DNA of 64,000 nt, from NCBI GenBank assembly GCA_017506865.1, contig JAFCMP010000550.1, positions 372,001 to 436,000 of the forward strand, in the 5' to 3' direction. The position numbers and the translations under genes are program-made. This document shows positions 1-64,000 of the stretch, piece after piece; position 1 is the first letter of the stretch, and each line of letters begins with the position of its first letter. The notes beneath the pieces are model-generated. The model was not told where the DNA came from and did no database searches. It was given only the letters and a program-made list of their open reading frames with translations. Source of the stretch: Tribonema minus. Taxonomy: Eukaryota; Sar; Xanthophyceae; Tribonematales; Tribonemataceae.

Positions 1-179
1 TAGATGACTTAGACTTGTCAACGTGCCGGCGCTGCACGGCTGCGAGGGCGCATTCGTCGCCGCTGCATGCATGCATTGTGTGTAGCAATGAGTCCCACGC
101 GTGTGCTGTAGCTGGGTTTTCTGAATTCCCCACAATTTCGGTGCTGCCAGTGACGCATTGAAGTCTCAGCGCCGCGCCC

Positions 180-3100
180 ATGAGCTTTGCCTCGCTACAC
201 GTTCCCGACTCACTCTGGACCTGTGCACACTTCTTCTCTGCCTTCTCAGACTCTGAGTCACCGGAGACCGCCGAGTCACCGGAGAACATCCACGAGTCAC
301 CGCACGAGTCAGCGGCCGCCGCAGACGAGGTGCCCCAGTCCGTGGTCGCGGAGGTTCCCCAGTCCCACACCGTGCTTCTCCCGCAGAGCGTGCCTGCCTC
401 TCTGGAGCAGCCCACGGGCATGTTCCTGGGAAAGCGCGGCTGCTCCTGGGAGGCGGACGGGCAGGCCGCGCCAGGCGCCATGCGCGTGCGCAAGCGCTCG
501 AGAGGGTCGCTCGTGCCCATGCTCACCAAGGAGCGTGAGGTGAGAAAATGAAGTTATGTGAAGTGACGCTCCAATGCACTTGAAGTGAAGTATAGCCGTG
601 CGCAAGTGCTCCAGGGGGTCGCTCGTGCCCATGCTCACCCAGGGAGCGCGAGGTTGGGGCGCGGGTTTGAAGTTATGCGAAGTGGCGCTACAATGCATTT
701 GAAGTGAAGTACAGGGACTGCGGCGGTGGTATGTCAGTGTCGTGTGGTGCACACGGCTGCCAAGCTGCCCACGCCTTCGCGCGTGGCACTGCTGGGCGTT
801 CTGGTGTCCAGATGCCCAGGGAATAGCAGGCAGTAGGCATTTGGCAGCAGGGGTCCACGCCCACGCCTGCGGCGCTGTAGAGCGTGGTTCAATAACTTGA
901 AGTTCTTTGTGACAGGCACGCCTCTGCGAATACGCCTCCACATCGCACATGATGAGTGTTGGCTGAGAGCTGGGACAAGGCGCTTGGGCGCTCACCATGC
1001 ACTACGGTTCATCAAGCGTTTGCAACTTCATGCGGGGTCGCTGGTGCCAATGTGCAGATGCTCAGGTACAGACCCTGATCTGCCGCACTTGCATACCTGA
1101 ACCGCTCGTTCGCAAGCAGTTTCTGATGCCATGTGCTGTTGTTTCTGTTTCATTTCCCACCTGCAGGTGCGCTACGAGTGTTCGCTGTGCAAGGAGCACT
1201 ACACGGCCACCATGACCTGTAATCCATGGTGGTCGCTGGTGCGTCACATGTGCCCGAGGTGCAGCCACCAACAGGTGCGTTTATTCTTATGGCTATCACT
1301 GTGTGTCACATCCGTGTGTTTCAAAACTTAATTGTTTGTGTGCAAAGTATGCGTTGGGAGATGTCCCTGGGTGGGTACCAGTGTGATCAGAGTGCAATCA
1401 TCAGTCACTTGCTGCGGCCTTGACTTAGTCACCCGCAGTATTTGTGCTGGCCATGGTGAGGGCTTCCGTGCATGCAGTTGTCTTCACAACACCATGTGCC
1501 CCATTGCATGTTTTGTTGTGTACATACACAAAAGAAAAACATGCAACTGTATTCAGAGCCTTGCTAACGTAGCCTCACCCAGGCCGATGTGGTGCTACGC
1601 TCACGTCTTGTAGCCTTCCTCGAGTGTTACTGCTCCCGTTTGTGTTTTTCTTGGCTGCACTGAGATGCCACCGCCGTTTTACGCAGACTGATGACATTGT
1701 GACAGTTCATGACACCGCCGCCCAGCTTCAACTCTCACTCGTTCGACACCTATGGTGACGTGCCTCTGAACCTCACCTCTCTCTGTTTGTGGTGACGTTC
1801 CTCTGCAGGTGCCGCGCATCGACATCTCCCTGCCGGTCAACAGCGTCGATCATCATGCTCAGGTGGGCTGCCGAGCCTGTCATTTGTCAACACTTTGGAC
1901 TCGTTCCTGTGGCATCAATGCCGGAGCCTGCTCTGATGTTGACTGGGCATTTGGCTGGTGCATAGCTATAGACAGACAGGCCGGCGCGCCGATAGAACTT
2001 TGTGGCTGCCGATGCATGCACTTAAGAGAGCATCTATGTCGATGCATACATACACTAGCTCACTCAAGGTGCCGCGGCTTGCATGTGTCTAGCCTGGTAT
2101 CAATTTTCTTTGGAGGCTTTGAACAGTGATGCCCCAACAGTGCTGACTTCACATGGCGCACATGAGAGCAGCGCAATTTGACCTGCAGTGGCACTGCATG
2201 GGTGTCTCTGTGTTCTGTAGCAGGCACTCAGGGGGTGTCATCTTGACAGCTCGCCATTGCTGAGTGCTGCCTCGGTTATGCGCGAGCACTTCCCCACCAC
2301 AGTATAGCACCCAGTGCTTCATTGCCTTATCAGAGCTGTTCTGGCTTCTACTATGTGGCAGGTGCTCAGCGCGTGTGCCGACGACAGCGACGCCGAGGGC
2401 GACACGGACGATGGCGAGGACTCTGAGGACGAGGAGGAGGTAATTGATTGAAATTCACAAAGTTGAATCATGCGTTTGACTTTGTAAAAAAAAGACTGGC
2501 TTCAGGGTGGCAGAGCATGAAGAACGAAGACAAGACCCGCTTGTGTGTCATGGGAGGTCGCAGCGCCAATCAGTCAGGCACGAAAGATAAGGGCAAAGAG
2601 CATGAATGGCTACCCTTTGGTGCATTGCGTGTGGCACGGTCATGTTTGCAAAGCATTCAGCTTCAAGGTCTGTGCTTCTTGCTAGATGCACGCATGGAGC
2701 GGAACACGCCGTTTGGTGCCAGTCAGAGTTGAAGTGTAGGATGCTTCTTGCGCAACGTGATGGTCCAATGCCACGTCAGCGTGATCTTCACATGTACACT
2801 GCCTCTTCACCAAAAGCACACCCTCGCCGTGCTGTTGCAGGATGACCTTGGGGAGGGGCCTCAGCTGGAGGCCGGGCAGGCCGCCAAGCTGCTAGTCCTC
2901 ATGGGGCACGCCAGGGACTGCCCAGGCCAACACGCAGACCCCAGGCATGCCGAGGTGAGCGGCAGCGCAGGGCAGTGTGCATGATGGCTCTCAGTATGGC
3001 CGAGAGCAATGACATCAAGCTTCTGGTGCTACGGGCCACTGCAGTGATTTCTTACCCAGGCCAGCTCGCAGACCTGATGACTGAGGACGTGCGTGAGCCA

Positions 3101-4673
3101 CTCTTGCCTGACTTGAAGTAATGCGGTACTGGTAATGAGGTCGCCAATGCGCATATGCGTGCACTCTGTGCCGTTGGCGTGGAGCGATGGACAGACATCA
3201 TGTGAGACATGGGGTGTCTTGAGGTAGAGTGTTGAAGAGAATAGTCTTCTCTTTACCTTTGCGTACCGTCCTTTTGAAAGGCTAGCATACGGCATTGGTA
3301 GACCACATTGTCGCTCTTCTTTTTCATCCAGTGCGCTGGCAGGCACAACTTACTGCCTTCACAAGAACTATGGATGGCGGGCTGCGCTGTTCTCGAAGTG
3401 AGCGTGACGCGGCTTTATTGATGATGATGATGATCATCCATCGCATCTGTTACGTGTTGAAATGGATGAACTTCAGCAGGCGCCTGCAGTCGCTGTGACG
3501 TGCGCTTGATGGCCAACGGACACTGCTTGTGCCGTTGTGCTCTTGTGTTTGCAATCAGGTCTGCCGCAGCACCAAGTTCCTCATGCTGCACATCAGGGAC
3601 TGCAATGGCTTTGCCCCGCCCTCAGGTACAGCTTTTGCCACTTGAGCACCGTGACATAGTTGACGTATATGTGTGTTTCAGCTTACAAAGCAGAATGGAC
3701 ATTTTACAGTCTGTTGCATGGGCCTGCATGTGCTCCGAGTCATTGTGTCATGTACCACGAGTGTAGATGGTGCACCTGTAACGGCCACAACATTGACTTC
3801 GTGCGTTACATGATTGCGAGTTTTGTGGTAGCTGAAGTGCCGCCACACTGCGCATGCCAGGTACTTGAAGTACTCACGCACCCATACAGCATGCGCAGGT
3901 TCGAGCTCTTGCATCACCTGACGTCTATCTCTGCCACAACATGACGCACAGGCATATTTTTGCATGCACTGTCATCGCATCGGCTCAAAAGCAGTCGTAC
4001 CGCTAACTGCAGAATCAGACTCCATGCTGGCGCACCCCCCCCCCCCCCGGTCATGCTGGGGGTAACCCCCCCCAGTCAAGCCCCCCCGCCCCCCCCCCCT
4101 TCCCGCTCCTCATGTCGCTCCCCCCTCTCTGATGCCCCGTCAGGCATCGCCGGCGAGCGGCGCCAGCCATGCGCGCACCCCTGGTGCAAGCCCTGCAGGA
4201 ACCTGCTGTACCACCTGGTCAAGTGCCCCGCCCCCTCGGGCTGCGCCATCTGCAACCCCCTGGACCTGCCCGAGCCGCTCAAGCAGCTGCGCGTGCTCAA
4301 CGAGAGCATACGCTGCGCGGTGCGCTGCGGCAGCGCTCAGCCTACTGTGGCAGCAGCGGCGGCGGCGGCGGCGCAGGAGCACAGCGCCGCCTGCCTCCAC
4401 CAACACCACCTTGACCACTACGCTGCGTCACAGCTGCAGCAGCAGCAGGCGCTCGCATACCAGCAGGCGTCGTACGCGCATACGTACGCGCCGCCGGCGC
4501 CGCCGCAGGACGCAGCTGTTGGTCAGCAGCAGCAGCAGCAGCAGCTGGTCAAGCAGGAGCTGGAGCTGGAGCTGCAGCAGCAGCAGTGGACGCTGGCGCC
4601 GTCGTGCGGCCAGGCCGCTACGCTGGGCGAGCCCACCGCTACAGCGCCCGCCCCCGCCTCCGCCGGCTACTAA
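180..4673 (+). CDS. TAZ-type zinc-finger protein with N-terminal zinc ribbon, 7 exons
   Basis: Exons read as 180-539, 1167-1274, 1809-1862, 2362-2439, 2841-2954, 3559-3625 and 4144-4673, all with GT-AG introns and matching phases, giving about 437 residues. Exon 2 encodes a zinc ribbon (CSLC, then CPRC) with NPWWSLVRH between. Exon 3 encodes VPRIDISLPVNSV and exon 4 a very acidic linker. Exons 5-7 encode a TAZ-like finger: GHARDC, HIRDC, then CAHPWCKPC, LLYHLVKC and CAIC, the spacing of CBP/p300 TAZ domains. The tail is rich in Ala and Gln and ends in GY. TAZ domains bind activation domains of transcription factors, so a nuclear regulatory role is inferred from the family. I recall the ribbon-PRIDIS-TAZ order from protist proteins but could not check it. 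The ATG at 180 is the first in frame; the basic stretch RVRKRSR near residue 103 could be a nuclear localisation signal. No acetyltransferase domain is present. Confidence 0.82.
486..714 (+). repeat. Tandem duplication of exon 1 end plus 5' splice site (TAZ gene)
   Basis: Two copies of about 112 bp lie at 486-597 and 598-714. The first spans the last 54 bases of exon 1, the donor and the start of intron 1. The second, wholly intronic, repeats the exon end (gtcgctcgtgcccatgctca in both) and a decayed donor (gaggttgggg instead of gaggtgagaa), followed by the same gaagttatg and cacttgaagtgaagta blocks. Confidence 0.85.
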
Positions 4674-5305
4674 GAGAGCGCGCAGCATCAGCAGCAGCGG
4701 CGGCGTCTCATCCCGTGTCCAGCAACATACCAACACCAGCAGCAGCAGCGGCGACCGTCGTTTCGGCGGCCGCGGCTGTGTCGACAAGCCCACCCTGGGC
4801 AGCAGCGTCGGGCCGCAAGCCCGGCGCTCGCATTAACCGCGGAGGAGAAGGAGAGAAGAGCGACCCTCGGAGCGTTTTACTCTAACCTTATCGTCTTCTA
4901 CCCTACCTACCCCCCCCCCCCCCCCCCCCCAACTTAATCAGCGCTTCAGCAGCAGCGCGCTATGGGCTACAGCGAGGGCTATTCACCCTCACCCTAGGCC
5001 AGGCCAACAGCGGCGCCGGCAGCGCCGTCGCAGTGGGGGTACATGCGTACATACCCCTGCTGAGCCGTGCGCACGGCGCCAGCACACCGTCCCACGGATG
5101 GAGGCAGAGACTGGAGAGCGATGCCTACAGTCTCGAATTTCCTCTGGTCTTTGTCTACCTCCGTGACACAGTTATCTACACCTGGCATTCCGCTGCATTC
5201 AGGAATGGCTCAGCAGCAAGAAACAGCAACTTGCATTTGCAGCATTTTTCTCAGGCTAGCAGGGCCCCTCCCCCCCTCCCCTCCCAACCATATGGGTGGG
5301 GGAGT
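4674..5305. other. 3' flank of the TAZ gene; no gene seen
   Basis: This stretch follows the TAA stop and is probably 3' untranslated sequence. It holds a run of about 20 C at 4911-4930 and GC-rich CAG-like sequence. No second open frame shows family similarity. I see no clear polyadenylation signal. Confidence 0.5.
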
Positions 5306-8300
5306 GGGGGGGTGCAATGTCTTGCGTGCCCGCCTTGTTCGGCGGGTACCGCCTTTTTGTACCAGTAGAGTAATTGTTGTTCGCAACTGGGGGGTGGTCG
5401 AAGGGGGTTTCAGTTGTAGTGTTAGTGCCCGTGCAGGTCTCACATGAAAAAAAAAACGAGAGTCGTGATAGCGGTCCCACACTGTCCCAGTCAAATGCGC
5501 GCGCACGCTTCGTAAGTACCCCCGGAAGCTCATGTATTCGACTATACCATATACGGGCTGTAGGTGGGGATTCAGGATTCCAGTTTCAGATCTGCCAGGG
5601 TTCTGCTCATAAGATAACATAAGTGTGTGGGTGGGTGCGGTAACACCGAGCTGACATGCTTTTCGGGGGCCGATGCGCGCCACTGCCACATCTGTCACAA
5701 TGCGCGGCCTCCCGTTTCACTGGTGCGTGCTACGCCTGCCTTTAGACACTTATAGCTAGTGACCATACATGAGACTACAGGGCTAGGGGACATGAATGTG
5801 TCGGCTATCGCTGCTGCTGCTGTGCACTGCTGTTCACATGTCTGCTCTGTATGGGCTTGAAGCTTTGAGGTTCTACATTGTGTGGCGTGTAGTATCACAT
5901 TGTGTGAATGCTTCTGGAACAGACTGCTGCGACTGTTTGGCCATCTTGATGATCTGGTTTGAAATACTGCACGACATGTGCACAACACACAGCGCCTCTT
6001 GGGGTTAAAGTAGGAATGCTTGCTCCTCTGAGGCCCGTGCTCAGGCTGTAGAAATGCCCATTGCTGATGACTCAACTCTCGTCACACAATGACGCAGTAT
6101 GCACTGCTTACACACCACACACGAGCCCCACCATACCAACTACAGACTGGTTGGTGGCCAGTGATGGTTGCACCACACGAGAGCTGACTGTTTTGTTGCC
6201 GCACAGACAAAGCCCCCAGTACCACGCGGACCCCATCCCAAACATACAATGGGGGCCCCGAACTGGGATCTTTGGAGCTCGTTTTGAGGCGTGGGAGGCA
6301 CTGGTTGCCAGGCACTGGCACTAGAATATATCACTCTGAGTCACTCAACCCCACCACGTTCAGATTACTCGAGTCGACAGGGCCACCGACTCCATTCTGA
6401 CTCCATCCCAGAGATAGCGCACTCCTTGGTAATTTGACAAGGGAGTGCGCTGGACGAAAGAAAGCAACATATGACCCTTACCATGTGACAAATGGCACCA
6501 TTGCTGGCAAGGGACTTTGGCAACATTTGCCTACATCAAGAGAGGAGGGTTAGGGTTAGGTTGCTGCAGACAACTAGCCGAAGCGTTGATGTTCCTCCAA
6601 TATGGACAGCTATGCTGCTGGGGTAGGGGAGACGCATTGGCCCAGCATGACAACGGCCGTGATCTTGGGCCTGTCTGCCATTCATCCAGGATCATTCGAA
6701 TGGCTGGAACACGCAGAGTTCAAGGGGCGCCTTCACATTGTACTCTGAAAGCGGGAGGAAAACAAACGTGCTACGTGGTGCAAGACTTGCTCAGCGTCCT
6801 GTCTTGATCATCACAGCCATTGCGTTCATGATAGGATTGAATTTGATTGATGACGTCATCACAGACATCCGTGTGCACACGACGTGTGCCAAAATTGTTT
6901 GCTTTCAGGTGTGTCATCAGCTTTGCGGGGACAGGCAAATTCAGCACACCAATGTCATGCAAACTTATGCAGACGTACCGCGGGCTGCATATGTCATGAA
7001 GCTGGGACAGGCTGAGTGTTGACTATATGACCGCCGCAAAAGCTACTTGCGCAAACGTCACCCAAGCAACAAGCAAAGCACTGTGTCACGAGAATCTCAT
7101 GTCACACACACAGCACAAGCAAGTTCAGCACCAGCGCAACACAGGAAGAACCTCATCTGCAAAGCAGCGCACAGTGATGCGTTGGTTTGCTATTGGCAAC
7201 CAGCTGTGCATGTATATTGTACCCACAACTGTCACCTGCAAAGCATGCGTACCAGTATACTTGAGCGCCACGTTTGTGTTTAACATTGCCAGGCTCTTTT
7301 GCTCAATGCATATATTGAGAACAACTCGTGGTGTGCTGCTGCCAGTAGGCACTGTGTTGAATGATGAAGCCCGCAGCTTTGCTGGTGGGAATGTGTATGA
7401 AAGAGCCATCCGCACAAAGCGCAGGCCAAAACTATCAATAAATCGCAACAGAGCCCCATGTGGCAGTAGACCCATGTCTCTAAAGTGGCCAAGGCCAACA
7501 CCCAGTCATGTCGAACACTAGAAAATTGTGCAGTGCAGGCCCCTCAGTCTAGAAGCAGAAAAGCAGCGCCCGCAAACGGCCCACCCCCTCTCCTGTGTGT
7601 TGCTCTGCCTTGCAGTGACCGCACCTAGGTGACGGGCTGCTTCGAAGTCTCATTCTAGGAAGCCCCCCATGCCAGTAACAACCTCTACATCCAGGGCTGT
7701 CAAATGGAGCTGGCAGCGTGCCACGTGTGGCGGCGGCAGCAAAGACCCCCTACAGCAGCTGCCTCAGGCCGAGGCCGTTGAGAGCGTTCAGGAGGTCAGT
7801 GATCTGAGACAGGGAGAAGCCCCCTAGGCTGAGGCTACCACCACCGAGCAGGCCACACAGCACATCGCCCAGAAGGCCCACCTGACCGGTCACATCCTGC
7901 GTAACACCAGGAACGGGGGGGGGGGGGGGTGCACGTGTTGAAAGTTGACCAGCCTGAGGTTGTAGGATCGCCGAGATGACGACTCAAGTAGCGACTAAGG
8001 AGCGAGCTGGCTAGTTGCTTTTTGCCGTAAAGGGTAGATTACTGGAGAATCACTACTAAACATCGGAGGCTGTAGGGCGCAGCGGTGTGCGACATTGAGG
8101 CAGGCTGCCAGGTCGCGTGGCACACTTCACTGAGTGGCAAGTGGCTTCTATTACACTGGCATAAAAGTTACATCACAACAAATCACCAGATGTAAAACTG
8201 TCAGTGACTTGCTTGTCCATTGCCATTGATGGTGGTGGCAGCTAGTAGGTCGTGGAAGATCTCCGCAGCAACTTACTTCCTCAAGCAATTGTTTCCAAGC

Positions 8301-8685
8301 AATTTGCGCTGGCTCGCGGTTCCTCATACTACAGGTGATGCTAAGTCATCTGCCAGCATGATTACACTCAAGGCATCGCAAATTGTCTTATGTCGATACC
8401 GCATTAGACTCTGCATATGGTGTAAGGATGCACAAAAGAAGGGCCAAGGCTGCACCCTATCGGCCACATGCAATTGGATGGGTCAAGATGCCATATCTTA
8501 GCCTTCAGTTGCGGTCAGAGGGTACAAACTCAGCAGCTGCTGACCCTCAGGTTGCTGCAAAACTTCCGCCGCGCAGCAAGGTTTAGGGGTTCTGCCATCA
8601 TCTACTAGATTCAATTTGGTGAAACAGACTGTTTTGCCAGCACATTACCTGCTTGCAGTGCAGTGTGTCGGACTGTGAGCATCTC
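5306..8685. repeat. 3.38 kb segmental duplication, copy 1 (probable source)
   Basis: This segment recurs about 8.39 kb downstream at 13695-17076 with roughly 99 % identity by eye; only scattered substitutions and 1-base indels were seen. Copy 1 begins at a seven-G run and ends at catctc. It has no flanking direct repeat and contains the terminal exon (7750-7896) of the secreted-protein gene in its natural place, so it is the likely donor. The rest (5.3-7.7 kb) has no convincing gene: the 164-codon frame at 7027-7521 lacks any recognisable family. A G-run sits near 7915-7929 and a short hairpin at 6416-6452. Confidence 0.93.
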
Positions 8686-10626
8686 TACAAGTTCAACAAG
8701 TTGATGATGTCATCAACGCCACGGTGTCAAGCATTGAGCACTGAAGCCTGATCACCGGTGCAAATGAGTGGACCTCCTGCAAGCGACACTGCTAGCTGTC
8801 AATGCCCACCGGGTGTTGAGTGGCATAAGCTCAAGCTTGACCCTGACGGGCAAACCAATCGTGCTCAACCAGCAAGCCGACGGACGGGGCAAGACCGAAT
8901 GACACTGTCACCTTTTAAACCATGTACAGTACAAATCGCGAATCAAGATCACGAGTCACCAAGTCAGGCTTGCGACGAAACTGGCACACCTCAACACTGT
9001 GCGGCCTTCAATCATTAGTCACCGAGTCAGGCTCACGGCTCTGGCGCCACTCACCACTATGAGGCCCTGGGGCAGCGTGATGACAAGGCCCAGCACGTTG
9101 ATCTCCGTGGCGCCAATGAGGACGTTGACGAGGTCGCAGGGGGGCAGGGCCAGGCCGCGCGCAGCGTCGCCAGCGGCAAGCTGAGCATCATCGACTGCTG
9201 CCAGGCGGCGGCCGCCCGGGTTGAGAGCCTCGACGGGCAGCGTGCACTTGCCCTTGAGGCCCAGCGCCTCGCACTGGCCGGACATGGTGAGGGTGTTGCC
9301 GTCCGCGGCCGCAAAGGGCTTGGAGGGTTGAGGCGTAAATTTGAACTGGTTGTCGCCGACGTCGGAGACCTGCAATGCGGGTGAGGGGGGGCGTGAGGGT
9401 ATGTGTGTTGGTGTTGTGATGACTGTCAAGGCTACTGCACTGCAGTCAGGCGTGAGTGCACGGCGGACCTGGCTGCGATGCGACTTTGTGCATCTGCAGC
9501 GCGGGGCGTGGACCGCAAAGGAAATGGACGTGTGCAGCTGTCACGCGTGCACACATGCAATTCATCGGAAGAATCACATTAATTGATTCCAAGCATCTTG
9601 GTCTCAAGCACCATATACTTTCAAATGCGCGCAATCTTGTGACCAATCAGCATTCCTCACGCCATCTGGGCGTGCAGCACCGAAATCAGCAACAGCAGAC
9701 CTGCTTGAAAAGCGCACAACGTGCTACATTTTTACTGTCAGAATGTACTTTTTATTAATTCTCGCTCAGTATGTACTTGGCTCCTCTTAGTGAGCTTACT
9801 GCTGCAGCAGCAAGGCAGATAGAGCCCCAACACCATGCGTACGTCTGAGCTAGTGATGTACAGCAAAGGTTTGTTATCATTGGAGTACTCCGTATATAAT
9901 TTCTGAACACTGAACATGAAGCATCTGCAGGCCCCTCTTAACTCCCACAAGCACATGACCGCGCCAGTACGAAGTAAGAGACGGCTATGCGCCATACTAA
10001 GAGTCGTGTTCCATGCAAGATTTGCGTAGACGTGGCGCACGGTACGGCACACGCATCGGTGCCTGTGTTGACGGCGGCAAAGCGATCTTGCTGACACGCA
10101 AAGCCGCGCCCCGCACACGCAGCTTCAAGCCAAAGCCGAAACCCAACGGCACTGTCGGAGGTCGAATGCCCACCAAAGAAAAACATGTCGGAACGCCGAA
10201 AGTAATTCGCCAAGGTAATTGGAGCTGGCAGTGCAAGCAAACGAGTAGACCATGGATCTGCAGATCCTCGTTCAGGGGCGAGAGCCCCTCAGGACTACCG
10301 CGAGCAAATGTGACGCCGTTGTTGCTTCTGTTTCGCAGTGGATGTTCGAACATCGAAGTAAACCTGAAACCGGCGCACCGGGAATGAATAAACGGATCCT
10401 GTGCTGTTCTGCACTTGATGTAGGCCAGTATCGAAGCGCAGACAAGCCTTTGGTTCGCGATTGTCTGCATCCTCGAGTGTGCCATATACCTATCAATTAT
10501 TCACCAGTTCGATCCGCGCAAACCAACCTGGAAGTCGCCTGTCGCGGGCAGGTACTTGGCAGCCGAAGACGCAAGGCACACGACGAGGACGGTGATGATC
10601 TTGAACATGATGGCGTTGATGGTCAT
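7750..10626 (-). CDS. Small secreted protein, 3 exons, 186 residues
   Basis: Exons are 10528-10626, 9055-9369 and 7750-7896, all phase 0 with GT-AG introns. Exon 1 begins with an ATG and encodes a signal peptide: residues IITVLVVCLASSAA form the hydrophobic core with cleavage probably after SSAA. Exon 2 includes GDNQFKFTP, SGQCEALGLKGKC and INVLGLVITLPQG. Exon 3 reads DVTGQVGLLGDVLCGLLGG and ends in LRQLL. The pattern of LGL-type strands followed by LLGDVLCGLLG and a short leucine-rich helix recalls a widespread family of small secreted proteins known mainly from bacteria, which I remember only as uncharacterised; function is unknown. Cysteines in CEALGLKGKC, LPPC and DVLC could pair. The last exon lies inside the duplicated 3.38 kb segment. 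Confidence 0.75.
9744..9769 (-). repeat. Truncated 3' end of LINE-like element
   Basis: A 26-bp block is identical to 20035-20060, the end of the LINE-like element downstream. It lies in intron 1 of the secreted-protein gene. On the minus strand it contains AATAAAAAGTA, resembling a polyadenylation signal. Confidence 0.5.
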
Positions 10627-12039
10627 CGTGTGAATCTGCTGTCGCGGTTGTTGGCAGGAGTGATTGCCAGCTCGCTGCATTTTGAGGTCCCCCCTCAGAG
10701 GGGTTCCTGCAGTTTTCAGTTGAAGTTGAAGTTTTGAAAGTCATAACTAAAAACAATGACCTGAGATGCAGCCCTACACTCGACTCGGCTTCGTCTACAG
10801 CGCACAGAGTGTGAGGAGAGGGTGCATGTGAACATCGCTTGGCTGAGAAAGTCTGACCCCAGGTAGTGTGCGCCTTGTGGTACAGTTTGGAAGTGTTGTC
10901 TTACCAATTGGAGGAGTCTGAGGAGATTTTTACCAGAGACGGAGCAATGGTGAAGTAGTGGACAGTCACAATGGACTCTGAGCTCAGGGCTGCTGGGTGC
11001 TTCGCTTCCGAAGCAATGCCATGCTCTCAAATTCAAATCAGTGGCAAACTTGCTCAGTCAGCTGATTGCTTATGTCAGCTGAACGGCGCATGCATGCACA
11101 CTTCAGGCCCTGCCTTGTCGCAGGGGCTTCTGCCAACATGCACATTAGTGTGTTCAGCTTGCTACCAGAATTGACGCGTATACCTAGTGTCAAAGTGTCG
11201 CAATGCGCAGCAACGATCACTTCTCAACGTCCCTTCATGGCGTGTCCATCTAACTGTCCCCTTTAGAGACGGTCCTCCATATGAGTCATTACATGCAAAC
11301 AGTACGCCATGTAGTTGCGATTATTAATTCTCGCTTAAGCCGCATCTAAGGCCCAGATGACTGACGGCAGCTGATAACCAGAAACGACATGATACTGTGG
11401 CAATTCGAAAGTGTCTCTGAGCACTGAAGCTCACTTCAACTAAATGCCATCGCCAAATGGCATCTTCCACCCACTACATGCATGCTTTAAATATTTTTTT
11501 GTTGACTTGTCGTCTCAGAAGGAACTTGTGCATGCACTTCTAATATGATCGTGAACCTCTTCTGCGCTATTGGAATCACTGGGGCTTGAGTTTACTTGAG
11601 GGTCATATAATCAGCTTGCTGGCGAATGTGGTGATGGTGCCTGTCAGTGATTGCCACAAATCTTGATCATCAGGTTGCACGCCGTCAAGGGCACTTGTGC
11701 AGTACTTGGTAAAAGGCCAACTGTTGCGTGGCACTCAGTGACGTGCGTGAAGTGACAGTGCACTGTCACTCTGCACAAGATGGCGGCTCTGACTGGCATC
11801 GCTGTGCACGTGTGCCTCCCTGTCCGCCTTGTGTATCAAGGCATTGGGCTGATATGTGCATGCAATCACGTACATGGTCTTTCAAATCGCTGCCACAACT
11901 TGAGCGATGGCTGTCCAGGAACATACCCCCTCAAACAGCATTTACACAACTGACGTGAATTTTGTAACAGTGGAGCAGCAGCAGCAGTGAGAGGTCAATA
12001 TTTATAAAAAGAGGCTGGCTGCCGCATTGGATATCGGTG
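10627..12039. other. Intergenic stretch between secreted-protein and Crinkler-type genes
   Basis: No gene is seen. It must hold the promoter of the secreted-protein gene and the 3' region of the Crinkler-type gene, both on the minus strand. No TATA-like element could be identified with confidence. A fragment of the LINE-like element lies at 11320-11475. Confidence 0.5.
11320..11475 (-). mobile_element. 5'-truncated copy of LINE-like element (3' end)
   Basis: The stretch aligns with 20043-20175: shared blocks are ttattaattctcgct, aaggcccagatga, then diverged sequence ending in gccaaatggcatct. Only the 3' flank and the last few codons of the element's frame remain. The copy is clearly older and more diverged than the one at 20.1 kb. 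Confidence 0.65.
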
Positions 12040-12429
12040 TCAATCATTCATGTTTTTCTCACTTTGCAGCTTGATAGCTTGCAGTTCTTGCTTGCAAAAC
12101 TCATCACCATTGCCCCTGATCACCACCTCTTGAACTATTGAACCCTTGTTCCACACCACTGCACTTGCGTAGTCGGCAGCCACCATTACTGAGTTCAAGT
12201 TTGGATGTTCCGCTCTCGAGGTACGAGGCCGGTCAATCTTTGTGGGAGCGATAAAGTCAATGACAATGAAATCCTTCATTGACTTATCCTCCATCATGTC
12301 CCTGTACCTGCCGCCTTCCTCAAAACGCTTGTAGTGCTCGTCAACACATTTGCTATCGCAGAGGATCTCCAGCCCGGCCGAGAAGGGTTCACCTATGAAG
12401 AAGTCCAGCAAGCCGTTTCCCTTCGCATA
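12040..12429 (-). CDS. Last exon of Crinkler-type gene: nuclease-like domain
   Basis: Acceptor ATGTCGCAG precedes TATGCG at 12429; the frame runs 129 codons to the stop. GLEILCDSK, then CVDEHYKRFEEGGRY, then DFIVIDF match the conserved C-terminal core of RHS/Crinkler proteins, although the usual LRDG has become LCDS and the DFR motif reads DFI. It follows the SPDYGE end of the previous exon in phase 0, across a 5 kb intron that contains the 3.38 kb duplication. Confidence 0.78.
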   Translation of the reverse strand, partial: YAKGNGLLDFFIGEPFSAGLEILCDSKCVDEHYKRFEEGGRYRDMMEDKSMKDFIVIDFIAPTKIDRPRTSRAEHPNLNSVMVAADYASAVVWNKGSIVQEVVIRGNGDEFCKQELQAIKLQSEKNMND

Positions 12430-13037
12430 CTGCGACATGAGGGCAAACAACAACAGCATAGTGTGACAGTCGTCATGCCGGTGAAATGTATGATGACCAG
12501 CTTAGTGTCATCATGACGGTGGAATGTATGCTACCATTGTGGGCCACAGTGTGACAGCACAAGGCAATGATGAAACATGATGGCGTTTCGCGACCTGTTG
12601 TGGCAGACCGGCCTAGTACGGCAGGCGCCTTGACCTAGGTGCCATCTGCTGCTGGACACAAGTGAAGGCATTAAGCAAACAATTACCACGTCACGGTTCC
12701 GTGACATGTTTGGGAATGCTGAATGGGTCATTGACAATCGCCTGAAAGCACTGGCAGTGGCGTTGTGCCACCTGCACCAATGATTGGCCCGAAGAGGAAG
12801 GCAGGTGCATACAAGGGCGTTCACGGTAGGCAACCCGGCCTCCCTTGGGCCTTCATAAATACACAAGTTCATACGTACAAGCTGGTAGGCTAGAGGGCAT
12901 AGTGTTGCCAGCTTGTTGCCAGTTGCGGTCGGCGATGAGCTGAGCAGCCGGTGGTAGGAGTGCGCCTACACAATACCTGCAGGTGGATTTAGTGCAGACA
13001 TGCAGTCTGTGCACACGATTTTTTGGTTGGGGTAATA

Positions 13038-13146
13038 GCACACCTTGCTAAGCAGGCAGCCAAAGGTGAAGCCCTAATGATAATTCTACTAGAATGAGGT
13101 GGTTGCACACCTTGCCAAGCAGGCAGTCAGTGTGAAGCCCTGATCA
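13038..13146. repeat. Tandem pair of about 42-bp repeats, period about 67 bp
   Basis: The blocks gcacaccttgctaagcaggc and gcacaccttgccaagcaggc, each followed by gtgaagccct, lie about 67 bp apart in the last intron of the Crinkler-type gene. Confidence 0.6.
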
Positions 13147-13395
13147 TAAATCAAACCGCAAGTTGCAAAGCGGTAGTATGATGACCTGGCGCAGCATACT
13201 CGTCCTCAAACTGTGAAGCAATACAACGCACAAGGCTGCTTGCTGACAGATAACTGCTAAGGCGAGAGTTGCCGTATGCCAAGCAGCAAGCAGCAAGCAC
13301 AACTTGAAGGAGCACAGCCAGCCTAGCGTGTCCATCGGCAGCATCAGGGAATGTCCCTGTGGCTAGCTAGTGTGCCAACGCACCCCCTTGCCCCT

Positions 13396-13545
13396 GTGCG
13401 CCCAGGTGTTGTCGATACAACACATCTCGGTACCTGTATTTACAGGTGTTGTCGATACAACGCATCTCGGTACCTGTACGTACAGGTACCGAGATGCGTT
13501 GCATCAGGTACCGAGATGCGTTGTATCGACAACACCTGGGCGCAC
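13396..13545. repeat. 150-bp fold-back palindrome built of four half-units
   Basis: Outer arms of 26 bp (13396-13421 and 13520-13545) are perfect reverse complements beginning gtgcgcccaggtgttg. Two direct units (13406-13436, 13446-13476) face two inverted units across the perfect palindrome cctgtacgtacagg. A lone half-unit, acaggtaccgaaatgcgttg, recurs at about 19934-19953. It would form a strong cruciform or hairpin. It lies in an intron of the Crinkler-type gene, 110 bp from the inserted duplication. Confidence 0.85.
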
Positions 13546-13653
13546 ACCCTGAAGGCAGAACAGAAACGGCCCTGCCGCCTGAGGGTGGGCTACTAGTAGA
13601 ATCAAGCCACACATGTTGGCTAGCACTGCAGGTCAAAGCTTAGGAGGACATCG

Positions 13654-13694
13654 CCCAGCTCTGGCATATCTGGCTTTCACAAAGCGACGACAGT
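13654..13694. repeat. 41-bp direct repeat, left flank of inserted duplication
   Basis: The 41 bp starting cccagctctggcatatctgg and ending gcgacgacagt are identical to 17076-17116. The two copies bracket the second copy of the 3.38 kb segment exactly. Confidence 0.95.
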
Positions 13695-16600
13695 GGGGGG
13701 GTGCAATGTCTTGCGTGCCCGCCTTGTTCGGCGGGTACCGCCTTTTTGTACCAGTAGAGTAATTGTTGTTCGCAACTGGGGGGTGGTCGAAGGGGGTTTC
13801 AGTTGTAGTGTTAGTGCCCGTGCAGGTCTCACATGAAAAAAAAAACGACAGTCGTGATAGCCGTCCCACACTGTCCCAGTCAAATGCGCGCGCACGCTTC
13901 GTAAGTACCCCCGGAAGCTCCTTTATTCGACTATACTATATACGGGCTGTAGGTGGGGATTCAGGATTCCAGTTTCAGATCTGCCAGGGTTCTGCTCATA
14001 AGATAACATAAGTGTGTGGGTGGGTGCGGTAACACCGAGCTGACATGCTTTTCGGGGGCCGATGCGCGCCACTGCCACATCTGTCACAATGCGCGGCATC
14101 CCGTTTCACTGGTGCGTGCTACGCCTGCCTTTAGACACTTATAGCTAGTGACCACACATGAGACTACAGGGCTAGGGGACATGAATGTGTCGGCTATCGC
14201 TGCTGCTGCTGTGCACTGCTGTTCACATGTCTGCTCTGTATGGGCTTGAAGCTTTGAGGTTCTACATTGTGTGGCGTGTAGTATCACATTGTGTGAATGC
14301 TTCTGGAACAGACTGCTGCGACTGTTTGGCCATCTTGATGATCTGGTTTGAAATACTGCACGACATGTGCACAACACACAGCGCCTCTTGGGGTTAAAGT
14401 AGGAATGCTTGCTCCTCTGAGGCCCGTGCTCAGGCTGTAGAAATGCCCATTGCTGATGACTCAACTCTCGTCACACAATGACGCAGTATGCACTGCTTAC
14501 ACACCACACACGAGCCCCACCATACCAACTACAGACTGGTTGGTGGCCAGTGATGGTTGCACCACACGAGAGCTGACTGTTTTGTTGCCGCACAGACAAA
14601 GCCCCCAGTACCACGCGGACCCCATCCCAAACATACAATGGGGGCCCCGAACTGGGATCTTTGGAGCTCGTTTTGAGGCGTGGGAGGCACTGGTTGCCAG
14701 GCACTGGCAATAGAATGTATCACTCTGAGTCACTCAACCCCACCACGTTCAGATTACTCGAGTCGACAAGGCCACCGACTCCATTCTGACTCCATCCCAA
14801 AGATAGCGCACTCCTTGGTAATTTGACAAGGGAGTGCGCTGGACGAAAGAAAGCAACATATGACCCTTACCATGTGACAAATGGGCACCATTGCTGGCAA
14901 GGGACTTTGGCAACATTTGCCTACATCAAGAGAGGAGGGTTAGGGTTAGGTTGCTGCAGACAACTAGCCGAAGCGTTGATGTTCCTCCAATATGGACAGC
15001 TATGCTGCTGGGGTAGAGGAGACGCATTGGCCCAGCATGACAACGGCCGTGATCTTGGGCCTGTCCGCCATTCATCCAGGATCATTCGAATGGCTGGAAT
15101 ACGCAGAGTTCAAGGGGCGCCTTCACATTGTACTCTGAAAGCGGGAGGAAAACAAACGTGCTATGTGGTGCAAGACTTGCTCAGCGTCCTGTCTTGATCA
15201 TCACAGCCATTGCGTTCATGATAGGATTGAATTTGATTGATGGCGTCATCACAGACATCCGTGTGCACACGACGTGTGCCAATATTGTTTGCTTTCAGGT
15301 GTGTCATCAGCTTTGCGGGGTCAGGCAAATTCAGCACACCAATGTCATGCAAACTTATGCAGACGTACCGCGGGCTGCATATGTCATGAAGCTGGGACAG
15401 GCTGAGTGTTGGCTATATGACCGCCGCAAAAGCTACTTGCGCAAACGTCACCCAAGCAACAAGCAAAGCACTGTGTCACGAGAATCTCATGTCACACACA
15501 CAGCACAAGCAAGTTCAGCACCAGCGCAACACAGGAAGAACCTCATCTGCAAAGCAGCGCACAGTGATGCGTTGGTTTGCTATTGGCAACCAGCTGTGCA
15601 TGTATATTGTACCCACAACTGTCACCTGCAAAGCATGCGTACCAGTATACTTGAGCGCCACGTTTGTGTTTAACATTGCCAGGCTCTTTTGCTCAATGCA
15701 TATATTGAGAACAACTCGTGGTGTGCTGCTGCCAGTGGGCACTGTGTTGAATGATGAAGCCCGCAGCTTTGCTGGTGGGAATGTGTATGAAAGAGCCATC
15801 CGCACAAAGCGCAGGCCAAAACTATCAATAAATCGCAACAGAGCCCCATGTGGCAGTAGACCCATGTCTCTAAAGTGGCCAAGGCCAACACCCAGTCATG
15901 TCGAACACTAGAAAATTGTGCAATGCAGGCCCCTCAGTCTAGAAGCAGAAAAGCAGCGCCCGCAAACGGCCCACCCCCTCTCCTGTGTGTTGCTCTGCCT
16001 TGCAGTGACCGCACCTAGGTGACGGGCTGCTTCGAAGTCTCATTCTAGGAAGCCCCCCATGCCAGTAACAACCTCTACATCCAGGGCTGTCAAATGGAGC
16101 TGGCAGCGTGCCACGTGTGGCGGCGGCAGCAAAGACCCCCTACAGCAGCTGCCTCAGGCCGAGGCCGTTGAGAGCGTTCAGGAGGTCAGTGATCTGAGAC
16201 AGGGAGAAGCCCCCTAGGCTGAGGCTACCACCACCGAGCAGGCCACACAGCACATCGCCCAGAAGGCCCACCTGACCGGTCACATCCTGCGTAACACCAG
16301 GAACGGGGGGGGGGGGGGGTGCACGTGTTGAAAGTTGACCAGCCTGAGGTTGTAGGATCGCCGAGATGACGACTCAAGTAGCGACTAAGGAGCGAGCTGG
16401 CTAGTTGCTTTTTGCCGTAAAGGGTAGATTACTGGAGAATCACTACTAAACATTGGAGGCTGTAGGGCGCAGCGGTGTGCGACATTGAGGCAGACTGCCA
16501 GGTCGCGTGGCACACTTCACTGAGTGGCAAGTGGCTTCTATTACACTGACATAAAAGTTACATCACAACAAATCACCAGATGTAAAACTGTCAGTGACTT

Positions 16601-17076
16601 GCTTGTCCATTGCCATTGATGGTGGTGGCAGCTAGTAGGTCGTGGAAGATCTCCGCAGCAACTTACTTCCTCAAGCAATTGTTTCCAAGCAATTTGCGCT
16701 GGCTCGCGGTTCCTCATACTACAGGTGATGCTAAGTCATCTGCCAGCATGATTACACTCAAGGCATCGCAAATTGTCTTATGTCGATACCGCATTAGACT
16801 CTGCATATGGTGTAAGGATGCACAAAAGAAGGGCCAAGGCTGCACCCTATCGGCCACATGCAATTGGATGGGTCAAGATGCCATATCTTAGCCTTCAGTT
16901 GCGGTCAGAGGGTACAAACTCAGCAGCTGCTGACCCTCAGGTTGCTGCAAAACTTCCGCCGCGCAGCAAGGTTTTAGGGGTTCTGCCACCATCTACTAGA
17001 TTCAATTTGGTGAAACAGACTGTTTTGCCAGCACATTACCTGCTTGCAGTGCAGTGTGTCGGACTGTGAGCATCTC
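13695..17076. repeat. 3.38 kb segmental duplication, copy 2 (inserted)
   Basis: This is a near-identical copy of 5306-8685, bounded by a perfect 41-bp direct repeat that is absent around copy 1. It sits in the last intron of the Crinkler-type gene in the same orientation as the source. It holds no element-like ends, no terminal inverted repeats, no poly(A) tail and no transposase or reverse transcriptase frame. The donor segment was therefore probably pasted into a staggered break. Confidence 0.93.
16140..16286 (-). pseudogene. Orphan copy of secreted-protein terminal exon
   Basis: The sequence is identical to 7750-7896, with acceptor and stop codon, but the signal-peptide and central exons were not copied. 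It lies on the sense strand of the Crinkler-type gene's last intron. If spliced as a cassette it would bring an early stop. Confidence 0.85.
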
Positions 17077-17116
17077 CCAGCTCTGGCATATCTGGCTTTC
17101 ACAAAGCGACGACAGT
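17076..17116. repeat. 41-bp direct repeat, right flank of inserted duplication
   Basis: It is identical to 13654-13694. The host intron resumes directly after it at 17117. Confidence 0.95.
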
Positions 17117-17388
17117 AAGGTTGGCTGTCAATTGCTGAAGTTGGCTGTCAAATGCGCGGATCAGCGTGTAGTCTACGAGTGACTCAGTGTCAGCAGCCCT
17201 GCTATCCATTCACGCTGACAGGATTGAGTCAGGCACATGCTACCAGGTCGTCTCTCTCTACCTGCCAATGAAGCGCACCGATTCTGCAGTGACAGAGGAA
17301 GCACACACATGAAAGCCAGCGAATGGCCGTCATGCCGTGGAATCTAGCAAACATTGAAGTCAATTACATGCACATAACAGCTGCTTAC

Positions 17389-19689
17389 CTCCCCATAGTC
17401 CGGCGAAGCGACAGTTGCGGGAGGCAGCGACTGCCACATCGTCCTGTACACTTCCATCTGCCAGATGGCTCCACCGGTCGTCTGTCGGAATTCACACTCA
17501 AAGTCTCTCGAAGAATGGCGGGGTCCATCTTCTCAATAAGCTGGAATGCCAGTCGACGCAGGTCTAGCTTGCCGTCGGGCGACAGCGGCAGCGTCCGCCG
17601 GGTGCTGCCAAAATGCTTTCTGGTGAACCAAAACTCGTGCAGCGGGCTTGAGAAACGTAGGCTGTGGGACAAGCGATCAGGGTAAGACGAGCAACATAGG
17701 CTGTGGGACAAACGATCAGAGCATACCACATCACAAAAGTAGTGGGTGACATCACTCGCACAGCATCCGATGGGTGTGCACTAATGACAGTAACGAGGAG
17801 CTTATGAACTCTACAGTCCTACATGATGTCATGTTCCTCAAGAGTGAGGGGCAGGGGTAGCACAAAACGACATCAGCGATCATCACAAGCCATGCCACTG
17901 ATTTGTGTGCTATCCAGCTGCCTGTGTTGGAAAGGCCAATTGCTGTAGTGAGCCAGCTAGGGCCTTCCCTGTGAAGGTGCGGGGCAGCTGTTCGTGTTGA
18001 TGCAGGTCGCAGACCTAATTTGACAAAGAAACCATAATGGCATGGATGAAAGAGCATGGACCTGAGCAGCTGTGAGTCTCAGGCTCCATAGTCAAGCTGA
18101 ATGACGCACGGGTAAAATGACTTGAGCGCGGCCTTTGTGGCTACAACACAATCATTATGATGCTCAAGGGCTGATTATGACAAGGCTCGCAATGTAAGTA
18201 TACACCAGTAGGTGCAGGTGGCTGCGCGCAACAGCGCAAAGACGCCACAAGGGTGTAGGTTTTAAGGCTGACCAAAAACTTGGGTGGCGTATGCGCCATA
18301 TTATGCAGCTGTCTTTGAACAGATTTGTTTTCATGATTTTGGCCATTGATCAAAACAGCATTGTCTGAATCATGTTAACTCGTCAAGTATTTGCACTTTC
18401 AAAGTTGGTCTGCAACTCCTGACAGAGGTGCACCTGCTGCCAGACCCCGCGGCGACAATGCCAACCATCTGCAGGTGATACATGGCTGTCTGCGTCCTCA
18501 CGTCGCTGCCAACTTCACTTGGTCTCAGCACGCCTCTGTACAGCAGCTGCCTCACGAGATCTTGTGCCACTTGATCAGCGGCCCGGGCGAGGTATCTGTA
18601 TTTGCTGAATGAGCGTGCGTTGTCGAAGCGGTCGAGGAACTCAGGTGTACTGACCAAGGCCCTGCAACAGAAGAGCAGCAGCCGAACAGACCATGGCTCA
18701 AGTGGGAGGTCATGCCAAGTTGGACCCTGACCGCAAATGATGCCCAGTAACCTGACCCTACCCCACATACATTAACGACACAAACCTTGCAAGCCTTGCA
18801 GCAAATGCAGCTACCATGATATGGTGGGTACTAGCCTAGTTCTAATTTAAATCTCAAAGCAACACATTGTCAACTCTCCTGCAAGTGCTACCATGTTAAT
18901 GTGTTGGGCGGGAGGGTAATTGGCTACGGCAGACTTGAACAAGTGACGGTGAATAGCGGAACACGTAATCACTGGCTGAAACATGTTGGAAGAGTGGCCC
19001 CAGTAAGTGATAGAATGGCGTACTTGGATTGGTGTGGAGCAAACCACAGATAAAGGCAATGGCTGCTTATCGGCACTTCAAACACACCGCAATAGCTATT
19101 ATTTTTTGTGCATGATGAACAGCTCGACGATGTGTGCATTCTTCGTCGCGTACTTATGTCCTCAACAGTATTTGTTGGTGGCGCTTGCACATGGCACAGG
19201 CGACTGTGACATCCATGCTTAACAGGGCATTGACAGAAGGATTTTGGCAATTGAGCTGCCAACGTGACCACGGTTCTCTATGACATCACTGGCGCATCCA
19301 ATGTGGTATAATATTTGTGGGCACAGCATTCTGTGTGAACAGAGGGAATTCTTGAACTTCAACATCAGGGCATAGTAATGCACTATTTGAACCCTTGCTA
19401 CCATCATCAACAACAATGCGGCATCTTACAACTACATGTTCCAATATGTTACAACATGTGCCAGTTCATAAGGATAACATCCCAAAAATTTACAATTTAC
19501 CTACTATGTACACTGGCAAAACTCATCAAGAATGGGGTGAACCTGTGTCACGGATTATTGGGATTTTGACACGACCAGGACAATTCATGACAAATGTTAC
19601 CTGGCATAGCTGTTGACGACCTCAGGTTTACGCTGCTTGGCTCTGAGCGTATCATCCAAGTAGTCCAGGCAGAGGGTCAGAAGGCCGAC
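17389..19689 (-). CDS. Crinkler-type gene, middle exons (helical region)
   Basis: Exons 19601-19689, 18434-18661 and 17389-17661 join in phases 2 and 2. They encode VGLLTLCLDYLDDTL, ALVSTPEFLDRF, LVRQLLYRGVL, SSPLHEFWFTRKHF and LIEKMDPAILRETLS, the conserved helical stretch between NTPase and nuclease in RHS/Crinkler proteins. In the last exon the frame shifts by one base after RRPVE; WQMEVYRTMWQSLPP continues in another frame and ends SPDYGE at a good GTAAGC donor. Confidence 0.75.
17651..17720. repeat. Duplicated 3' splice site upstream of a Crinkler-type exon
   Basis: The block around the acceptor (plus strand gtaggctgtgggacaagcga) is repeated about 38 bp away as ataggctgtgggacaaacga. Intron end, AG and the first exon bases are all doubled. 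Confidence 0.75.
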
Positions 19690-20034
19690 CTGTGCAGAAT
19701 GCGTAAGTACAGGCAGAACATCATGCTGGAGAGCCATGTTCATGGCTACACACACAGGTACCAATGCAGCAGGTAGCTCGCAGCATCATGGATATCACAG
19801 TTGCATATACCATGTATCACTACCAAATATCAAGAGTTGCTCAGCACTACTGCCATCAAACTTTCAAGCAGCCTGCGAACGATCACTCATAACCCAGATT
19901 AATTAATGAGCATATAATGGTCATTAATGGCGTACAGGTACCGAAATGCGTTGCATCGAATAATTACATAAGACATGCACATTACATCTTGATGACCACT
20001 GTTTGCTGGACCAGGTGTCTGTGTACAGCAACAT

Positions 20035-22127
20035 TGTACTTTTTATTAATTCTCGCTCAGGGCGCGAAAAAGCCCAGATGATTGGCATCTAGCTGTAAGG
20101 AATCTACATGTCGTATGACAGTCTAAAAGTGTCGCAACGACAACCACTCAAACGCCGCCGCCGCCAAATGGCATCTCGGGGTCCTCCCCTACGTCCTCTT
20201 CCATGTGCCCCCCCCCCCTGGATTTTGCCATGTGTGTCATGACACGGCCAGAGTACGCCATGTGGAGCGCTGCCGACAGTGCCGAGCGTAAGCGCGCCAG
20301 GGCGATGCCCTTGAGAGCTTTAGGGCGCGCTCCTCCGGGCACTGACATCCTGCTGGCATACTCCGTCACCACAGCCTCCAGCAGCTTCCGCCCCTGCTCC
20401 CCGATGCTGCCAAATGACCCTATTGCCAAAGTGGCAAGTTTGTAGCAATTCTGATCATAATGACCAGAATAGTGGGTAGTCTTGGCGGCCTCTTGGTCGC
20501 GGCAGCATCGCTCGGGGTCTGCTGCAGTCTTCGCCGCCCGCGACGCCACCTGTGCCTCGAAGCAGGTAACGTCCACCATGAGCGGTAGGTGGCGTGTCGG
20601 GTCGTCGTAGCCGGTCACCGGGAAGGCGTCGGCAGGCAGCACAATGTCCATCCTGCGACTCCCCGGCGGCCCGGCGGACCCCAGAAACGGCGTGTAGTCC
20701 TCGTCCACCAGTCCCGTTTTGAGGTATTGCCGCAGGAGGCGCTGCGTGGCCCTCTTGACGCTATTGTGGACAATGGTGTCGTGCGCCTTGACGCGTGGCG
20801 CTTGACACAGCCGTGCATGCAGGGTGCCGCCCGGCGACTTCCCGCACAGCTTGCAGCCTGCCGTCTGCTCCTCTACTCCGATGGCGCGTTTGACGGCCAG
20901 CTGCCAGTATAGGCCATCGAACGAAGCCGTTGTGGAGTACATGGGCTCGTTGAGGAATGCCATGCCGATCGAGTGCATGTGGCGCTGCGACCGGAATCGA
21001 GCAAGTGCTTGCGTGCGTTGCGTGCCCTGCGGCAGCTGTTGCAGGTCCGCCTCCACCTTATCTGCAAGCTCGGTAGCGACGGCATCTGCAAGCGCACTCT
21101 GATTGGGGCGCTTCAGGCTACACTGCAACTGCAGAGCACTGGCGTCAAGTACGCAAGCAGCATCCGCACCAGTGCCACCACCTGCTGTCGGCCGCAGCGG
21201 CGGCTGCTGCGTAGGTGGTTGCTGCTGCAGTGGCGTTAGCGCTGGTGGCAGTATATGTTCCAGCTTGTCACCTGTTGCTGCACGTAGAGATGTGGCAGCT
21301 GTGGCGATCGTCCGCATGAGGGGCAGGCGCGCCACCTCTGCTGCTGCTGCGCCTTGTAGCATTGCTGGTGTGGAACGCGCAGCGCCTGCATTGACGGCTG
21401 CCGCTGCTGCGTGCGCTGGTGCTGCAGCTGCGCCGCCTGCCGTTGCTGCTGCTGCCAGTGGTGTTGCTGCTGCCGCAGGTGTTGGTGCAGCACCTGCCGC
21501 ATTGGCCGCTGCCACCGCCATTGCCGCTGTCGCAGCCGGCACGGTTGCGGCGCCGCCTGCCGACGCTGCTCCTGTTGCAGGTGCTGCAGCAGCCCTTAGG
21601 CTAGTAGGGCCTGTAGCAGCTGTGTTGCCTATGCCCGCAGCCGCTGCTGTTGATGCTGCAGTTAGTGATGCCGCCGAGGCCACTTGAGGTGCAACATGTG
21701 CTGCCGCTGCTGCAGCAGCCTCTGATGCTGGAGCAGCTGCTGCTGCCGCCGCTGCTGCTGCCGCCGGAGTAGTTGCGCCGTGCGCCGCCGCTGCTGCTGC
21801 TGCCGCTGGTGCCGCCTGTGCTGCCGCCGCGGCCCCTGATCCAGCGGCAGCTGCGTCGTGTGTTGCCGGAATGGCTGCGCCATAAGCGCGGCCAGCCGCT
21901 GATGCAGTTGCCGCTGCCGGAGCGGTCGCGCCTCCACTGGCAACCGCCGCTGCCGCTATAACAGTTGCCGCTGCTGATGCTGCTGGTGCTGGTGCTGCTG
22001 CCGCTGCTGCCGCTTGTGTTGCCGCATCCTCAGCAGCGTTGTCTGCAGCCGCTTGAGGAGCCGCCTGCTGCAGCACCCCCGCCCATCCAGAGAGTGCTGG
22101 TTGCAGCGCTTGCAACGTGCCCGCCAC
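20035..22127 (-). mobile_element. LINE-like fragment: Ala-rich leader plus PD-(D/E)XK-like C-terminal domain
   Basis: A 659-codon frame (20148-22127) lies in a Crinkler-type intron. Residues 1 to about 270 are almost wholly Ala-rich low complexity. The C-terminal part has a zinc-knuckle-like CKLCGK, HARLC and AHD array, then SRRMDIVLP, LPLMVDVTCFEAQ, a KTTHY segment, IGSFGSIGEQG and an LSAAL-type helix. This order matches the endonuclease-like C-terminal region of algal and protist non-LTR retrotransposon polyproteins. No reverse transcriptase core is present, so the copy is incomplete. The 3' flank ends at 20035 with AATAAAAAGTA on the minus strand, shared by copies at 9744 and 11320. Confidence 0.65.
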
Positions 22128-22365
22128 ATACGCAGCATCAGCGATGTCGCAGGCGCTGGTAATGCCAAGGCCGCCATGCCGTGTTGGGAGTCGCGCTTGC
22201 TGTAAGGCTGGGCCATTGTACTTGCAAGTGCCCCCCCTGCCCCCCCCCCCCCCCCTTCAGACTCTTTTATTTAGCAAGCAACCACTGCATTGGGGGGTAG
22301 TGTGTGGCAACTAGGGATTTACGGATCTGCATATGATATCAATGACATGTAGAAAACACCCTCAC

Positions 22366-24000
22366 CTGACCACCACATAGAGCGAAAAAAAAGTCGCGCA
22401 TAATCCCATTCAGCTCCAGGCCTGTCACCTTGACATAGCACTCGAACAACTCCTCCCACTCCTGTATACTCAGCAACAAGCTGACGCGACCGGGATCTGC
22501 AGGACAGATACTGACTACCGCAGCAGGCTCAATATCCACTGGACCGGGTATGCTCATGAAGCTGGGCGTGAGGTCAAAAGCTCCATCGCCGCTCCTTTGA
22601 CTCCCATAGGAAGCGGCAAATATCATGTGCACACCACCGCCCTGCAGGAGGTCCTTGATTCTACCCAGAACCTGCGGTTGCCTGCTACTGTCTTATCGTA
22701 GAGGCACTGTGCCAAATCCATTATGATGACGCAAGGTTTGCCGGCTGCAGCAGTAGGAAGCGCATCAATTCAGCAAAGTCGCACAGTTTATCTCAGAACC
22801 CAACAGCTGTCATCCACATATGTTCTACTTTGCAATAAGGCAAGACATTCTCCTGTAGTATATAAATAATATGTAGCAGCTTTGACGAAGGCCAAAAAGA
22901 AGAAGCAGTAAGATGGCCAAGTGACTTGCCTTAGGTCACCACTATTACCTCAGTGGAGCAGATGGCTAGCTTGTGGCCAGGTTCTCATCTTGAGCTCAAT
23001 ATCGTTCAACTCATCAATTGCTGAAATTCAGGTCTGTACGTATTCAACATACTATCTGCTGAACAGATTGGCCACTGGAACAAGTGTTTCCAGTACAAAC
23101 GAAGTTTCTCGTCATTGACTCACAACAGCAGCAGCCAGCACCCACATACCAGCCGACGGCCCCATGGCTCCCAAAATTTGGGGCCAGAATAGACAAGCTG
23201 AGCACAATTACAGGTGCGAGCCTTGTGGCACAATGATTGAAGGATATGAAAAGCCAGGGCGGAGATGCGCGAGAAAGGGAAAACGTGAAGGTGCGCGCAT
23301 TGCTGGCGTCATGCGCCACCTAACGAAAGTTTGGCAAACGAATCTACTGCCTCACGTGCACAATGTCAAGTCACATCCTTTGGTGATTTTGCTTGTGCAG
23401 TGTCTGCTCACATTGCAGGGAACGCAGGATGGGACGACTCACGATCGCATCTCAGCCGAGAGTCTCATCACTGCCTGTCCGCTATACCACAGGGCTCTAA
23501 GTTCAGCTATTAGTAGTTCTGGCAGCCAGTACAGACGAGCGGCAATGCTGATGCAGCTTACCTGATGCCAAGTGAAACAGTGTAGAACCACAAGCCTCCA
23601 GAAGCTTGGTTGTAATGTCATCGGCTGATGTCATGCTGGCACACATGATGTAGTAGTTGTCGATGCCCAGGTCCGTCAAATAGGCACCACAGAGCTGCAA
23701 CATGGCCGTCTTGCCCGACTGAGAGGGGGCTTGGATCAGGACTAGTCCCTGGAGCTGCACAAGCTCCCAAATCTGCTTGCATTTGTCAGTGCGATCGATG
23801 TAGTACGAGTGGAGACGACCTCTGATGCCCTCCAAGCGCTGGGCAGAAAAGCCCTTGGCAAGCTGGTCACAGATGCTGGCGCCTGTTGTGCACGATGTCA
23901 CGGGATGACGCGCAGGCTTCAGCAAACATTCAGGTGCATGCTTTTGAAACTCGTGCACAGAAATCAAAAGGCAGGTCTCTGCGCTAGAAAAATGACGCTT
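22366..24000 (-). CDS. Crinkler-type gene, NTPase exons
   Basis: Exon 23562 to about 23990 carries LEGIRGRLHSYYIDR, LVLIQAPSQSGKTAMLQL (Walker A with GKT) and ITTKLLEACGS. It splices in phase 1 to the exon beginning at 22744, which reads GKPCVIIMDLAQCLYDK, then NRRFW. The acidic residue after the Walker B Asp is replaced by Leu. Directly after FWV the frame is lost by one base; RIKDLLQGG and MIFAASYGSQRS follow in the other frame up to CGGQ at 22366. Confidence 0.78.
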
Positions 24001-24999
24001 GTGTAGAAGCATATGGCATTTACATGAACGCCGTTTGCATGCTTGACGGTTACACTTGCCAAGGACAGACTACAACACATCATTTTTAGTGGCAAACGAC
24101 CAGCGTCAGTATGTTGTTGCATCAGTCTGCCATCAATGATGAGACGACTCGGACAACAGGCATCAGCTGGTTCTGCAGATGCGGCGCAAGAGGCTTTACT
24201 GAGGTTCTGCAACTGTTGGGTCGTGCATCTTGCAACAACTTCGAAACCAGTCAACGCAACCACGACCGGCTGTCCAACAAAGCAGAGAAGGAGGACTCAG
24301 GCTGTAGCGGTAGTATTGCCAACAGCAGCAACTTGAAGGTGCTCATATGAGACAGAACTCCCCAGGCAAAGGTGCAGCGTTCAGAGCTGTAGGTACCATG
24401 ACCACCGCGGCCGCAGGTAATGACACTTGCCGAGGCACGCCGTGCAACCCTGTTGACTTCAAGTTGATGGTTATGCTTACGCTGCAATGAGATGATTTGC
24501 AGCCATAGCAATCAGTGACATAATGACATGAGAAGCACAACAGGTATACTGCCAGATTGCTGCTGCTTGCTAACTCAGTTTTAGGCCCTGATAGTGCGTG
24601 CAAGTCTGCTGACGTTGCGCTGAACGCCATCATGGCACGCTCTAGACTTGTTAGGCGGTCTGTCAATCGCGTTGACAACAGCGCTGTGCAATGCGAGCTG
24701 GTGGTTATAGAGATATATTGGTGGCATGGTGTTAATCACTGATACATGTCAAGATAACTCGAGAAAGCTGCATGCTGTTGCTCCATACACAAGTCTGCAA
24801 TCCCCAGCCGTGTCTCCGCCGCTACATTGCTTATAGAGCATGACACATTGAGGAAGTAGGAGCGGCAGGCGCGCAGATGTTGAACTTGCGTGAAAGCAGC
24901 ATCACTTCACTGCAATAAATGTAAAACGTACCGACACCAAGATGCCCGTAATTGGATGTCGGATTACGTTAAGTCGAAGCACCAGGTCAACTCAATGAT

Positions 25000-25280
25000 A
25001 CTTGAACGCAGAGGCATCACAGCGCACCTGCCAGGGCCTGATAATATAAGCCGTGCAATCGTGGAAAACATGCACCTATAACTATGGACTTATTTATGAG
25101 GATGAAGTAGAATGCCATGGACATGCCGTCAGACCGCTCTTATACTGTGACCGCTCTTAAATCGAGCGCTCTTATATCGTAGCCGTCGCTGTACTTGAAC
25201 TCAGAGGCATCACAGCGCACCTGCCAGGGTCTGATGCTTTAAGCCGTGCAATCATGGAACACATACACCTATCACTTCTG
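25000..25280. repeat. Tandem duplication, about 85 bp, period about 192 bp
   Basis: The block cagaggcatcacagcgcacc through gccgtgcaat and the following cacctat occurs at 25000-25085 and 25192-25275, in the intron after the coiled-coil exon. No exon is recognised inside it. Confidence 0.65.
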
Positions 25281-26005
25281 AGGAGGAAGCAGAGTGTCCT
25301 GGACTTGTGCGACATGCTCCAATCAAACCATCTTCCAGGCACCAGCTAGAGTTGACAAAAACGTGAGCGACAGGTAGGCTCTCATAAAACCAGAAACTCA
25401 CCACCTATTGCGCGCTGTTGATCACGCAAGTTCTCCCATTCCTTGAGCAGCACCCTCTTTTCGTCACGCAGCTGCACCTCCTTCGTCTCAAGCCGATTGA
25501 GGTGTGTGAGTAGCTGTGGGTCGCCCGCCCTCATGCCCCGATACTCAAGATCCTTTTCAGCTTCGCCCTTGACCCCGTTGTAGACATTCTCAATGTGTTC
25601 GATTTTGGCGATGACCTTCGCAATCTCTTTTTCCAGATGGCTAATTTTATCTTCCACTCGTGCTATCTTGTTCTCGATGCTGTCGGAGCCATCGTCGCCG
25701 CTGCTGTCCTCGCCACTGGAGCCGGCGTCTGCCGAGCCAGTGGAGGCCGTATCGTCGGTGTCAGACATCCCAGAATGGAAATTACATCGGATCCCATTGT
25801 TGTCACTGTCTGCGCGCTGAGGCCCAGAAACCAGCTGCAAAGCACATCCTGCATGACACCGGAGCAACAGCTAGTCAACGCATAGCTTGTATAACAGCCC
25901 AAGACATGAGACCATTGTTGCTGATCACTTAGAGGTTTCAGACAGGACTGCAACTGCCTCTTTCGCGTCAGTCAGGCGATGCAATGGGTTGAGAATAAAT
26001 GTACC

Positions 26006-26152
26006 TCGCGATGATGAAGGAGATTGCTTTGCACTGCGGCTTGCAGCGCGTCTGTGACCGAGCGCGCTGGGCCTGAGCAGCACCTCATGAAACCCGGAGG
26101 CCGATTCCAGAGCAGCGAGAGTGGTCAATACTAGCAGTGTCGCCTTCATCAT
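26006..26152 (-). CDS. Possible signal-peptide exon upstream of the Crinkler-type gene
   Basis: An ATG at 26152 opens a frame reading MMKATLLVLTTLAALESASG, a typical signal peptide, followed by a basic, Ser-rich stretch to a GTACAT donor at 26005. It ends in phase 1. An acceptor just upstream of the coiled-coil exon (about 25794) would continue in frame and add a short stretch before MSDTDD. It may therefore be the true first exon, giving a secreted or organelle-targeted product, or an unrelated small gene. The donor is weak, so confidence is low. Confidence 0.4.
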
Positions 26153-27406
26153 GCTCACAAGTTCAAAGACTTCAAACCATAGTTGAACTTTGTACTTCAC
26201 ATTGTTGAGGTTGTAATTATGGACCGCCTGTTGTTGAGGTTGCACTGGCATATACATGATGTGGAATACGTGTATCCACGACACGCATACTCTTTGCAAC
26301 CCGTATCTTGAGAGCGTCGCTCTCAAATTCAAGATGAAGTAGCAGAGCGGACAGCTAAGACAGCTAGGTAAGAGGCACCAGCCACAGGAACCCCAGGGAC
26401 AGATCTGCAGGCTCAAGCTCAGGCTGACAGTATGGACGCCCAACCATCTTGCTTTGAGCTTGTCGTTCAACATCTGAGACAGAGATGTGAGGTGATGCAT
26501 TGTTGCATTGCTGTTCAGCGCAGGCGCGCGAGCATACATGAGGTCGCGTGTATATGCATACATGAGTATATATGAGTTTGTGTGTGACAAAACATGACAG
26601 CACGCAACGCAGCGCTCGACGCTTGTGAACTTCTTGTACGATGATGCGTCACTCAGGACGACGAAACAATGGTGACGGAAACAGCGAGCGAGAGAACCTT
26701 CGCAGGAAAAACACAACAGGCGTGTTGTTGGCGTTGCGCGCGTACTGATTGGCATATACATTATGCGGGACCCCTAGCAGCAAGAGAGCGCGCTGGCGCA
26801 AAAGCAAACTTGGACTCTGCAGTCCTTGTCCACGATGCCATGCGCACTGCTCTAGTTGAGGCGCTGTGCTCCTCTCGCACGCTGTGCAACACTGTGTTCA
26901 ACTTGCAGTACTTGCTATGCCTACACATACATGAGCCGCTGAGCATCTGGGCTGGGCCACAAACGCTGTGTATCCACAATACGCACATGTCATTTCAACT
27001 GTGTGAGGCGCTGTCGCCAGTGTGGGCGTCACTTCATGTTCACATTGAAGTAGCGCGGTGCACGACGCCTTCAGCCACAGCCAAAGACACCCCGAGACAG
27101 CCTTGCAGCTAGCATGCGTGGTGGCGTGGCAGCACCAACTGCTGCGGCGGTTTCGCCTCATTGCTGGGCATTGTCATCTCGCCGCTCAGCACCACTGCCA
27201 GATGGGCCAAACTACCAACCAGCACAGAACCTGCTTTCGGAAGGGAACGATCGGGCTGACAGCGTGCGCGCCCTTCAAGTTGTTGCAGTCAGCACGCCAC
27301 TGGTGCCAGCCGCATGTCAGGCGTACGACGCATCATGGTTGACAGCGTCGAGCACATGTTATCATATCAATGCTGCCTGCTCTGTACCCCGAGTGCTGCC
27401 CAGAAC
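26153..27406. other. Intergenic stretch between E3 ligase and Crinkler-type genes
   Basis: It lies after the stop of the E3 ligase gene and before the start of the Crinkler-type gene, both on the minus strand. The plus-strand open frames here have no recognisable family. No clear promoter or polyadenylation element was identified. Confidence 0.45.
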
Positions 27407-30400
27407 TCAATAGTACCCGGCGTGGAGCACTTCGCGGCCGCTGCTGCGTATCCTGGCGACCTCCGCCGCCACAGCGTGCCGCGCGTACAGGTCGCGCAGC
27501 ACAGAGTACCTGCACACGTGCAGCGCAGCGGGGGGGCAGCAGTTGTTAGGTTCCGCAGAGGCCATGCGCACAGCATCACGAAGTTGGTTGTCTTGCGCTG
27601 CTTCCGTGAGGGTGAGACTGGCAGGGCTGATCGCAGTGGCACAGTGAGACTCCCAATGTGGGCTCACTGCGGACACGCTGACAGTCCAAATCATGTTTCG
27701 GGCATCTGTGCAGGATGTCGCCCGGTGGCCACATAGACACAGCTGATGACTGCAGCATCAAGGATTCTTTCAAATCAAGATAGTAAACAATTCGCCTGAA
27801 CTGCACTGTTGACAGAGTCACATGTGATGTTTGTGATTGGGCTGCAAGGACGACAGTAACCAACACTGCTGGAAGCTGCAAACTGGTGGACATGAACAAC
27901 CTTATACCCCTCCTTGGCTTGTGCTATTTGATGAATGGGTTAGCAGTTTGAGTTTATGAGTCAAGGTGCAACGACAACAGACTCACAAGGAATTGTGTAA
28001 AGCTGCACCTTCATGCTCAACTCCAACTGTGCAATACGTCAGAGAGCGTTGTTGGTTCCGAAATCATACATGCAGCTGCCATAACAATTCGCAGCAACTC
28101 TCATGCAGCATTCGGTTCCTCATGCTAGGTCTCACCTTCTCTCGTCCATAAACAGGGGCCTCCCCCTGCAAAGCGTGATGAAGCACGGGCAGAGCACGGA
28201 CATCTCAATGACCCAGATTACAGTACCATGGCATGCAGGGCATGAAGGGGCATAAAATGGCAGTGTACAAACTGCTTATGCAGGGCTGGGATCCACAAGT
28301 GTATGCACAGCAGTGGTATCAAGCTGCATGCCCGCTTGCTGGAGCTCGTGGGATTCTTAGAATGCCATCTTGAAGCACAGGCTTTGAGTGCACAGCTGCG
28401 CACCGAGCAGCCTGCGAGTGCAATGAGATCAGCATGCGACGTACATGCCTCGTTATACATGTATGAACCCATACATTTGTGAAGCAGTGGTCTATGTAGG
28501 TTAATGCGCTGCAGCTGACACGCAGAGATTGCGCTGAACTCTAGTTCCGAAAGGTGAACGAAGCTGGTATTCAGTGGTTGTTGCCTTTTGTGCTGATGCA
28601 CTGAACAAGAACTTCAACTGCAGCCTTTCCTGCTGCTCACTGTAACACATCACAAGCACAGAGAGTGCCTCTGGAAAGGCGCATTACGGACCCCCCCAAC
28701 CCCCTCCCTGCGGCCCAATTTGACCCCTCAACAGGCTGCTCACCTCGGTTGACGATGCCTTTCGCCATAAGCGTCCACATAGGGGCTGGCAAAGTAGGCA
28801 GCACGCTTGCCACGCGTAAGTAGCACCGTGCACTCCTGCAGCAAGAAGAAGACACCCGCATTTGGACTGCAGGCCGCGGCGTGCTTCCAGCAGCTGCCAT
28901 CGCCGCCACAGCTCACGGCCTGCAAATGGAGAGGCAGGATATGATAATGTTCAGCAGCAGCGAATGGAGATGATGGCGGCAATGCAGTGCTGGCACCGCC
29001 GGTGTATGTGCATGTCACTATGAGTGCTCTCCCTACATTGCAGTCCTGAACAGTCGCTGAGTGCATTCTGAGGCAGACAGCTCCACCCACATTCCAGGCA
29101 CTCTTCGCAGTGTACACTCCGCACAAGTGTGTCTATCAATGGCTAAACAGGCTTGTGCTGTTACTATGGACCAGGGTGGATGCGAAGGTCAAGTCATGGT
29201 CTTGGGCTGGATGTCTGACATCATTGTTGGCAGACGCACCATGACGCGGCATTCCACCAGCTGCAGAGTAAGAAGTCGCTGCAGACTCTGTATTGAATGT
29301 TGCAAAACATCTTTGATTCAAGTCATAGCCTACGGACTGGATACCAAACATGACCTGAAAGGCTCATTTACCCAAAAATGACGCCAACCACTAGACGCGA
29401 GCGCAAGCCTGCAGACCTGCCAAACATGCCAGCTCTCCGGAGGGGTCACCTACCCAAATGATGCAGTCCACGAGTATAGTGTGCAATACTCCAGCCTGGG
29501 TGGCTAACCTGGCTAGAATGCAACACTCTCCCACATCTGACTCAGAGCCTCGCATATCCGCGAGTACGCGCTTCGTTTTACAAGCGTTCTTTTCGATGAA
29601 ACTGAGGCATGCAAGGTCAACACTCTACTACATGCGACTTGTTTTTCGCCTCCAACTCCGACAGGGTGCCTCGGTGTTGTCAGCATTCACATAGTGTAAG
29701 GGCACTGGCTCACCTGCCCGCACACCAGGCACACTGCTGGGAAAGCGTCCGATGGAGGTCTGGGCGTGCTCTGGTCATGCACAGGACGGCTGCGTGCACA
29801 AGCGCCAGTTCACACACGCACATGAGAGTGTTAGCAATGAGAAAAGCAAGGCCGGTATTGCACGCAGTGTGTGCTGCAGGCTATATAGTGCTTGCACCCC
29901 TGCCGCACAAACATTCGAAATAGGACCTCGACACTAGTACACTAGCACATCAGTGCTAGTCGCAAGACATGTCCAGTGCCACGTGCCCATGGCAGCCACA
30001 TAAAGTGATGGGTCAGGTTCGAGGTTGAGCATGGCATTCCTTGGCAACACTTGCACATGTCGCTGGACCAGTCAGCAAACGACAGAGCTGGTGCAGAAGA
30101 GGGCACATCTTCCAGCATAAATGAAGCCTTACTTTCAGGGGTTATCACGACTCCTCAATATCTGTACGACTCCGACTCCGCTCCGCGGAGCTGTGACTCA
30201 TTTGCCTACGACTCCGACTCCGCTCCGGGGAGCTGGCACCCATCGCTGTACGACTCCGACTCCAACTTCGAGGAGCAAAGCAATGGCCCGAACGACTCCG
30301 ACTCCGCTCCGGCCGGAGCGGAGTCGGAGCGGAGTCAGCGACGACTCCGGTGCGACTCCGACCCTGCCTTTTAGCAGCCATCTCCTCCTCAAACTAGGTA

Positions 30401-33400
30401 TTGCCTGTCTCTGGGCCACTTGGAGCCACAGCCCAGCACTGCGTTGTACCGCATGCACCGAAATATGCTGCATGCATGCTCAACAAAAGGAGTCAGGGCC
30501 CTTCGCTCCGGAGCAACTGTACGACTCCGCTCCGACTCCGGCCGGAGCAACTTGCTCGGCGAACGACTCCGACTCTGACTCCGCAGAGCAATGAGATATG
30601 CCGAACGACTCCGACTCCGCTCCGGCCGGAGCGGAGTCGGAGCGGAGTCGTTGGCCGACTCCGGGGGTGGAGTCGTGATAACCCCTGCTTACTTTACCTT
30701 GTCAGCAGCGCGTGCAAGTCCGTGTACGATTTGGGCAAGTCCACCAGGCGGACAGAAAAGCCCACGGGGTATGATAGGTAGCGCAGCTGCACAAGCTCCA
30801 GCGCAAACTGCACACGACGACAACAGAGCAGAGTTCATGTTGAAGTTCTAGGCGACGTATGCGACCATGGGGTCTGACACACAGGTTGCAAACTCAGCAT
30901 GCACGCTTTGTGATCTGAAGCGGTGAACTTTTGATTGTTGTTGTGACTACAGTGGCACACAGGTCGCAATAGTGAGCAGAGGCAGCCTCAATCAATGGTA
31001 CTGAAACCAGTAGACCACAATGATCGTAGGTGCATCGTAAGTACTTGACTGTTGAGGCATTGAAGATTGGGAGAGGTCCACCCGGTACCACCTCTTAAGG
31101 GCCCTGCCGTGCACATCAGCTTAGGCACAAGTCTTCAAAAAGGCGTCGTGAAAGCTATCATCGTTAATGAGCTTGATGCCCACAGGTGCTTCATTTGTAC
31201 TTCTGGTGGGTAATGCGGTATACTGCAAGCACTACTTCGAGATGAAAATATGGCCACTGCACAACACCACACCATGCATTCCTGTAGAAATTTCAGGACG
31301 CCTACTGTAGCATCATGTGGGCGGCTCACTCAAACGCGGGCATAACTGCTTAATTCAAAAGTGCTGAAGGGCGACAGGCGCGCACGCATGGCAAGCATAA
31401 CAAGCAGCACAGATGCTTGCCGTTCACAGCGCGTGCTGTCATTCACCAGCAACATCATATCGAAGCAAGCCGTGATACGCTGCTGAGGCTGGCCTTGCCT
31501 GCGATGGCTGCCCCGGTGCGACCGTGAGTGGCGCCAGCCACAGCGACACCAGGTGCCTGACGTCTCTGTCCTGAAGCACGGCCGTGAGTGACGTGGGCAT
31601 GCCAAAGAAACCACACAGCGACGCCATCTCGTCATCGGATTGCCTGCACCAGAGATGTCATCAATGAGCAAGAAGGTCAGTTAAGGCACGTCTCCGGCTC
31701 GGTGCCATTGGCGAAATGTTGCTGGCGCGAAGTTCAGGTACTTGAGAGTGCCAGGTGGAGGGTATATTCACCATTGGGTGACACTGGCAAACAGAAGCAG
31801 CAAAACCAGATGCGTGCAGCGGGGCATTGCAGAGCCAACACCCTACCGTGGTGATCGGGCAGCAGCGAGAGATGCATTCCGGGTAAAACAACAGCTGTGT
31901 CGCACAATGCGCATAACCAGCAAAGCGCATGCGTGGCTGTGTCATACCACAAAAAGACAGCAAGCCTACTGCATAAAGTGCCAAAAAACGTCAACACCGC
32001 ATTGTGCAGGCAACCCGCATGTCGCCATTGCCAGTAGCATGACTGGTGTGTCTTCACTTCTGGTTTCTACATTTGTGTCACAACCTCACAGCTAAAGGTT
32101 GGCCTGCATGGTCAAGTGTGCATTGCAGCAATCCGGTTTGGAGGGCACTGAGTGGAGTGCTGTGACAAACATCTGCGTGGACTGATTGATTGAAGGTCGA
32201 ACACGCTTGAAAGCAGCCGGTGTGTACTCAGTGTACCGCAGCTGCATTGCAACTTCATGTTCTACTTTGATGATTTCTGAGGTAGAGTGCAGCAGCATAC
32301 GTCCAAGAACAGATGCCAGTGTAATTAATGCTGATAGATACTGCTATGTTTGGTGCTGTAAAGCGCATGTGCTGGTTTGAGCAGGAGGCGTCCAATGAGT
32401 GCGACATGAGAACTTCAACTTGAACTGCACCCACTCACTCCGGTGGCAGCGCGGCTCCATCCGTGATGATCTCCGCAAAGAGCGCGCAGCAGCGCATGAA
32501 AGCCAGCAGATGCTGCCATGTGCTTGGGTCCAGATCCGCAAAGCAAGGGCGTGCAGACACCAGTGCGCCGCTGCCGCCACACACCTCCATATCGCCCTGC
32601 AGATACAGAAGTCAGCAGAGGCTGTCTGGTGGGCAGGCAGCTATGTGGCGGTTGCGCAGCAGTCACCTAGTGCCGTGCTTGCGACAGGCGAAAAAGTATG
32701 CTGGGCGACGATCAGTCATGTGCGCTTTTGTCGTGCGCATCACACATAGAGGTGGCACCGCAGTGGCCATGAGGCTTGCAACTCTCTACGCTAGCAGCTG
32801 CAGAGGCAGGGCGTGCATCTGATGAGGCTGTACTTCAGGTGCGCGTCACACCGTTGGGACACGCGGTTCTCAGCGGTGGTGGCGGCATTGCAACTCTAAA
32901 GCGCAGCGTGCCCACATTTTCGCCCTGTAAAGCAGCCCAGGTCGCTCAATCCAGACTCAAGCACTTCTCGATTGTTGCATCATCAAGTCTGCAAGGTGCA
33001 CACCACCACACGCAGTGTGCTGACAATCACAGACACTGGACGAACTTAAGCTGCGCTTACCGTTGAGCCCGTGTCCCTTGCGGTTGCGCGCGCAACGGCG
33101 TCGCTGAGCACTGCCCTCGCATACGCACATGCCACGTCAATGTCTGCGCTGCCCTCGTGGTCAGCGCCCGCGGCTGCAGCATCTGGGCCCATGCCCGCTC
33201 CAATCAGCAGCTGCCGCAGTGAGGAAATTCAAGCACGTTCGAAATGAATGTGAGCAAATGTGCAGTGCTTCAGCACTCAAGTACTTTCCTCAGGTTCCAT
33301 AGATTATGGCTGCACGGTGATTCGATGTCCACGATAGATTCTGAGCATCTGTGTAAGAGACTGGGCGGAGTGGCTGCTGCTGGAAGTGCGGGCTGAGATG

Positions 33401-36115
33401 TCAATTGCATTGACCGAGATGTCTATTGCAGTGCTCGCTCACATCTCATGTGCGGGGCATGACAAGATGCGCCCTCGTGTATACCAACGGCTCGCCTAGG
33501 TGGCGAATGTCAAACATTCGTCTCATGCTTCCTGGCAGGCAAAACCAGACGGAGCGCGGTGTCTGGCAGGGCGCTACGACCCTGCCCACATTCATCGCAT
33601 AGCTCTGCATGACGTGTGATCAGCACATGAACCGCGCACGTGATGCGCTGCGCATCGGATCTCTTCCAGAACTGACGCCATTGTACAGCCTTGTACTTCA
33701 ATTTTGAAGTACACGTTCCACTGCCCGCACCTGCACGAGCCGCGCCACGCACGCGACGCCGCACATCGCGCGCACGTCCGCAGCCGCGGGATTGCCCGCC
33801 ATGCGCAGCGCATCACCCGCAGCATCAGTCGCCGCGGCAGCACCGCTAGTAGCGCCGCTGCCGGACGCGTCAGCCGTTGCTGCGGCGCCAGCGGCGGAGG
33901 CGGGCGGCAGCGCTGCGCACAGCATGACCAGGACTTCGAGCAGGATCTTGGGGAGGGGGGTGGTGAAGACGGTCGGGAGCTTGGGCCCCCCCGGAGAGTT
34001 GTCCAGCATCGCCGCGCCTGCCGCGGATGCCATGGTGCTCCGCAGCGGTTCGCTCCCCGCCGCGACCCTGCATGCAGTGGAGCAGTTGTCACGGCAAAAG
34101 CAGCAGCGCTCAGCAAAGAGGCGCTGCGGGATGCCCGGGGCTGGGCTGTGCATGCACTTGTACTCGTAGAGAACACGCTGCTGAATTATGTGATGTTGGC
34201 TTCACTTTAGAGCATGCGTGCATCGTGAAAAGTTTTTAGGGATCAGAGTAAACACGTGAGTGTGGCGCGCAGAGGTGTGGAGGGGGCCTGCGCAATGCAT
34301 GAGGGACAATTGCAGGCAGTGATCAGATGTGTCGTTCATGCATCCGTTTGATGCGTGTGTCTCCATTCCACTCTCGTGACGGGCTCCGTTCAGCCAGTTC
34401 TAGATGATAGCCACCTGGATGTACGGGCATGCATACTTGAGATGCATAAACTGTACACTCACAACACGGCGTCGCAGCACACCTGGTACACTCGTTTACA
34501 AGGAGCGCCAGATACAGTAGAAGTGTCACGGCATGGGCAAACGAATGTGTATTCAACATGTGGAATTCCGTGTGATAATGTTAATTTGTTGTGGCCAATG
34601 GCCTGCGCATGCGCCAATCATTGCCGCAGCGCATCAATGTGAACAGAAGCTTTGCCGCTCAGCAGAGCAGCACCACAGTACAGACATGCACTTCTAGGGT
34701 ACCCTGCAAGATTCTGTCAAGTCGGAAGTGACAGTCATTTGATTGGTCATGACATCGCGACAGCCTGGCAGCAAGATGCAGAAGCAAGGCATCACAGGAG
34801 CTCGACTTGCCTGAGCGCACGAGTCATGATCTTGATTTGCTCCTTACGGGCATTCTGCCAGTCCCGAGTGGGCCCCTGCATTGGGGACTCTCCTGCAGAT
34901 ACAACCGCTGCCGTCGTGTAGGCCACTGCTTGTGCCGCCTGAATTGGTCGTCACAGAAATGCGGACAACGTGATCAGCTTCACACCCCAAGAAGTGCTGC
35001 GCTTTCCTTGCGAAACTCGCATCTGATGCAGCTGCGTGTGCGGCTGGCAACCTGAATTTGCGTACATGGGGCTTTCGAGATGACTGCTTTCCCATTTGAT
35101 GGAGTTGCCGTTCCTGATGAGAATTTGCGATAAGAGTAGACATCACCAGACCGGGGCAAGGTGGAGATGTGCTACATAGGGGCCCTTGTACTGTCCGAAG
35201 ATTGTTAAGCTGTTGTTATCGGCTGACGGACCATGGTGCAGGACGTGCGCAAGACTATGCCACTTACGCAGCACGCAGCATAAAATCTACATGGGCAGCT
35301 GCAGATGCGCACAGAGAGTGCAAAAGGGGAGCATGCAGGGACGGGTGACCCTAACCCTAGCCCTAACTTCAACCTCGCCGTAACCCTACCACTGGTCCTC
35401 GTCGTGAATTTCAACTGCCGTCTGAGCAGAACAACGCGCTGTTCCACCACACGCTCCGCAGCACAAACAACAAACAAGTACCTGCGGGCGCCCGCCATAG
35501 TCATGCTACACGATATGGCAGTTACTTATGTAGCACAGCTCGTTCCCTGTGACAGTGCTCACCGCCACGTAGTGCTCATGCCACTTCACGACTCACAGCG
35601 CAACCAACAAAAAAGGTGCCTCCAAGAGCGCCTGCCATAGTCATGCTACGCGATATGGCAACTGCTGATGAAGCACAGGTCAGTGAATGTGACAGCGCTC
35701 ACCGCCACGTAGTGCTCGTGCGGCACGGGCTCAGCTGCGGCGCGCGCGTCCCCGCCCGCGGCGGTGCCAAAGTACACCAGCGCCACGTCCCTCACAAACT
35801 GCGCGCCCGACAGCCACGATCCTGCCTCCTGCGAAGTCATGGGCGCCTCTGCCGCGGCTGGCGACGGCTCCTCTTCCTGCGCAGCTTCAACGGCCGCCGC
35901 CGCTGCAGCTGGCGACGCCTGCGGCTGCTGCTGCGAAGGTTCTGGGGACATGGGTGTGGGGCCCTGCTGCGCCTGTTGACGAGGCGGGGTGTGTGGGGGT
36001 GAAGGGGGGGGGCTGGGGGGTGCGGGGGGGGCTGCAGCGGGCGCCATTTGCGAGAGGAGGACGGGCAGGCGCTCTCGTGCCCAAGCCCCGCAGGGCGGCT
36101 GCTGCTGTCCTGCAG
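27407..36115 (-). CDS. E3 ligase exons 33-42: C-terminal UAIN region
   Basis: Exons: 35703-36115 (Pro/Ala/Gln-rich, then GAQFVRDVALVYFG), 34811-34875 (GC donor), 33731-34067 (LPKILLEVLVMLCAALP), 33061-33210, 32439-32596 (QHLLAFMRCCALFAEII), 31499-31643 (GC donor GCAAGG), 30698-30807 (VRLVDLPKSYTDLHALL), 29714-29759 (AVCLVCGQ), 28744-28919 (GVFFLLQECTVLL, then ASPYVDAYGE) and 27407-27509 (YSVLRDLYARHAVAAEVARI, stop). LPxxYxxL, CLVCG, the Cys/His cluster and SPYxDxYGE are diagnostic of the autoinhibitory C-terminus of UBR ligases. Confidence 0.9.
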
Positions 36116-39100
36116 CTGCGAGAGCCACAGGCGCACATTGTGGGGTGGGGGTGGTGAGCGGAGCATAGCTGCAGGCAGGTGGTCGGTAGCCGTGCACCTT
36201 GATGACTGGGTCAGATGCATAGACCAGTGCAACCAGCCAAGGCACTTCATGTTCATGTGCGATGAATTTTTGAAGCATTACGCGCTAGTCTTGTTGCAGG
36301 AGCGGGCATACAAAGGGGACTGGACGACAGCATTGTAGAAGGAATTGGTTCATGTTCCAAATGTGCAAGTACGTACGTGGTTGCTTAACATAATGGTCTG
36401 TGGCTCCTGACTGGTCCTGACTGATAAAGATATGCCTCAGCCACAAGTGGGCACGACGATTGGTTGACAGCAATGCCAATGCAATGCTGCTGCACAGGCG
36501 TTCACGCATAATATCGCGCAGACACACCGCAGGAAACTCGTGATTCATACTCATGCAGCATGGTTAATATCCATGCGGCATGACTCATGTTCATGCAGTA
36601 TGGTTCAGTTGCATGCAGCATTATTCAGTTGCATGCAGCAGGAGGTTGCGTGACCTTAGCTACAAACTGCTCTGAATAGTACGTACTGCAAAGTAGCGGT
36701 ACGCGCGGGAAATACAAATCACTCATGTATGGCCACTTACCCGGTGACTCAGGCAGCGGCGGCACGACGTGAGGCACCAGCACATTGCTCAGAGCCTGCG
36801 CGCACGTACGATGCATACATACAAAGAGGGCGAAAACAGCGGTCACAACAGGTACTGCACAGATGCAGTGTGCTGAACACACAGTTGACTGCGCCAGCAC
36901 CGCAGTGCGGCATCCACATAATGTGAGCACTGGCGCATGTCGTGACATGAAGAGAGGCATGAAGAGGACGTAGAATCAGAAGCCATCGAGACTGTCAACG
37001 GACCTACTGATTGTCGAGCACACACAACATCAGGTGACGTGCGGGCACCATTTGAAGTTGCGGCTGTGCGTTTCAAGTCAGTCGCTGCGTGGTGTTGTAT
37101 GTAGCAGTTCTACAAGTCAGCTAGGCACGTGAGATCTGCAAATGTGCAACAACAATTACAATTCCGTGGGCTCAGAAGCAGCATACTGCAGAGCATACGC
37201 CGCTGCAGGTGACAAATGCAAGTGGATGGCCATGTGTACCTCTAGATCTGCTCGCATGCTTCAAGGATGAGCAATTGCATGCATTTTGTGGCGCGTGTGA
37301 GCAGAGCAGGACACAAAGTGCATTGCTATGCATTGGACTATTACCATGATGTTTTCCCTCAAAGTGCATCAGCATGCCCTCAGCAAAGGCTGCGTTAAGG
37401 CCCTCCTACATGGAGGCATAGTAGCGGTAGTACCAGAAGAGTTGACACCAGAACTGCTGTTCCGTAACGCTTGCACACAAGGCAACGATGTGTGATGTGA
37501 CCTCCGCCAGTGTGTGTAGCTGCATTGCAAGCCACCTGCAATGCTGAGGTGACGTTGTTTGCAGTCGAAATGCCCAATGACAAAATGGGTATTTTGAAGT
37601 AACTGCATTGGAACCACAACTGTATGCTGACCTCCCAGACCAGGCAGCTAAACCTAACCCTTGCAGATCAGTCAGGAGACGACCAGACAAAGGCTCCCTC
37701 TGTGACCTTCCTCCCTCACAGCAACACACGTGCTCTCACGGTTGTCCACAGACAGCAGCATGAACACCTTTGCAACGCCACTCTACCATTGCCTTCAACT
37801 GCAGTGTACTTCAAAAGCAACGCACGTTGCTCACAGCTGCACTGCACGCACACCACAGCTACAGCATGTTGTACAGTCAAAGCGTTATCAACTGAAGCAT
37901 GCTGCTGACCTTGCAGAACGGGCAGCGGAACTCTCCCGCGTCAAGGTCCGTAACGGGCCTGCCAAAGATGTCCGTCTGTCCGCGCACGCTGTCGTAGTAG
38001 CGCGCAAAGCAGCTGGAGTGCAGCGCGTGCCCGCACAGGTGCAGGTGAACGCCTGCAAAGCCCCTGAAGCCCAGCTTGTAGTCAGCTGTCGCGAGCGGGC
38101 AGCGGAGGCAGCAGCGATAGGTACATGCAGTGAGGTACGGTAAAGGCTGCGACGCGCTGCGCTGTGATGCGAATGGGTCGCGTCACAGGGGGTTGTGGAG
38201 CATCACAAGCACTGGCAGCCCTCATGATGCAAAGACTTCAAGGAGTGACTGGCACACGAGAAGTGACGAACAGCTGCCGGGCACGTGTCACATGGTGCAA
38301 TTGGTCACTTCAGTACTCAATGGGCGATGCACAGGCACGGGATGCCTTCACGACATCTCGCATTGCTGCACTCAATGGTTGCGCCAGCACAAACAGCTTC
38401 GTGCTGGAAGCTCTGGATGAAATTTATTTCACATCAGCGCTCGTCCACTTACTGAGCCGAGAGCACGCAGGGTGCTGCTTAGGTCACGCAGATATGAAAA
38501 TGTACTGCATGCTAGGCAGTGCAACTACCACGCTGGGTGTAGTACTGGGGTGCTGCAGCAAGCAGCTCACATCACCTGTGACATCTCTGACTTCCCAGGT
38601 GCTACCCTCAACCTAATCCCTAACGCTCACCCTACCAACAAGCCGAAACATGCAGATCACTAGATAAAAGTACCAACCTCCTTGGAAAGAAAATGTGGTT
38701 TTCTGTGCACGCCTCGTGGCTTGACTGACTCACTCCAACTCCAAATTTCCCAGCAGGATCCATGCGCTCTCTCCGTTTGTCATTACCGCTGCCAAAATCA
38801 GGTATGAATCTTAAATTTCACTCCAACATCACTTCAAGTGGACATAGTGAAACAAGCCAACCTACATGCGAAGACGCTGGCTTCCTGTTTGCTGCATGCC
38901 TCTGGCATTTCAAGCAAAGCCTACTCAGGAAAAGCACAGATGTGCCCGGGATGTTGAGAATCAGTACGTACAGAGAGCACTTGCATGAGGTGTTGAAAAT
39001 CAGTGCCCAACAAAGGGCAATGGCGCCACATCCTGACCTTCTGTCGGCTGAATCTGGCTGGCACCATTCATGGGCGCCAGCTGTAGCGGCGGCCCTGCCA

Positions 39101-42100
39101 CCAGCGGCGGCACGCCATCGGGCGCATTGGCGCGCATGTCCAGGACGCTGCTGCGGTGCGCAAAGGCTATGTGCCCCACGGGCTCCGCGGTGACCTCGTG
39201 GCACGCAATGCAGATGGGCGGCGGCGGCGGCACGTACTCTGCGCAGCAGTGCTCAACAGTGCAGGTCAAATGAGTGTCGGGAGAGGGCAAGCGTGTTTCA
39301 AGGGGGCTGCCCAAGCAGGCTCCATGAGCAGTGCAGGCCAAAGGATCAGAAATGAATCAAAAGATTGTAGAGGTCTAGGTGACAAGGTGTGGTTAGCCGT
39401 CAAATTGAATGCCTCCCACCAATAACCGCTGTCGCCGCTGCTGCGGCAATTGGTGCCACCACATCCGCCGGAGTCAAAAGACTCGTGTGTGCAAGCTGTT
39501 CAGCGGTTGAGGCATTGCAAGCATGAGGCTGCTTGAGCAGAATCCGATGATGCAGGGACACCGGTGCACACATTGAGCAGAGGTGTACAGAGTGGGACAC
39601 ATAGTAATGTATGTAGGGCAGTTTGCAGAGGCGCGGTTCAAAAATTCATCACAAAGAAAGAGTGCGAAATGGCATGCGCAGGACCGGAAAAAGTGCCGAT
39701 TGAGAACAGCATGCACGGAGCCATGGGCACTAGGATCCAAACAACAAGAATTAGCAGCACCCGCAAACACACGATTGACCTCAAGCACCCATCTCAACCA
39801 CAGCACGGACACTCCAGGTTTAAACTGTGCATGCAACTTCACGTTTGCACTTGCCCTGATGAGCGCTGCTGCTGCCCTGGTCCTGGTCCATGTCAGCATC
39901 GCTCAGGTCCTCCTCATCTGAGTCCACGCCCATGGCGCGCATCTGTGCCGCCGCAAACATCTTGGCGCGCTCCTGCATGGCCGCCATCGCGCGTGCCCTG
40001 CGGCAAGGTAAATGATATGTAGAGGGGCTTGTGATCAAGGGCTACTGCAAGTTGCGCTCTTTCGATGAACGCATAGGCCTATGCTCTCTAGATATTGACA
40101 TGGCGAGTGATGGAATGACTTGACACTTGGCGCGCTCCTACATGGCCGCCATTGCGCGCGCCCTGCGGCAAGGTGAATGACACAACACACATGTAGAGCG
40201 GCTTGTGATCGAGGGCTGCTGCAAGGTGCGCTACGCACAGGCATATGCCCTGTAGATGCTGACGTACTGAGTGCTGTTTACAAAACGTTCGCAAACTCCC
40301 TGGCGCGCTCCTGCATGGTGGCCATTGCGCGTGCCCCCTGCAGCAAGGAGGAGGGGCTTGTGATAGAGGACTGCTGCAAGTTGAGAAGCTTCGAGCAACG
40401 CACAGGCAAATGCTCTCTTGATACTGACGCACTGAGTGCTGCCATTTGCATAGCGCATCACCTACTGGGTCTGTCTGATGCGTACCGAACGGCATATTTC
40501 ATGTGCTTTGAAGTTGTCTGCTGCAGTTGTCGTCAGAAACAACAACTACAATAAGCAGTGCAATGCGTTTGGGGACTTACTGCGCTGCCGCCTTTCTGGC
40601 TGCCAGAGCCGCTCCGCCACCACCGTTACTGGCAGCTGCCTCATCAGGAATGGATTCCCCCAGACCTGTGCAGAAAGAAAATCAATGCGCAAACATAAAT
40701 TGTTTCAATGACTCTTTCCGTGGTATCACTTCATGTGTACCCTCGCAGGAAAGAACTTCCCTGCATCAGATGGTGACAATTACACCTTTTAGTCTAAAGA
40801 TCACAGCAGCACAGTACTGGGGGACTGGGCAGTTGGGGTCAAACATGCAAGAGGTGAACTTGAACTTGGAGTTGAAGACTGCATCTTACTGGTAAAATTC
40901 AATTCAGGGTAGGTGCAGGTGGGGTACTTGATGAGTCGACTCACACTGGTCCTGAAAAATGTCTATCCCGAGAGCACGCACTTGAAGTGCGTTAAGCACT
41001 TTTTCTAATATCCATGGAACAGATCGTTCGTGGCGTCACCATTGTAGCCCTTCCTTCTTGGAATGATAGTTGCACGCCGGTGAACAAATGTGGCTCTGAT
41101 GTCACAGCGTGCTCTTGCTGCTGACTGGGCCAGCTGTTGTCTGTTGTTTATCGCCCCCACCAGGACAGTACAGCCCCATTCAATGACTTAGTAGTGACAG
41201 AATGTAAGCAGTGGAACCCAGACCACAACAAGGTCAATGCCAACCAGACGTCAGCGCTCAGCAAGCTGATTTTGAGGTCATCAAGGGTGAAGTTACCGCA
41301 TTCCGCTGGCAGAAAGCAGTAATGGCTACAGCAGCTTGCCCTAACCCTAACCCTAACTCTGACCCTAACCCAACCCTAACCCTCATTACATAGCTAGGGA
41401 TGCTTCATTACATGGCACAGAGTATCACTTGAAAAATGATGGACGTCTGATCGAGTGTCATTCATGCCCTCACTTCAACCCTGCACCAAACAATACATCT
41501 ACTGAAGTCCTGTGCGTGTGCTACTGCAATGGGAATGAATCATAGGATCGTAGAGCTCTGGGTGACAAGGTGTGGTTAGCCATCAAATTGCAAGCCTTCC
41601 ATCAATAACCGCGATCGCCGCTGCTGCGGCAATTGGCCATGAGTCAAACAGTGCCACCATATCCATAGTAGTCAAAGACTTCTGTGATATATTTACTCCA
41701 ATGCTGTCATCCCTCACCATATCCAAAGCCTCGCAGCTCGCGCAGCAGCCACGCAATGCCACCGACAGCCGTCCTGCAGGTGGTTCACCGCAGCGCACAG
41801 ACCACATGCAACCGCGTCGCGCAGAGAGTCAGCATGCATGTATGGTGTGTTTGCGTGTATGCACTACACTCTGTCAGGTCAGCGGCACGAAGCAGATCTA
41901 TTGAGAGATGTCTCAGTCAGGCGTGTAGCGTACACACTGTTGCAGCTTGAGTTAGTGATCACCAGCTCGTCAAGGTCATGGGCCCAAGTATGTAGCTACA
42001 TGTCAAGCGGCATGAAAACGTACTTTGAAGTGCTGGTGCACATGCCTGCACAAAAAGAGCAACAGCTTGAGTAGCAATTGAGAGTGACATCATTTCTGCA

Positions 42101-45100
42101 AGATGCAACCACTGCACAACTAGCACCCGCCTAACCTGCTGCACGTTTGAGGTGCGTTTTTTTTCATGAAGCGCAACTTCAACTGTCTGAAGTACAAACG
42201 TGGACGTCTTTGCCGGTGCCTCTGGCAGCAGCTGTCAAAGTGCAGCGGAAAATGGTCGGCATCAACAGGTAGACTGGCGCAAGGCCGTGTCTGCTGAGCA
42301 GGTGAAGTGCGTCACACTTCAAGGGGAGGTAAAGTGCCATATAGTACAGGGCCAGACCGGCGGCCGTATTGTACAATGCCAACACAGCAGCTGATGAGAC
42401 ATATGCCCTACAAACAGGGTTAGCAGAGGTGGACGCACCGCTCTTCTGCCAACCAGGAGCACCCCTTGAGAGCCAGCAGGAGCTTGGGCACACCCTCTGC
42501 CAGAAGGCCTCTGCAGAAGGCCGCGCATCCCTCTGCATACTCTATGTCTGCACAGGAGAAATCGTGTTGGTCAGCAAGGTGATCGTGTCATCATCAGTAG
42601 CATGACCAGAGTAGTATATCAGTGTTGTGCCGTCATGTACAAGCTGCAGGTTGTCAGCTCTGCCTGGCAAGCAGCGCAGGACAAAAAGTGACTCGAAATG
42701 TATGCACCTTTGTGATGCCCTGATGCTGAGGTGCTGGCTGCTGGCAGGCCTTCTGAGTTGCAGCATACTTTAAAGTAGCCCTGAAACCACAACTTTTGTA
42801 TGACTACGTGGCAATGAAGGCAGACCTTGACCTGGTAGATGTACGCTTCGGGTCCAGCCAGCACAACGCTGATTTACAGACCAGCATGCTCCCTCCGCAG
42901 TCCATGTGCGGCCAAGATAGCCGCAACTGTTTGAATACTGTAGCTCAGCACGATTTGTTAGTCCTAGCCTGTGCTGCACTGGGGCAAAAGTGCCGGACAG
43001 ATCTACAGTGCATACAGCTACAATGAACAGCAACAGTATAAGAATTTGTAGCCGCTGCATTGACCCGTGCACTCGCTAGGTGCGTGGCAGTGCACCAGCA
43101 CTCAGACCCCGAACTATACTATTGTGAGGCACTTTTTCAAAATGTCACTGTCATACTTTGAAGTATACCATACCCTTAATACTGTACTCGCGCATGTATA
43201 TACACTGTCGAGGACTGTGAAGGCCAATGCGATGTCGAGCGACTGGCCAGAGCCATGTTATTTCAATGCTCTCAGGGGGAGGCGCAGAGTGCCAGCCATA
43301 CCGCCTATAAGTGAATGAAATGACTACATGAGCACGCAGCTGTGGTTCATTGCCTGCAGCTCCACTGAAGCAGTCACTCTTGACCCTAGTACACGAAGTA
43401 TAACAAGTGACTGAAGTGCAATATTGAAGCTACATATTCCAACTTGAAGTGAATCTGACCTTGAAACACGTACACCCCCAGCGTGAGCAGGTGAATGGCC
43501 CTCAGCAACAACGTCTCGGATGCCAGCTCAGAGCCGGATTCACGCTCGGCACAGGACCTGCAGGTGTGCACATGTGACGCAAATACAGAGATGGCAATGT
43601 ATCGACGTGCAATGTCAGTCAAAGTGCTGCGTTCAACGCAGGCGAATCCATCCGGGGGTGGACGACCCCAAAGCAGCAGCAGTTCTCAAATGTCCAACTC
43701 AAACAACAACTCTGCAGGCGCTGCCAGTGCACAGAAACGCCGACTCAACCTCAGCTGTTTTCAGGTCAGCTGAGCTAAGATGACAACTGCCTTCTTTCTT
43801 GGACCTGTCAGCACGAACACCGCAGCCGCAGCACCGGTCACTTAGGGTTAGGGTTCACCCTAACCCTAACCCTAATCCTAACCCTAAGGCTTCTCATTTG
43901 TTTATGGGCACACAACGATTAAATGCTTGTGCTCAAGATCTGTGTGTGTGTAGAAGCGGCAGCAAATTGCTGCTTCATGCCACTTATGGTCAAGTTAACA
44001 GCGTACGACTGACTTCATGTTTACTTCTCCACACCTGTGAGATGCCATTTGACAAGCCAATGCTTTGCTTACTAGGTCTGGCGAAATACTCAGTCCAGTC
44101 CAAGCCTCGAAAACACTCAGAGATGCCAGACAACCTAATCACATCGCCGCATTGCCAACAACTTACCTGGGCACATGTTCAAAGCATTGAGTGAATCCGA
44201 CAACAACAGCAGTGGTACACTCAAGCGCCCTTTTGAAACTCGGACCCCCCCCCCCCCCCCGCCCCCCCACCCCCACCCCTCGAATATAGAGGCCACATTG
44301 CAATGCCAACGCACCTGAGCGCTGAGGCGATGAGGCGTGCCATGGCGCCATCTGACAGCAGCTCCGCGCGCAAGTGGTTAAAGCACGAGTGCGCAGGAGG
44401 CGGCGGGGGGCACACGGGGGCAGCACCCTCTGCCGCTGCGGAATCTTCCGCGCGATTTCCGGAGGGTTCTGGCGACTGGCGCGGGCTGGGCCGCAGCTTC
44501 TCCGCAACCAACTGGTGCATCTGGCGCGTGATGTGCGGGAAGCTGGGGTCGTACTCCTTGTACAGCTGCGGCAGCCGCGGCGGAAAGGGAGGAAAGGGGG
44601 GGGGGGGGCGGGGGGGGGGGGGGGGGGGATGCAGCAGCGCTCAGATCAGTTGGCGCTTGTGTGATGACGCAATGCGACAACGTCTTGACTGGCTTACGTT
44701 GTAAGAATGCGGACAGGAATTGTGTGGCGGATATGGATGTAGAGGTCCAGCAGCAGTGGACGTCTAGCAGCAGGTGCGGCAGCCAAGTTCAAGTGGTGCA
44801 TGCCAAGTGCAATGTCATGTGGTACATCATTGATAAAATTGATGATGATGGCTGGCAGCAGGCGCACTGGGCAATGTATATGCTGGCCCGAAGCTCCATT
44901 TCTGACCATGGGAGCATGCACTGTTGATGTGCAGGAAAATTCCTTTCAGCGGTCCTTTGAGGACTGTGTATGTTCGTATACTAAAACTTGACCGCACCAC
45001 TGCCTATACATTGAGAATGTGGTCCGCACGCCGGTGCATCACTGACTTGAAGTGATGCCATCAAGTCCTCATGAAGTGTGTGGAAGCACAAAACTGCCGG

Positions 45101-48100
45101 CAAGAAAAGCACTTCCGTTCCCGCAGAGATGGCGTGCTAAGGAAAAGGGTACAGTACAGTACAGACATGAGTTCACCAGAGGTCAGAGCAGCGTTGCTCA
45201 AGTTCACCTGTGGCCTCAATGTGTACTTGACGCCCTCCAGCACGCCCCCCCTGCCGTTTTGCTGCGGCAGACAAGGGAATGAATGCAGTCAGAGATACAT
45301 CGGACACCTTGCAACTGCACATTGCGGAGGCTATTGCTGCAGGGCAAGTGATCAAGACACTCGGCAAGCATCAAAGTGCGCCTGGATCACGGCAGAACAC
45401 AAGTTTCATCAAGTAACAAACGAAGTATGCGGAGCGAGGCTTTGACAAAGTATAAGACCTACTGACCTACCCGAGATTTCATACATCTACGAGAGGCAGC
45501 AGCATGTGCGGCACCGACCAGGATAGGCACATGGCTGCAGCAGAGTACTAGCTGCTATGCTAGCAGATAAAAAGTGGCATAATATTCATACACGCTCGAG
45601 CACATGTACATGGCACTGCATAGTTCTGCATGCTCACCGTTGCAATCTCGCTCAGCAGCACGTCCAGCGCCTTGCTGGGCAGCGCATCGGCCTGCCCCAC
45701 CATGTGCGACGCCTCCTGACAATCGCGTCGCACCGGTCACGCGCGAGGAGCAGGGTCAAACCAGTTGGATAGCATTTGCAGCACGCTTTCGGTTTGCATA
45801 TTTGAGCGACGTCGGCGTGCTTACAAGCACCAAGCGCGACACACAGGCACAGCAGCGATCTGTACCCGGCCAGGACAACGCTGCCGAATGCTCAGGTCAA
45901 AGTGCGGTACATGTGCATATGCGCAACAAGTGTACGTTGCGCATCTACAGCAAGCTCACCACGCACGACAGGGACACACAATAATGCAACCCGGCAGCGG
46001 CCGCCGGCTTGGCGGAGCAACAGCTCCACTCTAAACAGCAAGGCATAAATATGACGGTGCTACAACGCATTTATGGGCAGCAACATTGGCACCTTTGGCT
46101 GCTGTGCGTCTGCAGCGTGTTTGGCGTGATTTGAAGCCTGTTTTGCAGCTTGATGCGCGTAGTGATGCTACGCAGCGGCGCCGCAGTTTACGCCTCAACA
46201 TGTACTTTGCGTATGTAACGTGGTAAACATGCATGCTCATCTGCAATCCTAGCGGAACTGGCAATGCAATCCAGTAGAAGTTGCATGTGTTGTTTGCTGA
46301 TGGACAGCTCATGACAGCCCACCTCCATATCTCAAAGCTTTACATACACCGCGTCCCACCATTCCTTATTACCCTCCTCCTTGTTAGTGCCCCCCCCCCC
46401 CCACACACACACACACACCCAAACACACACAATGACCTTGCAGGTGGGTGGTGCAGTTTTGCAACAGTTACTTGTTCATGCGCACAGAGGTGCACCTCAG
46501 TCTCATTACATACCTGCAGCTCGCTGAAAGTACATGGCGCAACGGCAAGGCGGTGCACGAGCTCTCGCCTCAGCTGCGCCCACACGCGCGTGTTCACGCT
46601 GATCGTCTCCGTGTCTGTAACTGCCGCTGCAACGGATGTAACTGCCGCTGCACTCGCTTCGGCCCTGCACATGCATGAAGTGGCACAGGCATGAATAGGC
46701 TGTCGCTGTCAGCACTGTAAGGTACAGCACATATACAGGATTAGGGTTCAGGTCGGGTTACGGCTAGTAGCACATCCCGCTCTGAGTCCTGCCTACCATA
46801 AGCGACAGCATGTAGATGCGAGAGCACAAGATATCACGGGAATCTGATCTGATGTCTCTGCAGCAATTTCGTGTTTGGGCACGGCCCGTTGAAAAGCGAA
46901 GGTTCTGTGTACAGGCGTTGCATGGCAAAGAAGCAGTGCTGGTATCAGTTACTTCAATTACTCAGAATGAAACTGCTGTTACAAGTTTGCTGTGGCATCC
47001 CTGCCTACAGAACTGGCGATATCTGTACATATACAGTCAGCAAGTTCGCGTCACAGCTAGCACATTAGAGCCCGACATGCATGCCACATCCTCAGCAGAT
47101 CCAATGCACACGGTTTCTCGCCCCATGCTGCACTCAGAGACGGTCGTCAACTGTCAGTACAACGCACCGCCAAGTATTACTCCTTCTATTGGTCGGATTG
47201 CGTCCTCTCTCACCTTGCCACGGCCATGGGTTGCGTCTCATCGGGCGGCGGCGGCAGTTCCGTAATGACATTGATCATCGCCAACAGACACCCCTCACCC
47301 ATCAGCAGCTGGTGCGCCGGGGAGAGTGGGGGTTGGCCTGATGCGCTGCCGCGCCTGAGGTGCAGTCGCCATCGTAAGACATGGTCAGACTGCAAGTGCA
47401 CGAACTGACATCTGTAAATGGTCAAAGGCTCACACACTGCGCCGCCTGAATGCATTAACATGTGCGCTCATGCATATTTGAGGCAGCCACAACAGCGCAT
47501 CACAAGAGAAGAAAGATGCCGCGGCAGTTGTGACATTGGCGTCTCAAGCACAATCTGCAACAGGTTTTGACAGGAATGGGATGCACAAATAAAAATTGAA
47601 GTACGATAGGGACCATTACTTGCACATGACGACCTTCTCATGCGAGACACACTGACTACTGTAGTCTAGAACAGTGCTGTCAGACTCCAGACAAATTGCA
47701 GGACATGCAGCACGGTCAAAACTCGTGAGATGCAATGTTCAGCAAGCGCGCAACACAGGCACGCGCAGTTGTCTCAAATGCAGCATGTCATCCGCCCCAT
47801 GCATATAGGTACTTGTCATAGTGATCTTCCAAGAGATGCGCTGACGGCACCACTTGCTAGTCATGGAAGAACTGAGCAGTTCAACTTCAAACGGGTGGAG
47901 GCACCTGCATCTGCGTGCTTCTTCAAGCGTGTGACGCACCTGCGCCGCTGCAGTTGCGATGCCCTGGCGATCAGCCGCGTGCTGCTGGGCCCAGGGGTAT
48001 GCAGGGCTGGGTCTGCAAATATGCTGCGCACGCACAGCAAGGGAGTGGCGTACAGTAGGTATAGCTGTGAGCATGCACTCGAGTATGCGCCACATATGTG

Positions 48101-51100
48101 CTACTTGAACACAGGCTTCACTTTTCGAAAATACGATACGTGTGAGGCAGGTTTCTCCTGCAGAAACAAGCTTGTATCATGACGTAACTGTCACAGAAAG
48201 CCGGGGCACGCCTGACACAGGCAGCAGAACGCCACCATTTCATGTCCAGTCGCACAACCTGCACTTCGACCTCCTCAGCGTCAACAGGCGCTGACCTATT
48301 TGGATTGGTGGCATTGTAGTCGGCTGCAGCAGTGGCTTGGTCATGCTCGCCTGGCTCGTCCTTGTGGTCTTCAGCCTCAGCAGCGGGCCCAGACAGCCAC
48401 CACTCCCAGCACCTGAAATGCAACACAGTGGGTGGCTTTGTACTCAGTCACATGCACATGGTTATAGAATTGTTTTCAAATAAACCTGAAGATAATGTAG
48501 GACCTGTAAATTTTAACACAAGTTTTGTTCGTCGTACAGTCGAAAATTTTCCTCTCCGTTTATTAAACGGGGAATTTAAGGTGTGGAATCTTAAGCCCAA
48601 TCAAATACTTTTACTAAAAAACTATAAGATTAGAGAGATATTTATGCCGCAATTATAAAAGCAAAAACTTGTTCAATTTGAAATTTTCGTTTGAAGGGCG
48701 TAGTCTTGATACTTTTTTAAATCGAAAATGGTTTTTCGACAAAGTTTATAATGATTTTGTTTCTCAGTTTTTATTAAATTTATCATATCATACTACGTAT
48801 AAAGTGAAGTTCGTTTCAAAATCGATCAAATGACATTATTAAGCTAGATGAGATCATTAAGCTTCAACAAATGGTTTACGAGGCAGAAGATAATGTTAAA
48901 ACAGTGGAAGAAATAAAAAGTTCTTTTCACTAGTACCTAGAGCAATACAAATAGATAGATGTAGATGACACTGTAGCACATCGCATAAACGATTGCTTCG
49001 TTCGCGAGGGTGCACACTGCCGCGCTATACTGTATGAAACAAAAAAGTGCTGCAGTGCACCGTCTTGAGTATATGTGTATGTGTATTTAAAGCGTTGGAA
49101 GTTGGTATATATGTGCCACGCGACGGCTCGTATGATGGTGCAAACGTGTTTGTTGCTTCAGTTGGCATGAGTATGTCCGGTGTTGCAATTCTTCAAAGTA
49201 AAAGTATTGGATGCTTCCGCTGAAGTACAGCTTTATACGATCGAGTACTGCACACTGTGTTGTGCGCCAGACATGGCCTGCAAAGTTCCAGGCCAACAGA
49301 GTGTCAGCAAGACAAGTGCTTGAGCAGCGCAGTTCAACTCGCAGTGGCAATGATGAGCAGTGGCCAAGTGATGAGCGGTGCTGCATATGCATGCTTTGCG
49401 GCGGGCCTGTATACCCATCCATGAAAGACATGTTCGCATGCGATGCGACCTGCTAGTGCAGCCGCGGCTAGTGTTGCGGTGCATGAGCGGGCTTTCATGA
49501 CATGTACCGTATGTTTTGAGGTACACAACTTAGGATGATCAGCGGCTGATCTGCTGTCATATCAACAGCATACTATGGCATCGATGAAATGCGGCGCACA
49601 CATAGGGTTGTGACTCACGGTTCCACCTGCAGAGGCCAACCGTAGGTGACAGTTACACTTGGTCCTCCAAGGGTTAACGACAGGAGTCTTCTGACCCACT
49701 TGTGCAGATACCAGCAAGACCTCCGCTTGTTTCAGACATGCAAAATCTGTTCATTTGAACTACTTGAGTAAAATAGGTACCTGTATCTGTGCAGGATGTG
49801 GTTGATGAGGGGGTTGGCTCCGTAGCCGATTGCCGCAAACTGTATGGCAAAGAGATCGAGGTCCTTGAAGAGCCTGCTGAAGGGGGGGTCTGCGCAGTTC
49901 AACACCTGCATCGGGGGGGACAGACACCAGACTTCAGCATAAACACCAAGCCAACCATCCGTTCTCACGAGCATTGTGCCTCCGAGCTGTGTGGGTAGAC
50001 CATTGCATGTGCCCAGTTGCCCAACCTCTGATGCTTCACACAAAATCCCCAAAGCGCCTTTGCTGTGCATTATTATCACAATCAGGTCCTCAGCACGAGA
50101 GTCCCTGATGCGGCCTTCATAGTCCTTACTTGGGACACAAGCCAGCTGTTGGTGATGGCACCGACAGCCCCAGCCGAATGCCACGCAAGCGAATAGTGCA
50201 CAGCGGGGACGCACTGTTGACATGATGAAGCGGCGAGGCACTTTAGGGTTAGGGTTAGCGATGGGCAGCTTGAAGGAGCTCACACCAGCACATAACCGAC
50301 GCTTCAGATCCACGTAGCAAGCTGCGAGCAGCACGTCTGTCAGGAGCGATGTAAGGACAGGAGCGGCCATGAGCAGGAGTGTAAATTTGACGAGCGCTGC
50401 TGCTGCCAGCGCTCTCCCCCATTGCAGGTGGATAACGCAGGCACTGAGCGGCCACAAGCAGGGTTTGCTCTCCCACACCCTAAGTTACACTTACAGTTAC
50501 ACGCATCACACTTGAAAGTAGCGCAACGACTCCTGACTCTGACTCACGACTCCAAAGTCACAAATGTCAGATGCGCAAGCGCATGCAACCCCACATGAGA
50601 CTCGGGATCAAGCGCTGCCTCCGACACGAGCATGTACATAGGTTTTAGGTATGTCCACGTTTGAGCAGAGTTTTCGTCTTTCGGCTTCAGGACTTGACTC
50701 TGTGCATCCCGCTAGTACAGCAAGCTCAGTGTCTGCAACACATGCGGTGGCATCAGTTCCGTCACTCCGTTGATTGCACTGCATCTTTGGCTGAGGTTGC
50801 TGTATTGTCACAAGCAGCAAACAATGGCTGTAGCGCGTAATGGACGCACAAAGCTACTGTAACTACAACATACTTCAGAAGTACACAATTTTCATAAACC
50901 ACCGCACTTCGCAGTAAAAAGGCGGCCATCTTCCGTACTCCAAGACACAATTTCCCAGTTTAGCAGCCTCAACTGTACCTACCTGGTCACTCATGCACTG
51001 GCCATTGCGCATCCATAGCCCTGCACGGATCTGCACAGGTGCAGATATGCAATTTTGCAAATGCAGTGGAACAGCACAACAAGGCAAGGGTTATGGGTGT

Positions 51101-54100
51101 GCTGTGCCCAACGTCTCATGCACGCACGTCCAACTGCATTCGATGACAGGCCTCTAGGTGATAAAGAATGCATCACATTCTTGTCAGCAGCATTGCAGGT
51201 GCCTGCAGCTGCACGCAGGGGTACATGTGCACACTGAATCTTGAGCTAGGAATAGTTCTGCAGATTGCAGTACTTGAAAAGTGTCAGTGTTGAAATGGGT
51301 TTGGCAGTAACGGGTGCCGGCTTCTAGCAGTTCTCACACACTAGGTCAGTATCTGCCTGAGCTTATATGGCATGGCATTACAGGGGGCAGTCCAAAAAGT
51401 GTAATGTGCAAGATTGTTTGCAACTTGTGATGCACATGTGTGAGCAGTGTGACGTGCAAGATTATTTGCAGTTTGTACTACACATGTGCATGCTGCGTCG
51501 CAACATAGTCTATGGTTACGTAAGCAACAGCATGCAGCGTTCTGTACCTCTGCCACCACCCAAAAATGTGTGCACATGTGCCGCAATGGAAAACTTGACA
51601 TCAAGCAGGAAAACACAGCAATGTCGTACCTCTGACACCAGGACGAGCACTTGGAGAGGCACGTCCACCAGAGCTGCAGCGAGATTTGTGCCGGCGCTGC
51701 TTGCAAAGGGACAGCGGAGACAGCGAAGAGCAACACAGAGCATCACCAGATTATTGCCAGCACAGGTGCGGGGGGTTGCTTGTTTTTTTTTACATCCACA
51801 CGTCATTCAGTCGCCTCCTCATAATCGTTTTCTGACACCGAGACCATGCATACGCGGCTGCGGGGGCCGTACTGGTCACCCAGTGCACCTGCAGTTTACA
51901 TGACAGAAGTGCACCTTTAAGTTTCAAGTGCATCTCTCCGCATTGCGTCTTGGACCAGTACACTGACTGTATGTGAGGTCCACGTCCAAGTGCTGCCGAA
52001 GTGAACCAGCTCTCTGCGGCAACACCAAAACGGAGCAACACACTCCCAACATTCGCAATATTCAAGGCGCCTAAATTGGTACAGAGCCCCCAGAGCGCAG
52101 CAGCAACAACTTCAAGTACTTCACCAGTATGTGCTGCACGGTAAGCAGTTTGCTGTAGCTACCTGTAAGTGGCTTGTTGCGTGACCGCCGCGGCCAGCGC
52201 AAAACTGGCACCATGTCCAACGCCCGGGGCTACATTGGTACAAAGCCCTCAGAGCGCAGTAACGATGACCTCGTGTACGTCAGAGTACATGCCTCATAGA
52301 GATTTCAATTACCTGGCTTGTTGCGTGACCGCCGCGGCCAGCGTCTGCACGTCGGGCGTGCGCGCCGCACACCGCGCGGCCTGGCCCACCGCTGCCGCCA
52401 GGAAACGGTGCAGCGGCGCGTGGAACGAGCGCAGCGCCGGCAGCGGCGCCAGCTGCAGCGCGGCGCCGCCGTGCGGGAACACCGGCAGCGGCACCATGCC
52501 GTGGTCGTCAACGCCGGCCTCCGCAGGCGAGGGGGCCTCCACAGGCGGCGGCAGCGCCTCTGCACAGTGCGTAGACATATGGAAAGTGTGTGTGTTGATG
52601 ATGTGAAACGTGGAGGCCGAAGGGTGTAGTGCTTACAGAGTGCTTCAGGGGTCATCGAGCGGTGCATCATGCAATCCTCATGAGAAATCTTGATGCTTTT
52701 CACCGATGACCTTCTCAGGTGCCCATCGAGTCTCTGGGGGGCAACATGGCCAGGAGCAAGGCGCAACATATACACCTGCTACAGCATCATGTAGATACTT
52801 TGAAGTATGCTACAGATGGCAGCAGCACATCAAGACGTGCAAGACCGAGAGGCATGTGCTTCAATGCACACTAAGGCATCCACCTGGCCGGTTTGTCACA
52901 ATTGCGGTTAGAGTTTGTGACATAAAATGACGGTGCCTAGGCGACACATGCACCTGCACCGTTTGCACTAGTTCGTGGTAGCTTGCCTCGCAACAGCTGT
53001 TGAACGCTGTCACACGCTGCTGTGCAGGCATGCGGCATCACCGCCATCATTCCTTCATGGCAACAGTGAGTGCATGCTTTGCGGCATTGATTCGGGCTGG
53101 CCGCCAGTGGTCGGCTCGCCTGAGTTGTTATCTAGCAGCACACTGCTGATAGTAGACTTTGGGAGAGCAACTTGATAACTGCAATTTGTGATTGAACTGA
53201 TGCTTAACGCGGCAGCAGCGCTAGCCTCACAACATCCGACGTGCCTGAAAGCTCCCAAGAGTTTTGACGCACTTCAAACGCTGACCCACCTGCTTGTTGT
53301 TCAGAAGGTGCAGAAAGATCATCGTCCATCATGAGCTGCGCTGACAGCCGCCTGCACCGTATACATACATACATGCAGGCACCAGAACGTACATAAGAAG
53401 CAGCGCCTGGCGTCGGACCGTCATTGGTTCAACAGTGCATCATGCGGCATGCAACTCGGCAGTGCCCGCACAATATGACAGATTGCAGAAGATGAGCCCA
53501 CGACAGAAGCTTTCCGCTGCTTTTTCTCGAGTCAGAATCGCCAAACGAGCAGATTGAGTGTGCTCCATTCTAGTCCTCAGGAACGAAAGCTACCAGCCAC
53601 AGCACACCTGAGCTTGATTCAACAGCAGGGGAAAGTGCAATAGCACGCACACAGTGCTGCTGTCATTGCCACACAGCTTGGCCAACAGGAGACTCAAGCA
53701 ATGTCTGTTGCATCAGCTGACATCCCGTCCTGCGCTTTCCGCAGCGATTAGGTGAGATAACGCAGTCGACTTAATTGCCTGGACGTTGCCTGGACAGCAA
53801 CTGCATGCGTGTGCACTACATTACACTGAGCACTGCCCTCATACATCATATATGCTGAAGGATAGCAACTTGAACCTACATGCTGCAGGTTGCAGTTCGC
53901 ACCCTGATAGGTCAGAGTTTGAAGTAAGTGACACTTGCTGAGTATCATACCACTACTACAAAATTGTATACTTCGAGGTATATGTATACGTAACTAGTTG
54001 TTCGTTTGCATGTTGACAGGTTGCCATGTGAAATGGATAATACTTATTGAATACTTCGAAGTACTTGCATCACACTTCAATTGAAACATTGTATACATAC

Positions 54101-57100
54101 GTACCTAGTGCTGAGCGCTGCCTGAGCAGCCGCCGCGCCCGCGCGCACGCGCAGCCTGGCCTGCGCCTCCTCGTGATGCCGCACTGCCTGTAGGCAGGCG
54201 CGCAGCATGTCCAGAGGGTGCGGCATGCGGCCCGCCTCTGCGCAACAGCGCACCGCAACATGTGACGTCCGTTAGAGACGCATGCGTGCCTGTTGGAGAC
54301 ACAGTGCATATGGGAGTGCGGCATGCGGCCCGCCTCTGCAAAGTAGTCGCAACGGTGCACCGTAACATGTTCGTTAGAGACGCATGCGCGTCTGCTGGAG
54401 ACACAGTGTAGAGGCCTTTTTATATAGTCATTCTGCGCAACAGCGCATCGCAACATGTAACATAGAAATAAATCAAGAGATCGTTGAGCAGCGCACCGCA
54501 ACATGTATACGGAAACAAATCAAGAGATCGTTGAGCTCTAGGTGACAAGGGGTGGTTAGCCGCAAGTGCCTTCCACCAATAACTTCTGTTAGAGACGCAT
54601 GCGTCTGCGCAACTGTGCACCGCATCATGTGACGTCTGTTGAGAGACGCATTGCGTGTCTGCAGGAGACACAGTGCATAGGCCTTATTATGTGGTCATTC
54701 TGCACATGAGCGTACGAACATACACATCGCTGTGCTGCGTGAGTGTTTTGCGGATGCGCGGCGGTAATATGTGACTCGCCTCTGCACGATAGCGCATCAC
54801 AACACAGGATGAGGTTTTACCATGTGACATTTCGCACGTGAGTGTACACGTGAGTCTAATCGAGTCACGTTGGGCATTGTCTGAAGCAACGGAGGTGAAC
54901 AACACTAAGCACACTAGTTGCAATCCTAGCCAGCTTTGATATTGAACCATCATTCAAACTGGCTCACCTGCGTCCTCCTGGGAGATGTGCGCCGGGTAAT
55001 CAATGCCCGCTACAGGGTCGTGCAGCCAGCTGCAACGGCTCAGCAGGCGGGATGGTATGGCAGCAGCAGGCAAAAATGAAAGCACAGGTCAGCGCTCAGC
55101 AAGCTGTACAGCAACAGGCAACATTTAAGCACAGATCAGGGCTCCTCAGCAAAATGTTCTGACGCAGCTGCCAGGACCTGTGCGCAGCTCTGCGTCCAAG
55201 GCACAACAGCCTGCAGCAGAGCTGCTATATGGTACTCTGAGGTACTATCCAGCATCAGAGTGGCTGGTATTGAAGTGCTTTCGAAAAGAGCTTGAGAATT
55301 GACATTGTGCCATCTGCCTACGATTTCCTTGCTTGCATACGTCATTAATAATATCTGGGGGCATCACGACCCTATGCCAAGGTGGCGCTGCCACAACGGC
55401 TCTCTCTCCCAAAGACAAGACCACGCATGTATGTAGACCACTGTCTTCACATGACTCTACGGCTTTCCGCTTGAGACGGAAGTGACCTAATCCTAACCTA
55501 ACCCTAACCCTAACCCTAAGGCAGAGCAACTCCTTTCTCACCTGACAATGAGGTCAAACGCGGAGCACACGGTGATGTTGACGTTGAAGGCGTGGACCCA
55601 GGACCTGTGCTCATACTCCACGTGCGCGTGCGTCTGGCGCCGCTGCCCATCCAAGCCTGGCGGTGGTGCAGAGAAGAGAGATACAGTGAGGCTGAAAGCA
55701 GCACTAGGGCTTAGCACGTGCATGCTTGAATGTGGGTCCCTAACCCTAACCCTATCCCTATCCCTGACCTGGGTCACAATGCTCCTGAAGTGATTCTGAT
55801 GCACCATACAAACCGGCTGAATGCATACTTTCTCTATACGTAAAAGAGGAAGAATACCATCACTTGCCTGTATTCCCGTATACCCCCCTGTGGTTAAACT
55901 AGGTGTGCGTCTGCAGAGCTGGGAGCTACAAGTACAACATTACCACGCTGTGTAGTTGAAGTTTACCTTGAAGTAGCGCCAGGCTCTGTAGCCACAGCTC
56001 GAGGCCCTCCCCTGCAAACTGCCTGGCAATGCCGTCAATGGCCAGAACGCACCGTAGATCGCCAAAGGTGGGCATGTAGCGCCTGCGACCATGGTGATTA
56101 ATTATGGTTTAGTAATGATGAATAATGAGTAACAATGATTAATAATGACCAACAATGATGCTGAATGAATATAATTGATTAATCATGATCGCACAGGGGG
56201 CAGCACGCAGCGCACACAATGTTGCAAACACTTTGGTGCGTCAAGTCTCATCGTGCAAATAAAAATGCAATTGGTGAAGAGCAAACCTGTCAGAACGAAC
56301 AAGTACTGGCGTAGGTACAAGGGCCAATGCGGTCGTTGATGAGCAAACGGCAGAGGTGGCAGCGCGCAGCAATCGCTAGTTGACAGACAATCCGATGCGT
56401 CCCGCCTCCCGCTCTGCAAGATGCAAGAGCAACAGCTGAAGCACAAAGCATGCACACTCAAGTCGAAAGATAAATGAGTAAGTAGTGGTGAATGCAAGAG
56501 CAACAGCTGAAGCACAAAGCATGCACACTCAAGTCGAAAGATAAATGAGTAAGTAGTGGTGAATGCACATAATGCGCTTGCTGTTCAACTACGCCGCAGA
56601 TTGCCAACGGTCGGGTTGTGACAAACAGGTAGCACCAAGCAGCAGCAGCCTGGCAGAGATGTGCTGTTACTGCTACTGCTGCTGCTGCGCTGACGTATCG
56701 TGTCAGAGTTGTACTATCTGGCACCTCAACCAGCATCCAGCAAGCTTTTGAAGTCAGTTCAACAGTAGTGGCAAGACCAATGACAAGACTGTAGCTGCCC
56801 TTGCTCTCTCTAGATGATCAGCACACATGGCATTGAGCTGTTTGAGTGAGTGTTGGCACAAGAATACAGACCGCCACAATGCAGGTGGCAGTGACTCACT
56901 GACCTATACTTGAGCACCAGGGGGTAGTTGTCGGACCCATCCGACGCTTGCGAGAAGTCAAAGCCGGCGATTGGGAACAGGCTATCGTACAGGCACTGCG
57001 CCAGAGTTGGCAGCAGGCCGTTGTGCTGCACGAGGTGCTGGACAAAGGTGCTCCTGTTGAGGAACTGAAGCAACACAGAGACGAAGTACAGTCTTGAAGT

Positions 57101-60100
57101 GAGCGGTGACGCATGTGCATGTGAATCTAGTATTTAGCAGTACTTTCTGGCAGTATTGTCGCCGGCGATACAATACATACGTAGTGAGAAGATGCTCCAG
57201 TCCCGTGTATACACGCTTTGAACCTCTGCCATCGTGGCAGAAACAACGGAAACCTTATCCTGCTGGCAATGTTTCCCAAGCACATCAGACAGACCTACAC
57301 CAGTGTGCACACCACCCACCACCATTGATGTTATGCAAACTCAATGACAATGTATGGTGCAACCGACACCATACCAGACTGACAACATGATGACCATCCT
57401 TTGCATCAGCACTGATGTGATTTTTGAACCATGGCTACAGAACTTCAGGTACTTGCACGCATACAGATGACATGCAGCGCTCATTGCCTGGCCCTGAAAA
57501 AGTCAATTACCTCAACCATTTTGAAGCAATTAAACTTATGACGCCCACAAGCACAAAACGGCTGGACGCTGTGAGGGCGGGGGTCCGCAATGACAACTTG
57601 CGTCCAGTGTCTCACCTGTACACTGAGTACATGAATGCTGCAGTCACCTGGTACACTGAGGGACTGAATGCTGTACTCTGCGCAGTACTCCCTTGTACAC
57701 TGAGTGACCGAAACGCTGTACTCACCTGTACACTGAGTGACTGGATGCTGTACTCTGCGCTGTACTCACCTGTACACTGAGGGACTAGATGCTGTAGTTA
57801 CATGTGCACTGCGTGACAGCATGATGTACTGCATGAAACTCGAGTACGCTTGTGTCCCACCTGTACACTGAGCGACTGAACCCTGTACTCACCTGTACAC
57901 TGAGGGACTGTATGCTGTACTCTGCGACCCCGCGGCCCTCCACGTAGTGCTCCGTGAGCGCGGGCAGCGCACTCACATAGGCCTCTGCAATATCCATCTT
58001 GAAACCGGCGTCGGCCATCAGCGTCAGGTACAGGTCGTGGAGAGCAGCGCTCAGTCTGCAATCGCACACGCATGCAGTGAATTAATTTACCAGTGAATCA
58101 TCAGTTATCGGTTGCAGGAGCGCTGCCGCCTGCTGAGCATCATCAAGTAGTGTGGGGGGCAGCGCTGGTCTGCAGCAGGAGCATTGCCAAGCGCACGTGT
58201 ATGTAATGGCGTCATCACTTCATTTGACGCAGTACTGCCACCTGTTGAGCATCATCATGAAAGCGTCATCGAGTGCATGCATTCATGTGCACCTGCAACA
58301 GCGGTGTCCCCAGTGTGCACTGGCACCCGACAAATGCGAGTAGCTGAGCGGCACGGTGTGGGCATTCGAAGACATGCGCACAAGCTCAGACATGAAGTGC
58401 GCAGAGACATGTACCTATAAGTGGTATACAATACGCCATGCCGCGTGGGCAATCAAACGCGTAAAAGCCAGGGAGCCCACCTCTGTAGCAAACAGAGTCG
58501 AGCACCTGCCTCAAGCACACAACGCTTGGCCGAAGACGCATTGAGCCACCAGGCCCCAAAGGCGCGCATCATGGCCATCAAGCTACAGCAGTTACACAGC
58601 AGTGCTCGTAACTATGGGGTATGCAGGCATGTATGTATGTGCCAACCCTCTTGGCCATCTGTACCTGGGCGGCACGCAGGCGTCCGCTGCCAACAGCACA
58701 TTGCAGCGCTTCAAACAGGCAGTTACAGCCAATGGGGTATGCAGTTGTGTGCATATGTGCGGGACTCAAACTCTAAGAGCTGTCTCGGCTCTCTTTACCC
58801 GCTCGGCAGGTACATGTCCGCGGCCACCAGCACGTTACAGCAGTTACAAGCTGTTGCAGCCAATGCGGCATGCAGGTATGCATGTATGTGTTAAGCTTTC
58901 TGTACCTGCGTGGCAGGTACACGTCCGCGGCCAGCAGCACGTCGAGCTGCGGGCGCTGCAGCTGCTGGCAGATGAGGGCGCACGTCGCGTCGGACACCAG
59001 GCTCAGCTGCGGCAAGGCGTACAAGCACAAGCCATTGCAATGTGACTGAGGTGATCAAGCACGTCGAATGTACAACGAATTCACTGGCGAAGCGCACATT
59101 TGACAGGCTGCAGATGAGGGCGCACGTTGCGTCTGACATCAGGCTCTGTTGCGGGGCGAGGCGTGCAAGCGTCGGCGCTACAGCACGCGAGGACTGATGG
59201 TCATTATGCTCATTTTTGTTGTGGTGAACACGCAGCAGAGAGCACGCAGCGAGGCAGGCGTACAAGCACCGGCGCGACACCACTAGGGGTACAATGTCCT
59301 GGGATATTGCAGTTACATGAACAACGATAACGTGGATGCAAGTTTGACAGGCTACTCCATTCTGTGCTTTGTTGGCGCTTGAAGCATCAACACAAACTGA
59401 CCGTGCAGAGATGAAAGCATGCAGCGAGGTGTACAAGCACGAACCGACGCGAGGGGACTCGAATGACTAAGCACGTCGAACGTATGATCGGTTAACTTGG
59501 CGAAGTGAAGATTTGACAGGCTCTACTCAATTTTGTACGTTGTTGGTGCTTGAAGCGCAAACACCCACCAATCCTGGCCTTTCTTTTGTGTGACCCTCAA
59601 AACCAGGCTCCTCAGCAGGAACACTGGCAAACACACTCCCCGCGGGCACTGTCGCCACTGCAATCATGACGGTTGCTGTCATGAAAGTCAGAAAGATTGC
59701 TGACAAAGGCCTCCCTAGCAGATGCGACGTTGGCATCAGTGACAGCAGAGCAGTCACTGCGCCCAGCAGCAGCCAAACACTAAAATGATAAGGCTGCTGA
59801 ACTTCCTGTGTTGGGCTACCAGCTGGAGCTGGCCTACCGAACACGCGAGACCTTTCCACACTGAACACCCATGCCTCGAACGCTATAAAGCTTGCACACC
59901 GAAGTGTGTTGCTTACTGCGGATATGGTGGCACTATTTGACTCGTGGCCAATTGCCGCAGCAGCGGCGACCACGGTTTTTGGTGAAAGGCATCCAACGGC
60001 TAATCACACCTTGTCACCTACGGTAGAGCTCTATGATCTTTTGATTGGTTTCCATAAATCATGTGGCCCATATAGCCGTTGGCCCTGCGAATACAGTATG

Positions 60101-63100
60101 TATGTATGTATGGACAGCACTCACCTTGTGCAGCCATTTGACCAGCACGTCAGCAAACATGAGGCGCCGCTGCAGCTCCTTTGCGCGTATGGTGGCCTGC
60201 AAGGGAGCAGCGCAACGCATAACATGTGTCCGGGTCGGGGTGTGACAACAAAATCGCGTGCGCCGTCGGTTCAAACCCAAACACAAACATCTGGGTCACA
60301 GTTGCACCAGCTTTTGGCGCATGCCGCTTTGGCACAGCGAACGCTGCACGCCACCAGTGCTCAGTGAGTACGCAGCAGCCCAGTTTGAGAGCAAGGCGCC
60401 CAAAGATGACAGTGATGTATCTGACGCATGTGTGCATTTCCAGCCCCATCTGACACAGTCATAGCGTGCCTGAGCCTGGCAGCCCAGAATACGAGCAAGA
60501 AAGGGGCGAAGCGGAACATACAGTGATTTGCCATAGACTACCCCGCAGAAGGTCTACATCAGGGCCACCATACGCCTGCCAGGCATGATGCACTGTGCAA
60601 GCACCCTCGGCATTAGAGACTTGAATTGTGGCGCATATCGGTCAAGACCCAACATCAACTTGAAGATGCTGCGCCATTGTGCAAGGAGCTTTGGGCAGGG
60701 CACAAGCCGCCGCAACAGGTGACGCTCCTTCTGGTTGAAGTTGGCACACGCTTGAGCACTGCTTCAAAACAGGTGACGCTCTATCTGGTTGGCACACGCC
60801 TCAGCACTGCTTCACGTGCTCTCACCATGAACGTCCGCCGAGTCATCTCTTTGGCCAATGCGACCATGCGGTCGTAGTGGCTTTCGCCAGCCGAGCCCTC
60901 TGGCAGCAGGCTCTTTGAGGCGTAGCTCTCGCCATTGTTCCGGAAGTCTGCTGACATTTGACTGCATGAAGCGCATCACCAGTGCCAAAAGCCAGAAAGC
61001 ATCAGAAGTTGTGAGATTTGACTGCATAGAGCGCAGAACCAGTGCCAACACACAGAAGCCGGTGAGCGTTGCAACGGCGTAGAGCCCCATACTCGAACCA
61101 AACAGTCCTGCTGATGCGAATACCCGCAGTAGGTACAGTATTCTCAAGCGCTGTAGTGACTGTAGTGCATGTGATCAAGATTCTGTTGTGCCCTCCTTCA
61201 AAAGCAGGCTGCTGGTCCTGCAAATGCTGACCTGTGAATGCACTAGTGGTCTGAACTCACATTTTGCGAAATATAGCAGCATGGTCACAGCTACGTGACC
61301 AGCACCGTCGAATGTCACTGAACGACGCTCCCAGCACTAAACACACTGGCTGTGTGAATGCACTCTCCAAGCCCCCTTGACGTGCACATGTACTGCACAT
61401 GTACTGCGCATGTACTGCACAGGTGCTGCACAAGTACAGGTGGGCCATGTATATACATACATACATACACATGTAGAATGACCGCAACATGTGTGACGTC
61501 GTGGATGACAAAGCGAGTCCATTGCCATCCGAATGAATGAATGCGCGCCCGTTGATGCACCATTTATAAAAAACATACTTTGAAGCAACAAAAGTCTCCA
61601 TGCAGCCACTGTGGGTACAAACTGTCGTGTGACCGCTTGGCACTCTGCATACGTACGTGGGCTCTCTGTCCATGAGCGCGACTCCGCAGGCCTCAAACTC
61701 CGTCCTGTTGTGCACGTCATCGTGGTGCAGGACCACCACCACGTCGCCGTCGCTGGCGCCGAGCGCTGGTGTCACACGTTGAGCAATGACACATTTGCAT
61801 TGTGAGCACTGACGTGTTTGAGCAGTGTCATGATTCATGAACTGAACATGGGCGATGCTAAGAGACCAAGGCAGAAATGACGAGCAACTGGCGTTGAGCG
61901 CTGTTGCCACATGTTGAGCAATGACACACTTGCATTGTGAGCAGTGGCACGAATGCATGTTGAGCAATGACATGAATTCATCATTGAGCAGAATTCATCA
62001 ATGAACAGCGTCATAAATTCATAAGCAGTTCATCAATGAGCAGTGTCATGAATTCATCATCGTGCAGTGTCATGAATTCAATCATGGGCGATGCTCAGAG
62101 ACCAAGGGGCAAATGATGAGCAATCACACAAACGCATTGTGACCAACATGAGTGAGCGCGTCACGGACCATTGATCCAATGGTAGATCATGAGCAGCGAC
62201 ACACACATGAATTATGAGCGCTGGCATGAATGCGTCACAGAATCAGTGCTCAGAGAGGTGACCACGGACCACGCAGTGCAGTCTGCCACAGCAACTTGGA
62301 CAAACGGACATAATGAGGACGGACATTGGGTGCATGCACCATGGGCAATAGTAGGCGACCAGAGGCAATGCAGTTCAAGGCGACGGAACAGTTGAAGTAT
62401 AACCTCAGGAAGGGGCAGAGAGCAAACGGTGTCAAAGGATGGACTTCAAGTACTTGCGCTCAGCTGCCAGCTGCAGTAGTGCTCTGCTACCGGCCATAGC
62501 TGATGCGTCAACGGAACAAAGGTTGATTGGCACCAGCACTCGCTGCACCATTGAGGTGGGTCAACTTGAAGTACTTCAGCGAAGGCGCATTATCAGGTGA
62601 GGTGGTGTTGCATATAGTGCTCTGCTGCCAATCACAGCTCAGCGGTGATGGCCGACCACAGAATCATACGCATAGCAAGGTACCGAGGGCGTGGGGGGGG
62701 GGGCAGCAGCAGCGCTATCGCTTACTGCATCGTGAGCACTGGTGCCCGCTGCTTTCATGGTACTTCAAGTATATATTTCAATAATCATGTCAAGTGTAGA
62801 CAGTTGATAAAGCACCTTCTGCAAAGGCGCCCTCGGAATGTGCTGCCAGGTCCGCAGAGCTGGGTATCTGGTGCGCGCAGTCCAGCAGAAATCCCACCAC
62901 AACGCTCAGCACGGTCTGAGCGGCAGACCTGCGGCGGTGCATGTCGCAGCAGGTCAGTAAAGCAAGGTGAGCAACGCAACAGTCAGCACACACCAAAGTC
63001 TCTTGTCGAAAGCTTCATACAACGCCAGGTACTAAGGAGGGGGGGGGGGGGGGGGGGGATGTGGCGCACGGCATTGTGGTGCGCCACGTGAGGTGCCGAC

Positions 63101-63442
63101 GTGCAACATTGATATACTTCAAGAGGAAGTACTGCTGCTGCCAGTCTACTTCAAAGAAGAAGCATATTGAATGCCCCAGCATTCGGCCTAAGACGCAGCG
63201 CAAGATGCGTATTCCTGCGGCATGCACCTCCGCCCCAACCAAGAGCCAGTCAGAGGCAGGGTTGGGCCCGCACTACACCCACAAAACTCCGCATTATGTT
63301 ACTGACTGACGCTATTTGCATGCATCACGCGCTCAACATGGCCACGGCGACCGACTCACACAAACGCGGGGTTGAGTGACTTGATTGGGTCAGCGCTTGG
63401 GCCGCCGTGTCTGGTGCAGAAGCCTGCACTGTCCAGCGCATC
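27407..63442 (-). CDS. UBR-type N-recognin E3 ubiquitin ligase, 42 exons seen, 5' end outside window
   Basis: UBR1/UBR2/PRT6-type ligases bind destabilising N-terminal residues through the UBR box (and a ClpS-like domain in some) and ubiquitinate the protein through a RING-H2. About 5.4 kb of coding sequence (about 1800 codons) is spread over 36 kb. In order: end of the UBR box (GFCTRHGG), ClpS-like strand (VVVVLHHDDVH), conserved middle region (FKMDIAEAYV, HAHVEYEHRSW, SFHAPLHRFL, IRAGLWMRNGQ, KDLDLFAIQF), winged-helix-like LRRELVHRLAVAP, basic Ala-rich helix, RING-H2 split over two exons, and C-terminal UAIN region (AVCLVCGQ, GVFFLLQECTVLL, ASPYVDAYGE). Almost every junction is phase-consistent and no frameshift was found, so the gene looks intact. 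The start, most of the UBR box and probably one small exon between 61657 and 60947 are missing from this model. Confidence 0.92.
30128..30695. mobile_element. hAT-like non-autonomous element with 8-bp target duplication
   Basis: The element spans 30136-30687. Its 19-bp ends are perfect inverted repeats (caggggttatcacgactcc and its complement), flanked by the perfect 8-bp duplication cttacttt (30128-30135 and 30688-30695). CAGGG ends and an 8-bp duplication are typical of hAT elements. The inside is packed with gactccgactccgctccg units, including two long palindromes at 30293-30335 and 30606-30650 that could be transposase-binding subterminal repeats. No transposase is encoded. It inserted 10 bp inside an intron of the E3 ligase, next to the donor at 30697, without destroying the GT. 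Confidence 0.9.
35349..35365. repeat. Interstitial telomere-like tract (CCCTAA)
   Basis: The tract ccctaaccctagccctaac lies in an intron of the E3 ligase. Confidence 0.6.
35494..35719. repeat. Tandem duplication of exon end plus donor (E3 ligase exon 33)
   Basis: Two units with period 140 bp (35494-35579 and 35634-35719) share ccatagtcatgcta, cgatatggca and gctcaccgccacgtagtgct. The second unit overlaps the end of the coding exon (35703 onward) and its donor; the first is an intronic copy of both. Confidence 0.88.
36543..36645. repeat. Short minisatellite, about 20-bp unit
   Basis: Variants of catgcagcatggttcagttg occur about five times in an E3 ligase intron. Confidence 0.65.
36741..40665 (-). 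CDS. E3 ligase exons 28-32: basic helix and split RING-H2
   Basis: Exons: 40581-40665, 39855-39997 (ARAMAAMQERAKMFAAAQM, ending at a GC donor GCAAGT), 39038-39238 (ICIACHE, then HIAFAHRSSVLD), 37910-38052 (HLCGHALHSSCFARYYDSV, then FRCPFCK) and 36741-36795 (ALSNVLVPHVVPPLPE). The RING zinc ligands are CIAC, then C and H of LCGH, H and C of LHSSC, and CPFC; the loop between the halves is long, as in UBR1. This is the catalytic E2-binding module. Confidence 0.9.
39350..39475 (+). repeat. Dispersed repeat family A, copy 1
   Basis: The core ggtgacaaggtgtggttagc, then ccaccaataaccgctgtcgc and gctgctgcggcaattgg, is shared with copies at 41533, 54514 and 59915 (inverted). It is non-coding and intronic. 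Confidence 0.75.
39961..40460. repeat. Triplicated 3' splice-site region (E3 ligase exon 29)
   Basis: Units start at 39961, 40126 and about 40299 (periods 165 and 173 bp). Each repeats the exon start (plus strand tggcgcgctcctgcatggcc or a close variant), the acceptor and intron sequence such as cttgtgatcaagggct. The middle copy carries a stop in the ARAMAAM frame, so only the unit at 39961-39997 is a proper exon border. Confidence 0.88.
41337..41386. repeat. Interstitial telomere-like tract (CCCTAA), degenerate
   Basis: About six CCCTAA-like units with variants (ctctgaccctaacccaac) lie in an E3 ligase intron. Confidence 0.7.
41533..41681 (+). repeat. Dispersed repeat family A, copy 2
   Basis: It shares gtagagctct, ggtgacaaggtgtggttagc, gccgctgctgcggcaattgg and agtgccaccatatcc with the copy at 59915 and the core with the other copies. 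Confidence 0.75.
41718..46664 (-). CDS. E3 ligase exons 21-27: winged-helix-like region
   Basis: Exons: 46514-46664 (QLRRELVHRLAVAPCTFSEL), 45638-45715 (LPSKALDVLLSEIAT), 45208-45261 (GVLEGVKYTLRPQ), 44315-44565 (LYKEYDPSFPHITRQMHQLV with a Pro/Ala insert), 43460-43557 (TLLLRAIHLLTLGVYVF), 42439-42547 and 41718-41773 (GGIAWLLRELRGFGY). LRRExxHxLxxxPxxxSEL and the YDPxFxHxxR segment are the winged-helix-associated part of UBR proteins. Phases agree throughout. Confidence 0.85.
43842..43888. repeat. Head-to-head telomere-like tract
   Basis: Two TTAGGG units run into four or five CCCTAA units through ttca, so the strands face each other (gggttagggttcaccctaac). It lies in an E3 ligase intron. 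Confidence 0.8.
47214..53351 (-). CDS. E3 ligase exons 13-20
   Basis: Exons: 53290-53351, 52313-52559 (ALRSFHAPLHRFLAAAV), 51630-51696 (LVDVPLQVLVLVSE), 50983-51030 (IRAGLWMRNGQCMSDQ), 49781-49905 (FSRLFKDLDLFAIQFAA), 48212-48412, 47940-48012 and 47214-47308 (CLLAMINVITELPPPP). SFHxPLHRFL, the AGxWxRNG helix and DLDLFxxQ are hallmarks of UBR-family ligases. Exon 48212-48412 appears to end at a GC donor (GCGTGC); its Asp/Glu-rich middle is not conserved. A mitochondrial insert lies in the intron between 48412 and 49781. Confidence 0.85.
48462..48935 (+). pseudogene. nad5: Mitochondrial DNA insert (NUMT) with nad5 fragment
   Basis: The tract is strikingly AT-rich in a GC-balanced region. From 48651 to 48803 it encodes 51 codons including GRSLDTFLNRKWFFDKVYND and SQFLLNLSYHTTYK, which resemble the C-terminal part of mitochondrial NADH dehydrogenase subunit 5. 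Before it, an AT-rich frame ends at 48658 (VRRTVENFPLRLLNG, LKPNQILLLKNYKI) and after it another ends at 48933 (LDEIIKLQQMVYEAEDNV); I do not recognise either. The insert may join several mitochondrial pieces. It lies in an E3 ligase intron, antisense to that gene. Confidence 0.72.
50246..50261. repeat. Interstitial telomere-like tract (TTAGGG)
   Basis: The tract ttagggttagggttag lies in an E3 ligase intron. Confidence 0.6.
52073..52350. repeat. Tandem duplication of exon end plus donor (E3 ligase exon 14)
   Basis: The exon end ggcttgttgcgtgaccgccg with the following cggccagcg occurs in the true exon (52313 onward) and again at 52171-52200. The neighbouring intron blocks (attggtacagagccc and attggtacaaagccc) are doubled too, at 52073 and 52233. 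Confidence 0.85.
54105..59006 (-). CDS. E3 ligase exons 6-12: conserved middle region
   Basis: Exons: 58906-59006 (LSLVSDATCALICQQL), 57893-58055 (FKMDIAEAYVSALP, then YSIQSLSVQ), 56904-57064 (FLNRSTFVQHLVQHNGLLP), 55967-56082 (RRYMPTFGDLRCVL), 55542-55656 (GQRRQTHAHVEYEHRSW), 54968-55029 and 54105-54237 (RMPHPLDMLRACLQAV). All junction phases match. The run FK-AYV-LSVQ-FLNR-DLR-HVEYE is the signature of UBR1/UBR2/PRT6 proteins. Confidence 0.88.
54216..54700. repeat. Array of degenerate repeats including a duplicated 3' splice site (exon 12)
   Basis: The exon start gtgcggcatgcggcccgcct at 54217 is repeated at 54316 with its acceptor. Around it, variants of gttagagacgcatgcgt and ggagacacagtg occur four times up to 54680. 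Confidence 0.8.
54514..54588 (+). repeat. Dispersed repeat family A, copy 3 (short)
   Basis: The segment gagctctaggtgacaagg, then ggttagcc and ccttccaccaataac, matches the family core and lacks the right half. Confidence 0.7.
55488..55520. repeat. Interstitial telomere-like tract (CCCTAA)
   Basis: About five CCCTAA units with one variant lie 21 bp from the donor of E3 ligase exon 10. Confidence 0.75.
55739..55770. repeat. Interstitial telomere-like tract (CCCTAA), degenerate
   Basis: The tract ccctaaccctaaccctatcc, then ctatccctgacc, lies upstream of E3 ligase exon 10, so two tracts bracket that exon. Confidence 0.7.
56421..56562. repeat. Perfect 71-bp tandem duplication
   Basis: Bases 56421-56491 and 56492-56562 are identical, starting atgcaagagcaacagctgaa. 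Perfect identity points to a recent event. It lies in an E3 ligase intron. Confidence 0.93.
57600..57915. repeat. Minisatellite made from exon end plus 5' splice site (exon 7)
   Basis: Plus-strand units of the form tcacctgtacactgagtgac with about 50-60 bp period occur about six times. On the gene strand each reads CTCAGTGTACAGGTGAGTAC, that is, the last codons of the exon (LSVQ) and a good donor. The true exon end is at 57893; the other copies are intronic decoys. Confidence 0.88.
58640..59165. repeat. Duplicated exon edges around E3 ligase exon 6
   Basis: The exon end (gene strand GCCGCGGACGTGTACCTGCC) is repeated with its donor at about 58790-58840 and, more diverged, at 58660-58700. The exon start (GACGCAACGTGCGCCCTCAT) is repeated upstream at about 59105-59160. 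Both sides of one exon have therefore been duplicated. Confidence 0.82.
59527..59973 (-). other. 148-codon open frame with hydrophobic segments, unassigned
   Basis: The frame in an E3 ligase intron includes SVWLLLGAVTALLSLMP and IFLTFMTATVMIAVATV, which could be two membrane segments. Its N-terminal part is dispersed repeat family A, so it may be chance or part of an unknown element. No family is recognised. Confidence 0.25.
59915..60047 (-). repeat. Dispersed repeat family A, copy 4 (inverted)
   Basis: The reverse complement contains atagagctct, ggtgacaaggtgtg, gccgctgctgcggcaattgg and agtgccaccatatcc. Confidence 0.78.
60125..63442 (-). CDS. E3 ligase exons 1-5 seen: UBR box end, ClpS-like segment
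   Basis: Exons: 63360-63442 (DALDSAGFCTRHGG, last Cys and His of the UBR zinc box), 62816-62928 (AAQTVLSVVVGFLLDCAHQI), 61657-61765 (GDVVVVLHHDDVHNRTEFEA, the core of the ClpS-like N-domain that reads type 2 N-termini), 60826-60947 (RMVALAKEMTRRTFM) and 60125-60196 (ATIRAKELQRRLMFADVLVK). The phase after the ClpS-like exon (2) does not fit the next (needs 1), so a short exon is probably unrecognised in between. The CDCGD part of the UBR box must lie beyond 64000. Confidence 0.8.
60712..61075. repeat. Tandem pairs flanking E3 ligase exon 4
   Basis: On the donor side, aacaggtgacgctc and ttggcacacgc blocks are doubled (period about 57 bp, 60715-60825). On the acceptor side, tttgactgcatgaagcgca and tttgactgcatagagcgca lie about 60 bp apart (60955-61075). 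Confidence 0.75.
61780..62150. repeat. Degenerate minisatellite
   Basis: Variants of ttgagcaatgacac, ttgcattgtgagca and gtgtcatgaattcatca recur many times upstream of the ClpS-like exon. Confidence 0.75.
63041..63058. repeat. Poly-G tract
   Basis: A run of about 18 G lies in an intron. Similar G or C runs of 10 or more occur near 4046, 4911, 7915, 16305, 22241, 44249, 44598 and 46391. Confidence 0.8.
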
Positions 63443-63593
63443 CTGCGTGCGCGCACGAGCAACACGGCAACGCAGGCAGCAGCAGCGGCAGCAGCAGCGC
63501 TTAGCGGTGGCAGCAAGAGCAGCAGTGGCACCAGCAGCTGCGGCAGCAGAGCGGCACAACCAGCACCAGGGGCGGCGGCAGTAGCAGCAAAAG

Positions 63594-63597
63594 TACT

Positions 63598-63628
<31 letters not shown>

Positions 63629-63640
63629 GTAATTTCTCAT
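63594..63640. repeat. CAG trinucleotide repeat
   Basis: An agcagcagc run of about eleven units lies in intronic or upstream sequence of the E3 ligase gene. Its frames are not coding in the gene model. Confidence 0.8.
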
Positions 63641-64000
63641 TGCAACAATTGCGCTGAGCCTCACGCATCAGATTCATTGCCAAGGGCGCGACACTCAGAT
63701 CCAGGGCAGGGCCATGGTTAGGTTTTAGGTCAGCCCTCACTCTAGCCCTCCATAAGGACAACTCAGAGCATCCTCATGAATGTGCAGGTTGCAAGGGTGG
63801 CAGCGCAGCTGAACATGGCAATGCTGTTGAGTTCAAGCTGCTCAAAACGCCATTGTTTGCAGTGCTAGCAGCAGAATGTGGCCTTGTTTGGTGCTACTCT
63901 GCCACCAAACTAACGGCGCTACATAGAATGCCTGCATGCACTCAATCAACATCATACTGGTTCCTGAGAATTCGCAGCCCTCAAGTAGTACGTGCACACG

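Follow-up and report, generated by a model that had tools for sequence, protein, structure and literature searches.

In a potato RdRp gene, one tandem duplication across an intron-exon boundary gave rise to a new intron, which the available part of that report backs with RNA reads and phylogeny (Ma, Lan and Niu 2016, PMC4974935). In the AGGT model (Rogers 1989, as described in the accessible text of PMC3443670), duplication of an exonic segment yields a new intron the size of a single unit. Introners, by the account in the available portion of PMC9860276, are elements scattered through a genome that create new introns and repeatedly alter intron content. In a literature search that covered only a minority of subscription papers, no earlier account emerged of tandem duplications being in excess at exon borders across a genome.

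Introns also contain minisatellites, in which units of some tens to hundreds of base pairs follow one another head to tail and decay neutrally; such arrays are not expected to favor units that cross splice sites. The duplications that we describe here in Tribonema minus share with such arrays their layout, their unit size and an apparently neutral decay but differ in the excess at exon borders that we measured. As in the potato RdRp gene, to the extent that the available part of PMC4974935 describes it, the tandem unit can hold an intron end, the start of the next exon and the splice signals. Whereas the potato duplication produced a new intron, here many genes carry units at existing borders, more often at donors than at acceptors. 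The direct tandem unit in our data likewise consists of exon edge, splice site and intron, although the spacer was left unexplained in 2 of 12 cases. With the AGGT model, as outlined in the accessible text of PMC3443670, our duplications share a local tandem duplication that adds splice-site-like sequence to a gene, and with introners (PMC9860276, available portion) a recurrent change of intron content across the genome.

Materials and Methods

The assembly comprises 158.18 Mb in 554 contigs, and the window, by which we mean the whole stretch of 64,000 nucleotides that was analyzed, is C547:372001-436000. In marker searches, the single photosystem match stayed under its cut-off, and a U3 RNA match exceeded its own. 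Exons were anchored genome-wide with Pfam matches to chaperonin PF00118 (56 matches), kinesin PF00225 (132) and dynein PF12774 (59). Neighboring matches that cover the same model positions were seen for chaperonin (C51:21979, 22169 and 22346), kinesin (C511:561699 and 562024) and dynein (C522:1585167 and 1585037). The hidden Markov gene finder was built on 89 anchors, made up of 43 of the 56 chaperonin and 46 of the 132 kinesin matches. One kinesin match with three internal stops was left out of the anchors, and 6 anchors with an in-frame stop were kept out of the first training set and retained in the counts. For chaperonin and kinesin, the final gene models placed 24828 of 26478 anchored bases (93.8%) in the right frame and 6 in the wrong one. 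On the held-out dyneins, the frozen gene finder placed 11612 of 13137 bases (88%) in the right frame and 2 in the wrong one (58 of the 59 matches). Splice sites throughout, like the exons of the window, are gene-finder predictions rather than RNA-based calls, and those of the sampled genes come from three gene families.

Duplications were detected as ungapped direct pairs 25-600 bp apart with a score of at least 18 (match +1, mismatch -2), and local repeats in the window were also looked for with Tandem Repeats Finder and a repeat finder. A site was counted as spanned when the aligned copy covered at least 8 bp on each side of it. The pooled set of sampled genes is free of the window contig, and four sites that were decoys miscounted as exons were dropped from it.

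Results

The preliminary description of the window had listed eight places in three genes at which exon edges, together with their splice sites and adjacent intron, appeared to be duplicated in tandem. Local direct repeats are indeed present in all eight stretches, and six of them are on a predicted exon edge or next to one. Of the other two, 17651-17720 is off-edge, and 57600-57915 is a minisatellite that runs into an exon.

On the plus strand, a tandem duplication at 485..711 (listed as 486-714) takes in the end of exon 250-539 together with the adjoining intron start, at distances of 112 and 119 bp. The ungapped alignment breaks around the donor, and the donor region differs between the copies. 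The remaining features lie on the minus strand. At 17650..17719 (17651-17720 in the list), a 39-bp tandem repeat coincides with no exon edge in the gene model. Two copies, 140 bp apart, span the donor of exon 35703-35902 at 35488..35721 (previously 35494-35719) over 94 bp at 84% identity, 19 of these bases being exonic. Three copies of an acceptor and exon start occupy 39952..40441 (39961-40460) at exon 39851-39997, at distances of 165, 173-174 and 338 bp. An exact 30-bp copy of the end of exon 52313-52559 lies in the intron, at a distance of 144 bp (52170..52343, listed as 52073-52350), where the donor itself no longer aligns. On the acceptor side of exon 54105-54237, a mostly intronic array extends over 54218..54703 (54216-54345 in the list) and takes in only ~20 exon bases. 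The minisatellite-like array at 57607..57926 (57600-57915) crosses the donor of exon 57893-58055, with pair distances of 32-245 bp. Exon 58906-59006 has copies of both its edges within the listed 58640-59165, one on the donor side at 58788..58942 (distance, 107 bp) and one on the acceptor side at 58968..59154 (142 bp).

Copies spanning a predicted acceptor and absent from the earlier list were found on the same strand at 24999..25276 (exon 25152-25220; an 85-bp copy, 89% identical, at a distance of 193 bp), at 60952..61048 (exon 60826-60961; 60 bp) and at 61753..61943 (exon 61657-61765; 135 bp). Window repeats off the predicted edges are located at 13038, 13403, 56421, 60714 and 61847-62123. 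When exons of at least 30 bp were considered, 8 of 128 predicted edges in the window were spanned, versus 1282 of 50664 non-exon interior positions (2.5%); one of these 8 edges (30307) sits in a TCCGAC-type repeat. The border excess inside the window is thus weaker than that in the sampled genes elsewhere.

With regard to the genes of the window themselves, identification of the plus-strand gene at ~1167-4673 as a TAZ-like zinc finger was weak (E 0.0074, under the Pfam cut-off) and was not retained. The large minus-strand gene at ~35-63 kb, for which a UBR-type ubiquitin ligase was considered, gave no match when its joined exons were compared with Pfam and PDB.

Among the training genes, a duplication spans 19 of the 87 anchored donors and 10 of the 87 anchored acceptors; for intron interiors, the figure is 5578 of 146677 positions (3.8%). 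When all predicted sites of these genes were counted, 64 of 364 donors and 48 of 356 acceptors were spanned. The held-out dyneins gave 9 of 51 donors and 7 of 53 acceptors, with 2014 of 33071 interior positions. The pooled set holds 135 anchored donors, 25 of them spanned, and 139 anchored acceptors, 16 of them spanned, versus 6137 of 121558 interior positions (5.05%), in line with the earlier claim that duplications of exon edge, splice site and adjoining intron recur. The corresponding ratios to the interior are 3.67 for donors (95% confidence interval [CI], 2.61-5.25) and 2.28 for acceptors (95% CI, 1.18-3.86), based on a bootstrap over 49 loci. Since the interior figure takes in the decoys themselves, that is, the extra copies lying in introns, both ratios are conservative.

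The donor profile of the training genes has its maximum at the edge, where 22 of 87 were spanned 10 bp inside the exon. Deeper in the exon, at 60 bp, the count drops to 6 of 86, and on the intron side it is down to 4 of 80 at a depth of 30 bp. A second rise, 70-130 bp into the intron, marks the location of the decoys. The excess over intron interiors is clear at donors and weaker at acceptors, for which it is borderline when they are taken alone. The preference for borders is quantitative, not exclusive; the first sample held 67 arrays with exon sequence and 37 purely intronic ones, a few of the latter being parts of edge arrays.

When the duplications were rotated along each stretch, the observed donor count was reached in 0 of 5000 rotations for the training genes and in 9 of 5000 for the dyneins. 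The same procedure applied to acceptors alone reached the observed count in 316 of 5000 and 343 of 5000 rotations, respectively, which is not significant. We also simulated uniform tandem duplications on introns that started clean, keeping the exons conserved, letting decoys and introns decay and discarding intolerable events. The resulting donor/interior ratios were 0.73-1.02 over six settings and 0.85-1.14 over five settings with more indels. Restricting the analysis to pairs that were at least 95% identical did not reduce the donor excess (8 of 87 donors versus 461 of 88487 interior positions), with the 8 donors including two same-intron site pairs. Across all of the sequence analyzed, identical scoring returned 347 direct local pairs versus 7 inverted ones, so that chance similarity is a negligible source of pairs, and inverted pairs spanned 0 of 278 anchored edges. 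The underlying process is head-to-tail duplication.

The duplication periods had been put at ~40-170 bp. Those measured fell mostly between 60 and 199 bp (56 of 70 predicted-edge events) and were longer in 14. Of the 44 anchored events, 37 had a period of at most 200 bp; in these, the homologous exon part had a median length of 46 bp and the intron part one of 34 bp, jointly covering a median of 0.64 of the period, and the exon part exceeded 0.6 of the period in 5 of the 37. Short exon parts of this kind suggest either that units are centered near the border or that decoys with a longer stretch of exon are selected against. The unaligned spacer was inspected in 12 cases. In 10 of them (three barely), it was more similar to the sequence on one side of the copies than any of 100 shuffled versions, as expected from tandem duplication with small gaps, and in the other 2 it resembled neither flank. 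Copies can also accumulate, as at one exon end on contig C5 that has five matched copies.

As the preliminary description had proposed, the extra copies lie in introns as decaying decoys. Mismatches between exon and decoy numbered 79 of 1368 at first, 68 of 1372 at second and 204 of 1375 at third codon positions, and the aligned intron part past its first six bases had 66 mismatches in 738 positions. This pattern fits a freely evolving decoy whose neighboring exon accepts mostly synonymous changes. Of 51 decoy donors, 47 have kept the splice dinucleotide, as have 32 of 40 decoy acceptors; the neutral expectation is ~0.89 at 5.5% divergence per base, and the acceptors lie slightly below it. As judged from these sequence comparisons, the decoys bear no clear sign of selection for or against them, and their decay looks neutral.

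Discussion

The explanation that we favor, and consider probable, is a recurrent local tandem duplication that is biased to exon edges, leaves unselected decoys behind and lengthens introns. Stretches of mostly 60-200 bp would often be duplicated head to tail in this genome. Where such a unit straddles a border, the exon and splice site already in place would presumably continue to be used, and the second copy would be left within the intron as a decoy free of selection. Over several rounds, arrays would form and the intron would grow longer. Copying may occur by local replication slippage or by template switching at short shared sequence. Consistent with this possibility, end overlaps of 5-7 bp were present in near-exact tandem pairs, albeit in only 3 of the 11 in this tiny sample (two intronic overlaps of 5 bp and one of 7 bp reaching into an exon). 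Some feature of exon borders may raise either the duplication rate there or the chance that a duplication is kept, and our guess is that this feature could be collisions of replication with polymerases paused at splice sites. Two other candidates were set aside. Within introns, G+C content was rejected as a driver, with coverage by purely intronic duplications being flat over 40-80% G+C (0.015-0.023) and 0.029 in the 30-40% class. A TTGAAG-type motif was rejected as a trigger, its density being only mildly higher near donors.

Ordinary minisatellite turnover would act uniformly along genes, with exonic events being purged and the conserved exon copy keeping old events recognizable. The existence of purely intronic arrays (37 versus 67 with exon sequence), the minisatellite-like character of 57607-57926, the borderline acceptor excess and the weak excess in the window alone are all compatible with such turnover. 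However, simulations incorporating exactly these effects gave donor ratios of 0.73-1.14 rather than the observed 3.67, and the donor excess was undiminished among pairs that were at least 95% identical (8 of 87 versus 461 of 88487), which makes this explanation unlikely. An equal frequency of duplications away from splice sites had been named beforehand as the mark of this process; in the sampled genes, duplication density is not independent of splice sites, clearly so at donors (25 of 135 versus 5.05%) and only marginally at acceptors alone. It is also improbable that selection keeps the decoys as alternative or regulatory splice sites. While the retention of the dinucleotide in 47 of 51 decoy donors might seem to argue for such a role, it is close to the neutral value of ~0.89, and the acceptors retain slightly less (32 of 40). 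Moreover, the share of periods divisible by three (6 of 29 and 20 of 70) gives no significant sign of bias, the decoys differ from their exons at first and second codon positions, and one decoy in the window reads a stop.

The duplication of AGGT-containing sequence had been invoked in the preliminary description as a route to new introns, and the visible copies might accordingly be leftovers of exonic AGGT-type duplications that create introns. This mechanism is documented (PMC3443670, in its accessible text), and a border-crossing duplication made one potato intron (PMC4974935, in its available part). In the AGGT model as described in PMC3443670, however, the whole unit is exonic and the intron amounts to a single unit, whereas the 44 anchored events in our data span existing borders and enlarge existing introns, with no new intron demonstrated among them. 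The copies also lie part-way into introns, with intron sequence following them. We therefore give new introns in the making a very small chance of explaining the copies. An introner-like, dispersed mobile element that brought the repeats along when inserting close to splice sites would account for the enrichment of AACTTCAA-type words in non-coding sequence (95 seen versus 6.3 expected) and for their presence in several units. Such words are, however, only mildly denser near donors, the copies match the adjacent exon, and the window unit at 486-714, which is the one unit that was searched genome-wide, occurs at a single place rather than being dispersed as introners are (PMC9860276, available portion). 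Taken together, these observations leave a mobile element with hardly any likelihood.

A broader form of the favored reading, recurrent duplication biased to exon edges, is that borders, and donors above all, are hot spots of local tandem duplication, that introns gain length and are renewed mainly through the uptake of copies of neighboring exon ends, and that splicing, transcription or chromatin at the border drives the process. We offer this extension tentatively and regard it as doubtful in its full scope.

Almost a fifth of the anchored donors in the sampled genes have a recognizable decoy, while the nearest published case, as far as the available part of that report goes, is one potato intron (PMC4974935). 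These many datable events bear on how introns lengthen and on how the spliceosome ignores near-perfect sites adjacent to the ones that it uses. Decoys can also keep older synonymous states of conserved exons, and a genome this rich in decoys lets one ask whether border duplications seed new introns.

Other repeats and sequence features

A tandem repeat lying away from any predicted exon edge was found at 56421-56567, where two perfect copies of a 71-bp unit stand head to tail with a 5-bp overlap at their ends; this two-copy repeat is probably very recent. Repeats of the TCCGAC type also occur in tandem at 30151-30650, within a possible coding stretch.

On a larger scale, 5303-8500 and 13692-16890 are copies in direct orientation, spaced ~8.4 kb apart and 99.2% identical across 3,199 bp, a length that reflects the extent compared, since the comparison ended at 8500. 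This pair is a recent duplication, either segmental or mobile. An open frame of 702 codons with a very high alanine content was observed on the minus strand at 20148-22256; a Pfam search of this frame returned no match, and it may resemble a retroelement end. A short way downstream of the window, ankyrin repeats (Ank_4, E = 3.3e-10) occupy positions 7066-7785 of the stretch L063.

Short TTAGGG-type arrays, all internal to the sequence, were located at 41339-41383, 43857-43887, 55485-55519, and 55738-55769. In the non-coding DNA analysed, TAACCCTA was seen 76 times (1.0 expected). AACTTCAA and its complement were seen 95 times, versus 6.3 expected, in introns of the sampled loci, with a slight rise in density close to donors.
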